In this document: one piece after another, positions 1 through 64,000 of the stretch | Numbering within the stretch: position 1 is the first letter of the stretch | Layout: each line of letters begins with the position of its first letter | Assembly: GCF_026248685.1 (NCBI RefSeq) | Contig: NZ_CP111041.1 | Location: forward strand, 434,001 to 498,000 | Direction: 5' to 3' | DNA from: Haladaptatus caseinilyticus | Lineage (GTDB): Archaea; Halobacteriota; Halobacteria; Halobacteriales; Haladaptataceae | Length of the DNA: 64,000 nucleotides | Program-made: the position numbers and the translations under genes | Notes under the pieces: generated by a model | The model's database searches: none | Told to the model about the DNA's origin: nothing | The model's input: only the letters and a program-made list of their open reading frames with translations

Positions 1-1
1 G

Positions 2-1216
2 GTAGGTGCCCTACAATCGATCCAGTTGGGGTTAATCGATGCTGCTTCGATCGTATTTTTCGTACTTATCATCGGTGGTGCCTTCGGAGTAATAACCGCG
101 ACCGGTTCGATCACCGCGGCATTATCTGAAATAGTAACGAGGGTAGAAACGAGTGATAGAGAATACTTAGTAGTCGTGTTCGTCCCGCTGTTCTTCGGTC
201 TTTTGGGCGGGGTCGCCGGTCTATACGAAAGTACGATACCGTTTGTCCCGTTGGCGATTCTGCTCGCGCTTAGTTTGGGGTATGATGCTGTTGTGGGCTG
301 TTCGATGGTCCTGTTAGGACTAGCTGCAGGATTTGCTGCAGCACCGCTAAATCCATTTACAGTCGGCGTAGCACAGGGCATTGCTGGTCTCCCACTATAC
401 TCCGGTCTCTGGTATCGTTCGATATTCTGGGTCATCTCAATGACTGTGACGATACTCTACATTTATCGATATGCTTCGAAAGTAAAGGTGGATCCATCGA
501 AGAGTTACGTAAGTGATATCGATTACAGTAGCTTCGAACTTGATTCAGATCCAACGGAGATAGCGTTCGAACGTATACAGGCGGTGATACTGGGTGTTTT
601 CACATTCACCATCCTCTTGCTTATCGTTGGCGTAACCCAGTATGGGTGGTACATCAATGAAATCGCAACCCTGTTTTTGGTAACCGGTGCCGTCATTGGG
701 TTGCTCTACGGAATGAACACGGATCAAATCGTCTCTAATTTTATCGGCGGCGCAAAAGACCTCCTCTATGCAGCCCTCATCATCGGATTTGCACGAGGTA
801 TCATCGTCGTCCTCAAAGATGGAGCCGTCCTTGATACCTTGATTTGGACGCTCGTTCAACCGCTCAAGGACATGTCTCCCGTGGTATCGGCTGCATTGAT
901 GGTTCCGATGATGTCGATCGTGAATTTCTTCATCCCCTCCGGAAGCGGTCAGGCAGCAGTGATCACCCCTATCCTTGCACCAATCGGCGAAATTGTGGGG
1001 ATTCCGGTACAGGTCGTCGTGTTGGCGTTCCAGTACGGGGATGGCTTTTCCAATATGTTCATCCCTACGTTGGGACCAACGATGGCCATGATCACCATCG
1101 CGGATATTCCGTACGGGAGATGGCTCAGATTCACCTGGAAGCTACTCGTTCTCCAGACGCTTATCGGGATGTCTGCCGTAGCCATCGGGGTCGCGATAAA
1201 CCTCGGGCCATTCTAG
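2..1216 (+). CDS. YfcC/DcuC-type integral membrane permease, 5' truncated by window edge
   Basis: The reading frame is open to the first bases of the window, so the true start lies upstream; a TTG at 26 is not a convincing start. The product is almost entirely hydrophobic with about ten membrane segments. Near visible residue 304 it has a PSGSGQA motif followed by a hydrophobic run and a GDGFSNM motif, which is the signature of the YfcC branch of the C4-dicarboxylate anaerobic carrier family. Members are secondary transporters, and some are proposed to move basic amino acids, peptides or dicarboxylates; the substrate cannot be read here. It lies just ahead of a catabolic aminotransferase and may supply that pathway, which is inference. 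Confidence 0.85.
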   Translation, partial: VGALQSIQLGLIDAASIVFFVLIIGGAFGVITATGSITAALSEIVTRVETSDREYLVVVFVPLFFGLLGGVAGLYESTIPFVPLAILLALSLGYDAVVGCSMVLLGLAAGFAAAPLNPFTVGVAQGIAGLPLYSGLWYRSIFWVISMTVTILYIYRYASKVKVDPSKSYVSDIDYSSFELDSDPTEIAFERIQAVILGVFTFTILLLIVGVTQYGWYINEIATLFLVTGAVIGLLYGMNTDQIVSNFIGGAKDLLYAALIIGFARGIIVVLKDGAVLDTLIWTLVQPLKDMSPVVSAALMVPMMSIVNFFIPSGSGQAAVITPILAPIGEIVGIPVQVVVLAFQYGDGFSNMFIPTLGPTMAMITIADIPYGRWLRFTWKLLVLQTLIGMSAVAIGVAINLGPF

Positions 1217-1318
1217 CGCATCCCATTTCAGATCTATTACCCCTCAACGGTAGGTCGATCGTCTTTCCATACGGCTTCAGCGCTCACCATCAGATTTAAT
1301 GTATGGTATTCACACTTG

Positions 1319-1326
1319 TTGTGTAT
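1319..1326 (+). promoter_or_regulatory. TTGTGTAT element overlapping an aminotransferase start
   Basis: The octamer overlaps the ATG at 1325. A TATA-like TTTAAT lies near 1295-1300, about 27 bases before the ATG, so transcription probably begins at or next to the start codon and the octamer would cover the initiation site. The same element recurs at other promoters of this island and upstream of the IclR gene. Confidence 0.45.
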
Positions 1327-2668
1327 GGATAGGCATACCGCGGAGCCAACAGCCGAGGGTCTTCCTGGTCCGAACGCGAAAGAGTGGATCGATTTTCATA
1401 CCAAACACGCTGCACCGAGCGAATACTCACACGAATTCGTCTGGGACATCACCCGAGAAGCGGACGGACCGTTTGTGACCGATGTCGATGGGAACGTCCT
1501 GCTCGACTTCACCTGTCATATTGGTGCCGCCCCACTCGGCTACAACAACGGGAAGGTCCTCGACAAACTCCGCGAGTTCGACCTCGTGGAACCGATGAAG
1601 ATTGCGGGGCAGGACATGTACTTCGGAGCGGGTGAGACACCCGCATCCTCCGACATACCTGGTTCGAGTCACCTTATGGAAAAACTCTGTGACGTCTCAA
1701 GTCAGTACGGGATGGACACGGTGTTCCTGTCGAACTCCGGGGCAGAGGCCGTTGAGAACAGTATGAAGATTTCCTACGATAATACGCCGGAAGCGAAGTA
1801 TGGAATTGCTTTCCAGGATAGCTTCCACGGTCGGACGTTCGGAACGCTCTCGGTAACCCGCTCAAAGGAGGTGTATACCCGACATTATCCGGAACTCTCC
1901 GGAATGCGGATGGTCCCGTTCTGTGACAATCAGGACGGGAGTCCCGAGACCTGCGACTGTGGGTTCTTCGTCGGAGAGGGTTCTCAACTCCGAACCATGC
2001 TGCATCCGAAGCGCGGCCATATCAACCCGGAAGAGGTTGCGTTTATCATTCTAGAGCCGATTCAAGGAGTCGGTGGGTATCGGTTCCCCAGTACCGAGTT
2101 CATGCAGGAAGTTCAGGACGTCAAAGAGAAGTACGACATCCCGCTCGTCGTCGACGAGATACAGTCTGGTGTCGGCCGGACCGGTGAAATCTGGGCTTCG
2201 GACCACTACCCGATCGAACCGGACATCATCGCCAGTGCAAAGGCACTCCGTGTCGGTGCGACCATCTCACGTTCGGATATCTTCCCGAGCGAAAAGAACC
2301 GCCTCGGATCGACGTTCGGCGGCGGCGATATCCTCTCGTCGATGCAGGGTGTGTTCACGCTAGAAGCGATCGAAGAACACGATCTTCTCACGAACGCGAC
2401 TACCCGAGGCGAACAGGCGAAAGAGCTCCTTCGTGCCGATGCACCCGATTATATCGAGGACGTTCGTGGGAAAGGGCTCATGCTCGCCATCGAATTCGAC
2501 ACGACGGAACGCCGGGATACCGTCGTTCAAGAGGCACTCAAACGAGGGCTCCTCACGCTTGGGTGTGGGTCGAAGACGATTCGACTACTCCCACCGTTGG
2601 ACTCCACCGAACGTGAAATCGAACTCGGCGTCGGCATCTTCACCGAGGCTATCGACGCGGCACGATAA
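1325..2668 (+). CDS. Class III PLP-dependent aminotransferase
   Basis: This is a 447-residue fold-type I, class III aminotransferase (GabT / ornithine / diaminobutyrate transaminase group, which also contains archaeal broad-spectrum amino-acid racemases). Visible hallmarks are SNSGAEAVE (cofactor phosphate binding), FHGRT, the acidic VVDEIQSGVGRTG segment and the Schiff-base lysine in SAKALR (K306). A longer frame begins at a TTG at 1316, but the ATG at 1325 fits the promoter spacing better. It stands alone on the plus strand, convergent with the threonine dehydratase gene. By context it could transaminate diaminobutyrate or another omega-amino compound from the ectoine island; the substrate is not determined by sequence. 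Confidence 0.9.
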   Translation: MDRHTAEPTAEGLPGPNAKEWIDFHTKHAAPSEYSHEFVWDITREADGPFVTDVDGNVLLDFTCHIGAAPLGYNNGKVLDKLREFDLVEPMKIAGQDMYFGAGETPASSDIPGSSHLMEKLCDVSSQYGMDTVFLSNSGAEAVENSMKISYDNTPEAKYGIAFQDSFHGRTFGTLSVTRSKEVYTRHYPELSGMRMVPFCDNQDGSPETCDCGFFVGEGSQLRTMLHPKRGHINPEEVAFIILEPIQGVGGYRFPSTEFMQEVQDVKEKYDIPLVVDEIQSGVGRTGEIWASDHYPIEPDIIASAKALRVGATISRSDIFPSEKNRLGSTFGGGDILSSMQGVFTLEAIEEHDLLTNATTRGEQAKELLRADAPDYIEDVRGKGLMLAIEFDTTERRDTVVQEALKRGLLTLGCGSKTIRLLPPLDSTEREIELGVGIFTEAIDAAR

Positions 2669-2761
2669 TCCCCACTTTTCGTTTGCGTGTTTTCCCGCTG
2701 ACTCGAAACACCAGCATCGTTGCACCGGATCATACCGATACTAGGACGAACGGATATCGAC

Positions 2762-4006
2762 TCAGGCGAGCGTATGTGAAGTGACGGATAGTTCGTCGAG
2801 TGAATCGAGCGCATCGATGACCGATTGGAGATGTTCCGTACCGCTCCCTTCGATACCGACTCTGATCGGCGTCCGATTCGGGTCGTCCTGAGCGGTCCGT
2901 CGCGTTCGTTCGAGCACATCCAGTTCCGCACCTTGTGACTCCGTCGTGGTTGTTACTGCACTCACCCCGGTCGGCCAGTTATCGACGGCGATTTCGACCT
3001 CGGCGTACCGACCGAGATGCATCAGCCCGGTTCTGGTGAGTTCGCCGTGTTCGGTGAGGTTCACATTTCCACCGGAAACGACGGCAGCAACGTGTTCTCC
3101 CCTGACATCGACCGCATCCGAGAGGAGCGCAGCGACGGGTGCTGCACCGGCAGTCTCGACGACCGTTTTTGCCCGTTCTGCGAGTAACGTCAGTGCGACG
3201 GACATCTCCAGGTCGCTTACTGAGACGACGTCGTCGACGTACTCACGAATGACGGTAAACGTTTTTTCGAGGAGACGGGTATCTGCGATCCCCTCGGCAA
3301 CGGTGTCGATTTCGGATAGCTCGCGGATCTCGTCCCGTTTAAGCGACGGCTTTGCATGATACGCACCTGCTGGTTGCACACCGATGACACGGATCGATGG
3401 GTCGTGCTGCTTGAGAACGGTCGCGATTCCAGAGATGAGACCACCACCGCCGATAGAGACGACGACAGTATCGAGGGTCGGATACTGTTCTATCAGTTCC
3501 TTACCGACGGTTCCCTGTCCGGCGATAACGCCTTCGTCGTTGAATGGATGGATGAACTCCAACTCCATTTCTTCGGCGAGTTCCAACGCGTATTCGTAGG
3601 AGTGTTCGTAGATCTTCCCTTCGACGATGACCTCCGCACCATATCCGCGCGTCGCTTCGATCTTTGCTGCTGGCGTCACTTCCGGAACGACGATCGTCGT
3701 ATCGATACCCAGGATATCTCCCGCGAGTGCGACACCCTGTGCGTGATTTCCAGCACTGGAAGCGATGACGCCACGGTCTTTCGTTTGCTCCGAGAGCTGG
3801 GCCATCGTATTGTACGCCCCACGGATCTTGAACGACCCCGTCCGTTGCATGTTTTCGAGTTTGAGCCCGACCGAGGATGCGCCGCTCATATCGGCAAAGG
3901 TCGTCGAGCTGTCTACCGGCGTTCGATGAACGATGGCCTCGATTCTGTCGTGGGCTGCTGCGACCGCATCAGCGGTGACGATATCGAGTGCCTTCCGATC
4001 GCTCAT
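2762..4006 (-). CDS. ilvA: Threonine ammonia-lyase (threonine dehydratase) family, ACT-like C-terminus
   Basis: The 414-residue protein is a fold-type II PLP enzyme. The cofactor lysine lies in GSFKIRGAYN (K60), the SSAGNHAQGVA motif follows, and a glycine loop SIGGGGL binds the phosphate. The last 80 or so residues form an ACT-like regulatory segment, as in archaeal IlvA/TdcB proteins. It removes ammonia from a beta-hydroxy amino acid, classically threonine to 2-oxobutyrate. Its ATG overlaps the stop of the M20 amidohydrolase gene (ATGA), so the two are translationally coupled. In bacterial hydroxyectoine clusters a threonine-dehydratase relative (EutB) handles a hydroxylated intermediate; that role is possible here, though EutB proteins generally lack the ACT part. 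Confidence 0.88.
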   Translation of the reverse strand: MSDRKALDIVTADAVAAAHDRIEAIVHRTPVDSSTTFADMSGASSVGLKLENMQRTGSFKIRGAYNTMAQLSEQTKDRGVIASSAGNHAQGVALAGDILGIDTTIVVPEVTPAAKIEATRGYGAEVIVEGKIYEHSYEYALELAEEMELEFIHPFNDEGVIAGQGTVGKELIEQYPTLDTVVVSIGGGGLISGIATVLKQHDPSIRVIGVQPAGAYHAKPSLKRDEIRELSEIDTVAEGIADTRLLEKTFTVIREYVDDVVSVSDLEMSVALTLLAERAKTVVETAGAAPVAALLSDAVDVRGEHVAAVVSGGNVNLTEHGELTRTGLMHLGRYAEVEIAVDNWPTGVSAVTTTTESQGAELDVLERTRRTAQDDPNRTPIRVGIEGSGTEHLQSVIDALDSLDELSVTSHTLA

Positions 4007-5280
4007 ACATTCTCACTCACGGACAGCACGGATTCCGTTAGCACTTCGACGCCGATAGGGAGACTCCGCTCGTCAACGTCGAACGTCGGAGTGTGGTGGC
4101 TGGTCGGATGGTCCGTTCCGATAATGAGATACGTCGCGGAGCCACCGTCCTCTTGAACCCGCTTCATCAGGAACGTGGCATCCTCACTCGCACCGAAGTC
4201 AGCCGTCGGACGGACTTTCTCGACGCCATCGACGTTTCGAGCGACATCGGCGACGACGTTGATGAGTTCCGGGTCGCTGTCAGCACGAGGCGATTCGCTG
4301 ACGATTTCGACCTCGGAATCACAGCCGTGCATGGCTGCGGAGGTGCGAAGCGTTTGGACCAGCTCCTCTTTCATGTACTCCATGAGTGCTGTCGTTTCAC
4401 CTCGCGCTTCCCCGAGCACTGTGACCTCGTCCGCGATGACGTTGCTTGCAGTTCCACCCTCTGCTCTGCCGATGTTGACCCGTGTCATTCCATCGCTATG
4501 ACGCGGGATCGCGTACGTGTTCTGAATGGCGGTTCCGAGCGCTTGCATCGCGTTATCTCCCTCGTTGGGATTTTTACCCGCATGTGCTGACGTTCCCTCA
4601 AATGTCGATTCGACGTGACACATGGCAAGCGGGCGTTCGATGCCTGCGACGACCTCGCCAGTTGGGTGGTCTAGCCCGACATGGACCGCAAATAGGTGAT
4701 CGAGGTCGGCACAGTATTCGCTCTTCGCCATCGGATGGCCGCCACCAGAGACCTCCTCCGCAGGTTGGAAGAACACCGTGAGCGTTCCCTCGAATTCGCG
4801 GTCCTTGATGGTTTCTAGTACAGCGAGACCCCACGTCATGTGGGCATCGTGGCCACAGGCGTGCATCGACTCGTCGTTCGCCGAGCGGAAACCCTCAGCT
4901 TCGGGCAGATGTGTCTCGTCAGTGGACTCTTCGATAAACAGTGCATCAATATCAACACGGAGTCCGACCGATGGTCCCGCACCTTCGTCGAGGACGGCAA
5001 CGACGCCCGTGTTGCCACCAGCCATTTTCTCCAGCAGATCGTCGTCAGCTCCTCGTTCGCGTGCTCGCTCTAACCACTGATCGAGGCTGTTCTCTTCGGG
5101 AACAGCCATCCTATCGGCCGGATCATAGGCGTCGGGGCCGACGGCGAGTTCATCCACGCCGATTTCGCGTAACTCTTCGACGAGTCGAGACGTCGTGTAG
5201 AATTCCCGCCATGCCGGTTCAGGATGCCGATGCAGATCGCGTCGTACCGATTCCAATCGGTTCGTAATCGGGGAGGACAT
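4003..5280 (-). CDS. M20D amidohydrolase (AbgA-like)
   Basis: About 425 residues. The metal-site motif MHACGHDAH is at 139-147, and a helical insertion before GGNTGVVA is typical of the AbgA (p-aminobenzoyl-glutamate hydrolase A) branch of M20D peptidases. A dimerisation lid carries GTSAHAGK, and a distal metal-site histidine lies in SHHTPTF. Such enzymes cleave N-acyl amino acids. Upstream in-frame starts exist (ATG 5289, GTG 5304), but the ATG at 5280 sits about 25-30 bases after a TTAAG box, fitting a leaderless transcript. It shares an operator region with the divergent hydroxyacid dehydrogenase operon. A DoeB-like role, deacetylating N-acetyl-diaminobutyrate, is inference from context. 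Confidence 0.87.
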   Translation of the reverse strand: MSSPITNRLESVRRDLHRHPEPAWREFYTTSRLVEELREIGVDELAVGPDAYDPADRMAVPEENSLDQWLERARERGADDDLLEKMAGGNTGVVAVLDEGAGPSVGLRVDIDALFIEESTDETHLPEAEGFRSANDESMHACGHDAHMTWGLAVLETIKDREFEGTLTVFFQPAEEVSGGGHPMAKSEYCADLDHLFAVHVGLDHPTGEVVAGIERPLAMCHVESTFEGTSAHAGKNPNEGDNAMQALGTAIQNTYAIPRHSDGMTRVNIGRAEGGTASNVIADEVTVLGEARGETTALMEYMKEELVQTLRTSAAMHGCDSEVEIVSESPRADSDPELINVVADVARNVDGVEKVRPTADFGASEDATFLMKRVQEDGGSATYLIIGTDHPTSHHTPTFDVDERSLPIGVEVLTESVLSVSENV

Positions 5281-5312
5281 ATGAGTCATATTCACACTCC
5301 ACACACTTAACA

Positions 5313-5344
5313 GTACACAACATTCGTTGATATCGAATACACAA
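5313..5344. promoter_or_regulatory. Divergent promoter with two RTACACAA elements
   Basis: Between the M20 gene (leftward) and the hydroxyacid dehydrogenase gene (rightward) lie GTACACAA at 5313-5320 and ATACACAA at 5337-5344. Between them is a small inverted repeat, ATTCG, seven bases, CGAAT (5322-5338). The first 16 bases (5313-5328) match 15 of 16 bases with 19042-19057 upstream of the IclR gene, which makes this the best candidate operator in the island. Confidence 0.5.
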
Positions 5345-5417
5345 AAAGACTAAGTGGGGGAGTGACAATTACCACACTACCGACACGCGTCATCATTGAC
5401 GCACCTATGAACTAGCT

Positions 5418-6389
5418 ATGAGTGAAAACGCCGACATCGTCGTCCTCCGAGAGGGGACGGAAGGATTATCGATGGAATCGTACGCCGAAGCGCTTCGCGA
5501 TCGACTTCCCGAACAGTCAGTCGCACTCGCACGCACGCCGAAACAAGAAAGGGAACTCGTCGAAGACGCCCGCATCGTCACGGGAATCTCCCTCGACAAA
5601 GCACTCCTCGAACGTGCCACCGATCTCGAACTGTTCGCCTGCACATTCGCCGGAACTGACCACGTTCCAATGGACGAAATCGAGGCAAGCGGCGTCGCTG
5701 TCACGAACGCTGGAGGGATTCACGCCCCAGGTATCGCCGAGCAGGCGATCGGAAACATACTCGTATTCACTCGCCGACTACACGAGGGGTGGCGGCGCAA
5801 ACAACAGAGCCAGTGGCGACACTTCCAATCGGGTGAACTTACCGATAGCACGGTGACGGTGATCGGACTCGGTTCGATCGGTCAGGCAATTGTTCAGCGC
5901 CTACAGGGATTCGAGGTCGAGACGATAGGTATTCGCTACACACCTTCGAAGGGCGGCCCAACCGACGAAGTCCTCGGGTTCGAGGAGGACGACATCCATC
6001 GAGCGCTTTCCCGAAGCGACTATGTCGTCATCGCTTGCCCCCTCAACGACCTCACACGCAACCTCATCGGGAGCAAAGAGTTTGCCACGATGCCGACCAA
6101 CTGCGTCCTCGTCAATACTGCACGTGGTGGCATCGTCGATACCAACGCATTGGTTTCGGCGCTTCGATCGAACAAGATTCGTGGGGCCGCGCTCGACGTA
6201 ACCGATCCAGAACCGTTGCCTGACGACCATCCGCTGTGGGGGCTCGAAAACTGCCTCATCACCCCGCATACCGGTGGCCACACTCCGAAGCATTGGGACC
6301 GCCTCGCCGACATCGTCGCCGAAAACGTTGCTCGACTCGATGCCGGTGATACCTTAGTGAATCAGGTACGTGCACCGGAGACACGGTAA
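5418..6389 (+). CDS. D-isomer 2-hydroxyacid dehydrogenase, NAD-dependent
   Basis: This 323-residue enzyme has the Rossmann motif GLGSIG near residue 151 and the family's catalytic set: Arg in NTARGG, Glu in DPEPLP and His in TPHTGGHT. It reduces 2-oxoacids or oxidises D-2-hydroxyacids with NAD(P). Six bases separate its stop from the start of the FAD/Fe-S dehydrogenase gene, so they form an operon. The pair could move a 2-hydroxyacid through two redox routes, one to NADH and one to the respiratory chain. The exact acid (lactate, glycerate, 2-hydroxybutyrate) cannot be told. Haloarchaea carry several paralogues of this family. Confidence 0.9.
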   Translation: MSENADIVVLREGTEGLSMESYAEALRDRLPEQSVALARTPKQERELVEDARIVTGISLDKALLERATDLELFACTFAGTDHVPMDEIEASGVAVTNAGGIHAPGIAEQAIGNILVFTRRLHEGWRRKQQSQWRHFQSGELTDSTVTVIGLGSIGQAIVQRLQGFEVETIGIRYTPSKGGPTDEVLGFEEDDIHRALSRSDYVVIACPLNDLTRNLIGSKEFATMPTNCVLVNTARGGIVDTNALVSALRSNKIRGAALDVTDPEPLPDDHPLWGLENCLITPHTGGHTPKHWDRLADIVAENVARLDAGDTLVNQVRAPETR

Positions 6390-6395
6390 CCAGCA

Positions 6396-9300
6396 ATGGC
6401 GACGCAGGACTCCAAACCACTCGACGAATCAGGATCGATAGATCCGGCCAGCGACGACCGGGCGACGTACGATTACACCGGTGGGTCTCACCATCGACAG
6501 GAACTCGTCGATGACCTCGAATCGCTCATCGACGGCGACGTCAGGTTCGACGAGTACTCCCGGCAGCTCTATGCGACCGACGCTTCCGCCTACGAGGTCA
6601 CACCCGTCGGCGTCGTCTTTCCACGCTCGACGGACGACGTCGCCGCCATCGTCGACTACTGTTTCGACCACGAGATTCCCGTTCTTCCGCGGGGGGGCGG
6701 CACCAGTTTGGCTGGCCAGGCAACGAACGAAGCCGTCGTGCTCGATTTGAGCGTCTACATGAACGATCTCGTCGAGGTCGACCCTGGTGCTCGCGTAGCC
6801 GATGTACAGGCCGGTGCTGTACTTGCGGACCTCAACGCAGCACTCGCACCTCACGACCTCAAATTCGCCCCGGACCCGGCTGCCGGCGATCGGAGTACGC
6901 TGGGTGGAGCGATTGGCAATAACTCCACGGGTGCCCACTCGCTACAATACGGTAAGACGGACGCCTACGTCGAAGAGGTCGAGGTCGTTCTCGCCGACGG
7001 GACGGTTACCACGTTCGGGGAAGTGACACTCGACGAACTCCGAAATCGTGCCGCTTCCGATGGCAATATCGAGAGCCGCATTTACGATGTGCTCCGCCGT
7101 GTCGTAGACGAGGAGAGCGAAACGATTCACGACGTATATCCACAGCTGAAACGCAACGTCTCGGGGTACAACCTCGACAGGCTCGTCCAGGAAGCAGCGT
7201 CGGAGACGATCAACCTCGCTCGTGTTTTCGCTGGGAGTGAGGGAACGCTCGGCGTGGTTACGGCGGCGACCATCTCGCTCGAATCGGTTCCCGAAACGAA
7301 ATCGGTCGCGTTGCTTACGTATCACGACCTGATAGACGCGATGGCCGACGTCGATACGATCGTCCAAAATCATGATCCTGCTGCCGTTGAAGCCATCGAC
7401 GATGTTCTTCTCGATCTCGCTCGTGAGACGGAGGAGTTCGAAACAGTCGCAGCGATGCTGCCGGCGGAAACCGAAACGGCACTGCTGGTCGAGTTCTACG
7501 CGGAGGACGAGGCACACGGACGACAGCAAGTCGCGGAGCTGGTCGCCGACAGAATCCCGGATGTCGCTCTAGACGAGGCGGAGCATGAAGAAGAAGATCG
7601 CCAATACGACGAGCCAGTCCGCGCCTTTGACGTGCTAGAAGCGTACGATGAGGAGGAACGAGCGACGCTCTGGAAACTTCGGAAGAGCGGAATGCCCATT
7701 CTCCTCTCCCGGACGACCGACGCAAAGCACATCTCGTTCATCGAAGACACCGCCGTCCCGACGGAAAACCTCGCTGAATACGTTGCTGATTTCCAAGCGG
7801 TACTCGACGACCACGACACGTTCGCCTCGTTCTACGCCCACGCCGGTCCCGGATGTATGCACATGCGGCCACTCGTCGATACGAAAAGTCCAGCAGGTGT
7901 TGCCCAAATGGAGTCGATCTCCGACGCCGTGACTGACCTCGTCGTCGAGTACAACGGTTCCGTTTCAGGTGAACACGGCGATGGTCGTGCTCGAACACAG
8001 TGGAATCGGAAGCTGTACGGCGATGATGTCTGGTCGCTATTCCGCGATGTGAAGTCGGCGTTCGACCCCGACTGGATCCTCAATCCTGGACAGGTCTGTG
8101 GTGAAATAGACATGACCGAGCAGCTTCGGTTCGGTGGTAACTACGATTTCGAAGCCGAGTTCGATCCGACGCTGAATTGGGAGAACGACAATGGCTTCCA
8201 GGGAATGGTCGAACTCTGTCACGGCTGTGGTGGCTGTCGCGGCCAGCAGGAAACCACTGGTGGGGTGATGTGCCCGACCTATCGCGCTGCCGAAGAGGAA
8301 AGCGTCACAACCCGTGGTCGAGCGAACATGTTGCGACAAGCGATGAGCGGTGACCTCGATGATGACGTACTCGATATCGAGTTCATGAACGAGGTAATGG
8401 ACCTCTGTATCGGCTGCAAGGGCTGTTCCCGCGACTGTCCGAGCGAAGTCGACATGGCAAAGCTGAAAGCCGAGGTCGAACATGCCAATCATGAGCAACA
8501 CGGTGCGGGCGTTCGGGAACGGCTCTTTGCGAATATCGACACGCTCAACTCCATCGGGTCGAGGCTTGCCCCGGTTTCAAACTGGGCCGAAACGATCCCT
8601 GGGGTTCGAACCGTCCTCGAAGAGACGGTCGGCATCGCCAAAGAACGCTCACTTCCAACGTTCCATCGCGAGAGTTTCGAGGAGTGGTTCGAAGCACGGG
8701 GCGGTCCACGAGTTTCACCATCACATGCAGCGCGAAAGGTACTGTTGTTCCCCGATACGTACACGAACTACAACCACCCCGAAGCGGGGAAAGCAGCGGT
8801 TCGAGTACTCGAAGCTGCCGATGTTCACGTTCGAATCCCCGAAAACGTAACCTCGACCGGTCGTCCGGCACACTCGAAGGGCTTCCTCGACGTATCACGT
8901 GAACGCGCGGCAACGAACATCGACGCCCTCGCACCACGAGTCATCGAGGGCTGGGACGTCGTTCTCGTCGAACCATCCGACGCCGTGATGTTTCAGTCGG
9001 ATTATCTCGACCTCTTGTCGGGTCGTGACGTCGAACGGGTTGCGGCTAACACGTATGGTATACTCGAATACCTCGACCGATTCGACTTCGACCTCGAATT
9101 CGAGACCCTCACCGAATCGCTCACGTATCATGGTCATTGCCATCAAAAATCGACGAAGAAGGACCATCATGCGGCTTCGGTACTTGGGAAAGCCGGATAC
9201 GAAGTCGATGTGCTCGATTCAGGCTGCTGTGGAATGGCTGGTTCGTTCGGTTACGAGTCCGAACACTACTCAATGAGTATGGCGATCGCGAACATCCTCT

Positions 9301-9437
9301 TCGAACAGGTCGACGACAGCGACGGCGAACAAGTCGTCGCTCCTGGTGCGTCTTGCCGAACGCAGCTAGAGGACAGAAACGATGGCGAGGAACCGGTACA
9401 TCCGATCGAAAAGGTCGAAGACGCACTTCGAACCTGA
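6396..9437 (+). CDS. FAD-linked oxidase fused to Fe-S/CCG domain (D-lactate/glycolate dehydrogenase type)
   Basis: The 1013-residue fusion joins a GlcD-like half to a GlcF-like half. Residues about 75-260 form the FAD-binding PCMH domain with PRGGGTSLAGQ; residues 260-560 are the FAD-oxidase C domain, ending near SGEHGDGRART. Cysteine clusters follow at about 609 (CHGCGGC) and 671 (CIGCKGCSRDC), fitting two 4Fe-4S centres. The C-terminal part has CCG-type motifs, CHQKS and SGCCGMAG near 942. Such proteins oxidise D-lactate, glycolate or D-2-hydroxyglutarate and pass electrons to quinone at the membrane. It is the second gene of the operon starting at 5418 and runs convergently to the glutamate dehydrogenase gene. 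Confidence 0.92.
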   Translation: MATQDSKPLDESGSIDPASDDRATYDYTGGSHHRQELVDDLESLIDGDVRFDEYSRQLYATDASAYEVTPVGVVFPRSTDDVAAIVDYCFDHEIPVLPRGGGTSLAGQATNEAVVLDLSVYMNDLVEVDPGARVADVQAGAVLADLNAALAPHDLKFAPDPAAGDRSTLGGAIGNNSTGAHSLQYGKTDAYVEEVEVVLADGTVTTFGEVTLDELRNRAASDGNIESRIYDVLRRVVDEESETIHDVYPQLKRNVSGYNLDRLVQEAASETINLARVFAGSEGTLGVVTAATISLESVPETKSVALLTYHDLIDAMADVDTIVQNHDPAAVEAIDDVLLDLARETEEFETVAAMLPAETETALLVEFYAEDEAHGRQQVAELVADRIPDVALDEAEHEEEDRQYDEPVRAFDVLEAYDEEERATLWKLRKSGMPILLSRTTDAKHISFIEDTAVPTENLAEYVADFQAVLDDHDTFASFYAHAGPGCMHMRPLVDTKSPAGVAQMESISDAVTDLVVEYNGSVSGEHGDGRARTQWNRKLYGDDVWSLFRDVKSAFDPDWILNPGQVCGEIDMTEQLRFGGNYDFEAEFDPTLNWENDNGFQGMVELCHGCGGCRGQQETTGGVMCPTYRAAEEESVTTRGRANMLRQAMSGDLDDDVLDIEFMNEVMDLCIGCKGCSRDCPSEVDMAKLKAEVEHANHEQHGAGVRERLFANIDTLNSIGSRLAPVSNWAETIPGVRTVLEETVGIAKERSLPTFHRESFEEWFEARGGPRVSPSHAARKVLLFPDTYTNYNHPEAGKAAVRVLEAADVHVRIPENVTSTGRPAHSKGFLDVSRERAATNIDALAPRVIEGWDVVLVEPSDAVMFQSDYLDLLSGRDVERVAANTYGILEYLDRFDFDLEFETLTESLTYHGHCHQKSTKKDHHAASVLGKAGYEVDVLDSGCCGMAGSFGYESEHYSMSMAIANILFEQVDDSDGEQVVAPGASCRTQLEDRNDGEEPVHPIEKVEDALRT

Positions 9438-9490
9438 CCGATATCCCTCTTATCCTCCATTTCGACGGGAAGAAGGACCGAACTGGCACG

Positions 9491-10783
9491 CTACGGCCAG
9501 AGTCCGCGTGTTCCCTTGGCAGTCGCAACGCGATTGAGTGCCACGATGTATGCGGCATCACGCCACGTTACGCCGCGAGTTTCGACTTCGTCGCGAACGG
9601 CACTCCACGCCTTTAGCATCTCGGATTCGAGTTCGTTGTTGACACGGTCGAGTGTCCACTGTCGTCGATTGATGTCCTGTAGCCACTCGAAATACGACAC
9701 CGTCACGCCGCCCGCGTTGGCGAGGATATCGGGGATAACCGGGATATCACGCCGTTCGAAGATGGAGTCCGCGGCAAACGTGGTTGGACCGTTTGCTCCT
9801 TCGACGATGAGGTCAGCCTCGACGTCGTCGGCGTTGTTTGCCGTCAGAACGTTACCGACGGCGGCAGGAATGAGCACGTCGACGTCGAGTTCGAGCAGTT
9901 CCTCGTTGGAAAGCTGCTGGGGCGCTTCGTAGCCGGAGACCATTCCGGGACGCTCGTCGTGGGCCATCACCCCTTTCGTGTCCAGCCCACGAGGATCGAA
10001 AATCGCACCGTCGACGTCGGAGACGGCGAGGACGTCTGCCCCCCATTCGTCGAGTGCTCGAGCAGCGTTCGCGCCGACGCTTCCGTACCCCTGCACGGCA
10101 ACGGTGGTTTCGTCGAGGTTCCAGTCGTAGTAATCGATAGCTTCGCGTGTGACGATCGCGACACTCCGTCCTGGCGCCTCTTCGCGCCCATAGGAACCAC
10201 CGATGACTGGCGGTTTTCCGGTGACGACACCGGGTGTCGTCTCACCCCGCTGCATGGAGTAGGCATCCATAAACCACGCCATGGTCTGTGCATCAGTGCC
10301 CATATCCGGGGCTGGCACGTCTTGTTTTGGACCGACGACGTCCCGAAGTTCTTCGGCAAATCGGCGTGTGAGCCGCTCTTTTTCCTCGTTGCTCAGACGT
10401 TTCGGATCGACGGCGATGCCACCCTTTCCACCACCAAATGGAAGGTCCATGACGGCGCACTTCCACGTCATCCACATCGAGAGGCCGATACACTCCTCGG
10501 CGTTGACCTCGGGATGATACCGAAGCCCACCTTTATACGGTCCACGAACGTCGTCGTGTTGTGCGCGGAAGCCCGTAAACACCTCTAATTCGCCGTCATC
10601 ACGCTTGAGTGGGACGGATACGCGCTGAACTTTCGTCGGATGTTTCAACCGCTCGACGACGCCATCGTCGACATCGATGTGCGCTGCAGCACGCTTCAGT
10701 TGGCGGCGAGCCGTCATCAACGCTGATTCGCTCGATTCGTCAGTTTCCGTCGCGTCGGCGTCTTTGGACGTTAGCTGGGACAT
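9491..10783 (-). CDS. Glu/Leu/Phe/Val dehydrogenase (glutamate dehydrogenase)
   Basis: The 430-residue protein has the substrate site [11 protein letters not shown] near 81-91, the catalytic lysine in PFGGGKGG (K120), VPAPDMGT, and a Rossmann motif GYGSVG. It interconverts glutamate and 2-oxoglutarate plus ammonia. The start lies three bases after the doeA stop, so it is the last gene of the AOR-doeA-gdh operon. A transaminase pathway turns 2-oxoglutarate into glutamate at every cycle, and a co-transcribed glutamate dehydrogenase would regenerate 2-oxoglutarate and release ammonium. The pairing is therefore metabolically coherent. Confidence 0.93.
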
Positions 10784-10786
10784 GAG

Positions 10787-11965
10787 TTACGTGGAGAACA
10801 GTTCCTGCGGGAAGTCGGCCAGTACCTCGGCGCCGTTCGAGGTGACGCGGAACGTCTCGCTGAGTTCGACGCCGAAGTCGTCGAACCAGAGGCCCGGAAT
10901 CATGTGGAACGTCATATTCTTTTCGAGCACCGTCTCGTCCCCTGGACGGAGACTAGCGGTGTGCTCGCCCCAATCCGGTGGGTAGCCAAGCCCCATCGAG
11001 TAACCGATGCGTTCCTCCTTTTCGAGACCGTATTTCTGAATAACCTCACGCCATGCCTTCTCGACGCGCTCGCAAGTCACACCCGGTTCGGCGACGTCAA
11101 GCGCGGCATTCACGCCTTCGACGACGATTTCCATCCGGTCCTGCATCTCCTGTGGCGGGTCGCCCACGTACGTCGTTCGGGCGAGTGGTGAATGGTAGCG
11201 GTGCCGGCATCCGGAGAGTTCGATAATAACCGGGTCACCCTGTGCGAAGGGACGATCGGTCCACGTGAGATGAGGGGTCCCAGTATGATCGCCGGAAGGC
11301 ATGAGTGGAACGATGGAAGGGTAGTCACCACCGTACTCCTCGGTACCATCGATGAGCGCGTTGTAGATGGCACGTGCTGCTTCCGACTCGGGGACGCCCT
11401 CCTCGATCGCGTCCAGACCGGCACTCATTGCATTCTCCGAGATACGGGCAGCCTCCCGCATGTACTGGAGTTCCTGATCGGATTTCGTGACACGAACCCA
11501 GTTGACCAGCAGGGTCGTATCCTCGAATTCCGCCTCGGGGAGGTTCTGCTGCAGGCGCAAATAGGACTTTGCCGTGAAGTAGTAGGCGTCCATCTCCAGT
11601 CCGATGCGTGCATCATCGACACCGAGGTCTCGTAACACTTGCGCGAAGAAGTCCATCGGATGCAAGTCGTACGGCGACTGGACGTGGTCGTCGCTGTAGG
11701 ATCGAATGCTCTCTTCTTCCAACCACGTCGTCGCGCGTGCGCCATTAGCGTCTTGGCCGCGGCCAACCCAGACCGGCTCGTCTCGGTCCTGGGTGACGAT
11801 GACGGCTTGATGCACATAGAACGACCAGCCGTCGTAGCCAGATAGATAGTTCATGTTCGCCGGGTCGGCGATCACGAGCGCGTCGAGTTCGCGTTCACGC
11901 ATTCGCTCTTTCGTCTGCTCGATTCGTCTCTCGTATTCGCTGGCGGTAAATACTGACTGTGGCAT
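10787..11965 (-). CDS. doeA: Ectoine hydrolase DoeA (M24 creatinase/prolidase fold)
   Basis: The 392-residue protein matches the DoeA/EutD pattern over its full length. It has a segment reading DPANMNYLSGYDG then WSFYVHQ at 34-53, GGDYPSIVPLMPSG at 212-225 followed by PHLTW, and GYSMGLGYPPDWGE at 321-334 followed by SLRPGD. Near 352 is MTFHMIPGLW, then a carboxylate motif ELSET. These sequences are peculiar to ectoine hydrolases rather than to Xaa-Pro peptidases or creatinases. DoeA opens the ectoine ring to N-acetyl-2,4-diaminobutyrate in the cytoplasm. A TATA-like AATAAATAC lies 22-30 bases before the ATG. Archaeal occurrence makes it notable. Confidence 0.9.
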   Translation of the reverse strand: MPQSVFTASEYERRIEQTKERMRERELDALVIADPANMNYLSGYDGWSFYVHQAVIVTQDRDEPVWVGRGQDANGARATTWLEEESIRSYSDDHVQSPYDLHPMDFFAQVLRDLGVDDARIGLEMDAYYFTAKSYLRLQQNLPEAEFEDTTLLVNWVRVTKSDQELQYMREAARISENAMSAGLDAIEEGVPESEAARAIYNALIDGTEEYGGDYPSIVPLMPSGDHTGTPHLTWTDRPFAQGDPVIIELSGCRHRYHSPLARTTYVGDPPQEMQDRMEIVVEGVNAALDVAEPGVTCERVEKAWREVIQKYGLEKEERIGYSMGLGYPPDWGEHTASLRPGDETVLEKNMTFHMIPGLWFDDFGVELSETFRVTSNGAEVLADFPQELFST

Positions 11966-12013
11966 GCTACCTGTTCCCGAAAGGGGTATTTATTGGAGAC
12001 CTATTTTAATTTT

Positions 12014-12043
12014 TTGTGTACGGTGAGTACGGTTCATGTGTAT
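12014..12043. promoter_or_regulatory. TTGTGTAC and ATGTGTAT elements upstream of doeA
   Basis: TTGTGTAC at 12014-12021 and the near-match ATGTGTAT at 12036-12043 lie about 50-80 bases upstream of the doeA start, in the 87-base gap after the AOR gene. Between them a short GTAC-containing motif repeats. This is consistent with a second promoter inside the operon that answers to the same regulator. Confidence 0.4.
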
Positions 12044-12052
12044 GGGCGACAG

Positions 12053-13714
12053 TCACTCCGTAGGGACCTGCCCATCGGGAACGACCCCGTCGTCCCAATC
12101 TCGGATTTCGTAGTACTCCTCCAACGCGTCTTCGAAGCCTGGAATCTCGTAGGGGAGCGTATCATCCGACCGGTCGAAGCCACGCTGGTTGTTGAAGTGT
12201 CGTTCGAGGGTGACGATTCGGTTTCCGACCGCGAGTAGCTCCTCGAAGTCAGCGCCGAACAGCATCTCATACCTTTCTGGGTTCATATAGTCCCGTGAAA
12301 ATTTACACACGACACCGCTATCGTTGACCGCCATCTGATTTTCCTTCTCGATGAGCCGCTGTGGTTTTCCCTCGAACCCGGTTGGGTCGTACGCGTCGTC
12401 CTCGTCGACAAGTGGGTACTCCTGTGAGTAGAACACAGCATACATGTGGTCTGCACCACGGTTCGCGACGGCATACGAGAGTCCCTGACCGTGGAGTACG
12501 CGTCCCTCGTGGGCTGCAAAGTCCATGCCTTTGACCGTCCAGTTCGGTACATCGAGATCATCGTGAATGCGGGCAATCCCTTCGGCAAGGTCGTCACCGA
12601 CACCCTCTCGGTGGGCGATCTTCTCGACCAGTTCGTGGATGAGGTCGACGTTTCCAAACTCGTCCTGTGCGGCGAGATAGGCGGCCACGGTGTTCCCCGC
12701 CGAAATCGCGTCCAATCCGTATCGGTCACACAACTCGTTCGACTTCATCACATCGACGATATCGTCAACGCCGGAGTTCGACCCAAACGCCATCGCAACC
12801 TCGAACTCGGGACCTTCCGTTTCTACGCCGCGTGTTTCGTCCTTCGTCGGAAGTTTACAGGCGAACGCACATGCAGAACAGGTTCCCTTCTTGTACTTCT
12901 TTTCTTCGACGGCGGCGCCGTTGATTCCTCCGACGCCCTCGAACTCCTGTTCGGAGAAATAATACGACGGGAGGCCGTTCAGTTCGTTCGCGAGGTCCAT
13001 CACCGCGACCGTTCCCTGTCGTTTCATAATATGGTCGTCCGTAGCTGCCTCACGGTGGATTTCCATCTGTGAGGCGGGTATATCGATGTCGAGCGCCGAG
13101 TCTCCCTCGAAAGTGAGCGCTTTCACGTTCTTCGACCCGAGCACTGCCCCGAGCCCGCCACGACCGAATGCCCGCTCTTCGGATGTCATGATGGAAGCAA
13201 AACGGACCAAATTTTCGCCGGCCGGTCCGATGACGGCGGTTTGATCGGCTCCGATCGCATGTTCGTCTTCCAAGTACGAAACAGTCTCCGGAACGGTCGC
13301 ACCGGCGAGCGCTGGCACCGGTTCGAATTCGACGCCACTATCGGAGATGTGAACAATCACTAATTCGTCGCTTTTTCCAGTGATTTCGACGGCTGCGTGA
13401 CCCGTATCTGCGAAGTTACGTGACATAAAGCCGCCCGCGTTCGACGAGACCAGCCCATCAGTGAGCGGGGAAACTGCCGTTGCATTCATTCGTCCAGTGA
13501 AACTCATCGTCGATGCCTGCATCGGACCGGTTGCGAAGAACAGCCGATTTTCCGCATCGAACGGGTCGGCGTCGAACGGAATACGCTCGTGGGCGAGCTT
13601 CGTCGCGACGCCTCGTCCGCCGATGAACGATTCGAGGATATCGTCGATGGATTCTGTCTTCGTCGTTCGTGTCCCCACGTCGATCGTGAGGTGTGGCCCC
13701 ACTGTGTGCAACAT
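12053..13714 (-). CDS. aor: Aldehyde ferredoxin oxidoreductase, tungsten-pterin type
   Basis: About 553 residues, colinear with AOR-family enzymes. It has the N-terminal FIGGRG and ATGP regions, RAFGRGGLGAVLGSKNVKA near 181-199, and a 4Fe-4S ligand set CSACAFAC (C279, C282, C286) with a fourth cysteine in SGVVCKF near 480. AORs bind a tungsto-bispterin cofactor and oxidise aldehydes to acids with ferredoxin. A 20-residue longer start at 13774 is open, but the ATG at 13714 begins the family homology and has a TATA-like box 25-31 bases upstream. It is the first gene of the operon with doeA and gdh. Oxidation of an aldehyde such as aspartate semialdehyde is the likely context role. Confidence 0.9.
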   Translation of the reverse strand: MLHTVGPHLTIDVGTRTTKTESIDDILESFIGGRGVATKLAHERIPFDADPFDAENRLFFATGPMQASTMSFTGRMNATAVSPLTDGLVSSNAGGFMSRNFADTGHAAVEITGKSDELVIVHISDSGVEFEPVPALAGATVPETVSYLEDEHAIGADQTAVIGPAGENLVRFASIMTSEERAFGRGGLGAVLGSKNVKALTFEGDSALDIDIPASQMEIHREAATDDHIMKRQGTVAVMDLANELNGLPSYYFSEQEFEGVGGINGAAVEEKKYKKGTCSACAFACKLPTKDETRGVETEGPEFEVAMAFGSNSGVDDIVDVMKSNELCDRYGLDAISAGNTVAAYLAAQDEFGNVDLIHELVEKIAHREGVGDDLAEGIARIHDDLDVPNWTVKGMDFAAHEGRVLHGQGLSYAVANRGADHMYAVFYSQEYPLVDEDDAYDPTGFEGKPQRLIEKENQMAVNDSGVVCKFSRDYMNPERYEMLFGADFEELLAVGNRIVTLERHFNNQRGFDRSDDTLPYEIPGFEDALEEYYEIRDWDDGVVPDGQVPTE

Positions 13715-13819
13715 ACACAAGACAAGGAATCCCGTGTTACTTAATTGTTCACGAAATCTGTGTATGTAAGTCATCCTATTCGTTTTCGCAGGTCAAGAGC
13801 GGTATCAATAACTGTGTAT
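13713..13819. promoter_or_regulatory. Divergent AOR / aminotransferase control region
   Basis: ATACACAA (13713-13720) overlaps the AOR start codon exactly as the element at 1319 does for its gene. CTGTGTAT follows at 13758-13765 and 13812-13819. The 12-mer at 13777-13788 (TATTCGTTTTCG) is identical to 19050-19061 upstream of the IclR gene. A TATA-like ATATATAT at about 13848-13855 serves the rightward aminotransferase gene. Confidence 0.45.
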
Positions 13820-13875
13820 GACCTGGGTGATTTCTGTGGACAAGATATATATGACTGTTTCACAATGGCACACAT

Positions 13876-15261
13876 ATGGCAGTAGGACCATCGATCGAGG
13901 AGTTACACTTCGACGAGGCACCGTCAGTCGATTCCGTTCCCGGACCGACATCGCGGGCGCTTATCGAGAAGCAACAACGTATCGACAGCAGCGCGGTCGC
14001 TTACCCCGAGGATATCCCGATCGCTTTCGAGGAGGGAAAGGGAGCGACGGTTCGTGATGTAGACGGCAACACCTTCATCGATATGTTCGCCGGTATCGGC
14101 GTGTTCAACGTCGGGCACGCGAACCCGTACGTTCTCGACGCAGTGCATGAGCAAGCGGACAAGCTCGTCCATACCGTCGACTTCCCGACAGAGGCCAGAC
14201 TCGAACTCATCGAGAAGCTCGACGAGATTGCCCCAGGTTCCCTACAAGGGAACAACAAGGTCGTCTTCGGCGGTCCGACCGGTAGCGACGCCGTTGAAGC
14301 GTCCATCAAGCTCGGCAAGTACAACACGGGTGGCGACGGACTCATCGCCTTCCGTGGCGCGTACCACGGCGCGACGAGTGGTGCAATGAGCGTCACGTCA
14401 AACACGAAGTTCAAGGAAGACTACACGCCGCTGCTCCCGGACGTCGTTCACTCGCCTTACCCGTATCCGTTTGGACAGGAAAAGGATCCACAAGAGGCAG
14501 TCGATCACGCACTCGAAGAACTACAGGCAACGCTCGAAGACCCGTACGGTGGCCTCGCGAATCCTGCGGGCATCATCGTCGAACCGATTCAAGGAGAGGG
14601 CGGCGTTATTACGCCGCCGGAAGGGTTTTTGCAGGGCGTTCGAGATCTCGCTACAGATAACGATGTGCCCCTCATCTTCGACGAGATTCAGAGCGGACTC
14701 GGTCGATCCGGTCAGTGGTGGGCGAGTGAATGGGACGACGTCACGCCCGACATCATGACTTCCGCGAAAGCCCTCGGTGGCGTCGGGTTCCCACTCTCGG
14801 CGACGATGTACGACGAATCCCTCGATACGTGGGGCTCCGGTGATCACGCTGGCACCTACCGTGGCCACGTCGTCGCGATGCGTGCTGGAACACGTGCTAT
14901 CGAATACATTCAGGAACATGACTTGCTCGCACACGCTCGTAACCTAGGCGAATACATCCGGACCCGGTTGAAAGAAGCCGGTGAAGGAAATCCCCATTTA
15001 GGGGAGGTCCGAGGAAAGGGACTGTTCATCGGGGCGGAGTTCGTCGATGGTGATGGGAACCCCGACGGGGAGATGGCCGACGCGATCCAGGATTACTGTT
15101 TCGAGCACGGTGTCCTCGTGTGGAAGGCGGGCCGGTACGGCAACATCGTACGACTGCTCCCACCGCTCGTGCTTACCGAGGATCTGGCCGAAACGGCGCT
15201 CGACATCATCACTGAGGCCGTCGAAACGACGACCGCCGCAAAGCAAGACATCCAAAGATAG
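13876..15261 (+). CDS. Class III aminotransferase, diaminobutyrate-transaminase-like
   Basis: The 461-residue enzyme has [31 protein letters not shown], the acidic [13 protein letters not shown] motif and the PLP lysine in SAKALGG (K298). The [10 protein letters not shown] form and overall layout resemble 2,4-diaminobutyrate transaminases (EctB/Dat/DoeD group). These move the gamma-amino group to 2-oxoglutarate, giving aspartate semialdehyde and glutamate. It is transcribed divergently from AOR-doeA-gdh, with RidA ten bases downstream. It is the better of the two candidates in this island for the DoeD step; the substrate is inferred. Confidence 0.88.
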
Positions 15262-15271
15262 CAGTTTCACA

Positions 15272-15655
15272 ATGACTTCGGAACCCATCGTCACAGACGA
15301 GGCACCGCGCAATGACAATCCGTACTCGCAGGGCGTCCGCGCCGACGATACGCTCTATGTATCCGGCTATGGTCCAGTCGACCCCGAAACGGGAGAGGAC
15401 GTCGACGGCGACGTGCAAGCTGAAACCGAACAAGTACTGGAGAACATTGCAGCGACCGTCGAGAAAGCGGGCGGGTCGCTCGACGATGTCGTCAAGATAA
15501 CTGTCTATCTGACCGACTTGGACGACTATGACCGTGTCAACGAGGCCTACGGTAACCAGTTCACCGGTACGCCACCGGCCCGTGTCTGCGTGGAGGTCTC
15601 GCGTCTCCCCGACGATGTCCATATCGAAATGGACGCCATCGCACATCTCGGGTGA
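15272..15655 (+). CDS. ridA: RidA family imine/enamine deaminase
   Basis: The 127-residue product has the RidA (YjgF/YER057c/UK114) pattern: NPYSQGV near residue 15, YVSGYGP, a long helix with QTE-like spacing, and PPARVCVEVSRLP with the conserved active-site arginine. RidA hydrolyses reactive 2-aminoacrylate-type imines released by PLP enzymes. It is ten bases downstream of the aminotransferase and in the same island as the threonine dehydratase, an enzyme that produces such intermediates. The open frame extends upstream through the aminotransferase gene, but the ATG at 15272 is the only sensible start. Confidence 0.93.
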   Translation: MTSEPIVTDEAPRNDNPYSQGVRADDTLYVSGYGPVDPETGEDVDGDVQAETEQVLENIAATVEKAGGSLDDVVKITVYLTDLDDYDRVNEAYGNQFTGTPPARVCVEVSRLPDDVHIEMDAIAHLG

Positions 15656-15760
15656 CGCTTCCTTCGAGAAGTCGTCCGGTCATCTGCTTTTGACCCACGA
15701 GAACGGTTCGCTGGCGGTCAGACCCCCTATGTGGTAAACACGCCAGAACCGAACCATAAC

Positions 15761-16414
15761 TTAGTTGCTTGATTCCTCGAACCGTTGATTCCGTCGGTCG
15801 GTTGCTCTGTTTACGTTCCGGACGAACTCTGCCATCTGATCTTTCATCTCGGAACGCATCGATGTCGCCGAAAAACCCCCCGATTCGGTTAGAAGCCGAA
15901 CGAACGCGCGAAGATCTTCGTCAGTGATTTCGTCGAAGCTTCCGTTCTCTAACTGTTCGGTGACCTCGTCGATATCGATCTGTCCGACGGGATCTACGTT
16001 GAAGTCGACCGTTACCATCCGGTAGTCCGACCCAGCGAGGCTCTGCTCGGACCGGCTTACCCCCTTTCCAAGCATATCCTTGAACGGAACGTGATAGCCC
16101 ATCGTTGCGAGATGGAGGAAGCCGAGCATATCGATTATACCGTTCGTGTAGTCGTCACGGTTCTCCGATTCGGGGTTGAAGACGTTTTTGCGGTCACGAT
16201 CTTCGAGGTGCTCGAAGAGGATAGTAAAGTCGAGGATCGCGTTGCGGAGTCGCTGTCGAATCCGGTTTCGCTTCTGTTTTTTCGAGTGTTCCGTGTAGTC
16301 GGTTTTTCGGCCAAGGAGGAACTCACGATCACTTGGCGTCAGGATCCCCCGTCCCCGGTCAGCAGAAAGCGCCAATCGATCGGGGGCATCGGCCTCATCG
16401 TTCTCGTTGACCAT
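15761..16414 (-). CDS. Conserved haloarchaeal protein of unknown function
   Basis: The 217-residue protein is acidic and probably soluble. Its first half has LSADRGRGILTPSDREFLLG then a basic, arginine-rich helix (about 40-60) leading into RNAILDFTILFEHL. I recognise the RGRGILTPSDREFL opening as common to a family restricted to haloarchaea, with no assigned function. The middle holds a hydrophobic helix (IIDMLGFLHLATMG); the C-terminus is charged. No catalytic motif is visible. It stands alone on the minus strand between RidA and the BCCT transporter. A 12-base palindrome lies 43 bases upstream of its start. Confidence 0.75.
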   Translation of the reverse strand: MVNENDEADAPDRLALSADRGRGILTPSDREFLLGRKTDYTEHSKKQKRNRIRQRLRNAILDFTILFEHLEDRDRKNVFNPESENRDDYTNGIIDMLGFLHLATMGYHVPFKDMLGKGVSRSEQSLAGSDYRMVTVDFNVDPVGQIDIDEVTEQLENGSFDEITDEDLRAFVRLLTESGGFSATSMRSEMKDQMAEFVRNVNRATDRRNQRFEESSN

Positions 16415-16823
16415 GCATTGTCTATGCGTATCGTATCAAGTAAGTATTACGACTGACAACAATTGTTGGCTGTTTCTTGTTCGGTGATGGTTTCTTCTAC
16501 TATGGTACCCGAACAGGACTACAGCATCGTTCGACAGTAATTATCTATCCACGTTGATAAATAAACAGTGATCGTGAACTATGTCTTTAACAACCATAAC
16601 ATTTATCCAGATGAGTTGTGATGGATGAAGCGTGTCGTGACCCTGGTTATACAGTGTCATACATAGTGGACGTTCGAACCATGAAATCGCAACGCAACGA
16701 AGATTACTATCCGACCGAATGTGTGTCGAATGGCAGTCGAAACACACGCGAGGGACAGGACAAATCGACTCGGCGTCAGAACGAACGAAATCATAGTATT
16801 AGTCACATGACGGAGCGTGACAT
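16415..16823. other. Intergenic region between divergent genes, with a palindrome
   Basis: No convincing gene is seen. CAACAATTGTTG, a perfect 12-base palindrome, lies at 16457-16468, upstream of the unknown gene starting at 16414. AT-rich patches near 16550-16600 could carry promoter elements for the BCCT transporter gene. A 69-codon frame at 16618-16827 has no family features and atypical composition. Confidence 0.5.
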
Positions 16824-18461
16824 ATGAGTCGCTCAAACGAACAAAGTCCGGTTGAAGAGTTCATCGACGAGATAGAACCGATCGTATTCGCGTTTGGTGC
16901 TGGCATCACCCTCCTGTTCGTCGCCCTGTTCGCACTGAATCCAAAGACGGCAGCGAACCTCGTTTCGTCCGCGACTGACTTCGTCCTCGGACATTTCAAT
17001 TGGGCATTCATGCTGGTGATGTTGGTGTTCGTCGGCTTCCTGGCATTCCTCATTTTCGGCCCCTGGGGACGGATCAAGCTCGGCGATGGAGCCCCCGAGT
17101 TCAGCTACTTCTCGTATTTTACGATGATCTATTCGGCTGGGCTCGCCGCAGGTATCGTTTTTTGGGGACCGTCCGAGGCACTCCTCCATTATTCGAGTGT
17201 GCCACCACTGTACGACGTTGCATCGAAGTCACAGGCCGCGATTCCCATCGCTGTGCAGTATTCTATCTTCCACTGGGCGATCATCCAATGGTCTTGTTTT
17301 ACGGTGATGGGCCTCGGTATCGGATATTTCGTCCACGCTCACGGTGCTCCCCTTCGTGTGTCCGCCGTTCTGACACCGTTTGTGGGCGCGGACAACGTCG
17401 ACAACCTGGCCGGAACGATCATCGATATTCTCGCCGTGTTCGCGACGCTTGGTGGGGTCGCGACATCGTTGGGATTCATCGGGAGTCAATTTCTCACCGG
17501 ACTCGAGTTCCAATGGGGCATTCAACTCGGTGACGCTGGCACGATAACAGTCATTACCGGGATGACGGCGTTGTTCACGGTATCGCTCGTGCTCGGAGTG
17601 GATAAGGGGATTCGCCGTCTATCGAACTTCAATATGGTCCTGTTCGGCGGGCTCATGATATCGACCCTCGTATTCGGACCGACGTTCCGCGTACTCGAAC
17701 TCAGTACGCAGGCAATCGGTGGCCTGTTGGGCGATTTCTTCAAGATGAGCCTCTTTTTGGATTACACCAATGGTGGGTCATGGTCGAACGCCTGGACTGT
17801 CTTTTACTGGTTGTGGCCACTCGCGTGGTCGCCGTTTGCGGGCCTGTTTATCGCACGCATTTCCCGTGGTCGAAGCGTCCGCGAAGTCGCGTTCACTGGT
17901 ATCGTCGCGACGTCACTTGCGACGATTCCTTGGTTCGCCATCGTGGGTGGTACAGCAACGGTTTTCCAACATAACGGCGTCGCCAACATTCTCGACCCTG
18001 TCAATAACTACGGTGAAGCAGTTTCAGGGTACGTCCTCTTCGGAGCCATCGAGTTCATGGGTCTACCGATTGGAACCCTTCTGTTGTTTGGCTTCCTGGT
18101 TTTGGTAACTACTTTCTTCGTGACGTCGGCCGATTCGTCAACGCTCGCAGTCTCCATAATGACGACCGGTGGGAAAGAAGAACCGTCGGCGATCAACCGG
18201 ATCTTTTGGGGAGTCTTACAAGGCGCTGTTGCGTCGATCCTGATGGTCATCGGTGGCGTGGATGCGCTCCAATCTGCCGCGATCATCACCGGAGGTCCAT
18301 TCGCGATAGTGTGTCTCATAGCCGTTATCGGATTGACGAAGACGTTCCGGGAGGAAGGCGGAAACGTGCTTCTTAGAGAGGAAACTGTTCTCTTCGGAAA
18401 GCCAAGCACGGAAAAGCAAACCAACTCATCAACGGTCGCCGTTGGTGCCGAAGACGATTAA
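16824..18461 (+). CDS. BCCT family osmolyte transporter
   Basis: The 545-residue protein has about twelve membrane segments and the layout of betaine/carnitine/choline transporters. MIYSAGLAAGIVFWGPSEAL holds the glycine-rich helix 3 region, and the BCCT signature lies at about 323-336 (AWTVFYWLWPLAWSPF). The signature deviates: the usual WWxxW stretch reads WPLAW. FIARISRGRSVREV follows, as in typical members. Most BCCT carriers use Na+ or H+ to import betaine, ectoine, choline or carnitine. Its place next to the doeA island suggests it imports the pathway's substrate. Confidence 0.93.
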   Translation: MSRSNEQSPVEEFIDEIEPIVFAFGAGITLLFVALFALNPKTAANLVSSATDFVLGHFNWAFMLVMLVFVGFLAFLIFGPWGRIKLGDGAPEFSYFSYFTMIYSAGLAAGIVFWGPSEALLHYSSVPPLYDVASKSQAAIPIAVQYSIFHWAIIQWSCFTVMGLGIGYFVHAHGAPLRVSAVLTPFVGADNVDNLAGTIIDILAVFATLGGVATSLGFIGSQFLTGLEFQWGIQLGDAGTITVITGMTALFTVSLVLGVDKGIRRLSNFNMVLFGGLMISTLVFGPTFRVLELSTQAIGGLLGDFFKMSLFLDYTNGGSWSNAWTVFYWLWPLAWSPFAGLFIARISRGRSVREVAFTGIVATSLATIPWFAIVGGTATVFQHNGVANILDPVNNYGEAVSGYVLFGAIEFMGLPIGTLLLFGFLVLVTTFFVTSADSSTLAVSIMTTGGKEEPSAINRIFWGVLQGAVASILMVIGGVDALQSAAIITGGPFAIVCLIAVIGLTKTFREEGGNVLLREETVLFGKPSTEKQTNSSTVAVGAEDD

Positions 18462-19270
18462 TAATCGGTCAGTCGGTCGTCTCGTCGTTGCTGTCTCCGG
18501 CTATATTCTGTTTTGGAACTCGTGGGTGGCCACATGAAGAGAGGCATACGTGTTCGAATTGGACGTGAAAGCCCACAAATCCAATCCATTGCGGTGGATG
18601 CGGAGGCCACAGCTATCCTCTCACTTTATGAAATATAGTCGAGGAAAGGAACTGCAACGGTAAATCACGCTTCTGTTCCGGAGAACCGAATGTATTAATA
18701 TCTACTATCGATGATCCCTGTTCTATCGAAGTCGCATCCATTACAGAACTAACGTTGTAATTCTCACAATCGTCTGAGTATCTTTTCGATATCGATCTGA
18801 TATCAAATAGGAACTAAAAATGGCGTTTGCGAAAGTTATCCGGTACACAATGGTATTTTGAGACCACTATCGGCGAAATAACTATCCTACCGAGATACCT
18901 CTACAACATCTCTAGGCGAATACTATGTCCCTTCCACACACCCAGTTGTCGAGTAGAATCAAGGTGATACTGTTTTCCTCTCGCGAACATACTAATAGGG
19001 TCATTGGTTACTTTTACTGCCAGAACGCTCTAGCAAATTTGGTACACAATATTCGTTTTCGATGGTTATTATTGAGTAATAAAATTAGAAATAAACCTAT
19101 ATTTTCCATGTTTCCCATATTATACCACCATTACCATAATATATAACTATTCGAGGTAAAATATCGCAATTTTATAAACGGTTTTCGGTAACGTCGGGTT
19201 TGTCAGTCGGCTAATGGGAAAACAGAGGCTAACATAGTCATAAGTAGTCATGGTAGAAAACTAGGTCCGT
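18462..19270. other. Long AT-rich intergenic region upstream of IclR regulator
   Basis: About 800 bases without a supportable gene, notably AT-rich between 18650 and 19200. It holds two GTACACAA elements, at 18843-18850 and 19042-19049, and the stretch 19042-19061 that resembles the operators at 5313 and 13777. It probably contains the IclR promoter and possibly a long leader. A short GC-richer patch at 18520-18620 gives only broken frames. Confidence 0.55.
19042..19061. promoter_or_regulatory. Putative IclR autoregulatory operator
   Basis: GTACACAATATTCGTT (19042-19057) matches 5313-5328 at 15 of 16 bases. The overlapping 12-mer TATTCGTTTTCG (19050-19061) is identical to 13777-13788. A second GTACACAA is at 18843-18850. 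Location about 210 bases upstream of the IclR start suggests autoregulation. Confidence 0.45.
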
Positions 19271-20038
19271 ATGATGCCACAGCGGACGGAGAATGGGCTT
19301 CGAACAACCGAGATATCTCTCCAGCTGGTCGAATTATTGGTAAAGCATGATGGAGCAACGTTGGGTGAACTCGCTGACGAAACCGATCTCGCACGGAGTA
19401 CGATCCATAACCATCTTCAGACGCTCGCACACTACGGATACGTCGTTCGAGAGAACAACATCTACCGTGTCGGATTGAAGTTGCATCATCTTGGCGATTA
19501 CGCACGCAAGCAGAACGAGGTGTACGATATTGCCAAGCGAATCGTTACTGACTTAGCCGAGGAAACGGAGTTGGAGGTCGATTTCACCGTCGAGGAGAAC
19601 GGACGAACCGTCGCGCTGTACGATGCCACTAGCTACTCCGATAGCCCATCGTTCATCGTCGATGGCCGTCTCTTCCATATGCACAATACAGCGTCCGGGA
19701 AGTCGATCCTCGCGGAATATCCCGAGACCCGAATTACGGAGATTCTCGATCAGTGGGGGCTTCCTAGCGAAACAGAGCAAACGATCACGACCAGGGATGA
19801 ACTCTTCGCGGATCTAGAACGTACTCGAGAACGGGGCTACGCGATCAACGAAGAGGAAGCGATCGAAGGACTATGGGCGGTAAGCAAGGTCGTAAAAGAC
19901 CGGCTGGGCCGTGTCCGTGGCTCGTTGAACGTTTGTGGCCCCACATATATCCACACCGACGAACGCGAGAAAACCATCGTTTCTCAACTCGACAAGAAAA
20001 TCGAGGCGTTTGAACGAAGTATCGCCGAGAGATCCTGA
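19271..20038 (+). CDS. IclR family transcriptional regulator
   Basis: The 255-residue protein has an N-terminal winged helix-turn-helix (about 12-70, with GATLGELADETDLARSTIHN), then the IclR effector domain (about 80-250), recognisable by FHMHNTASGKSILAEYP and RGYAINEEEAIEGLWAVS. IclR proteins usually bind small organic acids or amines and control a neighbouring catabolic operon, often with autoregulation. It is the only IclR gene in the window and follows the ectoine island. Elements upstream of it match those at the island's promoters. I infer that it controls doeA and its neighbours; the effector is unknown. Confidence 0.93.
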   Translation: MMPQRTENGLRTTEISLQLVELLVKHDGATLGELADETDLARSTIHNHLQTLAHYGYVVRENNIYRVGLKLHHLGDYARKQNEVYDIAKRIVTDLAEETELEVDFTVEENGRTVALYDATSYSDSPSFIVDGRLFHMHNTASGKSILAEYPETRITEILDQWGLPSETEQTITTRDELFADLERTRERGYAINEEEAIEGLWAVSKVVKDRLGRVRGSLNVCGPTYIHTDEREKTIVSQLDKKIEAFERSIAERS

Positions 20039-20641
20039 TATCGGCTGTTTGACCGACATCAACTCGGGTCCAGGATGCCATCCAATTCGCTGGCTTGCCT
20101 AACAGTCGTTTTCGAATCTACCGTCCTACAATTACGTGGCACGGGCGGCTTGGAAACACGATATGCCTGCTCTTCCGGTGGAACCCCCGATTATTTCGCT
20201 GTTGATAGTAACTGCGTCTTCCGCTGTTTCGTCTTTTTACGCGATCCGGATACCATCGGTCCGTTGCATCATTGGGTCGAGTCCCGCAGTGAGACCACCT
20301 GCCGGATGACCAACCTCAATACTGCCACCATCGGGATATACTTCTGATACAGTTGACGATTTGAGACGAGTATGAATGCATTAGGAAGCGCTCTATCACC
20401 ATCGTTCACTCAAAACCCAGATACGACTTTTCGTTTGACATGTCTCCTTGCCACCGCTAATTCCTCGATAAGACTTCCGAGTCCGACAGTTGGACTCTCT
20501 CGCTAGATTAACTGGGAGTGCCTACTAACACAAGCACTGGCAGCGCATATACATGCCTGCGCTATCAAGCAATTTGCTCTTGTTCGTGAAACGAAAAAGG
20601 AACAGCAGTGGCACACTCGAGCGACATGAGAATATGCGAAA
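20039..20641. other. Intergenic region with a short decayed coding trace
   Basis: No intact gene. On the minus strand a run of about 35 codons (20380 down to 20238) reads like coding sequence with a GHPAGG motif and ends at a stop (see the pseudogene entry). The rest shows no promoter or repeat I can defend. Confidence 0.4.
20238..20380 (-). pseudogene. Possible remnant of a PrpF-like (methylaconitate isomerase) C-terminus
   Basis: Minus-strand codons give YPDGGSIEVGHPAGGLTAG then further residues to QRTDGIRIA and a stop. The GHPxG pattern followed by an RT-containing stretch recalls the C-terminal part of PrpF-type isomerases, but the stretch is short, there is no start, and upstream sequence has stops. 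It may be a decayed end or a coincidence. Confidence 0.2.
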
Positions 20642-21724
20642 ATGATTGGTGACACTCTCTTCTCGACTCTCGACGAACGACTCCTCGGCTGTATCGTACT
20701 CGTAGTGTCGTTCATAGCGTCCCGGAGCCTTATACGCTGGTCGGGGGAGAAGCTGCGGCGCCGGTTCGGTTCGCAAATCGCGGAGGCAATCAAAATGATC
20801 AGCACTGCACTGGTCGTCGCCGCTGAAATCGTCGGCTTTGCTACGATCTGGAACGCGAATTTCGTCCTTCGGGAGGTCGTGAGCGCAGTGATCGTCAACC
20901 AGTGGACGCTCATACAGCAGCTGGTGACGATAGCAGTTTTCATCATCGCTTATCTGTTGATCCGTTTCACCAACCGATCGATCGATAAACTCGCTGAAAC
21001 AAAGGCGTTGACGGGCCATCAAACGGAGATTGCGTACCACGTTTCGAACGTCGGGATTTTCCTCGTCGCGATAGGAATCGTTCTCTCCCTCTGGGGAATC
21101 GACCTGACGAACTTCTTTATCAGTGCCGGTGTGATGAGCGTCATGATCGGGCTGGCGGCTCGGACGACACTCGCTGCGATGGTCTCCGGGTTCGTACTCC
21201 TCTTTTCACGACCGTTTCGGGTCGGTGATTGGATCAAAATCGGGGAGGAGTCCGGGGTCGTCAAGGACGTTACGATTTTCAACACGAAGATACAAACGTT
21301 CGACGGAAAGAGCGTCCTGATTCCGAACGACGAAATCACGAATAGGGGCCTTCGAAACGTATCGGAGAACAACCAGCTACGGATAGAGATTCCGGTCGGC
21401 GTCGATTACGAGACGGACCTCGAACACGCGGAGGACGAGTTGGAGGAGGCCAGTGAAAAGATCGAGGGAATCAAATCGACACCTGCCCCGCAGATAATCA
21501 TCCGGGAGTTCGAGAGTTCATCCATCCTCTTCGAACTTCGCGTCTGGATCGAAAATCCGACGAGTCGTCGCCGATGGAAGGCGAAAACGAACGCGATCAA
21601 GGTGATCAAAAACCAGTTCGACGCGGCGGATATCTCCATCCCGTTCCCGCAGCGAGTACATGACTCCCGCGGCGAAGGGAACGACCATTCCCCACGACGG
21701 CAAGCCGTCCCAGCGAACGATTAG
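20642..21724 (+). CDS. MscS-type mechanosensitive ion channel
   Basis: The 360-residue protein has four or five membrane segments. The pore helix region around residues 155-185 is glycine/alanine-rich (SAGVMSVMIGLAARTTLAAMVSG), followed by the beta domain opening LLFSRPFRVGDWIKIGEESG and the characteristic IPNDEITNRGLRN. The C-terminus is a cytoplasmic alpha/beta domain. It opens under membrane tension and releases solutes during hypo-osmotic shock, which fits a halophile that handles compatible solutes. It ends convergently with the flavoprotein gene. Confidence 0.93.
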   Translation: MIGDTLFSTLDERLLGCIVLVVSFIASRSLIRWSGEKLRRRFGSQIAEAIKMISTALVVAAEIVGFATIWNANFVLREVVSAVIVNQWTLIQQLVTIAVFIIAYLLIRFTNRSIDKLAETKALTGHQTEIAYHVSNVGIFLVAIGIVLSLWGIDLTNFFISAGVMSVMIGLAARTTLAAMVSGFVLLFSRPFRVGDWIKIGEESGVVKDVTIFNTKIQTFDGKSVLIPNDEITNRGLRNVSENNQLRIEIPVGVDYETDLEHAEDELEEASEKIEGIKSTPAPQIIIREFESSSILFELRVWIENPTSRRRWKAKTNAIKVIKNQFDAADISIPFPQRVHDSRGEGNDHSPRRQAVPAND

Positions 21725-21868
21725 TTTTCGCATCCGACCCCCGTTCCCGCTCCGCATAACGTCGTACTACCGTCACGCTGCACTCGAGATTGACGTTCTC
21801 GAACAGGCTAAACAGGTCGCCAAGACGAACGAAGGGACCGAATCGGCTACCGAGTAAACGAGACGAAA

Positions 21869-23023
21869 TCAATCTCCTGCACTGATACTCCGGAACTCGA
21901 AATCGGGCGACCGGGATTCGAATCGATCGAGATCGAATGTGCCGGTTGGGAACGGACATTCACCACCCGTCATGAGCGTTCGAACGGTCGTCGCCGCAAC
22001 GGGCGCACTCATCACACCTCGACCATGGAATCCGGTTGCGACCAATAGCCCGGCGGGACCATCATTCGGTGCATCGATTATCGGCCTTGTATCGGGTGTT
22101 GCTCCATCGATCCCTGCCCAGCCATTGACGAACCGAGCACGTTCGAACCCGTGCATGAATTTCGGGAGGAGGGTGGCGACGTGATTTCGGAACGCCTCAT
22201 CGTCACTGGTGCTTGCGTGCTCGGGAGCGTCTTCGGCAAACGACCAACCGCCGACGAGTAAATCTCCGTTGCGCTCCGGACGGAAGTAGATGTGTTCACC
22301 CGGGATCCATCCCATCGGAACATCCGTCCGCAAATCGTTTTCGGGTGTAAGCACGACACACTGCGTTCGATACGGTCTGATGGGAAGTTGGAGACGGTCG
22401 CGGAGAAAGCGCTCACTTCGCCAGCCAGCAGCGACGACAACGGTTGGGGCAGAACAGGTACCCGAGGTTGTTTCGACACCCTGCACCCGTCCACCGCTGG
22501 TTCGGAGACCTGTTACCATGGTCCCAGTCTCGAACGTCGCTCCCCTCGACTCCGCGTCCTCTTTAAGCGTCATCGCGAACGTATAGGGATCGACGAAGCC
22601 GGTGTCGTCGTACTTGATTGCGCCGACGAAGTCGGGCAGATCGAACCGAGGATACGTCGTTTCGATCCGCTCGGATTCGACGAACGAGACGTTGACACCC
22701 TTTGCTGCAAGGCGTTCCACGCGTCTTCGAGACTCGCCTTCACGAACGGGAGAAATGAGTTCGAGACTGGGACACTCGGTGAACGTAAACTGTCCAGTTC
22801 CGTCGTATCGTCGGAAAAATTCGATAGCGTGATCGGAGATGGCGGGAATATCGGAATACGATGGTGCCATCGTAATCTCACCTGCGGCGAGCGCCGATGC
22901 TTCCCCGGCTATCTGTCCTCGCTCCAGAACGGCCACATCGTAATCACTGGCCAAGTCACGAGCGATAGCACAACCGATGATACCGCCACCGATAACGATG
23001 ACGTCGTAGGAATCGTCCGTCAT
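21869..23023 (-). CDS. FAD-dependent amine/D-amino-acid oxidase (DAO family)
   Basis: The 384-residue protein starts with the dinucleotide motif VIVIGGGIIGCAIARDL and ends with ATGFHGRGVMSAP, the second FAD contact of the DadA/sarcosine oxidase/glycine oxidase family. The mid-region GWIPGEHIYFRPERNGDLLVGG is also typical. It oxidises the C-N bond of an amino acid or secondary amine. It is the last gene of the leftward operon with the nitrilase, Lrp, deiminase-fold and aminotransferase genes, 83 bases after the aminotransferase. It may act on a secondary-amine intermediate; the substrate is unknown. Confidence 0.88.
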   Translation of the reverse strand: MTDDSYDVIVIGGGIIGCAIARDLASDYDVAVLERGQIAGEASALAAGEITMAPSYSDIPAISDHAIEFFRRYDGTGQFTFTECPSLELISPVREGESRRRVERLAAKGVNVSFVESERIETTYPRFDLPDFVGAIKYDDTGFVDPYTFAMTLKEDAESRGATFETGTMVTGLRTSGGRVQGVETTSGTCSAPTVVVAAGWRSERFLRDRLQLPIRPYRTQCVVLTPENDLRTDVPMGWIPGEHIYFRPERNGDLLVGGWSFAEDAPEHASTSDDEAFRNHVATLLPKFMHGFERARFVNGWAGIDGATPDTRPIIDAPNDGPAGLLVATGFHGRGVMSAPVAATTVRTLMTGGECPFPTGTFDLDRFESRSPDFEFRSISAGD

Positions 23024-23106
23024 CGTATCACCGATCGTACCTCACCGTGACGGGCAGTGAGCGGGTAGTCGGTCCAAATCGACCAGCGATCTCGAGTATT
23101 CATGGT

Positions 23107-24498
23107 CTATTCGTACTCGTGGTCCACGGCACGAAACGCTTCTTCCGCGACTTCGAGTGCGTGGTCGACTTGCTCTTCCGTGTGAGAATAGGTAGTGAAA
23201 AAACGCTCGCCCTGCATTGGGTTTCCGAAGAGGACACCACTGGCCGCTGCTTCGAGCCACCAATCGGCAAACTGGTCCTCGTTGGCGTGCCAGGTATCCC
23301 GATACCGATGGATGTCGTGGTCGGTCATATACACCTGCCCCATCGAGCCGATGTGTTGGACGTTAGCATCGAGACCGACGTCGTCGGCAACTTCTTGGAG
23401 CCCGGAGAACAGACGGTCGCCGAGGCGGTCGATGTGTTCATACACGTCGCGTTCGTCGAGGATTTCGAGCGTTTTGAGGCCGGCTGCGGCTGAAACCGGA
23501 TGTCCGTTGTAGGTCCCACCGTGGAACGTCGAGGTGTTCCACTTTGATGCTTCCTTCTTTCGGGGAGGGATGATCTCGTCCATGATTTCGGATTTTCCCC
23601 CGAACCCAGCGATCTGGTAGCCGCCACCGGCGGCTTTGGCAAATGTAGTCATATCGGGTGTAATGTCGAACCGTCCTTGCGCACTTTGTGGACCGAGTCG
23701 GAAGCCGGTCATGACTTCGTCCCAGATTAGGACGATTCCCAGTTCTTCGGTAAGGTCACGAAGGAATTCATGATAGCCATCACGCGGCAGTAAACAACCA
23801 CAGGAGAACATCACTGGTTCGATGATAATCGCCGCGAGGTCGTCGGCTTGTTCACGGAGTATTCGCTCGGTCGCATCCTTGTCGTTGAACGGAAACACAA
23901 CGACAGTATCGCTAATGACATCAGGAATGCCGGTTCCATACGAAACAGTGTTCGGAGCGTCGGCTGGTCCCAGTGCTTCTTCACTGGCATAGACGCTTTG
24001 AAGCGCATAATCGTGTGCCCCGGCGTACCCACCTTCAGGTTTGGCGATTTTGTCCTTGCCCGTGTACGAACGCGCGACCCGCATCGCGTGCATGGTCGCT
24101 TCACTCCCGCTGTTTGCGAGTCGGACTTTTTCGATGCTGGGAGTCATCTCCGCGACCTTCTCCATGTATTCGATCGCGATCGGTTGTGGAGTGGCAGTTA
24201 AGTCGCTCGTATCGACCTGTTCTTTGACTGCGTCCCGTACTTCGGGATTGCCGTGGCCCAGGATGATCGGGCCAAGCGCGAGGAGAAAGTCGAGGTATTC
24301 GTTCCCGTCGATGTCGTACAAGTACGACCCGTCAGCTTCCTCCACGTAAAACGGATATGGGTCAAATGAACGAACGTTCGACTCTACCCCGAGAGGCGTC
24401 ACGTTGGACGCTCGTTCATGAAATCGTTCGCTTGAGGTGGTCTTCTTCCGGAAGCGCTCAGTGTGGTCGTCTTCTTGTCCTTTGTCATCAAGACTCAT
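23107..24498 (-). CDS. Class III aminotransferase, glutamate-1-semialdehyde-aminomutase-like
   Basis: About 463 residues from the ATG at 24498; a longer frame to 24570 lacks homology. It has LANSGSEATMHAMRVARSYTG, the acidic IWDEVMTGFRLG and the PLP lysine in TTFAKAAGGG (K288), then FHGGTYNGHPVSAAAG. This pattern belongs to the GSAM/HemL group, but many members linked to catabolic operons act as omega-aminotransferases. A haloarchaeon needs one HemL for haem; this copy is embedded in a catabolic operon and is more likely a transaminase for a diamine or beta-amino acid. It follows the deiminase-fold gene by about 100 bases. Confidence 0.88.
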   Translation of the reverse strand: MSLDDKGQEDDHTERFRKKTTSSERFHERASNVTPLGVESNVRSFDPYPFYVEEADGSYLYDIDGNEYLDFLLALGPIILGHGNPEVRDAVKEQVDTSDLTATPQPIAIEYMEKVAEMTPSIEKVRLANSGSEATMHAMRVARSYTGKDKIAKPEGGYAGAHDYALQSVYASEEALGPADAPNTVSYGTGIPDVISDTVVVFPFNDKDATERILREQADDLAAIIIEPVMFSCGCLLPRDGYHEFLRDLTEELGIVLIWDEVMTGFRLGPQSAQGRFDITPDMTTFAKAAGGGYQIAGFGGKSEIMDEIIPPRKKEASKWNTSTFHGGTYNGHPVSAAAGLKTLEILDERDVYEHIDRLGDRLFSGLQEVADDVGLDANVQHIGSMGQVYMTDHDIHRYRDTWHANEDQFADWWLEAAASGVLFGNPMQGERFFTTYSHTEEQVDHALEVAEEAFRAVDHEYE

Positions 24499-24598
24499 CG
24501 TACCATACGACGGAAGAACATCCAATAAATCTTTGGCCAGTGAGAGTTCATTCCGAAAATAGTCCGTCAAACACTGGTGTTAAGAGGAAATAATACGA

Positions 24599-25477
24599 TC
24601 ACGAGGTGCGAGAAAGTGGGAGTACCAACCCTTTCAACCCCCCACCTGTTTTTCGAATTTCACGGATATCGAGCTCGATAACGTCCATTCCTTGCTCTTC
24701 GAGCGCGTTCCGAACGAACGGATTCCCGGACGGTATCAACACCTCACCAGGTTCGACGACGATGGTGCTCGTGGCTCGATTACGCTGTTCCCGCATCGGT
24801 ACCTCGATCGTCTCGATTCCTCGGTCGTGTAGCGTTTCCTGGAAGTCGGTCGGGATCGCCTGCGGGTAGACGAGCGAAAGGTCCGGGGCGACCATTCCAA
24901 ACACGAGGGCGAGATGCGTTTGTCCAGTACTGTCCGTGCTACCGAAGATGGGAACCTCGACGACATCGATCCCGAACGTTTCGAAGACGGTCCTGACCTG
25001 GCGAATTCCTTCGTCGTTTGTCGTTCTCGACCGTCCGATAGCGACCGTCTCCTCGTCGATCCATACCATGTTTCCGGCCTCGAACCCGCCCGGCCCATGA
25101 ACCATATGATAGATTGGAATCCCCAATTCGACTGCCCGTTCGGACATCCGGCGCTCCTCACCATGGCGGGTTCCCTCGACCATTTTACCGACGATCAACC
25201 CACCCTCGAGTGCGAAGCCGACGTCACGAACGAAAAGCGATTCTGCCAATCCCTCACCGGCGTCGACGAGACGATATACCGTTACGCCTCGATTTTCGAG
25301 TTCAGCAACCAATGCACCGTGTTCACTTGCGGCGCCCTCCTGCCGGGGCAACCCACCCCATTCCCATTCGTCAGGGTCGACTACAGTACTGAATTCCGGG
25401 CCAGGTTCGTGAACGAGAACGCTCTCCAAACGGCCGACTTCGGTTCGAACGGACGGCGAGAGATCCCACTCGATCAT
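24599..25477 (-). CDS. Arginine deiminase/DDAH-fold protein lacking the catalytic cysteine
   Basis: The 292-residue protein has the guanidino-group-modifying enzyme fold: GRLESVLVHEPGPEF at the start, FVRDVGFALEGG, GGFEAGNMVWID, a retained histidine in GQTHLALVFGM, and the C-terminal glycine run. Active members end in GGG-x-x-Cys. Here the end reads TGGGLKGLVLPL, and the cysteine position is glycine (G283, codon at 24629-24631). No cysteine occurs anywhere in the protein. It therefore cannot use the family's thiol mechanism. It may be a binding or regulatory protein or have a different chemistry. Its ATG overlaps the stop of the Lrp gene by one base. Confidence 0.85.
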   Translation of the reverse strand: MIEWDLSPSVRTEVGRLESVLVHEPGPEFSTVVDPDEWEWGGLPRQEGAASEHGALVAELENRGVTVYRLVDAGEGLAESLFVRDVGFALEGGLIVGKMVEGTRHGEERRMSERAVELGIPIYHMVHGPGGFEAGNMVWIDEETVAIGRSRTTNDEGIRQVRTVFETFGIDVVEVPIFGSTDSTGQTHLALVFGMVAPDLSLVYPQAIPTDFQETLHDRGIETIEVPMREQRNRATSTIVVEPGEVLIPSGNPFVRNALEEQGMDVIELDIREIRKTGGGLKGLVLPLSRTS

Positions 25478-25938
25478 TATTCGGAGAGACTGAAGCGCTG
25501 TTCTTCTTTCACGTTTCGGAGCGCCACATCGGTCGCTGTCGAAAGCACCGCATCGTATTCCCCAATCCGACTTAGCAAGCTAGTGAGTTCGGAATGGTTG
25601 CCGACTCGTACTTTCAACAACAAATCGGCATCGCCGGTGATTTCGTGTATTTCTTGAATCTCCGTCTCTTCGGTGAGTCGTTCAGCAACCTCGGAGAAAT
25701 GGCCAGCCTCGGTGTGAACGCGGACGAACGCCACGTTATCCAACCCAAGCAATTCGGGGTCGAGCACCGCCCGATAATCTCGAATGTATCCGTCTTCTTC
25801 GAGCGAATTCACTCGTTCGTGGATCGTGGCAGTCCCCATATTGAGCCGACGAGCGATCTCCGAGAGTGCCAATCGGCCGTCGGCTTGAAGGATTTTGAGG
25901 ATTTTAACGTCGATATCGTCGAGATTCATACGGTTCAT
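25477..25938 (-). CDS. Lrp/AsnC family transcriptional regulator
   Basis: The 153-residue protein has an N-terminal helix-turn-helix (LDDIDVKILKILQADGRLALSEIA and TATIHERVNSLEEDGYI, residues 5-55) and a C-terminal RAM ligand-binding domain with GDADLLLKVRV near 107. It lies inside the leftward operon between the nitrilase gene and the deiminase-fold gene, to which it is fused by a TAATG overlap. Lrp regulators bind short palindromes and respond to amino acids. A perfect palindrome at the divergent promoter (26914-26929) is a plausible target. An internal ATG at 25929 is an alternative start. Confidence 0.92.
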   Translation of the reverse strand: MNRMNLDDIDVKILKILQADGRLALSEIARRLNMGTATIHERVNSLEEDGYIRDYRAVLDPELLGLDNVAFVRVHTEAGHFSEVAERLTEETEIQEIHEITGDADLLLKVRVGNHSELTSLLSRIGEYDAVLSTATDVALRNVKEEQRFSLSE

Positions 25939-25991
25939 TGTGAATTACGGTCTCCTGTTCGTTCTAATTCTTTCGTCGTGGTTTTGCCTTT

Positions 25992-26822
25992 TCATCTGTT
26001 CGAATCCGTGTATGGCCGGACCGAGGCGTCTGTCCTCGATTTTCGAAGAGTGGAAATATCGACAGGGCACACTCCCGTCGCATCCATGTCGCGAGCCAAC
26101 GACAATCGTGTACCATGCGGTCCAACGATGTCGTCACATGGTGCGAAGACCGTCGATCGTCCGGTCGCTGACAGCCCTGCATCCGGTCGCGCTCCGACGA
26201 GACAAACCTGTGCGAGATACATCTGATTCTCGACTGCCCGAGCAGCCGAACAGCGACTGACGCGTTGATACCCTGCCTCTTCAGCCGTCCACGAAGGAAC
26301 TGCAACGACCTCAGCGCCGCGATTTGCGAGGCCACGGATGATATCCGGGAACTCGACGTCATAGCAAATCGCGACTCCAATACCGATGCCATCGTGTTCG
26401 ATAACCGGCGGGAGGTCGGCTCCTTCCCGTTTCCCGCAGGTGCGCTCTTCGGGGATGAGATGTGACTTATCGTAGGTGACGATGCTCGAATCAGGGGAAC
26501 TAATAGGACATCGATTATGGATCGCATCACCATCGATGATATTGTACGAACCACCGACGATCACCGCATTGCGACGGTCTGCTGCGGTGACAAGGAAGTC
26601 ATGAAACCGTGTTTCTTCCTCGGAAGAGAGGGTCGCTATCGAATCGTCTGTCCCTATTTCTTCGAGATAGTCGTTCACGAACAACTCCGGAAGGATGTAG
26701 AGGTCGGCGGTACCTGCACGGTCGAATCCGGCCGCAATGCGCTCCAATAGCGCATCAAACGACCCCACATCGCAGAGTTCGTACTGACACAAGGCGATGT
26801 CGAACGTCTCGCTGCTGTCCAT
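25992..26822 (-). CDS. Nitrilase-superfamily carbon-nitrogen hydrolase
   Basis: The 276-residue protein has the Glu-Lys-Cys triad of the superfamily: E46 in YILPELF, K119 in TYDKSHLIPEE and C153 in AICYDVEFPD. The length matches single-domain amidases. Polyamine-pathway members (N-carbamoylputrescine or 2-oxoamide amidases) look like this, but the sequence does not tell the substrate. It is the first gene of the leftward operon, divergent from the PotB permease gene. Together with the deiminase-fold protein it suggests handling of guanidino or carbamoyl compounds, which is inference. Confidence 0.9.
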   Translation of the reverse strand: MDSSETFDIALCQYELCDVGSFDALLERIAAGFDRAGTADLYILPELFVNDYLEEIGTDDSIATLSSEEETRFHDFLVTAADRRNAVIVGGSYNIIDGDAIHNRCPISSPDSSIVTYDKSHLIPEERTCGKREGADLPPVIEHDGIGIGVAICYDVEFPDIIRGLANRGAEVVAVPSWTAEEAGYQRVSRCSAARAVENQMYLAQVCLVGARPDAGLSATGRSTVFAPCDDIVGPHGTRLSLARDMDATGVCPVDISTLRKSRTDASVRPYTDSNR

Positions 26823-26913
26823 TTGCTTACGGAGCTATGAAGGTAGGAGACAAAAAGTTTATCTGAAATTCGGCAGTGGATACGAGAAATAATCGGTAGA
26901 TACCCGGAATAGA

Positions 26914-26929
26914 ACAAAACTTATTTTGT
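26914..26929. promoter_or_regulatory. Perfect palindrome at divergent nitrilase/potB promoter
   Basis: ACAAAACTTATTTTGT is a perfect inverted repeat, six-base arms with a four-base centre. It overlaps the probable TATA element of the permease operon, about 30 bases before the ATG at 26959. A looser relative (ACAAAAAGTTTATCTG) lies near 26849-26864 at the leftward promoter. The Lrp protein encoded next door is the natural candidate to bind it. Confidence 0.5.
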
Positions 26930-26958
26930 GGGGCCGTGATGGTGTGACACGTAAACGC

Positions 26959-27978
26959 ATGGCAGGTGAAACACCAACACGGGAACAAGAGGTCGAGACG
27001 CAGTCGGGACTTCTCCGCCAGTTGCGTGGGAATCGCTGGACTGGGCTGGCCGTGAACATACTCCCGAGCATGTTCTGGCTGATCACGTTCTTCCTCATTC
27101 CGCTGGCCGTGATGTTCTACTATAGCTTCGGTCAACGGGGGGCGTTCGGTGAGGTTCTCATCGGACCGGAGTATCTCGGGCTGCAACAGTACAGCCTGTT
27201 CTTCATCCCCGACGGCGCTTCCATCGTGGATACCGTTTGGTATACCATCGCGTGGGTGATCAACTCGATTCTCCCGTTTACTATCCATCTCGCAGCGGGA
27301 GAACCGACACCGTATGTGCAACTGACGTTGAAGAGTATCGGCTTTGGAGTCGTCGCAACTGTACTCTCGTTCGTCATCGGATATCCCGTTGCCTACTATG
27401 TCGGTCGGTTAGCACCCGAAGAGTATCAGGACCTGTTGTTGGTGTTGATTATCCTCCCCTTTTGGGCGTCGTTCCTCGTTCGAATTTATGCGATTCAAAT
27501 ACTGTTATCGGGCAATAGTGTTCTGACGAACGCATTAGGGCTCCTTCCCTTCGTTACCCCCGGACAGTCGCTAATGAACTCACGGCTTGCGGTCATGGTA
27601 GGATTAGTGTACATCTGGATCCCGTTTATGATCCTGCCCGTGTACGCAAGTCTCGAAGAGATCGATTTTACCCTTCGGGAGGCAGCGATGGATCTTGGGG
27701 CAAATCGGTTCCAAGCGTTTCGGCGGGTCGTCTTTCCGTTATCCATGCCGGGTGTGATCGCCGGGAGCTTGTTGGTGTTCATTCCAAGTACGGGGGCATA
27801 CGTCATCCCGGACCTACTCGGCGGGACGGATAGCCAAATGATCGGGAACTTCATCGCGGAACAGTTCGGCGCGGCCGGTAACTGGCCACTCGGAGCCGCC
27901 GGGTCGTTCACGTTGATGGGGATCATGCTAGTTGCGATAGCGGTATACCAGCGGTACGGGAGCGCTGATCTCGTATGA
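26959..27978 (+). CDS. potB: ABC transporter permease, spermidine/putrescine type (PotB)
   Basis: About 339 residues from ATG 26959; the frame is open from 26926 without homology. Six membrane segments are seen, with the EAA coupling loop REAAMDLGANRFQAFRRVVFPLSMPG near residues 247-272. The layout matches PotB. It overlaps potC by four bases (ATGA) in an operon with the binding protein and ATPase. It forms half of the membrane channel of a polyamine-class importer. The promoter carries a palindrome that may be the Lrp site. Confidence 0.92.
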   Translation: MAGETPTREQEVETQSGLLRQLRGNRWTGLAVNILPSMFWLITFFLIPLAVMFYYSFGQRGAFGEVLIGPEYLGLQQYSLFFIPDGASIVDTVWYTIAWVINSILPFTIHLAAGEPTPYVQLTLKSIGFGVVATVLSFVIGYPVAYYVGRLAPEEYQDLLLVLIILPFWASFLVRIYAIQILLSGNSVLTNALGLLPFVTPGQSLMNSRLAVMVGLVYIWIPFMILPVYASLEEIDFTLREAAMDLGANRFQAFRRVVFPLSMPGVIAGSLLVFIPSTGAYVIPDLLGGTDSQMIGNFIAEQFGAAGNWPLGAAGSFTLMGIMLVAIAVYQRYGSADLV

Positions 27979-28823
27979 GTACGGAAACCCCACAGCGCAC
28001 CTGGCTCTCCCGTATTCGGTCGCGACTCTTCCGAAACGGTGGAACGATACTCGCGGTCGAAACGCTGCTCTTCTACCTGTTCCTCTACATCCCGATCGCG
28101 GTACTCATTTCCCTCTCGTTCAACGACTCGCGATATGCGTTGGTATGGCAGGGATTCACAACCAAATGGTATACGGATCTACTCGCGGGGCAGACAGTCG
28201 CTCGCGTCGATCCGGATGCTGCGTTCACAGCCCTCGTTCATTCGGTCGAAATCGCACTCGTCACTGTCGTCGTTAGCACCATATTTGGAACGATGCTGGC
28301 GTTTGCCCTCGATCGATACGAGTTCCCCGGGAAGCGGCTATTTACGGGTCTCGTCTACATGCCGATCATCATTCCGAGCATCGTAATGGGTATTTCACTG
28401 CTCTTATTCTTCAATATCGTCGGAATGGCGCTCGGGCTCCACACCGCAGTTATCGGACACATCGCATTCGACATCAGTTTCGTCGCGATCGTCGTGCTTG
28501 CTCGACTGCAGAGCTTTAATCACACGTTAGAAGAGGCAGCCAAGGACCTGGGAGCGAACGAGTTGGAGACGCTCCGATATATCACCTTACCGCTCCTAAA
28601 ACCCGGAATCGTAGCTGGTGCGTTGCTCGCGTTCGCCATGAGCTTCGACGACTTCGTGGTCACGTTCTTTATCATCGGTAATCAGAATACCCTCCCGATT
28701 TTCTTCTTCTCGATGGTTCGCCAAGGAATCACACCTGGGGTCAACGTCGTCGCGGCGCTCATAATCGTCGTGACGATGTCCGTCGTAGCCGTCGCCCAAT
28801 GGTTCGAAGGACCGATATGGTAG
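27975..28823 (+). CDS. potC: ABC transporter permease, spermidine/putrescine type (PotC)
   Basis: The 282-residue protein has six membrane segments, the EAA loop EEAAKDLGANELETLRYITLPLL near 190-212, and the PotC-type opening YIPIAVLISLSFNDS. It is the partner of PotB and starts within the potB stop. The later part (FAMSFDDFVVTFFI) is also characteristic of PotC/PotI. Confidence 0.92.
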   Translation: MSTETPQRTWLSRIRSRLFRNGGTILAVETLLFYLFLYIPIAVLISLSFNDSRYALVWQGFTTKWYTDLLAGQTVARVDPDAAFTALVHSVEIALVTVVVSTIFGTMLAFALDRYEFPGKRLFTGLVYMPIIIPSIVMGISLLLFFNIVGMALGLHTAVIGHIAFDISFVAIVVLARLQSFNHTLEEAAKDLGANELETLRYITLPLLKPGIVAGALLAFAMSFDDFVVTFFIIGNQNTLPIFFFSMVRQGITPGVNVVAALIIVVTMSVVAVAQWFEGPIW

Positions 28824-28907
28824 AAAAAGATTCGGAATAAACCCCGTAACCCCCCAATCTTTATGTCATACAGGCGCATTTTACCAAAAAGAATCGGCGT
28901 GATACAC

Positions 28908-30107
28908 ATGGACAAGCATAGTAACTCTCGGGAGGATAGGCGGCGATTTCTGAAAACGACGGGAACACTGGCGACGGTTGGAGTCACCGGCCTTGCCGGA
29001 TGTATGGGTGGAAACGACCAGTCCGGTCAAACGAGCACGACACCGTCTGACGGAACCGCCGCTGGAAGCGATAATCCTCGAAAGAAGTACGGACTGAAGG
29101 AACTCGATTATGAAGTCGAGGACCGACTAAACATCTTCCAATGGGGAGATTATTGGCCCGATGGCACCGTTCAGGATTTCGAGAAGGCGTATGGTGTGAC
29201 GGTCAATGTCTCGAACTATGCCTCCAACGAGGAGATGTTCAATAAACTCAAAGCCGGAGGAACCAGTCAGTACGATCTCATCTTCCCGAGTGACTACATG
29301 ATCAACGTCCTCGTCAACCAGGGGATGATACAGAAGTTGGACATGCAGAAGATCCCCAACTATAGCAACCTCGATAAGAAATTCACGGACACGCCGTACG
29401 ACCCAAATCCAGGAACCTATTCTGCACCGTATCAGTGGGGAACGTCCGGTATCGGGTACAATAAACAGATGCTCGGTGGTGACGTGGACATCAACTCCTG
29501 GGATGCCATGTGGAATCCCAAGTGGAAGGGCCAGATGACGATGCTCAACGATATGCGCGAGACAATGGGCGCTGCCCTGAAACGGCTTGGCTACTCGTTG
29601 AACACGAAAGACGAGAAGAAAATCAACGAGGCAAAAGAGACGCTGATCAATCAGAAGAAACTGCTAAAGACGTACGATTCGTCGAACTTCACGACCAACC
29701 TGATCAACAAGCAGGCGAGTCCGGTGCACGGATGGTCAGGTGGGGTATTTCAGGCGTATTGGGAGACGTACAAGAATGGGTCGTCGCCTATCGGATACAC
29801 CGTCCCGGACGAAGGAGGAGTCATCTGGGTCGACAACGGAGCGATTACCAAAGAAGCGAAACATCCGAACGCAGCATCCGCGTTCATCAATTACTACCTC
29901 AACGCAAAGATCGGCGCACGCATCACGAACTACACTTACTATGGAAGTCCGAACAAGGCGGCAGAGGAGTACATCAACAAAGACATCCTGAATAACAAGA
30001 GCATCTATCCCGACTCGAAAACGATGAAAAAGCTCGAATACATTCGAAATATCGGTCAGGCGACGTTGATGTACAACGAGGCTTGGACCGAAATCAAGAA
30101 CGCATAG
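28908..30107 (+). CDS. potD: Polyamine-type extracellular solute-binding lipoprotein (PotD/PotF)
   Basis: About 399 residues from ATG 28908; the frame is open from 28863. A twin-arginine signal DRRRFLKTTG lies at 10-19 and a lipobox GLAGC ends at C32, so it is probably exported folded and lipid-anchored. A Thr/Ser/Gly-rich linker follows. The body has LNIFQWGDYWPDGTVQDFEK, a typical PotD/PotF opening, and KLKAGGTSQYDLIFPSDYM. It captures the substrate outside the cell and passes it to PotBC. The polyamine assignment rests on family resemblance; related proteins bind other organic cations. Confidence 0.9.
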   Translation: MDKHSNSREDRRRFLKTTGTLATVGVTGLAGCMGGNDQSGQTSTTPSDGTAAGSDNPRKKYGLKELDYEVEDRLNIFQWGDYWPDGTVQDFEKAYGVTVNVSNYASNEEMFNKLKAGGTSQYDLIFPSDYMINVLVNQGMIQKLDMQKIPNYSNLDKKFTDTPYDPNPGTYSAPYQWGTSGIGYNKQMLGGDVDINSWDAMWNPKWKGQMTMLNDMRETMGAALKRLGYSLNTKDEKKINEAKETLINQKKLLKTYDSSNFTTNLINKQASPVHGWSGGVFQAYWETYKNGSSPIGYTVPDEGGVIWVDNGAITKEAKHPNAASAFINYYLNAKIGARITNYTYYGSPNKAAEEYINKDILNNKSIYPDSKTMKKLEYIRNIGQATLMYNEAWTEIKNA

Positions 30108-30108
30108 C

Positions 30109-31263
30109 ATGACGGAGTACGATGTCCGCCTCGACGGGATCAGCAAGCGATTCGATGACGTCGTCGCAGTCGACGACGTGAGCCTCGACATCGAATCCGG
30201 GAAGTTTCTCACCCTCCTCGGACCGTCGGGATGTGGAAAGACGACGTTGTTACGGTGTATCGATGGATTCGAGACCCCCACGGCGGGTGACGTGTATATT
30301 CGCGGGCAGCGCGTCAATGACATCCCGCCATTCGAACGCGACACGAGTATGGTGTTCCAATCGTACGCCTTATTCCCGCACATGACGGTGGGGGAGAACG
30401 TCGCGTTCGGACTCGAAATGCAAGGAGTACCGTCGAACGATACTCGAAAGACGGACGGTGGGGCGACATCGAATAGCAGTCTCGGCGCGTCTTTCAAGCG
30501 ACTTCTCAAACGGACCGGAAGCGAAGAGATCGACGCGCGGGTTGCAGAAGCACTCGAATTGGTGGAACTTCCTAACTATCAGGGTCGGAAGATAAGCGAA
30601 CTGTCCGGCGGACAGCAACAGCGTGTTGCCCTCGCTCGTGCATTGGTCACCGAACCGACGGTCCTGTTGCTCGATGAGCCACTCGGTGCGCTCGACCTGA
30701 AACTCCGGAAAAACATGCAAGTCGAGTTGAAAAACCTCCAGGAAGAGTTGGACACGACGTTCGTCTATGTGACACACGATCAGGAGGAAGCACTGACGAT
30801 GAGCGATGAAATCGCGGTGATGAACGATGGCCGTCTCGAACAGTTAGGGTCTGCGACGGAGATATACGAGGAACCGAAAACGGAGTTCGTCGCGGACTTC
30901 ATCGGCGAAACAAACCTCATCAGGGGTTCCTATGGAGAGACCGCCGATGGTGCAGTTGTCGAACGGAACGGCATTTCGTTCAGGGTGCCGCGAAACCCCG
31001 ACGCCGAAGGTGACGTTTCGTTCGCGGTTCGGCCGGAGAAGATCCGTCTCGGTGATGATGCTCGTGGACTGGGCAACTCCTTCGAAGGGAAAGTGATCGA
31101 AGAGATCTACAAAGGTAACCTCGGAAAATTCGTCGTCGAGCTTTCGAACGGTCAGGAGTTGACCGTGGACATGCAGATAACCGACCGCAGTGAGTATCTC
31201 TCACCCCGTCAATCCGTGACGGTCGGGTGGTCGGCGGACAACGCCGTCGTGCTGACGCGGTAA
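30109..31263 (+). CDS. potA: ABC transporter ATP-binding protein (PotA)
   Basis: The 384-residue protein has Walker A GPSGCGKTT (38-46), the ABC signature LSGGQQQRVALARAL near 165, Walker B VLLLDEPLGALDL and a C-terminal TOBE domain (SFAVRPEKIRLG). Between MTVGENVAFGLEMQG and VAEALELVELP it carries an insertion of roughly 35 residues, rich in Thr, Ser, Asp and Lys, that ordinary PotA proteins lack. It drives the importer encoded just upstream; its start lies one base after the binding-protein stop. Confidence 0.92.
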   Translation: MTEYDVRLDGISKRFDDVVAVDDVSLDIESGKFLTLLGPSGCGKTTLLRCIDGFETPTAGDVYIRGQRVNDIPPFERDTSMVFQSYALFPHMTVGENVAFGLEMQGVPSNDTRKTDGGATSNSSLGASFKRLLKRTGSEEIDARVAEALELVELPNYQGRKISELSGGQQQRVALARALVTEPTVLLLDEPLGALDLKLRKNMQVELKNLQEELDTTFVYVTHDQEEALTMSDEIAVMNDGRLEQLGSATEIYEEPKTEFVADFIGETNLIRGSYGETADGAVVERNGISFRVPRNPDAEGDVSFAVRPEKIRLGDDARGLGNSFEGKVIEEIYKGNLGKFVVELSNGQELTVDMQITDRSEYLSPRQSVTVGWSADNAVVLTR

Positions 31264-31308
31264 AACACCCATACTGGAACGATCATCGAGGAGGAGGTTA
31301 GAATCCCA

Positions 31309-32820
31309 ATGGAAGAATACACCGACACGCTCAAAGCAAATCACGAATCGGCAATCGAAAATGCAACCGACGGCGTAACGTTCGGCATCGTTATCGGCGG
31401 CGAGACCCATCAATCGGCTGCCGAAGAGACCTTTCGACCGACCGACCCTGCAGTAGGGGCACCGATCGCGGACGTCGCACGTGGTCGGGACGCAGATGTA
31501 GATGCCGCAGTGGCAGCCGCCACTACGGCGTATGCGGAAGGGTGGGGCGACATGACACCGCTGAAGCGTGGGGATGCTATCAGAGAATGGACGGCGGCGC
31601 TTCGTGACAATCTCGATGAGCTCGCACTCCTCGAAACGCTCGAGGTCGGAAAACCGCTTTCGGCCGCACGAGCGGACATCGAGACGGGGCTCGACTTCTT
31701 CGAGTACTATGCTTCAGCGGCCGTCGGAGAAGAAGGGTCAGTGCCACCTGTCGGGGATGACTCGTTTGCGTATGTCAATCGAGAATCCTATGGCGTGACC
31801 GGTCAAATCCTTCCATGGAACTACCCGATACTCTTGATGGGCTGGAAGGTCGGTGCAGCCCTCGCGACGGGGAATACGTCCGTGACAAAACCGGCAGAAC
31901 AAGCACCGCTCGCAGTAATCCGCGCGGCCCAGCTCGCACAGGGCATTCTTCCCGACGGCGTGTTGAACGTCGTCCCTGGCTTCGGTGACGAAGCAGGTGC
32001 GTCCGTCGCAAGCCACGACGATATTCGAAAAGTATCGTTTACAGGCTCAGTACCGGTCGGTCAGGAAGTCATGCGGGCAGCTTCGGACGACGTCACACCA
32101 GTTACGCTGGAATTAGGTGGAAAAAACCCCTTCGTCGTGTTTCCCGACGCTGATGTGGAAGCAGCCGCACAGACAGCAGCTGTTGCGGGGCTTTACAACA
32201 ATGGACAGTCGTGCGACTCAGGGACCCGTCTCCTCGTGCACCAAGGAATAAAAGACGAGTTTCTCGACTACTACCTCGACGCTGTCGAAGATCGGACGAT
32301 CGGCGATCCCTTACAGGACGCGAATCAAGGACCACTCTGCTATTCGACACATCGGGATAAGGTAGAACAGTACGTCGAACTCGGCGAAAAAGAAGGAGCG
32401 ACGATCCTCACCGGAGGCAGCCGTCCGGACGACACTGAACTCGACGATGGCTATTATTTCGAACCGACGGTTTTCGATGACGTGGACCCCGAGATGAGGA
32501 TCGCACAGGAAGAAGTGTTTGGCCCGGTACAGTTCGTTCTGGAGTTCTCGACATACGAGGAAGCCATCGAGATAGCAAACGACGTGACCTATGGTCTCAC
32601 CGCTGGCGTCTTCACACGGAACGCCTCACGTGCACATCGGGCGGCCGCGGACATCGCGGCAGGGAGCATCTGGGTAAATCAGTACTTCGGTACCGTCCCG
32701 GGAACTCCGTTCGGAGGCTTCAAACAATCCGGTATCGGGCGTGAGTGCGGGAAGGAGGCGCTCACGGAATACACACAGAGCAAGTCCGTCCACCTCGCGC
32801 TCGACGACCCCACGCTTTGA
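31309..32820 (+). CDS. NAD(P)-dependent aldehyde dehydrogenase (aminoaldehyde/betaine-aldehyde type)
   Basis: The 503-residue enzyme has VTGQILPWNYP, FTGSVPVGQEV, the general-base glutamate in LELGGKNP (E268) and the catalytic cysteine in NNGQSCDSGTR (C302). The C-terminus has GTPFGGFKQSGIGRE, the class 1/9 form seen in betaine-aldehyde and gamma-aminobutyraldehyde dehydrogenases. It oxidises an aldehyde to an acid in the cytoplasm. It is directly downstream of the transporter operon by 45 bases. In a diamine pathway it would oxidise the aminoaldehyde formed by the aminotransferase or oxidase. Confidence 0.92.
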   Translation: MEEYTDTLKANHESAIENATDGVTFGIVIGGETHQSAAEETFRPTDPAVGAPIADVARGRDADVDAAVAAATTAYAEGWGDMTPLKRGDAIREWTAALRDNLDELALLETLEVGKPLSAARADIETGLDFFEYYASAAVGEEGSVPPVGDDSFAYVNRESYGVTGQILPWNYPILLMGWKVGAALATGNTSVTKPAEQAPLAVIRAAQLAQGILPDGVLNVVPGFGDEAGASVASHDDIRKVSFTGSVPVGQEVMRAASDDVTPVTLELGGKNPFVVFPDADVEAAAQTAAVAGLYNNGQSCDSGTRLLVHQGIKDEFLDYYLDAVEDRTIGDPLQDANQGPLCYSTHRDKVEQYVELGEKEGATILTGGSRPDDTELDDGYYFEPTVFDDVDPEMRIAQEEVFGPVQFVLEFSTYEEAIEIANDVTYGLTAGVFTRNASRAHRAAADIAAGSIWVNQYFGTVPGTPFGGFKQSGIGRECGKEALTEYTQSKSVHLALDDPTL

Positions 32821-32991
32821 TCGGTGTTTGGAAGGCGCAGCCGTACCATCAGGGGTTTCGAAGGGATAGAAAGTTCGTCCCGAAATAATCGGTTCGACAA
32901 TTCGATTCATCTGCCGAAGTTTTTCCGAGTTTGTCCCCCAGTCCCGGAAAGATTTTTGGGTTGGGTAGCCATTTGATAGAGTGACTCACGC

Positions 32992-34416
32992 ATGAGACAG
33001 TTATACATCGATGGAGATTGGACCGACTCCGAGTCCGACGAGGGCATCGACGTCGACTCACCAGTCACAGGAGAGGTCATCGATACCGTTCCTGCTGCAT
33101 CCGCACGGGACGTACGAACGGCAGTCGAGGCCGCCCGCCGGGCACAACGCGAACTCGAGGAGATGACCGCGTTCGAACGTGCGGCAGTGCTCGACGAGGT
33201 GACCGATTACTTCGAGGAACACGAAGACGAGATCGCCGAACTCATCACGCGCGAGGAGGGGAAACCACTCCACGAATCATACGAGGAGACCGAATACGTC
33301 ATCGAATCGAGCGACGACTACGGTCACGATGCGATCCGGTTGTTCGGCGACGTCGTTCCATCGGAGTTCAGAGGGCGGTTTGCATATACCCAGCGCGAGC
33401 CATACGGTCCGTGTGCGGTCATCAGCCCCTGGAACTTTCCCCTCGAAGTCCCCGGTGGAAGCATATATTCGGCCATCGCCACCGCGAATCCGGTCGTGTT
33501 CAAACCTGCCGAGGAGACGCCACTCACGGCGTACCATATCGCGGAAGCGTTCGACCAGTCGAGCCTTCCCGACGGTGCATTCAATCTCATCACGGGAGCA
33601 GGCGAAACCGGTGCGGAGTTGGTCGGCCATCAAGACATTCGACTGATCGCGTTTACCGGTAGTACCGAAGTCGGACGACAGATCGCCAAAACGGCCGCTG
33701 AGCGAAATGCACAGTGTCTGTTGGAGATGGGTGGAAAGGACCCGATCATCGTTCTCGACGACGCTGACGTGGATCATGCCGCCGAAAGCATCGTGATGGG
33801 GAGTAACTGGAATGCGGGGCAGGTTTGTTGCGGGACCGAGCGTGTCATCACGACCGATGGCGTCCACGATGCATTGGTCGAAGCCGTAGTAGAGAAGACC
33901 GAGGCCCTTACCCTGGGCGACCCCTTCGAGGAAGGAACTGATGTGGGACCGATGGTGAGCAAACGGATCCAGCAGAAGGTCATAGATCACGTCGATGATG
34001 CGGTAAATCAAGGAGCCCAGCTCCTGGCCGGTGGGGATACCGACGGTCTGTTTTACACCCCTGCGGTGTTGGATAGCGTAAACGAACAGATGGATATCGC
34101 TACAGAGGAGACGTTCGGACCGGTTTCACCGGTAATCCGCGTCGATGACTACGAAGAAGCGATCGAAGTCGCTAACCGTTCACCGTACGGTCTTCAAGCC
34201 GCGATCTTCACTGATTCCCTCGAACGTGCTCACGATGCTGCGAATCGGTTGAAAGCAGGCGGCGTGTTCATCAATGAAACCAACAACTACTGGGAACGGC
34301 TGCTTCCGTTCGGCGGATACGGAAGTAGCGGTTCTGGTGGTCGGTATGGAAGTAAATGGCACTTGGAAGCGATGACGCAAACGAAAGCAGTCATGATAAA
34401 TTATAAGGATTACTGA
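32992..34416 (+). CDS. NAD(P)-dependent aldehyde dehydrogenase (semialdehyde type)
   Basis: The 474-residue enzyme has PYGPCAVISPWNFP, FTGSTEVGRQI, the general base in LEMGGKDP and the catalytic cysteine in NAGQVCCGTER (C279). The C-terminus (PFGGYGSSGSGGRYGSK) differs from the gene upstream, which places it nearer succinate-semialdehyde or lactaldehyde dehydrogenases. A gap of 170 bases with an AT-rich box separates it from the first dehydrogenase. It is followed one base later by the lysine-6-dehydrogenase-like gene, so it could oxidise aminoadipate semialdehyde made by that enzyme. It might also serve the GABA branch. Confidence 0.9.
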   Translation: MRQLYIDGDWTDSESDEGIDVDSPVTGEVIDTVPAASARDVRTAVEAARRAQRELEEMTAFERAAVLDEVTDYFEEHEDEIAELITREEGKPLHESYEETEYVIESSDDYGHDAIRLFGDVVPSEFRGRFAYTQREPYGPCAVISPWNFPLEVPGGSIYSAIATANPVVFKPAEETPLTAYHIAEAFDQSSLPDGAFNLITGAGETGAELVGHQDIRLIAFTGSTEVGRQIAKTAAERNAQCLLEMGGKDPIIVLDDADVDHAAESIVMGSNWNAGQVCCGTERVITTDGVHDALVEAVVEKTEALTLGDPFEEGTDVGPMVSKRIQQKVIDHVDDAVNQGAQLLAGGDTDGLFYTPAVLDSVNEQMDIATEETFGPVSPVIRVDDYEEAIEVANRSPYGLQAAIFTDSLERAHDAANRLKAGGVFINETNNYWERLLPFGGYGSSGSGGRYGSKWHLEAMTQTKAVMINYKDY

Positions 34417-34417
34417 C

Positions 34418-35551
34418 ATGAAAATCGTAACACTCGGTGGTTGTGGGGCGATGGGTCGTGCGACATCCCGTGAACTTGCAGGGAACGATGACGTCGAATT
34501 AACCATCGCAGACGCGGATATCGACACTGCGGAGAGGCTCGCTACGGACCTTCCGGGAACAGTCGAGACCGTGCAGGTCGATGTGACTGATCACGACCAC
34601 CTCGTCGATGTCTTGACCGATTCGGATGTCGTCGCGAACGCGCTCCCGTATGCATTTAACATCGATGTGATGGAGGCGTGTCTCGAAGCGGAGGCGCACT
34701 ACCTCGATCTCGGTGGACTCTATCATAAGACACAGGAACAACTCGAACTCGACGATGCGTTCGACGATGCGGAGCTCACTGCAGTTCTCGGGATCGGAGC
34801 GAGTCCGGGATTGACGAACGTCGCAACCGCAATGGGTGCGAGTCGTCTCGACCGTGTGGACGCGATTCACATTCGAACCGGCGCAAAGGGGGGCGGCGAC
34901 GGATTCGCGTATTCAGCGAAGACGATTTTAGACGAGCTTACGATGAACCCAGTCGTCTTCGAGGACGGTGAGTTCAAGGAACTCGATCCCCTCTCCGGTC
35001 GGGAGACGTACACGATGCCGGACCCTGTCGGGGAGGTAGAAGGGTTTCACAGTATCCACTCGGAGCTAGCAACGATGCCATACACGTTCGACGGGGTCGA
35101 CACCGTCGATTTCCGCGTCGCGTTCTCGCCCGACTTAGTGAACATCTGTGACGTACTCATCGGGCTGAATCTCACGAGCGAGGAGGAAATCGAATTCAAG
35201 GACACTACGTTCACACCCCGTGAATTCCTCGACTGGCACCTCGACCAACAACCGAAACCTGGCGCAGTCGAAGAGTGGAAGTCGTTCCGAGTGGACGTCA
35301 CTGGCGAGAAAGACGGCGAGGATACTCATTATCAGTATTCCGTCGTCGTAGAATCACGGCTCGACGGTTGGGGACTGAAAGCCACCGCCGTCTGGACGGG
35401 CGTACCGATGGGTATTGCGGCGGAACTAGTCGGCCGTGGAGAAGCGCTCGAAACGGGAGCAAAGCCACCCGAGCAAGCTCTGGACCCCAAACAGTTCATC
35501 GAGGAGCTGCGACAACGTGATATCGTCATTGACGAGAAGAGAGTGGCGTAA
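34418..35551 (+). CDS. Saccharopine dehydrogenase family, lysine-6-dehydrogenase-like
   Basis: The 377-residue protein opens with a Rossmann motif GGCGAMGRATSREL, then DSDVVANALPYAFN, the YLDLGGL loop and GASPGLTNVATAMGA. The end (VGRGEALETG then KPPEQALDP and IVIDEKR) follows the layout of bacterial lysine 6-dehydrogenase rather than true saccharopine dehydrogenases. Such enzymes oxidise a terminal amine to a semialdehyde with NAD(P). It is one base after the aldehyde dehydrogenase stop. Together they could convert lysine or a similar omega-amine to an acid. Carboxynorspermidine dehydrogenase is an alternative reading. Confidence 0.82.
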   Translation: MKIVTLGGCGAMGRATSRELAGNDDVELTIADADIDTAERLATDLPGTVETVQVDVTDHDHLVDVLTDSDVVANALPYAFNIDVMEACLEAEAHYLDLGGLYHKTQEQLELDDAFDDAELTAVLGIGASPGLTNVATAMGASRLDRVDAIHIRTGAKGGGDGFAYSAKTILDELTMNPVVFEDGEFKELDPLSGRETYTMPDPVGEVEGFHSIHSELATMPYTFDGVDTVDFRVAFSPDLVNICDVLIGLNLTSEEEIEFKDTTFTPREFLDWHLDQQPKPGAVEEWKSFRVDVTGEKDGEDTHYQYSVVVESRLDGWGLKATAVWTGVPMGIAAELVGRGEALETGAKPPEQALDPKQFIEELRQRDIVIDEKRVA

Positions 35552-36028
35552 TCCGGTATCCGCTTACATTCACCCTATTCGTCGATCTATCGGCGTATCG
35601 GTACGGACGCCATCGTGAAACCGTTCCGACACAGATCGTCGATAGGTGGGATATTTCGCTACTCCACAACCAATCGTATTCTACCGAAGCAAAGTTGGTC
35701 CACCACAAGCACGCCCCGAAAACCGTTCACGCGGTCGCAACGGAGCAAACCGTTCGACCTGCCGTCTCGTCGAGATGTCGAAATTCGAGTTCGAGATACA
35801 AGCGTATCCGTGAACGATTAGTTACGCTCAGCTCGGACAGATTACCCAGCCCCACGTAACGAACGTGAGGCGCTGGCGATACTCGATGAATAGGCTGACC
35901 GAACGGTTTCTCCGAACGTTCACTCGCGGTCAGCCTCATCGGTCTCGTAATACTGCCGTGCGAAAATTGACCAAAAAATGGCAAGAGTGCTTAGCCGAGC
36001 ACTCGGATAGGACGATGTATCGTCGCGA
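35552..36028. other. Intergenic region with a long-loop inverted repeat
   Basis: No gene is supportable. A 10-base perfect inverted repeat (35892-35901 and 35927-35936) brackets a 25-base loop containing the palindrome GAACGTTC. Upstream at about 35858-35872 is a smaller hairpin, CACGT and ACGTG. The sequence may be the end of a decayed element or an RNA structure. Confidence 0.4.
35892..35936. repeat. 10-base inverted repeat with 25-base loop
   Basis: AGGCTGACCG at 35892-35901 pairs perfectly with CGGTCAGCCT at 35927-35936. No poly-T follows, so it is not a standard terminator. Confidence 0.55.
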
Positions 36029-36277
36029 TCAATCGTTAACGGGGTGTTTCAGTTGTACTTCACGTTGTTCCAGGTCTTCCTCCGGCACGAGTTGGACGTT
36101 CGTGTTTACGTCTCGGATACTGTTTTCCCGAGCCGCGATTCGTTCTGCTCGCTGTCGTTGCAACCCGTGCAGGACGATGTCCATTCCTTCGGCTTTCGTG
36201 GTGACAGCGACCGCATAGCGTTTATCGTCCGAACACGGACTTGCTTCACCGTCCGGGGAATGGCGCTGTATGGACAT
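36029..36277 (-). CDS. Small hypothetical protein
   Basis: An 82-codon frame begins with ATG, and its codons match the neighbouring haloarchaeal genes (many GAC, GAA, CGA, GTC, AAC). The product is charged, with VAVTTKAEGMDIVLHGLQ and a C-terminal glutamate-rich stretch. I do not recognise a family. The frame stands alone between the inverted repeat and the glyoxalase-fold gene. It could be a real small protein or chance. Confidence 0.4.
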   Translation of the reverse strand: MSIQRHSPDGEASPCSDDKRYAVAVTTKAEGMDIVLHGLQRQRAERIAARENSIRDVNTNVQLVPEEDLEQREVQLKHPVND

Positions 36278-36475
36278 GGTCTGGTTTGGTGATACCCGCG
36301 GTAGTCTATCGTACGATACACGTAGCGATAATCGAGCGATTTTAAAAAAGGTTGAGGCCTACTGTCTGCTATTTATAATAAATAGATTTGTCAAGGAAAG
36401 AAAGGAGTGGGGAACTGACACAAGATAGGTCGGACATCTCCACACTCTATATTCGTGGCAATCCGGCGGGAATGG

Positions 36476-36895
36476 TTACGTTTCGATAAGTTCGATGAGG
36501 TTTCCATCGGGATCCCGGAGGAACAAGATCCGTGATCCGCTTTCCGTCGTCTGTGGTTTACTTAGCGATTCCACGTTCCTCGGAAGCGTCTCGAAAAACG
36601 TGTCGATGTCATCGACTTCCAGACCAAGATGTTTTGCTCCGGGCTCATTGATCGCACTTTCTCCCCGCTTTTCTCCTGTTGGCTCGTATTCGATCAGTTC
36701 GACTCGCGCAGTCCCGGCGCTCAAATGCGCAAATCGTCCAGTTGCACCGTCAACGGCAACCGCTGTCGAGAACGACGTTCCGGAAACGGTAAACCGGTCA
36801 AGAACACTCAGGTTGAGGACATCACGATAAAATTCCACAGCGCGGTCAAGGTCCGTCACAGTCACACCAAAGTGATGCGCATTTAATTCACCCAT
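36476..36895 (-). CDS. VOC-fold (glyoxalase/dioxygenase) protein
   Basis: The 139-residue protein has the paired beta-alpha-beta-beta-beta units of the vicinal oxygen chelate family. Candidate metal ligands are His in HHFGVTV, Glu in VELIEYE, His in AKHLGLEV and Glu in GNLIELIE at the end. The order matches glyoxalase I and methylmalonyl-CoA epimerase relatives. The reaction is not predictable. It stands alone on the minus strand. Confidence 0.87.
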   Translation of the reverse strand: MGELNAHHFGVTVTDLDRAVEFYRDVLNLSVLDRFTVSGTSFSTAVAVDGATGRFAHLSAGTARVELIEYEPTGEKRGESAINEPGAKHLGLEVDDIDTFFETLPRNVESLSKPQTTESGSRILFLRDPDGNLIELIET

Positions 36896-37270
36896 GTGAC
36901 GATGTCAGGTAGATCACGGGTAAAACGGCTTCGGCTAGCACTTGGAGAACGCTAATCCAGATATCGAACGACATCTCGGAGACCATAGCAATAGGGGTCC
37001 GAACAGTCGCACAGTCGAGAAACATCATTCCAGCGTCCAACAGGAAAGGCTCGACGGGGTGCTCTCGGAGGTCACACGCCTGCAGAGTGTGAAGTGACCA
37101 ACGTTATGGAGGCATATGTCGGCTACCGGTTCGTCGGTTCCGTCATGGAGATCGCGTACTGGTGGTTTGCAGGTTCCCGTAGCTCTGTTGGAGACTTCGG
37201 CATCGGGAGAACGGTCACGACTTCGCACACCGATGAACATATTTAATCACCCTGTGATGAGTCCACTTGC
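36896..37270. other. Intergenic region, nothing recognised
   Basis: The region separates two divergent VOC-fold genes. It contains AT-rich patches suitable for promoters, including ATATTTAATC near 37238-37247 just before the plus-strand gene. A minus-strand frame at 37025-37240 shows no protein-like features. Confidence 0.5.
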
Positions 37271-38185
37271 ATGACTGACGCGGTGATCTCCGGTATCGAC
37301 CATATTCTCATCCGTGTTGAACACCTAGAACCGCTTTTCTCAACACTCACCGAGGTCTTCGGATTACCGTCGCCGTGGCCACTTTCGACTCATTCAGCGT
37401 TCACCAGTGTTGGCGTCTCGCTCGGAAACGTCGATCTCGAACTCGTTCGATTCGGTAAGTCTATTGAACGACGACCAAACACCCGTCTCTACGGCATCGC
37501 ATTCGAACCGAACGCACCAACACTCATGGAGAGCCAGCGTGTGCTACAGCGACGTGGTATCCCTCATAGTTCAGTAGTCCCATACATTCGCCGAAACGAA
37601 AACGGCAATCCCGAACACCTCTGGGACAGTCTCTATGTCGGCGGGCTTCTCGGTGGAAATCTATGGCAGAAAATATTTTTTGCGTCAACGAAATTTCTCC
37701 CAAACCGATTTCTCGCGCGGACAAGCGATAGCGATGTCAGTGCCGTTCTTGATCGAGTGTTTCCCCATGGAATGACGTTTTTAGTGGATTACGACCCTGC
37801 GTTCGCTGAGAACTTCGAGCGCGAGGAGGCACGACGTAAATTCGATACTCGTAACGGCGGCCCACTGGGAGTAGTCGGCCTTCGTGAGATCGTGATTGGT
37901 ACAAAGCATACTGATGCGGCTCGAGACCGGTGGAGTGATCTCCTTTGGCCCGTTGCTGAATCAACCCCAAACCGATGGCGCTTCGACGATGGACTGGGTA
38001 TTCGGCTCGTCTCGCAGTCGAACGACGGATTCGTCGGCCTCGTGGTCGAAGTCGAATCTCTCGATCAGGCGAAAGCATTGTTAGCGACTCATGATATGGT
38101 CGGAAACGTAAGCGAGTCGTCAGTCACCATCGCCCCCTCGACCCTTGCCGGGGTTGATATCCGTCTAGTTGAATCCGCCAATTAA
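37271..38185 (+). CDS. Glyoxalase-like domain protein
   Basis: The 304-residue protein has an N-terminal half opening with SGIDHILIRVEHLEPLFSTL and a second unit from about 205 with GLREIVIGTKHTDAARDRW, giving two VOC-like modules. Histidine and glutamate ligands are only partly recognisable. It may be a glyoxalase-type lyase or a binding protein. A TATA-like box about 25-30 bases before the ATG suggests a leaderless transcript. It converges on the esterase gene. Confidence 0.75.
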   Translation: MTDAVISGIDHILIRVEHLEPLFSTLTEVFGLPSPWPLSTHSAFTSVGVSLGNVDLELVRFGKSIERRPNTRLYGIAFEPNAPTLMESQRVLQRRGIPHSSVVPYIRRNENGNPEHLWDSLYVGGLLGGNLWQKIFFASTKFLPNRFLARTSDSDVSAVLDRVFPHGMTFLVDYDPAFAENFEREEARRKFDTRNGGPLGVVGLREIVIGTKHTDAARDRWSDLLWPVAESTPNRWRFDDGLGIRLVSQSNDGFVGLVVEVESLDQAKALLATHDMVGNVSESSVTIAPSTLAGVDIRLVESAN

Positions 38186-38216
38186 CCGTACTGGACGTAA
38201 CCCACGTGAGAATGAG

Positions 38217-39164
38217 TTATACGCCGAATGAACCCTGTAGATCCCGTCCGATTTCAGCAATGGCGTCTCGTGCTTGACGTAATTCGGGATCATCAAGCAT
38301 ACCGATGAACCCGTGAATCAAATCGTCGTAGTGACGGTGGATAACCTCGATATCAGATTCTTCGAGACGTTCAGCGTAGGTAATCCCTTGATCTCGTAAT
38401 ACATCGAAGCCACAGGTGATTACCGTTGTGGGGGGAAGATTATGGAGACTTCGCGCTCGCAGCGGCGATGCGTACGGGTTGTTACCATCTAAGTCATTCT
38501 CAAGATAGTGGTTCCAAACCCATTTCAGATCCGCTTGTGTGATTACGACTTGTTCAGGATCCAAGTCGAACGACGGGGAGTGGAACGCGTGATCAACGAT
38601 AGGTGTGACTAGCACCTGGTGAGCTAGTATCGGGCCGTCACGATCACGGGCGAGTTGTGCAACTGCGGCTGCTAGATTACCACCTGCACTCTCTCCATAG
38701 ATCGCAATGCGGGCGGAATCACCGTGGGCGACCCGTGGATTATTTGCGATCCATTTCGTCGCAGCATAGCAGTCTTCGACAGGTGCAGGGAACGGGTGTT
38801 CAGGTGGCTGACGATAACCGATTGAAACGACCGCACATTCGGCCGCATTCACGAGCGCTCGACAGATACTGTCGTCAGTATCGATGCTTCCCATAACCCA
38901 GCCACCGCCATGGAAGTACACAAGGATGGGAAACGGGGCGGAGCCTTCTGGCGTATAAATCCTGATTGGAACACCATCGGCGGGCCCTTCGATTGTGAAA
39001 TCGCACACTGTCCCAACAGGCTCGGGGTCCTCGGATGAGGTCCAGAGCTCTGCAAGAAGGTGGCGTGCCCCGTCGATAGAGAGCGAACTGAATCGCGGAA
39101 CGCCTTGTGTTTTCCGTGCGTCGAGGATCGCTTGCATGTCCGGATGGGGTGCTGCTGCGGCCAT
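38217..39164 (-). CDS. Alpha/beta-hydrolase, hormone-sensitive-lipase family esterase
   Basis: The 315-residue protein has the oxyanion-hole motif HGGGW at 85-89, the nucleophile in GESAGG (S159), an acid residue in GFDVLRDQG near 255 and the histidine in HGFIGM near 285. That is the full HSL-family set. These enzymes hydrolyse short acyl esters in the cytoplasm. An ATACACAA element lies at 39211-39218, about 50 bases upstream of the start. The physiological ester is unknown. Confidence 0.92.
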   Translation of the reverse strand: MAAAAPHPDMQAILDARKTQGVPRFSSLSIDGARHLLAELWTSSEDPEPVGTVCDFTIEGPADGVPIRIYTPEGSAPFPILVYFHGGGWVMGSIDTDDSICRALVNAAECAVVSIGYRQPPEHPFPAPVEDCYAATKWIANNPRVAHGDSARIAIYGESAGGNLAAAVAQLARDRDGPILAHQVLVTPIVDHAFHSPSFDLDPEQVVITQADLKWVWNHYLENDLDGNNPYASPLRARSLHNLPPTTVITCGFDVLRDQGITYAERLEESDIEVIHRHYDDLIHGFIGMLDDPELRQARDAIAEIGRDLQGSFGV

Positions 39165-39628
39165 CTCAGATCATTCTAGTAGAGGAGGTCAGTGTCTATA
39201 ATGGTAGCCCATACACAAAATGGAACCATATTCTCGTCCAACCGTGAACATCATCAACGCACGCTGCACGTCGGAACCGTATTTGTAGTCCTTTGCATTC
39301 GTTTCGGTTAGTCTATTTTCGTCTACCACTGCCGAATCGTATGTATATGTATCTAGTATGCAGATACAGTATTCAGATTTCACACCATCGGCCAATCTGT
39401 TACCACCTTCCGACGTCTATACTCCCATGGAAAGGGAAATGTCGAGACACCTCACGGATCTGTGGGTGTCAACCGTACCCGACGATCTAACAGAGTCACG
39501 AGCTGGAAAGGACCACAACCGAGATCTACCGCTCTTTTCGATACTTCCGAAGCGAAAGCGGCGCGAGGACGGCATCCTGTAGCATATAATTCCATCATCC
39601 TCTTTGCGATGGCATCCGTTGATATAAG
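39165..39628. other. Intergenic region upstream of alcohol dehydrogenase
   Basis: One ATACACAA element at 39211-39218 lies ahead of the esterase gene. A 74-codon plus-strand frame (39358-39582) uses rare AGA/AGG codons and shows no family features, so I do not call it. The rest is AT-rich spacer. Confidence 0.45.
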
Positions 39629-40657
39629 ATGATGAAGACCGCCCTGCTAACCGACACGCATACGGTGAAGATCAACGACACGGAGCGACCGGAACCTGCC
39701 CCACACGAACTTCTCGTCGAGATCAACGCCTGTGGCGTCTGTACAACGGATTTGCACATGTACAGCGGATCGCTCACGATCGACTACCCACTGGTACCGG
39801 GTCACGAAAGTGCCGGCGAGGTCGCCGCAGTCGGCGACAATGTCGATGACTTTCGAGTGGGAGATCGGGTGGCGATCAACCCTTCAGTCCCCTGCAACGA
39901 GTGCCGGGCGTGCAAATCCGGTCGGGAAAACCTTTGTCACGACCTCACCTCCATCGGTGGCGCCGCCAAGAATATCATTGACGGGGCGTTTGCGGAGTAC
40001 GCGACCGTACCCATCGGAAACGTCGAGCGTATCGGCGATCTCGATTACCGGACCGCTTCGTTCGCTGAACCGCTCGGATGCGTCATCAACGGTATCGATC
40101 AAGTCGACCTGACGAGCGGAGAAACTGTCGTCGTTGTCGGTGGCGGTTTCATCGGCCAGTTACTCGTCCAGGCGTTGCGGACGAGTGGCGCAGGAACCAT
40201 CGTTCTCTCCGAACCAGTTGCTGAGCGACGGGAAATTGGCCTCGAAGTCGGGGCCGATCACGTGGTGGATCCGAGCGACGAGGATCCAACGGCCGTCATT
40301 CCGGACCTCGTTGGTACCGTCGACGTTGCCATCGAAGCCGTCGGATTCCCCGAGACCATCACACAGGCGCTTGACCTCACGGGGCCGGGTGGTCGAACGC
40401 TCGTCTTCGGTGTTCCCCCTGAAGATTCGATGGTCGAACTCTCGCCCTTCGATCTGTTCTTCGAAGAGCGCGAGGTCGTCGGAAGCTACTCGCTCACGCC
40501 GAACACGTTCTCACGGGCGGTGGCGCTGCTCGAAAGCGGCCGAATCGATGTCGATACACTCGTCACCGACGAGTTTGCCCTCGAGGGGCTTGAAACGGCA
40601 TTCGAGCAAATGGAGGCTGGGAAGGGACTGAAGAAGTTGGTCTACCCTAACCGGTAA
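39629..40657 (+). CDS. Zinc-dependent medium-chain alcohol/polyol dehydrogenase
   Basis: The 342-residue enzyme has the catalytic-zinc residues C35 and D41 (ACGVCTTDLH) and H59-E60 (GHESAGEV), and the structural-zinc set C89, C92, C95, C103. The Rossmann motif VVGGGFIGQLL follows. The overall form is that of sorbitol, threonine or galactitol-type dehydrogenases. The substrate is not clear. The codon at 39632 is an equally good start. Confidence 0.92.
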   Translation: MMKTALLTDTHTVKINDTERPEPAPHELLVEINACGVCTTDLHMYSGSLTIDYPLVPGHESAGEVAAVGDNVDDFRVGDRVAINPSVPCNECRACKSGRENLCHDLTSIGGAAKNIIDGAFAEYATVPIGNVERIGDLDYRTASFAEPLGCVINGIDQVDLTSGETVVVVGGGFIGQLLVQALRTSGAGTIVLSEPVAERREIGLEVGADHVVDPSDEDPTAVIPDLVGTVDVAIEAVGFPETITQALDLTGPGGRTLVFGVPPEDSMVELSPFDLFFEEREVVGSYSLTPNTFSRAVALLESGRIDVDTLVTDEFALEGLETAFEQMEAGKGLKKLVYPNR

Positions 40658-40782
40658 TCCAGCGGAGAACAACAAACCGTTCACGATTATCGAGAGGGAC
40701 ACAACCCGCTTCGAACGATAGTATAGACGCGTCGTTATCCGTGGTCTTCAGAAGAGAGAGCGAACTCCGAATATGTATCGGA

Positions 40783-41352
40783 TTAATTATCCAGAAACCC
40801 GAGTTCTGAAAGTCGAGATTTGGCGTGTGAAACTCCGGTTTGTGCCTCGGTTTCCGTCTTCGCACCAGTGATGACGAGTTTTCCGCTGTTGAGAATCAGA
40901 ATGACGAGGGGTAGTTCATCGAGACGATAGATGAGTCCTGGAAATTGTTCTGGCTCATATTCGATATCCTCGATTCCTAACCCAATGGCAAGTGCGTTGA
41001 GATTGAGTGACGTTTCGAGATCCGCACTCGAAACCATATTTTCGATCGAAATCGATGGCTCTTCTGGTACTGAAATTCCAAGGTTTCGAAGCTGTGTGAA
41101 TAACTCTTCATATCCCTTTTCTATATCATGGATACTATTAGCACCGGTACAGGTTATCGTTCCGGTACGGTACAACAACATCGTAGCCGAGGTAATCGGT
41201 AGTCGGCAAATCACACCGGGGAACTGCTCGGCATCGTATGTCCCACTCGGTAGGTCGTCGCCGAGCCGTGCAACGTCGAGTTCCTGCTCAATTGCAGACG
41301 TGGCCACGATATTCTCGATTGTGATTTGATTCGATGGAGGGTGCGTTGTCAT
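40783..41352 (-). CDS. tbp: TATA-box-binding protein paralogue with altered intercalating residues
   Basis: The 189-residue protein has the two direct repeats of TBP: ENIVATSA with AEQFPGVICRL, and ENMVSSAD with PEQFPGLIYRL. The conserved Phe in each LLIF-x-SGK strand is replaced by Tyr61 (MLLYRTG) and Leu154 (ILILNSG). In yeast TBP the corresponding Phe116 and Phe207 insert between DNA bases and kink the TATA box. The other pair (QFPG) is kept. It is therefore a divergent paralogue, not the canonical TBP. A GTG start at 41373 is possible, but the ATG at 41352 fits the family length. The next gene is divergent. Confidence 0.9.
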   Translation of the reverse strand: MTTHPPSNQITIENIVATSAIEQELDVARLGDDLPSGTYDAEQFPGVICRLPITSATMLLYRTGTITCTGANSIHDIEKGYEELFTQLRNLGISVPEEPSISIENMVSSADLETSLNLNALAIGLGIEDIEYEPEQFPGLIYRLDELPLVILILNSGKLVITGAKTETEAQTGVSHAKSRLSELGFLDN

Positions 41353-41555
41353 TGGGTTGCTATCACACTCCACGATAATGATTCAATCGGCACTCAAGTG
41401 ACATTGAATCCGATTTTCACCAGTTTATATGAAAGTCGCGGATAAATACCATATTCCTACTAGTTTAAATACATAAATGCGGGTAAGGAATATAATCTAT
41501 ATTAATACATTGGAATAAAGCCTAATAATCGATCTCGTCATGGCAATTTATAGCA

Positions 41556-42323
41556 ATGGGACAGAACGGATACCAACTAGTCGATTACACTTCCTTGCCG
41601 AAAGCGGAGAGACTGACGAGCAAAGAAGAATCTCAATGCAAAGCGGAAATCAACGCATTTCAAGACTTTCTCGACAAGTTCGACGAAATTTCACCACGAC
41701 CGTACCAAACTGACGGCGGATCAGTGCAAAAGGCAGTACTAATGGCCTATCGAGATACCATTCTTGCAGTTGACCATTGGGCAGACGAATACGGTGAAGA
41801 GAACGTCCACGAGAGTATCAAAAACGAGTTTGGACCGGAGATAGCAACAGGGCTAGCAGGTGGGTCAGCAACGTGGTCACATCTCCTATGGGATCAACTC
41901 CGAACTGAAAGTGAAGCGGCTATCAAAACTCGACGGCGATCACTCGGAGTGTTATCGGAAGAGCGACAGCAACTACAGGAACTGCGCAGGTCACTCAGCG
42001 AAATCGGAGATGAGTTGGCCGCAGTGGAGCGATGCGAGTACCCGTTTGCAGAGCGGAGTGACCGGTTGACCACTATACAGCAGCAACTGGATGAACTAAC
42101 GCAAGAGCGGCAAACGCACTTACATCAACGAAAGAAAACACATGACAAACTATTCTCGTCGTACATTTATGGATGTCTCGAGACGGATTTCCCTGGGCTA
42201 GCAGCCCTGGCGACGGCTCGACAGATACTCGACCGTATCAAGCTTCGTCATTGGGCGGGATTGGTTAGAACGCGTGACAGTGGAACCCCGAATAAGTATG
42301 AGGTGGATTTCGAAGAGATATAG
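41556..42323 (+). CDS. Haloarchaeal coiled-coil protein (probably DUF7260-like)
   Basis: The 255-residue protein is rich in Glu, Gln, Arg and Leu, with a predicted coiled coil from about 120 to 205. The segment AVLMAYRDTILAVDHWADEYGE and later GPEIATGL belong to a haloarchaea-only family that I recall as DUF7260, though I am not certain of the number. A C-terminal DFPGLAALATARQILDRIK helix completes the pattern. No enzyme motif is visible. It is divergent from the TBP paralogue across an AT-rich promoter region. Confidence 0.7.
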   Translation: MGQNGYQLVDYTSLPKAERLTSKEESQCKAEINAFQDFLDKFDEISPRPYQTDGGSVQKAVLMAYRDTILAVDHWADEYGEENVHESIKNEFGPEIATGLAGGSATWSHLLWDQLRTESEAAIKTRRRSLGVLSEERQQLQELRRSLSEIGDELAAVERCEYPFAERSDRLTTIQQQLDELTQERQTHLHQRKKTHDKLFSSYIYGCLETDFPGLAALATARQILDRIKLRHWAGLVRTRDSGTPNKYEVDFEEI

Positions 42324-42624
42324 CGGTTTACTACACGGGAGATTTGCGATCGGGCTAGTTTTGAGACAGGCGGGACATCAGCATAGCATGGGCGAGAACG
42401 ACTGCAACCACCGCAAAAGCGGAGGTGGTGTGCGAGAAGTCGGCGTCAGTGGTTCTCGTCTGCGAATGATTCTTCCGTCTTAAATCAGCTTTGTCGGTGC
42501 AAAATCCCCCTATTGATGGCGTCATTTGGATAGGTACCTTAGTCAAAACGACGATCGATTTCGAACGTGGTATTACCCGATGGTAGTATCAAGTTATATT
42601 GGGATGGAACCCACACGTTCAGCT
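42324..42624. other. Intergenic region, no gene called
   Basis: Frames on both strands are short and show no family features. A TATA-like ATTATATTG near 42590-42600 is the probable promoter of the tenA gene. Confidence 0.4.
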
Positions 42625-43290
42625 ATGAGCTTCAGTAGCGATCTCGAACCAGTGGCTGAACCTATCTGGGATGCCATCGTAGCGCATCCGATAGTCGAGG
42701 AGTTAGGGTCCGGTACCCTTGACGAAGAGCTATTCAGGTATTGGGTCAGACAAGACTATATCTATTTGATTGACTATGCACGAGTCTTCGCGCACGGTGC
42801 GACGATGGCGCCCGACCTCGAGCGCATGGGGACCTTTGCTGAGCTTCTCGATTCAACGATCAACACGGAGATGGCCTTGCACCGCGAGTACGCGGCCGAG
42901 TTCGGCATCACTGAAAGCGATTTGGAGGCTACTGAACCATCACCCACTACGAGGGCGTACACCGACTTCCTTGTGCGCATCGCGACGACGGGGACGTTCG
43001 GCGATCTCGTGGCTGCACTTCTCCCCTGTATGTGGGGCTTCAACGAGACAGGAAAGCGGCTCGCGGAGGGAGGATTGCCGGACGATGACCGGTACGCTGG
43101 ATGGATTGAGATGTACGCAGGCGAAGAGTTCACGGAACTCACGACATGGTGTAAGGAGTTGATGGACGAGGTAGCTGAGGGCAAAAACGAGGACGAGCGC
43201 GACCGCTTTCGGTACCTGTTTCGAACATCGGGACGCTACGAGTACCGTTTCTGGGACGCTGCATGGCGACAGGAGGAATGGTCGGTATGA
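42625..43290 (+). CDS. tenA: TenA/thiaminase II family, cysteine class
   Basis: About 221 residues from ATG 42625; an upstream extension lacks homology. The all-helical TenA fold is recognisable by FRYWVRQDYIYLIDYARVFA and the active-site strand ALLPCMWGFNETG, with the catalytic cysteine at C135, the same number as in Bacillus TenA. Near the end are YAGWIEMYAGEEF and a C-terminal Glu-rich helix. It hydrolyses aminopyrimidines to hydroxymethylpyrimidine for thiamine salvage. The start of the second TenA gene overlaps its stop (ATGA). Confidence 0.93.
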   Translation: MSFSSDLEPVAEPIWDAIVAHPIVEELGSGTLDEELFRYWVRQDYIYLIDYARVFAHGATMAPDLERMGTFAELLDSTINTEMALHREYAAEFGITESDLEATEPSPTTRAYTDFLVRIATTGTFGDLVAALLPCMWGFNETGKRLAEGGLPDDDRYAGWIEMYAGEEFTELTTWCKELMDEVAEGKNEDERDRFRYLFRTSGRYEYRFWDAAWRQEEWSV

Positions 43291-44018
43291 CTCGGTATGA
43301 TACCGACGTCGTGGGCGATTCCGAGACCTTCGAAGAGTATGCCGAGGGAGGTGAGAAACACCGATTCACAGACTGGCTTCGTGAACGTTCGGAACCGGAA
43401 TGGTCGAATGCAACGGCCCATCGTTTTACGCACGAACTTGGAACCGGAGATCTCGACGATGAAGTCTTTCGACGGTATCTCGTGCAGGATTACGCGTTCG
43501 TCGAGACACTCGTCGGGGTCTTTGGATACGCTGTCGGGAACGCACCGACCATGGAATCGAAATCACGACTCGTCGACTTTCTCGGGACACTCACCGCCGA
43601 GGAGAACGATTACTTCGAACGCTCTTTCGAGGCATTGGACGTCACGAAAGCTGAATACACCGACCCTGATTTGACACCGACAACACAGGCCTTCGAAGAC
43701 CTTCTACTGCGGGCCGCGAGAGAAAACGGCTACGCCGAGACACTCGCGGTTCTTCTCCCCGCCGAGTGGACCTATTTGGAATGGGCTACTACGGTCGAGT
43801 ATGATTCACAGTCACGGTTCTATCTCGCCGAGTGGATCGACCTCCACGTGAACGAGGAGTTCAGGGCCTTCGTCATGTGGCTCCGAAATGAACTCGATCG
43901 GGAAGGGAAAGCAGCATCACTCCGCCGTCAGCGACGCATAGAGCGGCTATTCAGGCGAACGATGGCACTCGAAGTTTCCTTCTTCGAAACGGCATACGAA
44001 CCACGTGAACACGACTGA
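43287..44018 (+). CDS. TenA family protein lacking the cysteine (TenA_E class)
   Basis: The 243-residue protein is homologous to the gene before it: FRRYLVQDYAFVETLVGVFG, then VLLPAEWTYLEWATT where the cysteine position is alanine (A159) followed by glutamate (E160), and FYLAEWIDLHVNEEF. Proteins of this kind, without the cysteine, are known as TenA_E and are linked to salvage of formylated or other degraded thiamine pyrimidines. Coupled translation with TenA_C suggests that the two act in sequence or as partners. Confidence 0.85.
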   Translation: MTRYDTDVVGDSETFEEYAEGGEKHRFTDWLRERSEPEWSNATAHRFTHELGTGDLDDEVFRRYLVQDYAFVETLVGVFGYAVGNAPTMESKSRLVDFLGTLTAEENDYFERSFEALDVTKAEYTDPDLTPTTQAFEDLLLRAARENGYAETLAVLLPAEWTYLEWATTVEYDSQSRFYLAEWIDLHVNEEFRAFVMWLRNELDREGKAASLRRQRRIERLFRRTMALEVSFFETAYEPREHD

Positions 44019-44084
44019 GACTCCGACCGATGTGTCCGTCGCCGACAATGGGGTCACAAGAGCCGTTACGGGAGTTGAAACGGG

Positions 44085-44774
44085 CTATAAAACGTACCGT
44101 ACTACGTTGTTCGTAGCACGATCCGTATTGATGAACGAACGAGTAGCAACGGTGACGCGAATCGTGAATGAGATTCCATCACCAGCTCGTAGAACACCGA
44201 GTGATTGCCCCCGGAACGTTATTGTTAGGGATTTCTCATTCCCGGCATTAATACCGGGCAGAGAGAGTAGGTTTTGTTGTGTTTGACCACGAGTAAGATC
44301 GTCAATATCATAGTTTCCGTTTCCATTTTCGTCTTTAATAACAGATCCGAGAAGCGAGGTCCCACCATACGTGCACTGAATAATTCGTACTGACCGCGCT
44401 GTAGCTTGACTGTTCCCGGACAAACCAAATAAGCCATCACTTTCCGAATAAGAGATCGTAAGGCCAACGTGTTCGGCCGAAAGTGAGGACCGGGTATTTC
44501 GTATTTGTAGTGTATTTTGGACCGGGGGTGCGAGTAACAACGAATGCTCAAGATCACGCCAGGTAGCAGACACCGCATCCTGATTGTTCTCATTCGTAGT
44601 GCTTCCTTGCGTAGCGGGCCCAATTTCACTAAGTGACCCATCAAGCGTCCCAGCAGATATCGAGTTACTGGTTGATTTAGTTGTGCTGGTAAAGAGAGCT
44701 TGAACGAGGGGAATGGTAGAAGAACAGACTAGAAGGCAACAACAAAAGAGTACTGCAACCTCCCTTCGTTTCAT
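44085..44774 (-). CDS. Secreted TasA/camelysin-like protein
   Basis: The 229-residue protein begins with a signal peptide (MKRREVAVLF, then a Cys-rich hydrophobic run to about 26) followed by ALFTSTTKSTSNSISAGTLDGSL. That pattern (TST..S..N.I.AGTLD.) is the hallmark of SipW-processed TasA/camelysin proteins and of archaeal bundling-pilus subunits. The rest is Ser/Thr/Asn-rich beta-strand sequence with DENGNGNYDIDDLT, a dockerin-like calcium loop. No SipW-type peptidase gene is nearby. It may be a surface or pilus-forming protein; assignment is by motif. Confidence 0.65.
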   Translation of the reverse strand: MKRREVAVLFCCCLLVCSSTIPLVQALFTSTTKSTSNSISAGTLDGSLSEIGPATQGSTTNENNQDAVSATWRDLEHSLLLAPPVQNTLQIRNTRSSLSAEHVGLTISYSESDGLFGLSGNSQATARSVRIIQCTYGGTSLLGSVIKDENGNGNYDIDDLTRGQTQQNLLSLPGINAGNEKSLTITFRGQSLGVLRAGDGISFTIRVTVATRSFINTDRATNNVVRYVL

Positions 44775-45355
44775 ACCTATAAGTTAGGAATGCGTCATTA
44801 TAAATCCACGTAATGTGCCAAAATGATTGGAATTGCCGAAGTAGGAACCACCTCGATTTGTACGTTTATCGAACATCTATACTAAGTTTGCATTCTCCTT
44901 TCAATCGGTGCGAAGTGGTGAGAAATCAATTCGTTCGTACCACCGGTTCTATTCAGTAAGGTGGCTGATCATTTCTATCGTATTCAGGTTAGTGAGGACA
45001 TTGTACCCGTGTATTTCGTTGGAATATTCGGACGTGATTGTTCACCTGATATCGAACGGTACGGAGGTAGTTCGAAATGGACTCTCGAGACGAATCACGG
45101 CTCCCGTCGAAAAATACGTGGTCTTCATGAATCAGTTGTTTTAATACCATCACCACACCGCAGATACGATACCCGGAAACATGATTCCTTGTGGCACGAT
45201 ACTCACGAACCATTCCCCGAATGAGTCCCCGGATCTGGCGCCATCACTCCTGATCCGTACCAATTGCTGCCACATCCCCTCTCCTCCGTAGACGTCCCCT
45301 ACGATCCGAACAGTGACACGAGAACGCGGACGGAGACGAAAGGCAGTAAACCCTG
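44775..45355. other. Intergenic region, no gene seen
   Basis: Around 580 bases separate the secreted-protein gene from the hydrolase gene, with AT-rich stretches near 44780-44900. Frames on both strands show no family features or haloarchaeal codon bias. Confidence 0.45.
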
Positions 45356-46183
45356 TTAGTTTTCGTACGTTCGATTTATTCCATGCCTGCGAAGCAGATG
45401 GTGTACGATGTTGAGTGTCCAATTGCGTCGTGTTTCGAGATCGGTCCCATAGCGCGTTGTTTCGACGATAAATCCGGGTTGGTTGAGGTCAGCATCGACC
45501 TTATGGATGAGTAACGGTCGGTCACCATCGATGGTGTTGCCGCGTCTGAAGCGATAGTAGTCTTCGAGTGAACCGTCGAAATGATAGCGGTTCATGTACC
45601 GGGTCGTCATCACTGCGTCTTCTCCAGCACCCGACGCCGTCGTCGGATAGATCGCCTGCCCAACTCCCTCAGGACCGACGTCCTCGTTGTAAATTCCCTT
45701 CGAGCTGTGGAGATCGAGCACGACATCTGGGTCGTATGATGTGATAACGTCCCAGATTGCACGCGCAAGTGGTGTCGTCGGCTCTTCACCGGGAGGGAAT
45801 TTGCGGTTGAGATTTCCGTTATCGTTCGAGTATGTATCTCGTCGAATCGCGACGGGGTTTGCTCGTGGAATCGTGATAAGAGTTCCCTGGTCAATCGACC
45901 ATGTTTTTACGTCCTCTGCGGCTTGGTAGCCCGCTTCTTCGATCCCATGAAACCCCCCAACAACGACCGCTGTGGGTCCTTCGTTCTGCATATCCGTGAG
46001 ATACACATCAGTTTCATCAGGTGTACCCTCACGGATAGTGTGAGTGTCCCGTATCGCCGCCTGGCTAGTGCCTTGTGTAGCCAGTGCGGCCGGTGTTGCA
46101 ACAGCTGCTAAGCCAGCGTGACGTAGAAATGAACGACGTTTTTGAGTTGTCTTTTCGCTACCGCCTTCGTGTTTTTCTGCCAT
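45356..46183 (-). CDS. Tat-exported succinylglutamate-desuccinylase/aspartoacylase-type hydrolase
   Basis: About 275 residues from ATG 46183. A twin-arginine signal KRRSFLRHAGLAAVATPAAL spans 16-35. The zinc-site set of the M14-like AstE/aspartoacylase group is visible: H79 and E82 in GFHGIEEAG, NLNR (124-127) and H159 in LDLHSSKG. Bacterial DoeB belongs to this family, but an exported version would act on external substrates. Its target acyl-amino acid is unknown. Confidence 0.8.
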   Translation of the reverse strand: MAEKHEGGSEKTTQKRRSFLRHAGLAAVATPAALATQGTSQAAIRDTHTIREGTPDETDVYLTDMQNEGPTAVVVGGFHGIEEAGYQAAEDVKTWSIDQGTLITIPRANPVAIRRDTYSNDNGNLNRKFPPGEEPTTPLARAIWDVITSYDPDVVLDLHSSKGIYNEDVGPEGVGQAIYPTTASGAGEDAVMTTRYMNRYHFDGSLEDYYRFRRGNTIDGDRPLLIHKVDADLNQPGFIVETTRYGTDLETRRNWTLNIVHHLLRRHGINRTYEN

Positions 46184-46748
46184 TGCAACCTTTGTCAAAC
46201 ATAGAATAAGTTAGTTATACGGTCGCTGCAATTACTAAAGGAAACATTACTGAACGATGGGACCGATACCGAACCAAGGCAACGGTAGCATCGCTTTCCG
46301 CCCGTCTGATTCGGGAACTCATTGGCGAACGCTAACGTGGTTCCCGTTATGAACGGGTGTTACAGCCCATTGTAGGAGAGGTCATACCAAACGGTCGAAC
46401 AGAATTGCTCCAACCCACGTGAGTCGGAGGCGTACCACGGAGGGTGAGAGGTGATTTCATCGACCCAGACCCGGAGAAATACGACGATGGAGCGAAAACG
46501 TCTGTAACCGAATCAGACGGACCACGACAGGTACGTGAGTATTCGTACCAGTGCTGTACGTGGCAGATATATCGTAAATCGTTCTTTCTCGGGGGTGCGA
46601 AGATATAAAAGTGGAATTCTCCGACGTACGGTCTGTAGAGACCCCACTCCTTCTTGACACCGCCGTGTCCCCAAAACACGCCGTAAAACAGGAGACATCC
46701 CTCTCAAGGAGCAACCGGCGTTAGCCGTGATAGGCGGGGCGAGACGGT
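46184..46748. other. Intergenic region, no gene seen
   Basis: The minus-strand frames at 46347-46714 are Cys/Arg-rich shadows without family features. I see no repeat or RNA structure that I can support. Confidence 0.4.
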
Positions 46749-46934
46749 TTACAGACTACCGTGATTCTGAAATTCGCTTTCGTTACACTGTGTACAGTGA
46801 GTTGGTTTCGAGATAAACGTCGTACCGCATTCTTCACACTCGAAAATGTCTCCGGTCGTTCGCATTTCTCGTTCCGTCTGTTGAGTAGGGCTGTCTTGAC
46901 TGAAGGCATCTCGCAACTGGTGTAGGAACCCCAT
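46749..46934 (-). CDS. Small zinc-ribbon protein
   Basis: The 61-residue protein opens MGFLHQLRDAFS, a start common to small haloarchaeal proteins, then has a disordered acidic linker and two CxxC knuckles: FECEECG (C33, C36) and HCTQC (C47, C50). It binds one zinc. Function is unknown; such proteins are often proposed to bind nucleic acid or protein. The frame is open to 47036, but the ATG at 46934 begins the conserved part. Confidence 0.75.
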   Translation of the reverse strand: MGFLHQLRDAFSQDSPTQQTEREMRTTGDIFECEECGTTFISKPTHCTQCNESEFQNHGSL

Positions 46935-47442
46935 TGGTGAAGGAAAATTCAATGACCTTGTACAAAGACTTTGCTCTCTATATGAAAATATATCTCGTTT
47001 CTCTGTTGAGAGCGATAGAGGGAGAATAGTACTCATTAGTCCTCCAAGTGAGGTCGTCTTCCACTTCCGACGTCAATCCAATCGATCGGGTTCGATCTTC
47101 GTTGATGCTGATTGGCTAGTTTCAGATTATTCACACCATCTATCATATAATGACTGATTTCTGTCCTAAAGTACGTCACAGAGAGATCATAACGTAGTTC
47201 AATCCGCGTTCCGTTTGACCAACTCCGTAAAATACTATCCGGGACGAGTTCCGTTATATAAAGCTACTAGTCTCGCTCTCGGGAAGCGCTCTACCAGCCA
47301 CCATACTTACTGGAAATGTAGATTCACGGTATAGCGAAGGAACGAGGAGCTATGTTATTTCATGTTCACCTCCGTCATCAGTTGGAGGGCGAAACGGTGA
47401 ATGGTCAAACTGTTCAAATCCGAGGATGGCAATCCGATATCG
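46935..47442. other. Intergenic region, no gene seen
   Basis: The 500-base stretch is AT-rich, particularly 46950-47300. I see no coding frame with protein-like features or haloarchaeal codon bias. It probably holds the zinc-ribbon promoter and the 3' end of the alcohol dehydrogenase transcript. Confidence 0.45.
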
Positions 47443-48759
47443 TTACTCGGTCCAGTTGTGAAGTGCGTCCACGAATATGTCATGGACATCTTCTTCGGTT
47501 ACCGGCCGCGGATTACACCGTAGAAGCCGTTCTTGGGTTTGGACGGTCTGTTCGGCCAACCAGTCCACGTCGTCTTCCGTTATTCCTGCTAGTTCGGTGA
47601 GACCACTCGGAAGGACGTTAAGATCTCGCTGGAGCTGGATATACTGTGCCTTCAGTGCTTCAGCCGCTTCGTGATCGGTTTTCCCGGTCGTCTCTACGCC
47701 GAACAATTCCGCGAGGCGTGCGAACCGCTCGGGATCACTCGCCGAGTTGTAATCGATGCTGCTCGCTGGTGTGAGAACGGCGATAGTCTCCCCGTGGAAA
47801 CTGTGATAGCGGTTTCCAACCGGGTAGGCCATCGCGTGGCAGAGCGACGCACCAGCCGTGAGCCCAGCAATGGCACCAAATAACGCCCCTTGGAGCATGT
47901 TCGAACGAGCTTCGAGGTCGTCGCCGTTGTGAACAGCCGTGCGAACGTTGCTCGACAGCAGGTCGATGGCCTTCTCCGAAAACATCTCGGTAAGCGGTGT
48001 CCGGCCAGCATAGACCGGGCGCATTTCGGGGTCGGCTGGCCGCAAGAGGGAATCATACTCGTGAGTGGTAAACCCCTCGATCGCGTGCCCGAGTGCATCC
48101 ATCGCAGTGTTCGCCGTCAACTCCGGTGGAAGCGTCGTCGTCAACGTCGGGTCGAGGATGGCCGCGTCAGCCCGGATATGATTGCTCGAAATGCCTTCCT
48201 TGATGTTCTTTTCTTCGACGGAAAGGATAGCCACCGGCGATATTTCGGCCCCTGTTCCTGCGGTCGTCGGCATGAGGACAAGCGGCGGGCCTGACTCGGT
48301 GATGGATTTTCCTTGCCCAGTCGGTTCAGCGACATAGTCGAGCGGACTCCCCCCGTTGGCAACGATGGTTCGTGTGGCCTTCGCGGTGTCCATACAACTG
48401 CCACCGCCGAGTCCGACGTAATAGTCGTACCCGGAGTCTCCCGTTCGGGACCGAACGAACGAAACACAATCCTCGATCGCCTCGATCGAGGGTTCACGCT
48501 CCGACTCATCGTAGATATCGACGTTTAGACCCGCGTCGATCAAGTGAGACGAAACACGCTCGACGTGTCCGGCATCGACGAGTCCTTCGTCCGTAATGAT
48601 GAGACCGCTGGCGTTTTCATCGACACCCAGATCGCGGAGTTGAAACGCGAGTTCTTCGGTCGCATCCAGTCCGAACCGTATCTGTGGCATCTGAATGTGC
48701 CACACGGTCTCCGGGGAGAGTTCGTGGGACGGTGCGGATACTGAACGTTCGTATCCCAT
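47443..48759 (-). CDS. Iron-containing alcohol dehydrogenase, hydroxyacid-oxoacid transhydrogenase/GHB type
   Basis: The 438-residue protein is a group III alcohol dehydrogenase. It has GGGSCMDTAK for NAD, PTTAGTGAE, DALGHAIEGFTT and a C-terminal metal histidine region SLCHAMAYPVGN with YHSFHGE. The middle segment RPVYAGRTPLTEMFSEKAI is peculiar to the transhydrogenase/4-hydroxybutyrate dehydrogenase branch (ADHFE1, BlcB). These oxidise 4-hydroxybutyrate to succinate semialdehyde. The gene is directly after the lactonase gene, so the two would form a lactone-opening and oxidising pair. Confidence 0.88.
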   Translation of the reverse strand: MGYERSVSAPSHELSPETVWHIQMPQIRFGLDATEELAFQLRDLGVDENASGLIITDEGLVDAGHVERVSSHLIDAGLNVDIYDESEREPSIEAIEDCVSFVRSRTGDSGYDYYVGLGGGSCMDTAKATRTIVANGGSPLDYVAEPTGQGKSITESGPPLVLMPTTAGTGAEISPVAILSVEEKNIKEGISSNHIRADAAILDPTLTTTLPPELTANTAMDALGHAIEGFTTHEYDSLLRPADPEMRPVYAGRTPLTEMFSEKAIDLLSSNVRTAVHNGDDLEARSNMLQGALFGAIAGLTAGASLCHAMAYPVGNRYHSFHGETIAVLTPASSIDYNSASDPERFARLAELFGVETTGKTDHEAAEALKAQYIQLQRDLNVLPSGLTELAGITEDDVDWLAEQTVQTQERLLRCNPRPVTEEDVHDIFVDALHNWTE

Positions 48760-49563
48760 CTACCCCCACCCCGATTGAATCGCTTCGTACTGGTCAGGAT
48801 CGTGGCCGTAGACGATTTCCGCGTCGTGTTCACGCTCGATTTCTTTCAGCGTCTGAAGGCTTCGGAACCAGTGGCGGTGGCTCCACAACAACCCTGCCCC
48901 CAACGGTGTTTCGTCTTCATAGTTCTCCGTTTGGTAAATCTCGTCGCCCGCGAACGCGACGGTGCCCTCGTCGTCGAGGTGAACGACTGTTCCGGTCAAC
49001 CCCGGCGTATGCCCCGGCAGACGGACGAAGTCCACGTCCTCGAAATGTGTCTCTCGATCCCCATGAAGGAGTTGCCAGTTCAGGTCGTGATCGAAATCCT
49101 CGAGGATGTACGCCGCACTTCCCTCGTCGGTTTTTGCCGAGTAGTAGGCGAACTTCATCTCTTCTTCGTGGACGAACACGGGTGTATCGGTCCCGTCGAA
49201 GTGGTGGAGGCCACCCGCATGGTCGAGATGAAGGTGACTCTGGAACACGTAGTCGATATCATCAAGACTCCATCCTGCATCTTCGAGGTCACCCGCGAGA
49301 GTATGCTCGGAAGCATCGTGTGGATAGAACGCCTCCTTCAATCCTTCGGGCCAATGGCCGTCGAGTGCGTCCTCATGGTTTCCGGTGTCCCAGAGAATAG
49401 TCCCCTCTGGATGGTCGATAACGAGGTTGAACACTGGAATTGCGGCATACTCAGTGTCTGGATTCGGATTCGAATGCGATCCGAGTGTGTTTCCCTCGAT
49501 CAAGTAGTTCAGGTCACATTGCAGTTCGCCACGATCGATTACGTCGATGGTCGCATTGACCAT
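48760..49563 (-). CDS. Metallo-beta-lactamase-fold lactonase (AHL/gamma-butyrolactone lactonase family)
   Basis: The 267-residue protein has the zinc motif SHLHLDHAGG (110-115 HxHxDH), a downstream LPGHTPG histidine, GDEIYQTENYED with the bridging aspartate, and the C-terminal GHDPDQYEA found in AttM/BlcC and AiiA-type lactonases. These open homoserine lactones or gamma-butyrolactone. Its stop abuts the start of the iron alcohol dehydrogenase, so they are co-transcribed. The combination points to gamma-butyrolactone to 4-hydroxybutyrate to succinate semialdehyde. Quorum-signal cleavage is the alternative. Confidence 0.87.
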   Translation of the reverse strand: MVNATIDVIDRGELQCDLNYLIEGNTLGSHSNPNPDTEYAAIPVFNLVIDHPEGTILWDTGNHEDALDGHWPEGLKEAFYPHDASEHTLAGDLEDAGWSLDDIDYVFQSHLHLDHAGGLHHFDGTDTPVFVHEEEMKFAYYSAKTDEGSAAYILEDFDHDLNWQLLHGDRETHFEDVDFVRLPGHTPGLTGTVVHLDDEGTVAFAGDEIYQTENYEDETPLGAGLLWSHRHWFRSLQTLKEIEREHDAEIVYGHDPDQYEAIQSGWG

Positions 49564-49664
49564 AGTTAGGTAGCACCATGATTACTAATCATACTTTTGC
49601 CCGTATCGTCTCCGTTTGCAATATACAATCGGCAGGAGTGCAATAGAAAATGTGCTCGGGAAAT

Positions 49665-50105
49665 TCAATCTTCGTCGCTTTCTTCTATCACGTCGATCGG
49701 GATCGCTATGTCACCCCCAACGCTGAGAGAACCGTCGTCTGCGACGGCGGAAATCCACGTCATCACCTCTTCCGGCTCCGTCTGGTGGAGAAGTTCTCGC
49801 ACAGCTATCGCGCTTAGTCGTCCCGCGACCGTACTCCCAGCAAAGCGAACCACCATGTGATCGTCGCCGAAGCGATCGAGGAGTTGCTTTCCGAGGCCCC
49901 GTCCGAGCGTTCGGCCAAACGTTTCGGCGAGCTGTTCGTAATCCACGGCGGCGTCGTACCCTGCGCCATCGTACAACGCTTGGACGTCCACGCTATCGAG
50001 AACGTTCTTCGCGATTTCTGTCGTGAAGAGCAGGTCGAGACCTCGCTCGATCTGCTCGATTCGTTCACTTCGGTCTATCGAGTCGTCCATTGGTTCTGTT
50101 TTCAC
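49665..50105 (-). CDS. Conserved hypothetical, soluble acidic protein
   Basis: The 146-residue protein shows helical, acidic sequence with LDLLFTTEIAKNVLDSVD and LAETFGRTLGRGLGKQLLDRFGDDH. I do not recognise a family; composition is typical for a haloarchaeal cytoplasmic protein. An ATG at 50090 is an alternative start. It sits between the lactonase and the surface-glycan genes with its own upstream gap. Confidence 0.65.
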   Translation of the reverse strand: MKTEPMDDSIDRSERIEQIERGLDLLFTTEIAKNVLDSVDVQALYDGAGYDAAVDYEQLAETFGRTLGRGLGKQLLDRFGDDHMVVRFAGSTVAGRLSAIAVRELLHQTEPEEVMTWISAVADDGSLSVGGDIAIPIDVIEESDED

Positions 50106-50344
50106 TAGTGGGAAACGAATGGTTGATATCTCTTGCTTGCCCTCGCAAGGGTACTAAACCGGGTTCCTCTCGCGGTCCGATTCACGATCGACCCGAACCG
50201 CTTCCCACCGACTCCCGTTCAGTCGTGAGCCAACTCAGATCCACAACTGATGGATGCTTACAGAATCGATCACAAGAACATTCACCGGTATCGTCGTCCG
50301 TTCTGATCGCACGAATCACAAATATCGGTGCGAATTATTTCGGT

Positions 50345-51286
50345 CTATGTATAGGACCGGAGTTGACGCTCTTCGAACCACTCTATCGTCATTTCAAGTC
50401 CGTGCTCGAAGGGAACCTCGACCTTCCACCCGGTTTCTTTCTGCAGTTTCTGATTGTCACAGATGAGGCGACGACTTCCTACTGTGTCCTTCCGAAGATC
50501 TTCGACCGGGACGTTACCGAATCGTTGGGAGATCTGATTAGCCAGCGTTCCGGCCGAAACCTCGTCGCCGCTCCCGACGTTCACGACGTCACCGAGGAGC
50601 CCGTCACAGGTCGAAGCTTCTAACAGTGCCGCAACACCGTTTGTGACGTACATAAAGTCCCTCGAAGACTTACCGTTCCAGATTTCTATTTTTCCTTCGT
50701 CGAGGGCTTGTGCGATCAGAGTCGGAATCAGATATCCCCTTTCCTGTTTCGGTCCGAAGAGGTTGAAGTTTCGAACGATAGTGACCGGAAGACGATAGTT
50801 TTCGTAGTAGTTTCGACAGAGGTCTTCCCCTATCTTCTTCGTGACAGCATATGGATCATAACCATGTCGTGGATGTGACTCGTTGATCGGAACGTACTCG
50901 GGGTCCCCATACACCGAGGCTGTCGAAGTGAATACGATCCGGTCACAACCGTTCCGCCGGCACGTTTCGAGTATATTTTTCGTTCCAGTGACATTGACGT
51001 CGAAGGCGAGGTCGAAATTATCCTTACACGTTCTCGGGTTCGCAACCGCCGCTAAATGAAAGACGATATCCGCATTGCCGAGGTCGGCGATACTCTCCCG
51101 ATCCCGAACGTCACAGTCAACGATCTCGATATCCCTCCGAATCAGATCGAGGTTATCGAACATTCCAGTGGTAGAGTTATCGAACACGAGTACGTTCGCA
51201 CCCCGTTCGATCAGCGCCTCGCAGAGATGGCTTCCGAGAAAACCTGCACCCCCCGTTACTGCGACGGTTTTCTCAGACCATGACAT
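50345..51286 (-). CDS. NAD-dependent nucleotide-sugar epimerase/dehydratase
   Basis: About 313 residues. The Rossmann motif VTGGAGFLGSHL opens the protein, and the short-chain catalytic YxxxK lies in YDPYAVTKK near 142. Further features include VFHLAAVANPR and NVGSGDEVSAG. These fit UDP-glucose-4-epimerase and relatives. The gene starts 14 bases inside the DegT gene upstream, so they are co-transcribed. It probably makes a sugar precursor for the surface glycan. Confidence 0.9.
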   Translation of the reverse strand: MSWSEKTVAVTGGAGFLGSHLCEALIERGANVLVFDNSTTGMFDNLDLIRRDIEIVDCDVRDRESIADLGNADIVFHLAAVANPRTCKDNFDLAFDVNVTGTKNILETCRRNGCDRIVFTSTASVYGDPEYVPINESHPRHGYDPYAVTKKIGEDLCRNYYENYRLPVTIVRNFNLFGPKQERGYLIPTLIAQALDEGKIEIWNGKSSRDFMYVTNGVAALLEASTCDGLLGDVVNVGSGDEVSAGTLANQISQRFGNVPVEDLRKDTVGSRRLICDNQKLQKETGWKVEVPFEHGLEMTIEWFEERQLRSYT

Positions 51287-52409
51287 ATGATTGCTCCACG
51301 TGATTATCGATTGCATTCTTGAGTGAGCTGATGACGCGTGATTGCTCCGTCTCCGTCATCTCATAGAACATTGGGAGGCTCAGAACGCCCTGAGAGAGCC
51401 ACTCCGCGACCGGATACTGCTCACCCATGAACGAATCTCGATACAGTGGTTGCTGATGAACCGGATCCGGCCACGTGATTCGCGTGCTGATACCGTCGGC
51501 TTCCAGTTGCGCTTTCACCTCGTCTCGATTGCTAAGGATGATGGGATAGAGGAACCATGCATGGTCGTTCTTCGATGCGACACTCGGGAGTCCAACGATA
51601 TCGGAACGTTCCTGTAGCGCGTTCGTATATCGGTTCGCTAACTCCGACCGTTTTTCTGTGATCTCATCGATTCGATCGAACTGAGCGAGCCCAATCGCGG
51701 CGTGAAGATCAGTCATTCGGTAGTTGTGACCCAACAGCACGTGGCGATACTTCTCATCGGGGTCCTCGCCTTGATTTCTGATAATATTCGCTCGACGGTA
51801 CAACTCCTCGTCGTCGGTGAATACCATCCCCCCCTCGGCAGACGTGATCAGTTTCGCAGCATGGAAGCTCGTGATACTGATGTCTGCGAGGGATCCCGCA
51901 CGGACGCCATGCTGTTTTGCGCTGAGGGACTCCGCTGCATCCGCAACGAGATACAGATCATGCTCGTCCGCGATTTCGCTCAACGCATCGTAATCCGCAC
52001 ATTGTCCACCGTAGTCCATCGCCAAGATTGCAACCGTTTTATTCGTCACCTTCTCTTTCACAGCCTCCGGGTCGATATTATACGTCTCGGGTTCGATATC
52101 TGCGAGAATTGGTGTTGCGTGTTGGTATTGCACCGCATTTGCGGTCGCAATGTACGTCATGGCTGGGATGATGACTTCGTCTCCGGGTTCGACTCCGATC
52201 GCTTTGAGAGCAACGTCGAGGGCAGCAGTACCCGAATTCACCGCGACGGCGTACCGGGACCCGACATATTCGGCGACCGTCGATTCGAATTGCTCTACCT
52301 TTGGTCCCTGTGATATCCATGTCGTATCTATCGCCTCCAAGAGCTGTTCTCGTTCGGTCCGACCGATATATGGTTTCCCCCACGGAACTCGTGTTTCTAT
52401 CATACTCAT
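51273..52409 (-). CDS. DegT/DnrJ/EryC1/StrS sugar aminotransferase
   Basis: About 378 residues. Visible features are VNSGTAALDVALKA for the phosphate site, IPAMTYIATANA, and the PLP lysine in SFHAAKLITSAEGGM. These enzymes transfer an amino group to a keto-sugar nucleotide. The true start is probably ATG 52409; ATG 52403 is an alternative. It lies upstream of the epimerase gene with an overlap and likely makes an amino sugar. Confidence 0.92.
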   Translation of the reverse strand: MSMIETRVPWGKPYIGRTEREQLLEAIDTTWISQGPKVEQFESTVAEYVGSRYAVAVNSGTAALDVALKAIGVEPGDEVIIPAMTYIATANAVQYQHATPILADIEPETYNIDPEAVKEKVTNKTVAILAMDYGGQCADYDALSEIADEHDLYLVADAAESLSAKQHGVRAGSLADISITSFHAAKLITSAEGGMVFTDDEELYRRANIIRNQGEDPDEKYRHVLLGHNYRMTDLHAAIGLAQFDRIDEITEKRSELANRYTNALQERSDIVGLPSVASKNDHAWFLYPIILSNRDEVKAQLEADGISTRITWPDPVHQQPLYRDSFMGEQYPVAEWLSQGVLSLPMFYEMTETEQSRVISSLKNAIDNHVEQSYVMV

Positions 52410-52707
52410 AGACCTGAACAACTGCTACGTATTTTGTAATTTAGAGCGAGTATGGATTCATCCCCCCCATTACCGACCCTGTTTCTTCGGAACGATTATC
52501 GATAGCGTTCGTTATCGACTGCTATCCTTGAAAACAGTGGCTGATATCCATGTTATCTGCCGTTGCTCTCGGGTCTCGTGCCATTAAACGGGTGGGCACT
52601 TAGGTACGAAGGTTGTCGGCCAGACGATGGCAACTCACCGTTCCTGCCCGGACACGAAAAATAGCCAAAATCGTTCAGCAAATATCTATCCGCAAGTTAC
52701 ATCTATA

Positions 52708-53829
52708 TCAAATTATTGACTTATATACTGATTCCGTCATCGTCGCGATCTCGTCCCAATCGTACGATTTCGAAAACTCAAAACAATCCTTCTCCATATC
52801 TGCGGCCTGTTCGAGAGCGGTACGGATTTTCCGGGCCAGATCGGTAATCGACGGTTGACAGATGAATCCGTTGAGCCCATCGACGACGACTTCTGTCGCA
52901 GCGTTGTTGCGGTGCTGAACGGTTATCGCGGGGAGACCACACGCGTTTGCTTCTAAGGTAACGAGGCCTGCTCCCTCCCGTACGGACGGTAACACGAGGA
53001 CGCGTGCGGATTTCATCTGTGCTACGACATCATCGTACTTTTCGAAGAACCCGAAAAATTCTACCTTTTCTTGGAGTTGTAGCTCCGTTACCAAGCGAAC
53101 CAGCTCCTCTTTTTGCGGTCCATCTCCGATTATCGCACACGTCACACTACCGCTCCGATTCAACGTATCGACCGCCTGAATGAGTTTATCGACGTTTTTG
53201 TGGGGTAGCAACCGACCAGCATATACTACATCGAACGACTGGTCTGCCGAAGGGATCGACTGGATTTTATCGAAATCGATTCCGTCGGGGACGACGTTGA
53301 TGATATCCGGGCTACGGCCAATTTCCGTTAAATCTCGCTTGATTTTCTCAGAAACGGTAATCATTCGAAGAGGCAACCGTGCGGTCAATAGCTCGATTGC
53401 TTTCCCGAACCCGCCCTTCCATCCGAGATACTCGTACCAGTAATCGCCCCATACCTCGTACCACGTGACGACTGTGGCTGTTTCAGTTACCCATTCGTTT
53501 GATTTCGCGACGAGTATCGGGAAGTACGGAAATTCTTGGCAGTCGACTACGTCGAACCTCTCGGTGAACAGCGGTTTGGCAACGGACGCTGCGAACCGAA
53601 CCGCTTGCGTGATCGATCTTCGCTCCCCCGTGTAAAGTTCGATCGGTTCACAGACCCCGTGGAGCGTCACCCCTTCGCGTTCGATAGTAGACGGCCCATC
53701 CCAGTACTTCATCCCGAACATGTGGATGTCGTGTGAATCGGCCAATCGTTTTGCGATTTCCCACACCCGCTTCTGCGCTCCGCCGACTTCCCATGGGTAC
53801 ACCGCGTCGTAGATGAATGCAATCTTCAT
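52708..53829 (-). CDS. Glycosyltransferase family 4
   Basis: The 373-residue protein begins with a glycine-rich acceptor-side motif WEVGGAQKRVWEIAK, and the sugar-nucleotide half has VVYAGRLLPHKN near 205 and the E-x7-E motif in SVREGAGLVTLEANACG. It is a GT-B inverting or retaining enzyme acting on the cytosolic face of the membrane. The donor is unknown. A gap of 140 bases separates it from the small membrane-protein gene. Confidence 0.92.
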   Translation of the reverse strand: MKIAFIYDAVYPWEVGGAQKRVWEIAKRLADSHDIHMFGMKYWDGPSTIEREGVTLHGVCEPIELYTGERRSITQAVRFAASVAKPLFTERFDVVDCQEFPYFPILVAKSNEWVTETATVVTWYEVWGDYWYEYLGWKGGFGKAIELLTARLPLRMITVSEKIKRDLTEIGRSPDIINVVPDGIDFDKIQSIPSADQSFDVVYAGRLLPHKNVDKLIQAVDTLNRSGSVTCAIIGDGPQKEELVRLVTELQLQEKVEFFGFFEKYDDVVAQMKSARVLVLPSVREGAGLVTLEANACGLPAITVQHRNNAATEVVVDGLNGFICQPSITDLARKIRTALEQAADMEKDCFEFSKSYDWDEIATMTESVYKSII

Positions 53830-53970
53830 CCGGTTATCAACCCCATGAGTCGATACGAACCACCGTTCAATAGTCGTACTGATTGTTTACGTATCGAACG
53901 TCGGTATATCATGAGCTTACATGGCGATCCACTCTCTTGACAGACACAACTGCCATCAAAACGGACAGTC

Positions 53971-54225
53971 TTACAGATGTCCGATCGTCGTTTGGATAAC
54001 CAGGAAAACGAAGATACAGAAGCCGAGAAGAGCCACGAGGCGAAGGCGAGTACGCCAAGGCGGTTGAATACCAACGGGGGCGGTTACCTCAAGGAGTGTA
54101 AGGAACCCGATCAACGAGATGATGAAGAACGTATGTAGCGACAGCAAGTGAAAGACAGACAGCACAAGGATCACTAGTACCATCCACGTTGTTTGGACAT
54201 AAACGATGTGTTGCTGTCGAGTCAT
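53971..54225 (-). CDS. Small three-helix membrane protein
   Basis: The 84-residue protein has three hydrophobic stretches (about 14-30, 33-50 and 63-82). Its ATG overlaps the stop of the 302-residue membrane protein by four bases (ATGA), so translation is coupled. I do not recognise the family; tight coupling suggests that it is a partner of the upstream gene product. Confidence 0.7.
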   Translation of the reverse strand: MTRQQHIVYVQTTWMVLVILVLSVFHLLSLHTFFIISLIGFLTLLEVTAPVGIQPPWRTRLRLVALLGFCIFVFLVIQTTIGHL

Positions 54226-55130
54226 CCTTCGTATCGACCGCTCGTCGGCTTTCTTTCCGGTTCAACGAAATCGAACAACAATGTATGACTCTCCGACACT
54301 TCCGATTGCTCGACATTGACACGTATCGGTTTTTGTATAGCTTCCGCGAACGCAACCGCGATGAACGAAGATGTCGGGTGGTCAAATGTATCGACCCGTC
54401 CAAGACGACTCCCACCGATTTCGACCGTGACGCGTCTTCCCGCAGTATCGACGGTTCCTGTGGCAGTACGTGCAAGTTGAAATTGGTCCGTGACAGCCTC
54501 CATCACCTGCTCTACGAGGAATTTCGGCGACGTGACGGATTTTTTCGTACTGATTTTTTGAAACCGTCGAAAGAGCATCGTGCCACTGGGGTACAACGCT
54601 ATGCCACCTCGATTTGGCGACGGGGAATTCATGAATAGCGTTTCCGTCGATGATTTCGTGGGAAGGACGTAATCGGACGACGAGGGAACGAACAGACGGA
54701 CGGTCGAATGTCCGTCAGTCGATTCCGTAAGATTCGGCACGTATATTCGGATGTCCTGAAAATCGAGTTCTTGTACGAGCAAGCGTTCGTTCCGAGAGAA
54801 CACCGAATTCGTATCAGTGCAGACCTGTGCTGGTAGTAGCGGTTCGGTTGAGAGATAGTACAGAAGCGTACCGGAGAACATACCAGTGCCGCCTAATGCA
54901 AGTAAAACCGGTCGTCCATCTGGCAGTCCTATCCCTCCAACGACCAGTATCAGTCCGAGAACGAAGAGGGTGAATGCGGGCCGTCCGAACGAGCGGTTTT
55001 GACCGACAAGCTTTCGCTTCCAAGAAGGTTTCCTCGTTCGGACATCCCCCACGGGTATATTCGTACTGTCACTGTCTCGCGGATCACCGGTATCCTGTCC
55101 AGTTGACGAGTCGTACCCATCGTCACTCAT
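54222..55130 (-). CDS. Haloarchaeal membrane-anchored protein of unknown function
   Basis: The 302-residue protein has an acidic, Ser/Asp-rich N-terminal tail, two membrane segments (about 50-90), then a soluble domain with LVQELDFQDIRIYVPN, VRLFVPSSSDYVLPT and FDHPTSSFIAVAFAEAIQKP. The pattern recurs in a haloarchaeal family without a known role. It is the first gene of the minus-strand surface-glycan operon. The soluble domain faces the cytosol or exterior depending on topology. Confidence 0.7.
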   Translation of the reverse strand: MSDDGYDSSTGQDTGDPRDSDSTNIPVGDVRTRKPSWKRKLVGQNRSFGRPAFTLFVLGLILVVGGIGLPDGRPVLLALGGTGMFSGTLLYYLSTEPLLPAQVCTDTNSVFSRNERLLVQELDFQDIRIYVPNLTESTDGHSTVRLFVPSSSDYVLPTKSSTETLFMNSPSPNRGGIALYPSGTMLFRRFQKISTKKSVTSPKFLVEQVMEAVTDQFQLARTATGTVDTAGRRVTVEIGGSRLGRVDTFDHPTSSFIAVAFAEAIQKPIRVNVEQSEVSESHTLLFDFVEPERKPTSGRYEG

Positions 55131-55592
55131 GAATCGACCACCCGAACCTCGTTGTACACGGGAACCAACTGATAGCCTGCATCATATAGTACCTCCTCTT
55201 GAATTGACTACTCGTTCCCTGGCGATATAACACTCCCGTCCATCCTAATACACTCGCGGAATGTATCGACGTCGTCATCAGTGGCAAGCAGCGGTTCGGG
55301 GCAGTATACTTGTGAATACACGTGGCGAGTCACCCATTACAACAGTTACACTGCACGAACAACGATGTCCTTTGATCATGTAAGGCCGAGGGGACATAGA
55401 TGAAAATTTCAGCGCCAAATCAACCGTCGATGGGGACGAACGGCAGGTGAATTCTTTCACACTGCACAACTAATATACCTCATACCGGCGAAGCAGTCCG
55501 GACGGGAAAACCGTTGTCGAGATTCAGACCGACCCGGAGGGGTGTTGCCACGCCAGTTGGGCACCGTCACACCCTGTGGCGAATTGAAAATC
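55131..55592. other. Intergenic region between divergent genes
   Basis: No gene is recognised. AT-rich boxes near 55200 and 55400 could be promoters for the operons on either side. Confidence 0.45.
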
Positions 55593-57368
55593 ATGGATTT
55601 GAAACGAAGATTGAACCAGTACCGCCGTTCCGTTCCCACCCCGATGAGAATACAGACATGGATCCTCTGTATACTTCCTTTGATACTCTGCATCGCCGTC
55701 GTGGTGAAGGCTACTCAACTCCCACCACTGGTCGATAGATGGGAATATTCGACGTGGTACGTCGAAAATTTTCTCGTGGCGTCGGGGCTTCGGTTGCCAT
55801 CCTGCCCACACGTATCTGCCATCGGTAACTACGACTCGTATTGGCCGAAGATCTGTACTCAGATCTACGAACCTGGCCATGCGTATGCGAATGTCCTCGC
55901 GACACGAATTACCGGCCTGGATTTCACGGGAGAATGGCGAAGGTATTTTTTGTTAACTGCCGTTCTCAAGTTTTCCGCGGGCTACTTACTGGGGTCGCTA
56001 TATGTCAAAAATCGGTCGTATCGGTTGCTTACTGCGGCACTCGTTTTCCTCGTCCCGGATTATTCATCGATATACATAACGGAGGCGAAAGGACTATCGT
56101 TTCCCATACTGCTGCTGGGGATCTACTCGACACTGGAATGGAAACGTGGACGACGACGGATGTTCGCTCCGACCGTCGGTTGTCTCGTTCTTCTATCGTA
56201 TTTCTACTTTCCAAGAACGATACTGCTGGCGGCCGTAATCGTGATGTTCGGTCTCGTAGTCGCAGTGCAACGATACGACAAATTCCACGTCATCGCGGCT
56301 ATCGCTGTTACATCGGCAGTCATTTATCTGTTCCAGTTCCGTTCAGTGATACGTAATGTTTTCAAATATGATGTGCTCGGAGTGAACAAGCAGTTGATCG
56401 GGGACACCCTCTCCGTTGCGCTTCAAAACGTTCTTGGAACATCTAGCGAAGCGGCCGTGCCCTTCATCGTATCAGCACCCCCGTACGGGGCCATTGCACT
56501 CCTGCCGGTAGCAGTCGCGTCCAGCATTTCTTCGTTGCGACTACTCGTTACTCGTCGGTGGTCGTTCCTCTTCGATGAACGGATGATTTGGGTATACACG
56601 ATCCTTGCAACGTATGTTCCCGTCAGTCTCTCAGTCAGTTTCTTTTGGTCTCGAGTTTTCTTCGAAATGTCTGTTCCTGGTCTCCTCATCACCGTAAGTC
56701 AGGTAGAAGAGGTCGTTACCGAGGAGCGGTATAGAAAAACAGTCGTAATCGGTGTGTTGACACTAGCCGTTCTCATGGCCGCGGGCAACATCGCGACGAT
56801 GCCAGACCCCATCGTCATACCGTATGATGAGAACGAGTACGAAGGCCTTGCTCACGAGTTGACTGAGCAGGGTATCGGTCCGAACACCCCAATTTACACC
56901 GATATGAAAACGGGAGCATATCTGGTCGGGAAACACCAGTATAAACGGGTATATCGTATCGATAGCGATCGGGATAGAAGCGGAATGGTAAGCGTTTGGT
57001 ACGGGACGGATGCAGTGAGTGCCTGTCGATCCATGAAATCACACGCCAACGTCCGATACTTCATCCTGAACGAGGAAGTGAAAGACGAGGGCTTGTCGGT
57101 TGAGAACTACGAACGACGTCCGATCGGTGACGCGGCATATGACAAATTCAACCGTAGCAGTGCATTCACCGAAGGTTTCCAGACGAATGGGTTCATCGTG
57201 TACCGACTGCACTGTGGCGAACGAACGAGGGGGCTACAGATTCGAATAAATTTGCAAAAGCTCCTCAGCACTCGCGTTCCACGAATACGTTCGTTCACAC
57301 AGTTCTCTAGCGAATTCCATCTCGAAACTATCGAGCCGGGACATCGCGTCAGCGATCTCGTCCGCTAA
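55593..57368 (+). CDS. Large multi-spanning membrane protein, GT-C-like
   Basis: About 591 residues from ATG 55593. Some ten to twelve membrane segments follow a long first external loop with acidic residues (VDRWEYSTW, then YWPKICTQIYEPGH), an arrangement like GT-C enzymes that use lipid-linked donors. A soluble C-terminal domain begins near 420. The natural end of that domain seems to be NGFIVYRLHCGE; a further 45 or so codons run antisense through the 3' end of the opposing glycosyltransferase gene. Role in glycan assembly is inference. Confidence 0.75.
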   Translation: MDLKRRLNQYRRSVPTPMRIQTWILCILPLILCIAVVVKATQLPPLVDRWEYSTWYVENFLVASGLRLPSCPHVSAIGNYDSYWPKICTQIYEPGHAYANVLATRITGLDFTGEWRRYFLLTAVLKFSAGYLLGSLYVKNRSYRLLTAALVFLVPDYSSIYITEAKGLSFPILLLGIYSTLEWKRGRRRMFAPTVGCLVLLSYFYFPRTILLAAVIVMFGLVVAVQRYDKFHVIAAIAVTSAVIYLFQFRSVIRNVFKYDVLGVNKQLIGDTLSVALQNVLGTSSEAAVPFIVSAPPYGAIALLPVAVASSISSLRLLVTRRWSFLFDERMIWVYTILATYVPVSLSVSFFWSRVFFEMSVPGLLITVSQVEEVVTEERYRKTVVIGVLTLAVLMAAGNIATMPDPIVIPYDENEYEGLAHELTEQGIGPNTPIYTDMKTGAYLVGKHQYKRVYRIDSDRDRSGMVSVWYGTDAVSACRSMKSHANVRYFILNEEVKDEGLSVENYERRPIGDAAYDKFNRSSAFTEGFQTNGFIVYRLHCGERTRGLQIRINLQKLLSTRVPRIRSFTQFSSEFHLETIEPGHRVSDLVR

Positions 57369-58400
57369 CATTTCGTGGTTTTTCGTTTCGACGACCGCGC
57401 CAATGTCGAACTCGTCGATGTGATCAGCGACAGCAACGACGTTCGTCGTAATCACGGGTGTCCCGGACGCGATGGATTCGAGAACGACCAACCCAAATCC
57501 CTCCTGATCTGCATCGTTCGATGGGAGGACGAACAGGTCGGCACCACGATACGATCGCCGTAGCGCAGACTGTGAGAGGCGTCCAAGGAACTCGACGTGA
57601 TCAGCGATTCCGAAGCTGATGGCGGTCGATTCGTATTTCGGACGGAGTGGACCGTCACCACCGACAAGCAACTTTGGAGTCCGACCATCTCTCCGATCAA
57701 GGTCCTGTATCGCACGGAGAAGTGTCTCGAGACCTTTGTACTCGTGATACTCGTCAAGGACGCTCAAAAAGAACAAGTTCACCCGGTTCGGGTCTAGGCC
57801 TAACCGTCGTTTTTCCCCATCGGACACTTCTCCCGGCCGAAATTCGGTCGTGTCTACGCCATTGTGAACTACGGTGATTTTATCGGTGAAATTTTGGAGA
57901 TGAGGTGAGTGTGAGATATACCCAGCCTGCGTGACGATAATACGATCGGTGAGATGTAAGAGCAGTCGAAGCGCAGTTTTGTTATACACCTGCGCGATAT
58001 ACTCATCGAAGCCATCTCCGATAATATCATTGTGGTACGTGACGACGACAGGCGTATTCGTCAGCCGTCCCACCAGGACGCTGATGTCCGCACTCCATGG
58101 CGTCGGAAGATGTGTGTGAATAACATCGGCGTTTCGGGCGGCCTTCAGGAGTGCTGTTGGCAGTCGAGGAGTGATATTCGTGTCCGCAATCTTGCCGACC
58201 GTCCACAGCCGTTCGACATGGATACCGTCGACTACCGAATGTCGCGGGAGAGCGGAGGAACTTCTTGCACAAATGACGGTTACGTCGTGGCCGTCACGTA
58301 CCATCTCTTTCGATACATCACGGACGTATGACTCCACGCCACCGATGTCGGGATGGAATCGACAGGGTGTTTGAAGTATCTCCACACTATTGTTCTTCAC
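57234..58400 (-). CDS. Glycosyltransferase family 4
   Basis: About 388 residues. The acceptor side opens with CRFHPDIGGVESYVRDVSKEM; the donor half has KLLVGGDGPLRPKYES and the E-x7-E pattern in ADQEGFGLVVLESIASG. No ATG starts the frame; GTG at 58400 is the likely start, with an upstream TTG at 58421 as alternative. Its 3' end overlaps the convergent membrane-protein gene by 135 bases. Confidence 0.9.
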   Translation of the reverse strand: MKNNSVEILQTPCRFHPDIGGVESYVRDVSKEMVRDGHDVTVICARSSSALPRHSVVDGIHVERLWTVGKIADTNITPRLPTALLKAARNADVIHTHLPTPWSADISVLVGRLTNTPVVVTYHNDIIGDGFDEYIAQVYNKTALRLLLHLTDRIIVTQAGYISHSPHLQNFTDKITVVHNGVDTTEFRPGEVSDGEKRRLGLDPNRVNLFFLSVLDEYHEYKGLETLLRAIQDLDRRDGRTPKLLVGGDGPLRPKYESTAISFGIADHVEFLGRLSQSALRRSYRGADLFVLPSNDADQEGFGLVVLESIASGTPVITTNVVAVADHIDEFDIGAVVETKNHEMLADEIADAMSRLDSFEMEFARELCERTYSWNASAEELLQIYSNL

Positions 58401-58473
58401 CTGAAAGGAGCATAAGCACAACGGCCATTAACGGGCGACAGGGGACTAACCGTGTCGAACACCGGTGTTTTTA

Positions 58474-59955
58474 CTACGTGTACCGCTCAGTAATCACTCG
58501 GAGAAAACGGGCTTCTGTTGGTTCGATGTGAACGAACAGTACCGCGCCGTACAGGATCGGGAAGACGATCATAAACAAAAACAGAGTTTCGATCGAGAGA
58601 CCAAACAGGGATTCGAGGAGTGTCAATGGACCGAAAAACGCGAGGAAACAAAGGACGAGTACCTTTGTGGTACTCTTCGAGAGCGGAAACACACCACTGA
58701 ACGAGAAGAGGCGAGCGGTCCAATAGACGTTTATCAGCGTATATGCCGAGACGGAAGCCAGCGCAGCGCCGAGAGCACCTATCGACGGTATAAGTAAGAC
58801 GTTCAAGAGCAAGTTCATCGAGAGACAGATTATGTTCCCGCGAAGAATGGTTCCTGTCCGCCCGATCGCGATGAGACCGTGCTCGTTGATCCCGAAAACG
58901 AGATGGATGAAAAACCCCGTCGAAATCAGTAAGAGAAGATCCGTCGAGGACTGGTATTCGGCACCGAACGTAAGCGACAAGATCGCGTGGGGAAACGCCA
59001 GTATAAGACAGTATATCGGAAGCGAGATGAGCACCATCCACTTCGTCACCAGCTTGTAGAATTCGTCCATATCGTCGATGTCCTCGGCTGCGGCGAGTTC
59101 GGAGAAGATAGGCAAGAACAGAAAGCCGATAGCAGTATGAATGACCAACAGCACGCTTGAAATCGTAAACGCGGCATCGTATAGACCCACGACTGAACTC
59201 GAGATGAAATAGCCAAGGAGAAAATTGTCGCTCTGTTGCATCAACGACCAAAGGCCGCGGGAGACCATCAGCGGTAGAGAAAACGAAAGCAATGCCAATG
59301 ACGGTAGTTCGCCGATACTCCGTGTGAATCCGTCGAAGTCAAGGATAGTCGTCCGGCTGTAGAGAAACGAGGTCCCAACGAGAGTCGCAACGAACGGAGC
59401 GACGAGCCAACTATACGTGATACCCGAAGTACTTGCCCCGAGGACGATTCCGATGCCAACCAACACGCCAGTTCCAGTCTGGTACAGTATATTTTGTACG
59501 ATAACTCTCCACGTGGATTTTTCGAGCCCGCGAAATATCCCCACCAGCAATTGCGTTACCACGACGAACGGAAGTGCAGCGGCGAATATCAACAACACTG
59601 GGTGGAATTCGGGCTCGTCGAAAAGGGAAACGATCTGATCGGAAAGCAGGACGAGGCCGCCAGCGAAAATTCCCGCCAGCAAGATGGATGTCAGTAGCGG
59701 CAAGTACAGCTCGTCATCGTCGATCCGTCCGAGGTTTCTAGCCACTCCCTCCGGTAATCCGAGAAGGGCGACGATAGAAACGACTTCGACGATGGTAATC
59801 CCCAAAACGATTATCCCGTAGTTGCTAGGACCCAGATATCGAGCAGCACCTAGGCGTAAGACGAAGGAACTTCCTGCCCCCAGTAAGTCGCCCACAAATA
59901 TCAGCGCCGTTCCCTGTACAAAGCGCTGAAATGCGTTTTCGACCCGTTCACTCAT
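58474..59955 (-). CDS. Polysaccharide flippase (MATE/Wzx-type)
   Basis: The protein is about 493 residues with twelve to fourteen membrane segments and the MVF/MATE layout. Features include GDLLGAGSSFVLRLGAARYLGPSNYG near the N-terminus and VALLGLPEGVARNLG. Such proteins flip lipid-linked saccharides across the membrane. The frame extends to 60003, but ATG 59955 opens the family homology. It lies 54 bases upstream of the GT4 gene in the same operon direction. Confidence 0.92.
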   Translation of the reverse strand: MSERVENAFQRFVQGTALIFVGDLLGAGSSFVLRLGAARYLGPSNYGIIVLGITIVEVVSIVALLGLPEGVARNLGRIDDDELYLPLLTSILLAGIFAGGLVLLSDQIVSLFDEPEFHPVLLIFAAALPFVVVTQLLVGIFRGLEKSTWRVIVQNILYQTGTGVLVGIGIVLGASTSGITYSWLVAPFVATLVGTSFLYSRTTILDFDGFTRSIGELPSLALLSFSLPLMVSRGLWSLMQQSDNFLLGYFISSSVVGLYDAAFTISSVLLVIHTAIGFLFLPIFSELAAAEDIDDMDEFYKLVTKWMVLISLPIYCLILAFPHAILSLTFGAEYQSSTDLLLLISTGFFIHLVFGINEHGLIAIGRTGTILRGNIICLSMNLLLNVLLIPSIGALGAALASVSAYTLINVYWTARLFSFSGVFPLSKSTTKVLVLCFLAFFGPLTLLESLFGLSIETLFLFMIVFPILYGAVLFVHIEPTEARFLRVITERYT

Positions 59956-60021
59956 AGTTTCACATCGTATTCGTTTGGCGTATTCCCCCGCCGAGGTTGT
60001 CATTCGGAGACGTTTCGAGAT

Positions 60022-61767
60022 TCATGGCCAAACAGCCCATTGTACTTCGATGGGGTTCTCTCGGCCGATTTCCCGAACACCGATCTGTGTACGCCCTTCG
60101 TCCGTTGTGACGTACGAATCCGCCTGACCGCGTCCACTCAGCGCCAGGAGGGACACGGATGGATAATGGACGAAATGAGGATCCGACCAGACTACCTGTG
60201 CGCCACCGGGCGTGAGTGAGACTGTGCCAGTGGCCAGCGGCATGGGTGGGCTGTTTCCGACCCGCCGGTTCCCGCGACCGGAGACGTTCCAAGCCTGTCG
60301 GGTGTGTCCGGACGCAGAGTTGCCGACGAACGTGTTGAAATTCTCCGTCGGGTTGGCCGTTTCGATACCGTACGACTGGGTATCGCCCGTATTGTGCATG
60401 ACGTTCATTCCTACCACGTTGTGGACGGAATTGTACGCTTCCGTCCCCTGTATCAGTATTCCTGGCGCGGGAGTCGTGCTTGTTCCGTTGTCGACCACGA
60501 TGTTACCGATGATGCCTCCGTAGGTTCCACCGCGATACACAATACCGGACCCATCGTTACCGGCAACGACGTTTCCGATGGTCCCGACGTGAGTCGCTTC
60601 GACGAATATTCCGTTCGTTTGACAGTCATGAACGGTGTTGTTCGCAACGACGAGTTCAGTCGGTCGGTTATTGGTTCCAAACGGACCTACGACGATGCCG
60701 CCGTCGGAGAGGGCACCGGCGTTGACGATTTGATTACCGACGATCGCTCCTCCGGTGGAATCCATGACAAAGCTGATGGCTTGCGATTGGAAGTCTTTGA
60801 AGATATTGCCGTAGACGATCGTGTTTCGGACGTTGTCCTGTGCCATCCCTGTATCGGTGAAGTTCTCGGCGTAACATCCGCTCATCCTCAAGCTCGTCAC
60901 CAGGTTGTTGAATACGAAGTCGCACGGTTCACCGTTTTTCCCTCCTCTGTAACCATCACAACCGATGATAACGATGTCGTTTCCGCCCGCATTCGCGATT
61001 GCGGCACCTTTCGCCGCATCGATGATCGTGAGATTCTGGTACAGAACTGATGAAGCGCCAGGTTCTTTTTGAATAACGTGCAGGTCTCCACGAGGAATAG
61101 TCGTGTCCTGATTCGCCCCGTTCGCGTCGATCCGGAAATCCTTCAACGAGACACCGATACTCCCCTCGGCAATCGTGATCGCGTGTGTATTGGCTCCGTC
61201 GGGGAGTTTCAGGATCGACCCGGAGCGACTCCCTTGAACCGTCACCTTCGAAGAAACTAGTATGGGCGGATTCTGAATCGTTGTTGTTCCACCGGGAAGG
61301 ACGACGGTTTCACCATTGGTGGCGTCGTCGAGCGCTTCTTGAATGGTATCGTAATTCGCCGCGTAGATGACGGTATTGGAGAGCGAACGCAACTGTACTG
61401 AATCGACGGTCGGGGAGCGGCCGGAGGTTGTTAACGCCCGCCAGCGATCCCCTTCGCCGATAAATTTGTTTTCCGTGTCCAGTGCGAGAAATTTGGCACC
61501 TCGGTTGGGTTTGTACGTGCCGAGATTCGATTCACTGTCCCGAATCTCGATGTCGGTGTCGAGGCGACCGATATTCTCGTTGTATACTCCCCACCAATCT
61601 GCAGCATTTCCCTTTGCCGTCTTGTACTTGTGATTATCGGTCATCTTTCCCATTTTCGATACTGCACGACTACTACCTGCGAACAGTGAATCGGACGATA
61701 TCAACGAGCCTGCTCCCGTAAGCAGTTTTAGGTAGGCACGTCTCTCAATTCCACGTTTTCCCCCCAT
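60022..61767 (-). CDS. Tat-secreted right-handed parallel beta-helix protein
   Basis: The 581-residue protein has a twin-arginine signal ERRAYLKLLTGAGSL at 8-22. From about 135 onward it shows repeated strand turns (YDTIQEALDDATNGETVVLPGG, then VVANNTVHDCQTNGI and IIGNIVVDNGTSTTP) typical of pectate-lyase-like beta helices. The C-terminal 70 residues form a separate beta domain with WSDPHFVHYPS. It may bind or cleave surface glycans or act as a structural surface protein. No catalytic residues of known lyases are obvious. Confidence 0.82.
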   Translation of the reverse strand: MGGKRGIERRAYLKLLTGAGSLISSDSLFAGSSRAVSKMGKMTDNHKYKTAKGNAADWWGVYNENIGRLDTDIEIRDSESNLGTYKPNRGAKFLALDTENKFIGEGDRWRALTTSGRSPTVDSVQLRSLSNTVIYAANYDTIQEALDDATNGETVVLPGGTTTIQNPPILVSSKVTVQGSRSGSILKLPDGANTHAITIAEGSIGVSLKDFRIDANGANQDTTIPRGDLHVIQKEPGASSVLYQNLTIIDAAKGAAIANAGGNDIVIIGCDGYRGGKNGEPCDFVFNNLVTSLRMSGCYAENFTDTGMAQDNVRNTIVYGNIFKDFQSQAISFVMDSTGGAIVGNQIVNAGALSDGGIVVGPFGTNNRPTELVVANNTVHDCQTNGIFVEATHVGTIGNVVAGNDGSGIVYRGGTYGGIIGNIVVDNGTSTTPAPGILIQGTEAYNSVHNVVGMNVMHNTGDTQSYGIETANPTENFNTFVGNSASGHTRQAWNVSGRGNRRVGNSPPMPLATGTVSLTPGGAQVVWSDPHFVHYPSVSLLALSGRGQADSYVTTDEGRTQIGVREIGRENPIEVQWAVWP

Positions 61768-61820
61768 ATGTAGTACTCATACTCGTCGAATCTATTTAAA
61801 ATGGTTCGTGAAAACCTGTC

Positions 61821-62609
61821 CTACCGGGGAACACGTGACGAATTCAGTATCATATATTTCAGATGCCGCCATCCATCCGAAAAGCTCTCGAGAGTAGCCT
61901 CACCGACGCGTTTGTGATATGTGATGGGTACCTCTCTAATTCGGAATCCGTCCGATACCGCTTTCATGATCATTTCGCTCGCGAACTCCATGCCGTCGCT
62001 TTCCAATTCGAGTTGAACGAGTACGTCTCGTCGCACGGCTCGAAATCCGCTGTGCGCGTCAGTAACGTTCGCATCGAACAACCGATTCAGCATCGCGGTG
62101 AGGAACGGATTACCGACGTACTGATGAAGGGCCGGCATCGCACCCGGTTCGATACGTCCTTTGAACCGACTACCCAGGACGAGATCAGCTTCGTCCTCCA
62201 TCAATGGAGTCAATAATTTCGGGAGTTCCTCGAAGTCGTAGGACATATCGGCATCCCCGATCACGACGAAATCGCCATGGACACGTTCGAACGCGTACTT
62301 GTATGCGTTCCCATATCCCATAGATGGGGGACTGATAACTATTGCGCCGTACTCCTGTGCGATGTCCGGTGTGTGGTCGGTGGAGCTATCGCTCACGATG
62401 ATCTCGATCTCCATGTCTGTGGCGTCCATGACGTGGTGAATGCGGTCCAGACACTCGGAGATTCCCTCTTCCTCGTTACGAGTTGGAAGAACGACACTCA
62501 GTGATGGTGTTTCGTGGTCATCGAGACTACTAGTGGTCGTGTCGCTTCTCGTGACGACGGCTTCTGAACTCCGTACCAACGAATCCTTCCGGTGCTCTTC
62601 AGATGCCAT
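61821..62609 (-). CDS. Glycosyltransferase family 2 (dolichyl-phosphate hexose synthase-like)
   Basis: About 262 residues. The GT-A motifs are VVLPTRNEEEGI (41-52), VSDSSTDHTPDIA, the metal motif VIGDADMSYDF and DAHSGFRAVRRD. The absence of large membrane segments and the opening fit polyprenyl-phosphate sugar synthases such as AglJ or AglD. It would charge dolichol phosphate with the first sugar for surface glycosylation. The start at ATG 62609 fits the family length. Confidence 0.9.
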   Translation of the reverse strand: MASEEHRKDSLVRSSEAVVTRSDTTTSSLDDHETPSLSVVLPTRNEEEGISECLDRIHHVMDATDMEIEIIVSDSSTDHTPDIAQEYGAIVISPPSMGYGNAYKYAFERVHGDFVVIGDADMSYDFEELPKLLTPLMEDEADLVLGSRFKGRIEPGAMPALHQYVGNPFLTAMLNRLFDANVTDAHSGFRAVRRDVLVQLELESDGMEFASEMIMKAVSDGFRIREVPITYHKRVGEATLESFSDGWRHLKYMILNSSRVPR

Positions 62610-62948
62610 ATGACTCCATTGCCTCCGGTGATAATCCTCCGGACACTGCGAGTTCGCCAAGTCGAACACGGACCGTATCGCGTCGTTCGCCTACACGTGG
62701 TTGGCGTCCAGCGTCAAATGATGTGTTCTCGAAGTCACTCTTTTCTCCCCTCGTTGGATGTCTTTTACCCATAAGTAACCGTCCAACATCCGATTGGATA
62801 ACCTCATCTCGTGGCGAAATCGTCGCGCATTGCGTTTTCATATTAAAAGCTTCCGGTGACAGAAGAGTCAGATAGCCTCGTAGTTCGTTTGACTCGATCG
62901 AAAGGCAGAATGGTTATGCGTACACTACCCGTATTTCTACTGAGACCG
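62610..62948. other. Divergent promoter region
   Basis: About 340 bases separate the GT2 gene from the divergent HTH regulator gene. A plus-strand frame from GTG 62856 runs into the regulator, but its first 31 residues show no conserved pattern. A TATA-like ATATTAAAAG occurs at 62839-62848. Confidence 0.45.
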
Positions 62949-63740
62949 ATGGGGAACACTCGTGAGTCGGCCGCATCCCTGTTCGAACTAGTTAATCAAC
63001 GGTACGACGTACTCGTATGTCTCGATTCGATGGTTTGCGAAAAGCGGGATTTAATGGCGGAGCTCGATATTTCTCGCTCAACGATAGATCGTGCGCTTCA
63101 CGAGTTGGAAACGGAACAACTGGTTACAAGAAAGAATCCCAAATATCGGATTACACTGTACGGCCGCACTCTTTTAGCCTGTTACGAGTCGATTCTCACT
63201 ACCAGTACGTACGCACAAAGAGCAAAGCCCCTATTAGTGCTCCTCCCGCCGGACATCAACTTCGAATTCAGCCTCCTCATCGATGCTGAGATTCATCTTA
63301 CCGCGGCATCCGTCCCTGATACACCGATAACTCGAATCGTGGACCTGATCGAAGAGGCGAATCACCTCAAAGGACTTGTGTATGCACACACCTCACCCGA
63401 GGCTATAGAGTTCTTTCAGAACCAGATACTCCACGATAAAATATCGGCGGAACTGGTGTTTCGGGACGAGATATATACCGTTTTGGATGATGAGTATCCC
63501 GAGATCGTAGCAAATATCAACGGGAGGGATAACTTCACGGGATACTTGGTTACCGAACTATCGTACAGTCTACTTCTCTTCTCTACGGAACGTGGGACCG
63601 TTGTCTGTCTCATCGTGTATGATGATAATCAGCAGCTTCGGGGAATAATCGTAAATGACACCGAACGGGCTGTTGCATGGGGTGAAGAGACATACGAACG
63701 GTATCGACGCCAAGCAGTCCCCTGTGACGAGAAGGGATAA
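62949..63740 (+). CDS. Winged-helix transcriptional regulator, FilR1-like C-terminus
   Basis: About 263 residues. The N-terminal HTH (MVCEKRDLMAELDISRSTIDRAL then ELETEQLVTRKN) is followed by the domain seen in many haloarchaeal regulators (PEAIEFFQNQILHDKISAELVF and VAWGEETYERYR near the end). It probably senses a small molecule. It may control the adjoining glycosylation genes; the target is unknown. GTG 62856 would add 31 residues. Confidence 0.85.
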   Translation: MGNTRESAASLFELVNQRYDVLVCLDSMVCEKRDLMAELDISRSTIDRALHELETEQLVTRKNPKYRITLYGRTLLACYESILTTSTYAQRAKPLLVLLPPDINFEFSLLIDAEIHLTAASVPDTPITRIVDLIEEANHLKGLVYAHTSPEAIEFFQNQILHDKISAELVFRDEIYTVLDDEYPEIVANINGRDNFTGYLVTELSYSLLLFSTERGTVVCLIVYDDNQQLRGIIVNDTERAVAWGEETYERYRRQAVPCDEKG

Positions 63741-63801
63741 CGACGTTTGCTGGTCTCGTTGACCACTACGGTTAGGTCTCCCGGCTATCGTATTACCGTG
63801 G

Positions 63802-64000
63802 CTAACCGTAATCGTAACCAATCGTGCGGTCATCCTTCAAACGACGTGCATTTTGAATGCGGAAAGTAATATCCTCGATCGTGTATTCCTCAAATCCTTG
63901 TGTTGCCAACCGTCCGTAGACGAAATCGAGCAGATCCAACTCCTGTAGAAGACGACGAGTTTCATCGCGATCTAGTTCTAACAGCTGTTGTGCTTCATAA
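63802..64000 (-). CDS. Partial protein, 3' end only, running off the right edge
   Basis: Sixty-five codons and a stop are visible. The C-terminal sequence LLELDRDETRRLLQELDLLDFVYGRLATQG is helical, charged and protein-like, with codons matching neighbouring genes. I do not recognise the family. The gene starts beyond position 64000. Confidence 0.65.
   Translation of the reverse strand, partial: YEAQQLLELDRDETRRLLQELDLLDFVYGRLATQGFEEYTIEDITFRIQNARRLKDDRTIGYDYG

Follow-up and report, generated by a model that had tools for sequence, protein, structure and literature searches.

The window, by which I mean the whole 64,000-nucleotide stretch of DNA analysed here, carries at positions 1316-20038 a gene cluster centred on a DoeA/EutD homologue (10787-11965). 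A preliminary description covering 1325-18461 had named AT1, M20D, GdhB, DoeA, AOR, AT2, RidA and BCCT. All of these are present, but it omitted TDH, D2HDH, the YdiJ-like gene and the gene for a 217-aa protein, and the cluster is longer, its right limit being the IclR regulator at 19271-20038, beyond 18461. The genes are:

1316-2668, plus strand: AT1, class-III aminotransferase (PF00202, 260 bits)
2762-4006, minus strand: TDH, threonine-ammonia-lyase family PLP enzyme, candidate EutB counterpart (TIGR01127, 397.8 bits, cut-off 378.75)
4003-5304, minus strand: M20D (Abg-like) amidohydrolase, candidate N-acetyl-(hydroxy)DABA deacetylase (TIGR01891, 258 bits, cut-off 153.75)
5418-6389, plus strand: D2HDH, NAD(P)-type D-2-hydroxyacid dehydrogenase (PF02826, 187 bits)
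6396-9437, plus strand: YdiJ/GlpC-like fused FAD oxidase and 4Fe-4S protein, candidate D-2-hydroxyacid (D-malate or D-2-hydroxyglutarate) dehydrogenase (PF02913, PF01565, PF02754, Fer4)
9491-10783, minus strand: GdhB glutamate dehydrogenase (NF041398, 784.1 bits, above the cut-off of 620)
10787-11965, minus strand: DoeA/EutD-clade ectoine hydrolase homologue (TIGR02993, 6TWK match, tree, E249/P260)
12053-13774, minus strand: aldehyde ferredoxin oxidoreductase (AOR), candidate for the semialdehyde-oxidising step (PF01314, 266 bits; PF02730, 217 bits)
13876-15261, plus strand: AT2, class-III aminotransferase, candidate DABA transaminase (PF00202, 338 bits)
15272-15655, plus strand: RidA enamine/imine deaminase (PF01042, 127.8 bits, cut-off 27.3)
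15761-16414, minus strand: U217, conserved 217-aa protein (no Pfam or NCBIfam match)
16824-18461, plus strand: BCCT carrier, candidate for (hydroxy)ectoine uptake (PF02028, 490.4 bits, gathering score 27)
19271-20038, plus strand: IclR-family regulator, candidate cluster regulator (PF01614, PF09339)

An in-frame ATG at 1325 is a possible start for AT1. GdhB follows DoeA after 3 nt, the YdiJ-like gene follows D2HDH after 6 nt and RidA follows AT2 after 10 nt, while TDH and M20D overlap by 4 nt.

DoeA is present in 144 of 391 Halobacteria genomes, leaving 247 DoeA-negative. The cluster is not a product of chance, because the same genes recur around DoeA across Halobacteria, and the conservation of the neighbourhood that the preliminary description had proposed checking is borne out in the 60 haloarchaeal DoeA neighbourhoods surveyed. 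M20D occurs in 51 of them, D2HDH in 50, BCCT in 35, AT2 in 34, U217 (whose AlphaFold model is poor, pLDDT 45) in 32, RidA in 24, and GdhB and the YdiJ-like gene in 20 each. At the cut-offs used, TDH (matches at E<=1e-125) and AT1 (orthologues at >=70%) are restricted to DoeA-positive genomes: of the 391 genomes, 118 have TDH (118/118 DoeA-positive) and 124 have AT1 (124/124 DoeA-positive), against 0/247 DoeA-negative genomes. An IclR gene lies at the matching cluster end in three other loci (L062, L063 and L064). No ectoine synthase match was found in the host genome by a search that detected 3/3 positive controls.

DNA similarity to a second genome (G398) runs from 1285 to 19948 with small gaps and ends on both sides, with only about 2.9 kb of the G398 contig left beyond the block on the right; the IclR gene falls within it. 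Because this 18.7-kb block, the window's copy of the cluster, is common to another haloarchaeal family, the copy was probably transferred laterally between archaeal families.

The DoeA homologue

The window DoeA matches TIGR02993 over residues 4-390 at 493.9 bits, making this its top family by a wide margin. The score lies below the NCBIfam equivalog cut-off of 613 bits, which was reached in none of the 391 Halobacteria genomes. Its closest solved structure is DoeA entry 6TWK (E 7e-121), the H. elongata enzyme. A tree of 162 rows sets the main haloarchaeal clade (support 100) next to that of bacterial DoeA (support 88), and the window DoeA falls outside the proteobacterial clade, the one where the pathway has been studied. 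The branch separating DoeA rows from M24 peptidases has support 100, the outgroup being only three M24 paralogues from the same genome. This was a quick tree (LG+G4, SH-aLRT only) that carries a warning of long branches meeting. The naming of DoeA in the preliminary description is upheld by this clustering with bacterial DoeA, and the refutation it had envisaged, placement within the peptidases, was not obtained in this tree, from which creatinases were left out.

Fifty-one positions, W47, E249, H258 and H354 among them, show 97% conservation or more both in the 69 haloarchaeal main-clade rows and in the 85 bacterial rows. E249 and P260 are invariant (69/69 and 85/85, or 154/154 rows), and in HMMER alignments of the window protein with DoeA 6TWK and prolidase 1PV9 they align with two prolidase metal-ligand positions. 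The window protein has E, P, L, I and S at the five M24 metal-ligand positions, and judged by its residues it shares the metal-free active site of bacterial DoeA.

These results bear on whether there is no dedicated pathway here and the protein is simply an M24 peptidase or creatinase within an island for general amino-acid salvage. It does have the M24 fold (PF00557), and genes for aminotransferases and glutamate dehydrogenase are common. However, the protein is far below the model of the archaeal Xaa-Pro dipeptidase PepQ (NF040821, 109 of 630 bits) and has the prolidase metal ligands replaced, a structure-chain search gives 70 bits for the best creatinase chain and 407 for DoeA (creatinases being absent from the tree), and TDH and AT1 orthologues occur only alongside DoeA over the 391 genomes. 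The tree and residue analysis largely refute this explanation, which I regard as very improbable.

Proposed enzymes of the ectoine core

Gene content, the DoeA clade, residue conservation and co-occurrence are observed, and from them I infer every reaction proposed below. On balance this is probably a laterally mobile haloarchaeal cluster for the uptake and catabolism of ectoine and, very probably, 5-hydroxyectoine. I hold the ectoine core with good confidence: the BCCT carrier would take up ectoine or hydroxyectoine, DoeA, as a metal-free member of the M24 fold, would open the ring to give N-acetyl-(hydroxy)diaminobutyrate, and M20D would deacetylate this product. Diaminobutyrate would then be converted to aspartate semialdehyde by one of the class-III aminotransferases, most likely AT2, while GdhB would regenerate the amino acceptor, and AOR, or an ordinary aldehyde dehydrogenase (ALDH) in relatives, would oxidise the semialdehyde to aspartate.

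The preliminary description saw M20D as taking the place of DoeB, and an M20 enzyme does stand in. Classical DoeB (TIGR02994) was found at E<=1e-40 in 0/391 Halobacteria (best score in genome G000, 101.8 of 402.7 bits), and 3/3 rhizobial controls exceeded the cut-off. M20D itself lies below the DoeB2 M20 deacetylase model (NF038260, 107.7 of 550 bits), and its closest solved structure is 3io1, an aminobenzoyl-glutamate utilization protein. However, the replacement is not specially archaeal, because 48/60 non-pseudomonadotal DoeA loci have an M20 enzyme and 0/60 have DoeB; among all 70 bacterial DoeA loci an M20 enzyme occurs in 49 and DoeB in six, never together.

AOR had likewise been proposed in place of aspartate-semialdehyde dehydrogenase. 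The gene is there, but it is a minority option, found in 7/60 neighbourhoods; a cluster-type ALDH occurs in another 7/60 and both in 0/60, the pattern expected if they serve as alternatives for a single step. The two are not strictly exclusive, since L072/L084 carry an ALDH-family gene (34% to its Priestia counterpart) at 3.4 kb from their AOR.

An unlikely alternative is that the haloarchaeal DoeA clade uses another cyclic amidine or an N-acyl amino acid, which the cluster would degrade instead of ectoine. All haloarchaeal matches fall below the DoeA equivalog cut-off and branch outside the proteobacterial clade, and deep haloarchaeal paralogues (L075, L076 and L078) without W47, D331 and G333 show that the fold diversifies in haloarchaea. 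Furthermore, M20D, AT1, AT2 and BCCT are under the cut-off of every substrate-specific model, with AT2 at 297-410 bits against the diaminobutyrate-transaminase models (TIGR00709, 335.6 of 401.6; NF005393, 410.1 of 671) and BCCT at 414.7 of 650 for betaine_BCCT and 397.1 of 407.55 for TIGR00842. Against this, the 51 conserved positions are common to the haloarchaeal main clade and bacteria, the neighbours provide the deacetylase, transaminase and aldehyde oxidation that ectoine requires, and an Oceanobacillus DoeA cluster has an EutB above one of two cut-offs.

A candidate hydroxyectoine branch

For hydroxyectoine, an ectoine-core reading can be extended, tentatively, by the remaining enzymes. 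TDH would take water off 3-hydroxy-DABA, RidA would hydrolyse the resulting enamine to 4-amino-2-oxobutyrate, and D2HDH would reduce this to 4-amino-2-hydroxybutyrate, which AT1 and AOR/ALDH would turn into malate, perhaps the D form. The YdiJ-like enzyme would then oxidise D-malate to oxaloacetate. TDH is below the EutB hydroxyectoine dehydratase models (NF005680, 247.4 bits; TIGR02991, 221.8 bits; cut-off 413), and its closest paralogue within its own genome is at 43%. No EutC-type match was found in neighbourhoods L021-L100.

The YdiJ-like gene is always accompanied by TDH (20/20); among D2HDH-bearing loci it occurs in 20/43 with TDH against 0/7 without (Fisher p 0.03). D2HDH may be unconnected with the TDH reaction, because 7/50 D2HDH-bearing neighbourhoods lack TDH, with no TDH match elsewhere in those genomes, and 14 DoeA-negative genomes have close homologues of D2HDH. 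D2HDH is absent from 10/60 neighbourhoods, nine of which also lack M20D.

Counterparts of some of these genes lie beside DoeA in some Bacillota. EutC occurs in 25 of the 70 bacterial DoeA loci, 0/25 of them with a 2-hydroxyacid dehydrogenase or RidA, whereas the five loci with the dehydrogenase and the nine with RidA are all EutC-less; for the dehydrogenase this pattern comprises five loci from two genera, 4/5 with EutB, and the bacterial contigs are in many cases short. In one Oceanobacillus cluster there are DoeA, M20, EutB, RidA, a GhrB-like dehydrogenase, SSADH and tartrate dehydrogenase. Its EutB passes NF005680 (422.1 of 413) and fails TIGR02991 (382.7 of 413.35), and its tartrate dehydrogenase passes TIGR02089 (481.6 of 470.4) and barely passes the isopropylmalate dehydrogenase model NF002898 (393.3 of 393). 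The family TIGR02089 also accepts D-malate. A D-amino-acid transaminase and alanine racemase in this cluster make a D-amino-acid step possible instead.

Haloarchaea and, by parallel recruitment, some Bacillota might, in a doubtful proposal, use a 5-hydroxyectoine route in which TDH/EutB would dehydrate hydroxy-DABA, RidA would hydrolyse the enamine and a 2-hydroxyacid dehydrogenase, acting on 4-amino-2-oxobutyrate, would replace EutC, with transamination and aldehyde oxidation leading to D-malate, which would enter central metabolism via the YdiJ-like flavoprotein in haloarchaea or, in Oceanobacillus, tartrate/D-malate dehydrogenase. I found no description of such a route in the literature. 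Against the D-malate step, passages of PMC9504171 report that E. coli and Pantoea YdiJ are inactive on D-malate.

A possible, though again uncertain, explanation keeps the ectoine core and has hydroxy-DABA converted to DABA, a conversion that EutB/EutC may carry out in bacteria: 4-amino-2-oxobutyrate would arise through TDH and RidA, GdhB or an aminotransferase would aminate it, and D2HDH and the YdiJ-like protein would be a SerA/YdiJ-like pair coupling some oxidation to 2-oxoglutarate reduction and recovering D-2-hydroxyglutarate. According to those same passages, characterised YdiJ is strictly D-2-hydroxyglutarate-specific and SerA can form D-2-hydroxyglutarate from 2-ketoglutarate (PMC9504171). 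D2HDH matches the phosphoglycerate dehydrogenase model below its cut-off (165.9 of 454 bits, compared with 245 of 400 for NF041369), the short D2HDH/YdiJ-like and DoeA/GdhB spacings fit, and DABA was detected in hydroxyectoine-grown Ruegeria (PMC8739950). However, the YdiJ-like protein is far under the YdiJ D-2-hydroxyglutarate dehydrogenase equivalog cut-off (NF049975, 561.9 of 1350 bits), GdhB is found in only a third of the neighbourhoods, and the restriction of bacterial 2-hydroxyacid dehydrogenases to EutC-less clusters (five loci) is left unexplained.

Relation to known clusters and significance

Like the proteobacterial eutABCDE/doeABCD clusters of H. elongata, S. meliloti and R. pomeroyi, the haloarchaeal cluster has a central DoeA homologue, deacetylation, transamination and aldehyde oxidation, and an uptake gene and regulator nearby. 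It differs in having M20D where no DoeB was found, no EutB orthologue (TDH is 37% identical to Leisingera EutB), no EutC-type match in the neighbourhoods, AOR or another ALDH, BCCT or ABC genes in place of TRAP/Ehu, IclR in place of EnuR, and the additional D2HDH, YdiJ-like, RidA and GdhB genes. The Bacillota clusters (Priestia L101, Oceanobacillus L144) share DoeA, an M20 amidohydrolase, an EutB-type dehydratase and an ALDH, and the five dehydrogenase-bearing loci belong to Lentibacillus/Oceanobacillus, with RidA, SSADH and an aminotransferase in 4/5. Their enzymes are nevertheless distant from the haloarchaeal ones (M20 28%, 2-hydroxyacid dehydrogenase 25-29%), and the Priestia-type cluster differs in having EutC, a cystathionine-gamma-synthase homologue and homoserine dehydrogenase. 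The independent archaeal assembly suggested in the preliminary description holds in part: TDH, M20D, AT1 and AT2 share only 26-37% identity with the proteobacterial or Bacillota proteins set against them, but RidA and a 2-hydroxyacid dehydrogenase also lie beside DoeA in some Bacillota. By sequence comparison, then, the enzymes appear mostly different from the well-studied bacterial ones, but the gene set is not wholly independent.

Ectoine clusters of Halobacteria are already in print (April 2026, PMC13188858), where passages of the main text give more than 100 archaeal EutD matches, lying in clusters that also hold aminopeptidase, aminotransferase and BCCT genes and are conserved from genus to genus; these putative EutD clusters are the same phenomenon as the cluster described here. 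Unlike the present analysis, those passages contain no co-occurrence counts for archaea and make no mention of an archaeal TDH, D2HDH, YdiJ-like protein, RidA, GdhB, AOR or lateral block. The terms hydroxyacid and RidA are absent from the main text, to which this statement is confined, and some of these genes may appear in its supplementary figures S10 and S11.

The steps of 5-hydroxyectoine breakdown are stated as uncertain even in bacteria (PMC8739950). TDH and AT1, found only in DoeA-positive genomes, and D2HDH, found in most neighbourhoods, are concrete, testable enzymes for this question, in genetically tractable genera, Haloferax for example. The general view is that most haloarchaea balance salt with KCl, and the bacteria around them make ectoines, which are stress-protecting compounds. 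If true, the presence of a dedicated and transferable cluster for eating ectoine in more than a third of the Halobacteria genomes sampled would mean that these archaea consume osmolytes of bacterial origin in brines.

Gene order and recurrence of the DoeA cluster

Contig C6 (557 kb) of the 4.82 Mb Haladaptatus caseinilyticus genome (G000) contains the window, whose genes are ordered as follows:

26-1216, DcuC, outside the shared block described below
(+) AT1, class-III aminotransferase
(-) TDH, threonine-ammonia-lyase family
(-) M20D, amidohydrolase, candidate deacetylase
(+) D2HDH, D-2-hydroxyacid dehydrogenase
(+) YdiJ-like FAD/FeS protein
(-) GdhB
10787-11965 (-) DoeA
(-) AOR, aldehyde ferredoxin oxidoreductase
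(+) AT2, class-III aminotransferase
(+) RidA
15761-16414 (-) U217, 217-aa protein
(+) BCCT carrier
(+) IclR
20642 onward, MscS, outside the shared block

TDH and M20D overlap by 4 nt, and the gaps of the other tight pairs are 6 nt (D2HDH/YdiJ-like), 3 nt (DoeA/GdhB) and 10 nt (AT2/RidA).

DoeA (E<=1e-80) was found in 144 of 391 Halobacteria genomes, from 41 of 86 genera. The preliminary description named conservation of the neighbourhood in other Halobacteria as a check, and the gene set does recur. In the 60 neighbourhoods read around DoeA, each roughly 20 kb long and 20 lengthened by another 13 kb, M20D is present in 51, D2HDH in 50, TDH in 43, AT1 in 40, BCCT in 35 and AT2 in 34, followed by U217 (32), RidA (24), GdhB and the YdiJ-like protein (20 each). 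Ten neighbourhoods lack D2HDH, nine of which also lack M20D; these are second copies, deep paralogues, lone DoeA genes (e.g. L057) and a contig end (L023, with D2HDH, TDH and AT1 at the opposite end of the same contig). In Haloferax massiliensis, locus L163 combines DoeA with GdhB, the YdiJ-like gene, D2HDH, M20D, TDH and AT1, and Haloferax volcanii also encodes a DoeA homologue.

Genome-wide profiles of DoeA, AT1, D2HDH, TDH and DoeB scored the best four or five candidates per genome. TDH, at a cut-off fixed beforehand (E<=1e-125), occurs in 118 of 391 genomes, and AT1, at a cut-off picked after inspecting the tables (>=70% identity), in 124; every one of these genomes is DoeA-positive, and neither gene was found in the 247 DoeA-negative genomes. 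The AT1 cut-off was tightened because looser AT1-like proteins are common: at the pre-set cut-offs, paralogues included, 321 of 391 genomes encode AT1-like proteins (E<=1e-150) and 259 encode D2HDH-like proteins (E<=1e-115). An AT1 match at E<=1e-205 is absent from 13 DoeA-positive genomes, at least six of which (G030, G065, G071, G120, G130, G278) have an in-cluster AT1 at 63-67% identity. D2HDH, also at a cut-off picked afterwards (E<=1e-150), was found in 149 genomes, 14 of them DoeA-negative, and is not upheld as a strict partner of DoeA. The neighbourhood counts, together with the restriction of AT1 and TDH to DoeA-positive genomes, demonstrate that the cluster is a real unit, and that AT1 and TDH are the most faithful of the three partners profiled. 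Given this co-occurrence and the separate TDH paralogues in G000 (43% and 40%), TDH is unlikely to be the housekeeping isoleucine enzyme.

U217, between RidA and BCCT in the window, has a basic N-terminal half and only two paralogues in G000; it matched no known family, and its AlphaFold model is poor (pLDDT 45).

Identity of DoeA and its haloarchaeal relatives

The window DoeA scores 493.9 bits against TIGR02993, below the curated cut-off of 613, which no haloarchaeal protein among the 391 genomes reaches. Its next-best families are DoeA_2 (251 bits) and PepQ (109 bits), and its closest solved structure is DoeA 6TWK. I placed it in a 162-row quick tree, without the short rows L079, L189 and L108 and with three M24 peptidases of G000, but no creatinases, as outgroup; the program warned of long branches meeting. 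The main haloarchaeal clade comprises 71 rows (69 haloarchaeal and the two G000 copies, L111 and L112; support 100). Some haloarchaeal rows duplicate one record (e.g. L067 and L162), such that rows are not independent genomes. Next to this clade stands a bacterial one (83 rows, support 88); three deep paralogues from haloarchaea and two rows from Bacillota diverge below both. The M24 peptidases split off with support 100.

Aligned to the Pyrococcus prolidase 1PV9, the window DoeA has E, P, L, I and S at five positions that I take to be metal ligands; this comparison rests on the 1PV9 alignment because the M24 rows of the large alignment do not line up cleanly across all five columns. The first two (E, P) are invariant in 69/69 haloarchaeal main-clade rows, 85/85 bacterial rows and the three deep paralogues, and conservation reaches at least 97% at 51 positions in both the main-clade and bacterial sets. 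Tree (without creatinase rows), residues and scores largely rule out an M24 peptidase or creatinase. Thus, from tree placement and ligand-residue conservation, the original reading of this protein as DoeA survives: in a tree without creatinases it stands apart from the M24 peptidases and beside the bacterial clade.

The deep paralogues (L075, L076, L078; 55-58%) are without W47, D331 and G333, lie in a different context of IclR, DAO-like FAD oxidase and BCCT or ABC genes, and probably act on another substrate. A BCCT gene and a U217 paralogue (72%) adjoin a second G000 DoeA (C5:351780-352943; L015, L021), which is 79% identical to the window copy, and a TDH-like gene (40%) lies some 11 kb away; M20D, D2HDH and AT1 were not found within the 20 kb read. 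Five other loci (L024, L027, L028, L029, L045) have ABC transporter genes (an ATPase and two permeases) near DoeA, and no BCCT was found in these neighbourhoods.

Predicted deacetylation and aldehyde steps and a putative hydroxyectoine branch

The preliminary description saw an M20D amidohydrolase instead of DoeB as part of an unusual archaeal enzyme set. DoeB (TIGR02994, E<=1e-40) indeed has no match in the 391 Halobacteria; the best score in G000 is 101.8 of 402.7 bits, and rhizobial controls were above the cut-off in 3/3 cases. The archaeal peculiarity did not hold. From at least 588 DoeA relatives the 80 best were taken; leaving out 10 haloarchaeal ones gave 70 bacterial loci, 49 of which contain an M20 enzyme and six DoeB, never both. 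Within this best-80 sample, M20 occurs in 48/60 loci outside Pseudomonadota, where DoeB occurs in 0/60, and in 1/10 pseudomonadotal loci. Thus, use of an M20 enzyme where DoeB would be expected is widespread, and M20D is ruled out as a specially archaeal substitute. An M20-type DoeB2 model exists in NCBIfam, which the window M20D (107.7 of 550) does not reach.

AOR, described earlier as standing in for the usual aspartate-semialdehyde dehydrogenase, is found in only 7 of 60 haloarchaeal neighbourhoods and is neither the usual archaeal substitute nor a defining oddity of the cluster. A cluster-type ALDH occurs in another 7/60 and most neighbourhoods have neither; since the two never co-occur, they fit alternatives for one step. 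At L072/L084, however, a more distant ALDH-family gene (34%) is situated 3.4 kb from AOR.

The classical ectoine route has no step for TDH, RidA, D2HDH or the YdiJ-like protein. Enzymes of the threonine-ammonia-lyase family release an enamine. If this chemistry applies, TDH acting on 3-hydroxy-diaminobutyrate would yield an enamine and then 4-amino-2-oxobutyrate; D-malate as the end of the branch is the bolder part of the proposal. Bacterial EutB and EutC may occupy this step, the exact EutABC activities being unknown according to an excerpt of PMC8739950; an older proposal has them work on the ring, and its source also mentions that some proteobacterial clusters contain a hydroxyacid dehydrogenase whose role is undefined (PMC5924519, in excerpt). 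D-malate is oxidised by the P. stutzeri and P. aeruginosa D2HGDH, but not by YdiJ of E. coli and Pantoea (PMC9504171 and PMC10034468, in excerpt).

Among the 70 bacterial loci of the best-80 sample, EutC is found in 25, RidA in nine and a 2-hydroxyacid dehydrogenase in five, and neither of the latter two ever shares a locus with EutC. I was unable to identify an EutC-type match in haloarchaeal loci L021-L100. From these sequence patterns I infer that the dehydrogenase may stand in for EutC. All five dehydrogenase-bearing loci of this best-80 sample belong to Lentibacillus or Oceanobacillus. The fullest, Oceanobacillus L144, combines DoeA, a GhrB-like dehydrogenase, SSADH, RidA, M20 and EutB (above one cut-off, below the other). 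The end of its cluster (L144:17751-20893) adds a D-amino-acid transaminase, alanine racemase and tartrate dehydrogenase (the last over cut-off); transaminase and racemase could instead indicate a D-amino acid as intermediate. The Priestia megaterium plasmid locus L101 and its relatives have a cystathionine-gamma-synthase homologue at the expected transaminase position and add homoserine dehydrogenase and ALDH, Priestia also the PLP synthase subunit PdxS; different downstream chemistry is likely.

Probable lateral movement and the host

In the tree, the window DoeA joins sequences of a different family (L062, 91% identical) rather than the second G000 DoeA, which groups with its own genus. The L062 genome shares 75-84% DNA similarity with the window over 1285-19948, small gaps included, suggesting that AT1 to IclR probably moved laterally as one block. 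The right border is less sure because the other contig continues only about 2.9 kb past the match. Beyond it, 20642-25477 encodes the MscS channel, a DAO-type FAD oxidase, a glutamate-1-semialdehyde-aminotransferase-like enzyme and an ORF resembling, by eye, an arginine deiminase/DDAH relative; together they may form a further set for amino-acid catabolism.

A report of April 2026 (PMC13188858, in excerpt) already describes putative halobacterial ectoine clusters containing aminopeptidase, aminotransferase and BCCT genes, and calls for experiments. Among the open-licence papers listed I found no earlier description of the proposed hydroxyectoine branch (4-amino-2-oxobutyrate, 4-amino-2-hydroxybutyrate, D-malate), nor one of a haloarchaeal AOR tied to ectoine and aspartate semialdehyde; PMC5759318, which mentions hydroxyectoine, models the metabolism of an organism that produces ectoine. 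Finally, ectoine synthase (PF06339) had no match in G000, with Bacillota controls positive in 3/3 cases, so as far as this family tells, the host would be a consumer, not a producer, of ectoine.

What the first reader, a model, noticed from the sequence alone, without database searches (positions are those of the whole stretch)
47443..49563. Lactonase and iron dehydrogenase operon like bacterial BlcC/BlcB
An AttM/BlcC-type lactonase directly followed by a 4-hydroxybutyrate-type iron dehydrogenase repeats the core of the Agrobacterium gamma-butyrolactone pathway. With the semialdehyde dehydrogenase at 32992 the chain to succinate would be complete. In an archaeon this could mean use of lactones or 4-hydroxybutyrate polymers, or quenching of signals.
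Basis: partly seen in the sequence, partly recalled or inferred. Interest (0 to 1): 0.6.

Follow-up and report, generated by a model that had tools for sequence, protein, structure and literature searches.

The report
Archaeal lactone-opening and hydroxyacid-oxidising gene pair
A salt-loving archaeon carries, side by side, a gene for an enzyme that opens small ring-shaped esters (lactones) and a gene for an iron enzyme likely to oxidise the resulting hydroxy acid; the same pairing recurs across haloarchaea and, with related iron enzymes, across many bacteria, which suggests a testable job for a poorly understood enzyme family.

Summary
Both ORFs are intact, on the minus strand, and touch with no intergenic base (lactonase 48760-49563, then dehydrogenase 47443-48759). 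The pair is widespread: among 392 haloarchaeal genomes, 58 of 60 close lactonase homologues sit immediately upstream of a close dehydrogenase homologue, with varied flanking genes.

Neither gene is a BlcC or BlcB orthologue: the lactonase is about 29% identical to BlcC and fails the AttM cut-off; the dehydrogenase is 32% identical to BlcB. The dehydrogenase carries the first of two insertions that define hydroxyacid-oxoacid transhydrogenase (HOT) but lacks the second, so RefSeq's name 'HOT' is not fully met. The semialdehyde dehydrogenase at 32992 is probably the wrong partner: in three relatives an SSADH directly follows the pair, and its best matches here lie elsewhere (71%, 68%), whereas 32992 is 37% identical.

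Genuine bacterial HOT genes also sit beside lactonases (39 of 80 loci), often with a D-2-hydroxyglutarate-dehydrogenase-like gene (25 of 80), and HOT lies by tetrahydrofuran-type monooxygenase genes. I favour a gamma-lactone/4-hydroxybutyrate catabolic module, a variant of the Blc type. Hydride acceptor (NAD or 2-oxoglutarate) and exact lactone remain untested.

The parts
48760..49563 (-). Metallo-beta-lactamase-fold lactonase, 267 aa, first gene of the pair; dinuclear metal site H110, H112, D114, H115, H185, D207, H254 complete
   Evidence: ORF; PF00753; best NCBIfam AhlS 154/475 and AttM 121/390, both under cut-off; closest solved structures 6cgy and GcL lactonase; ligands invariant in alignment with BlcC
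47443..48759 (-). Iron-containing (group III) alcohol dehydrogenase, 438 aa, HOT-like; ligands D221, H225, H308, H322; NAD-type Asp57; conserved Arg411
   Evidence: ORF; PF00465/PF25137; ligands and Arg411 conserved in 61 haloarchaeal and 83 bacterial HOT sequences; AlphaFold model mean pLDDT 93 with Fe-ADH fold
48004..48057 (-). Segment coding for the HOT-type first insertion (about residues 235-252, RPxYxG motif) in the dehydrogenase; the second HOT insertion, expected between H308 and H322, is absent
   Evidence: HOT definition from PMC5125639
48757..48762 (-). Gene junction TAG|ATG with no intergenic bases

Best explanation
The two genes are one transcription unit for using a small gamma-lactone. 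The metallo-lactonase hydrolyses gamma-butyrolactone (or a very close lactone) to 4-hydroxybutyrate. The HOT-like iron dehydrogenase oxidises 4-hydroxybutyrate to succinic semialdehyde. A succinate-semialdehyde dehydrogenase encoded elsewhere in this genome (best candidate G000:C6:141425-142783), but directly behind the pair in three relatives, makes succinate for the citric acid cycle. Shown here: intact genes, catalytic residues, conserved pairing, SSADH as third gene in relatives, the same theme in bacteria. Inferred: co-transcription, substrate, direction, hydride acceptor. Lack of the second HOT insertion and of any linked D-2-hydroxyglutarate dehydrogenase makes me favour NAD+ over 2-oxoglutarate as acceptor, without proof.
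For: Pair conserved: 58/60 lactonases have the dehydrogenase adjacent and 58/71 dehydrogenases have the lactonase adjacent, in different flanking neighbourhoods. SSADH starts 24-29 nt behind the dehydrogenase in G095 (Halobacterium hubeiense), G183 and G375; its best-scoring NCBIfam model is succinic semialdehyde dehydrogenase NF006915, 604 bits, under the 730 cut-off. Genuine bacterial HOT genes have a lactonase within 5 kb, nearly always adjacent, in 39/80 loci (BlcC-type downstream or window-like type upstream) and a YdiJ/D2HGDH-like gene in 25/80. Deinococcus wulumuqiensis HOT-attM. Rhodococcus ruber YYL plasmid: THF-type monooxygenase genes, HOT and a D2HGDH-like gene, where THF goes through gamma-butyrolactone and 4-hydroxybutyrate to succinate (PMC7464125). 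Arg411 is invariant in HOT-like and HOT and present in BlcB but absent in FucO, a candidate carboxylate binder. Mammalian HOT oxidises 4-hydroxybutyrate (PMC5125639).
Against: No biochemistry was found for any haloarchaeal member. No SSADH or regulator is linked in the window. In two same-genus relatives an acyl-CoA-ligase-like gene, not SSADH, follows the pair, which would suit longer hydroxy acids. The dehydrogenase is only 32% identical to BlcB and about 34% to bacterial HOT, so substrate transfer by homology is weak.
Confidence: 0.55

Rival explanations
1. As the best explanation for the substrate, but the dehydrogenase is a true transhydrogenase: tightly bound NAD shuttles hydride from 4-hydroxybutyrate to 2-oxoglutarate, giving D-2-hydroxyglutarate, which a separate FAD/Fe-S dehydrogenase re-oxidises.
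For: First HOT insertion with invariant R247 and Y250 shared with bacterial HOT; RefSeq names the relatives HOT; bacterial HOT genes are linked to a YdiJ/D2HGDH-like gene; a YdiJ-like protein is encoded in the same window at 6396-9437 (562 bits against a cut-off of 1350).
Against: Second HOT insertion absent in 61/61 haloarchaeal paired sequences and present in 83/83 bacterial HOT; no D2HGDH-like gene near any of 60 haloarchaeal pairs; separate clades in the tree.
Confidence: 0.2
2. The module handles another small or medium lactone, for example delta-valerolactone/5-hydroxyvalerate or alkyl gamma-lactones, with the hydroxy acid sent to a semialdehyde or a CoA ester.
For: Acyl-CoA-ligase-like gene 139-165 nt behind the pair in two same-genus species; unpaired relatives of the lactonase lie by AMP-binding and acyl-CoA dehydrogenase genes; a 5-hydroxyvalerate dehydrogenase (CpnD) is known in the Fe-ADH family (PMC5125639).
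Against: The gene that follows in three species is of SSADH type; bacterial HOT lies by THF-type genes whose pathway intermediate is 4-hydroxybutyrate.
Confidence: 0.15
3. The lactonase is a quorum-quenching enzyme that opens N-acyl homoserine lactones; the dehydrogenase only coincidentally shares the operon or processes by-products.
For: Nearest named families and structures are AHL lactonases (AhlS, AttM, AiiA, GcL); RefSeq calls it 'N-acyl homoserine lactonase family protein'.
Against: Below every curated AHL-lactonase cut-off; near-obligate coupling to a hydroxyacid-type dehydrogenase argues for catabolism; in Agrobacterium whether AHL cleavage by BlcC is physiological or accidental is itself disputed (PMC5924552).
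Confidence: 0.1

Closest known systems
BlcABC (AttKLM) gamma-butyrolactone operon of Agrobacterium
   Same: Metallo-lactonase plus Fe-ADH next to each other, with SSADH in the same unit in some haloarchaeal relatives; same inferred chemistry
   Different: Gene order (SSADH-ADH-lactonase in Agrobacterium, lactonase-ADH-(SSADH) here), about 29% and 32% identity, first HOT insertion in the ADH, no linked IclR repressor, SSADH unlinked in this genome
Hydroxyacid-oxoacid transhydrogenase (HOT, ADHFE1, cd08190)
   Same: Group III Fe-ADH with D-H-H-H site, NAD-type Asp, first HOT insertion and invariant Arg411
   Different: Lacks the second, 13-residue insertion; no linked D2HGDH; separate clade
Bacterial HOT-lactonase clusters (Pseudonocardia, Labrys, Rubrobacter, Deinococcus and others; found here)
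   Same: HOT gene adjacent to a lactonase on the same strand; in actinobacteria the same order, lactonase then HOT
   Different: HOT with both insertions; lactonase either of BlcC type (downstream) or of another clade (upstream); often with a D2HGDH-like gene
AhlS/GcL-type AHL lactonases
   Same: Fold, metal ligands, N-terminal region
   Different: 154 bits against a cut-off of 475; coupled to a dehydrogenase

Membership tests
Blc operon (BlcABC/BlcR) | Lactonase belongs to the AttM/BlcC family | tested here: not met
   NF045700 121 bits against cut-off 390, BlcC itself 487; outside the BlcC clade in the tree
Blc operon (BlcABC/BlcR) | Fe-ADH orthologous to BlcB | tested here: not met
   32% identity; 18-residue insertion that BlcB lacks
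Blc operon (BlcABC/BlcR) | SSADH (BlcA) in the same operon | tested here: not met
   None adjacent in the window; present 24-29 nt downstream in three relatives
Blc operon (BlcABC/BlcR) | Linked IclR-type repressor BlcR | tested here: not met
   None next to the window pair; only one weak IclR match among 60 fetched regions
Blc operon (BlcABC/BlcR) | Converts gamma-butyrolactone to succinate | not testable with these tools
   Needs enzyme assays or growth tests
HOT subfamily (cd08190) | First insertion (19 residues between helices 5 and 6) | tested here: met
   18-residue extra spacing with RPxYxG in 61/61 haloarchaeal paired sequences; definition from PMC5125639
HOT subfamily (cd08190) | Second insertion (13 residues between helices 8 and 9) | tested here: not met
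   His-His spacing 14 in 61/61, against 25-27 in 83/83 bacterial HOT
HOT subfamily (cd08190) | D-H-H-H metal site and NAD-type Asp (human position 81) | tested here: met
   D221, H225, H308, H322 and D57 conserved
HOT subfamily (cd08190) | Hydride transfer between hydroxy and oxo acids without added NAD | not testable with these tools
   No assay possible
4-hydroxybutyrate dehydrogenase NF058672 | Score above curated cut-off | tested here: not met
   191 against 500; weak test, since BlcB scores only 230
AhlS AHL lactonase NF047976 | Score above curated cut-off | tested here: not met
   154 against 475
Metallo-beta-lactamase-fold lactonase (superfamily) | HxHxDH plus His, Asp, His dinuclear site | tested here: met
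   H110, H112, D114, H115, H185, D207, H254 invariant

The most novel reading that the evidence does not exclude
Lactone breakdown is a main microbial role of HOT-type enzymes: bacterial HOT (with D-2-hydroxyglutarate recycling) and haloarchaeal one-insert HOT-like enzymes were both recruited next to lactonases, on the bacterial side at least twice, and the haloarchaeal form is a distinct enzyme class that may use free NAD instead of 2-oxoglutarate.
Probability: 0.4. Interest if true: 0.6.

Novelty: new variant of a known kind. Interest (0 to 1): 0.48.

Why it matters
A 2016 survey of iron-containing alcohol dehydrogenases states that the activity of HOT-type proteins outside animals is unknown (PMC5125639). 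The recurrent linkage to lactonases, D2HGDH-like genes and, in haloarchaea, SSADH gives a specific substrate hypothesis (4-hydroxybutyrate made from gamma-lactones) that simple assays can test, and suggests a widespread lactone-use trait in haloarchaea that annotation currently labels as signal quenching. The held open-access literature showed no paper describing this linkage, but most subscription papers are not held.

Tried and rejected
SSADH at 32992 as pathway partner: rejected as best candidate (37% identity to the operon-linked SSADH; better matches elsewhere; best NCBIfam match lactaldehyde dehydrogenase, 434 against 650). PHA/4HB-polymer role: PHA synthase exists but on contig C5, unlinked. 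A perfect 15-bp palindrome (ATGATTAGTAATCAT) about 20 nt before the lactonase start looked like an operator, but it was not found upstream of the other lactonases, so no claim. D2HGDH near haloarchaeal pairs: none in 60. Flanking ribosomal L1/L10/L12 and TctA genes in one group of genomes are taken as chromosomal context, not function. The HOT tree is a quick tree (careful search unfinished), so deep branching is not used beyond group separation.

Full report
OBSERVATION. The window lies in a 4.8-Mb haloarchaeal genome (G000:C6:434001-498000). A same-genus genome, G186, has a contig of the same length as the Haladaptatus halobius plasmid NZ_CP085339.1, with the homologues at the same coordinates, so the genus is very probably Haladaptatus. 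On the minus strand a 267-aa ORF (48760-49563) is followed directly, TAG|ATG, by a 438-aa ORF (47443-48759). Pfam identifies a metallo-beta-lactamase-fold protein and an iron-containing alcohol dehydrogenase. Both are single-copy in the genome.

CONSERVATION. In 392 genomes of the order, close lactonases (at least 67% identity) occur in 60 and the dehydrogenase is adjacent in 58. Close dehydrogenases (at least 64%) occur in 71, of which 58 have the lactonase adjacent (counted from the place lists, own genome included; a fragmented pair in G152 is left out). In 60 fetched regions the distance is -1 to about 20 nt in 52 and the outer neighbours vary. In one group of genomes the pair sits beside the ribosomal L1-L10-L12 genes. 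The pair is therefore a functional unit, not a chance neighbourhood.

THE LACTONASE. All seven metal ligands of AiiA-type lactonases are present and invariant in an alignment that includes BlcC. It scores below the cut-offs of all AHL-lactonase models (AhlS 154/475, AttM 121/390), while BlcC scores 487 on AttM. The tree separates a BlcC clade, an actinobacterial clade and a haloarchaeal clade. It is a lactonase by fold and active site, with specificity open.

THE DEHYDROGENASE. Metal ligands D221, H225, H308, H322 and the NAD-type D57 are conserved. RefSeq names its relatives HOT. According to PMC5125639 all HOT proteins have two insertions. All 61 haloarchaeal paired-group sequences have the first and lack the second; all 83 bacterial HOT sequences have both; BlcB and FucO have neither. 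The unpaired haloarchaeal paralogues (about 42% identical) show the same one-insert form. Arg411 and the insert residues R247 and Y250 are invariant across HOT and HOT-like sequences; Arg411 is also in BlcB but not in FucO. Its aligned neighbour in FucO is a cysteine that, from memory, lines the substrate pocket, so Arg411 is a candidate carboxylate binder (inference). The AlphaFold model is confident (mean pLDDT 93) and its best structural matches are Bacillus methanol dehydrogenase, 1,3-propanediol dehydrogenase and FucO; no solved HOT structure was found.

THIRD STEP. In Halobacterium hubeiense pSTJ001 the order is lactonase, HOT-like, NAD-dependent succinate-semialdehyde dehydrogenase. The same arrangement occurs in G183 and G375, with the SSADH 24-29 nt behind. 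In the window's genome the best matches of that SSADH are G000:C6:141425-142783 (71%) and G000:C1:1970562-1971917 (68%).

BACTERIAL PARALLEL. Deinococcus wulumuqiensis carries HOT next to attM. A scan of 84,980 species genomes with bacterial HOTs gave 80 loci: 39 have a lactonase in the fetched flanks, nearly always adjacent, either BlcC-type downstream or window-like upstream, and 25 have a D2HGDH-like FAD/Fe-S gene. That protein's best NCBIfam match is the D-2-hydroxyglutarate dehydrogenase YdiJ, under its cut-off. In Rhodococcus ruber YYL, HOT and the D2HGDH-like gene lie near a multicomponent monooxygenase, taken to be its THF monooxygenase; THF breakdown passes through gamma-butyrolactone and 4-hydroxybutyrate to succinate (PMC7464125). 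This ties HOT to 4-hydroxybutyrate from lactones and fits its known co-product, D-2-hydroxyglutarate. The 80 loci are the best-scoring ones from a capped scan, dominated by actinobacteria, so the fractions are not population estimates.

CONCLUSION. Best supported is a gamma-lactone/4-hydroxybutyrate catabolic module that works like Blc but is not a member of that lineage. Whether the hydride goes to NAD+ or to 2-oxoglutarate is undecided: the missing second insertion and the absence of linked D2HGDH genes in 60 regions lean to NAD+.

Noticed in passing
L155-L234 (bacterial HOT loci), e.g. L185, L192, L198: Genuine bacterial HOT genes are recurrently flanked by a lactonase and a YdiJ-like D-2-hydroxyglutarate dehydrogenase, in Pseudonocardia as a three-gene set.
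   Followed up: partly
L260 (Rhodococcus ruber YYL plasmid pYYL1.1): HOT and a D2HGDH-like gene sit near multicomponent monooxygenase genes of THF type on a conjugative plasmid.
   Followed up: partly
L008-L011, L245-L252: A second haloarchaeal lactonase group (about 51-63% identical) is not paired with HOT-like genes but often lies by AMP-binding or acyl-CoA dehydrogenase genes, suggesting a different, longer-chain substrate.
   Followed up: partly
window 42526-44018: Two tandem, overlapping TenA/THI-4-family genes; only the first exceeds the thiaminase II cut-off.
   Followed up: no
window 45356-46198: AstE/AspA-like zinc deacylase with an N-terminal RRSFLRHAG stretch resembling a Tat signal, so possibly exported; a 74% homologue lies near the pair in same-genus L072.
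   Followed up: no
window 6396-9437: YdiJ-like FAD/Fe-S protein of 1013 aa, a candidate D-2-hydroxyglutarate dehydrogenase, one of six PF02913 proteins in the genome.
   Followed up: partly
G152:C34:19027-20864; G017:C8:171850-173157; G078:C3:773593-774897: HOT-like gene split in two frames (G152) or with an internal stop (G017, G078), suggesting decay in some species.
   Followed up: no
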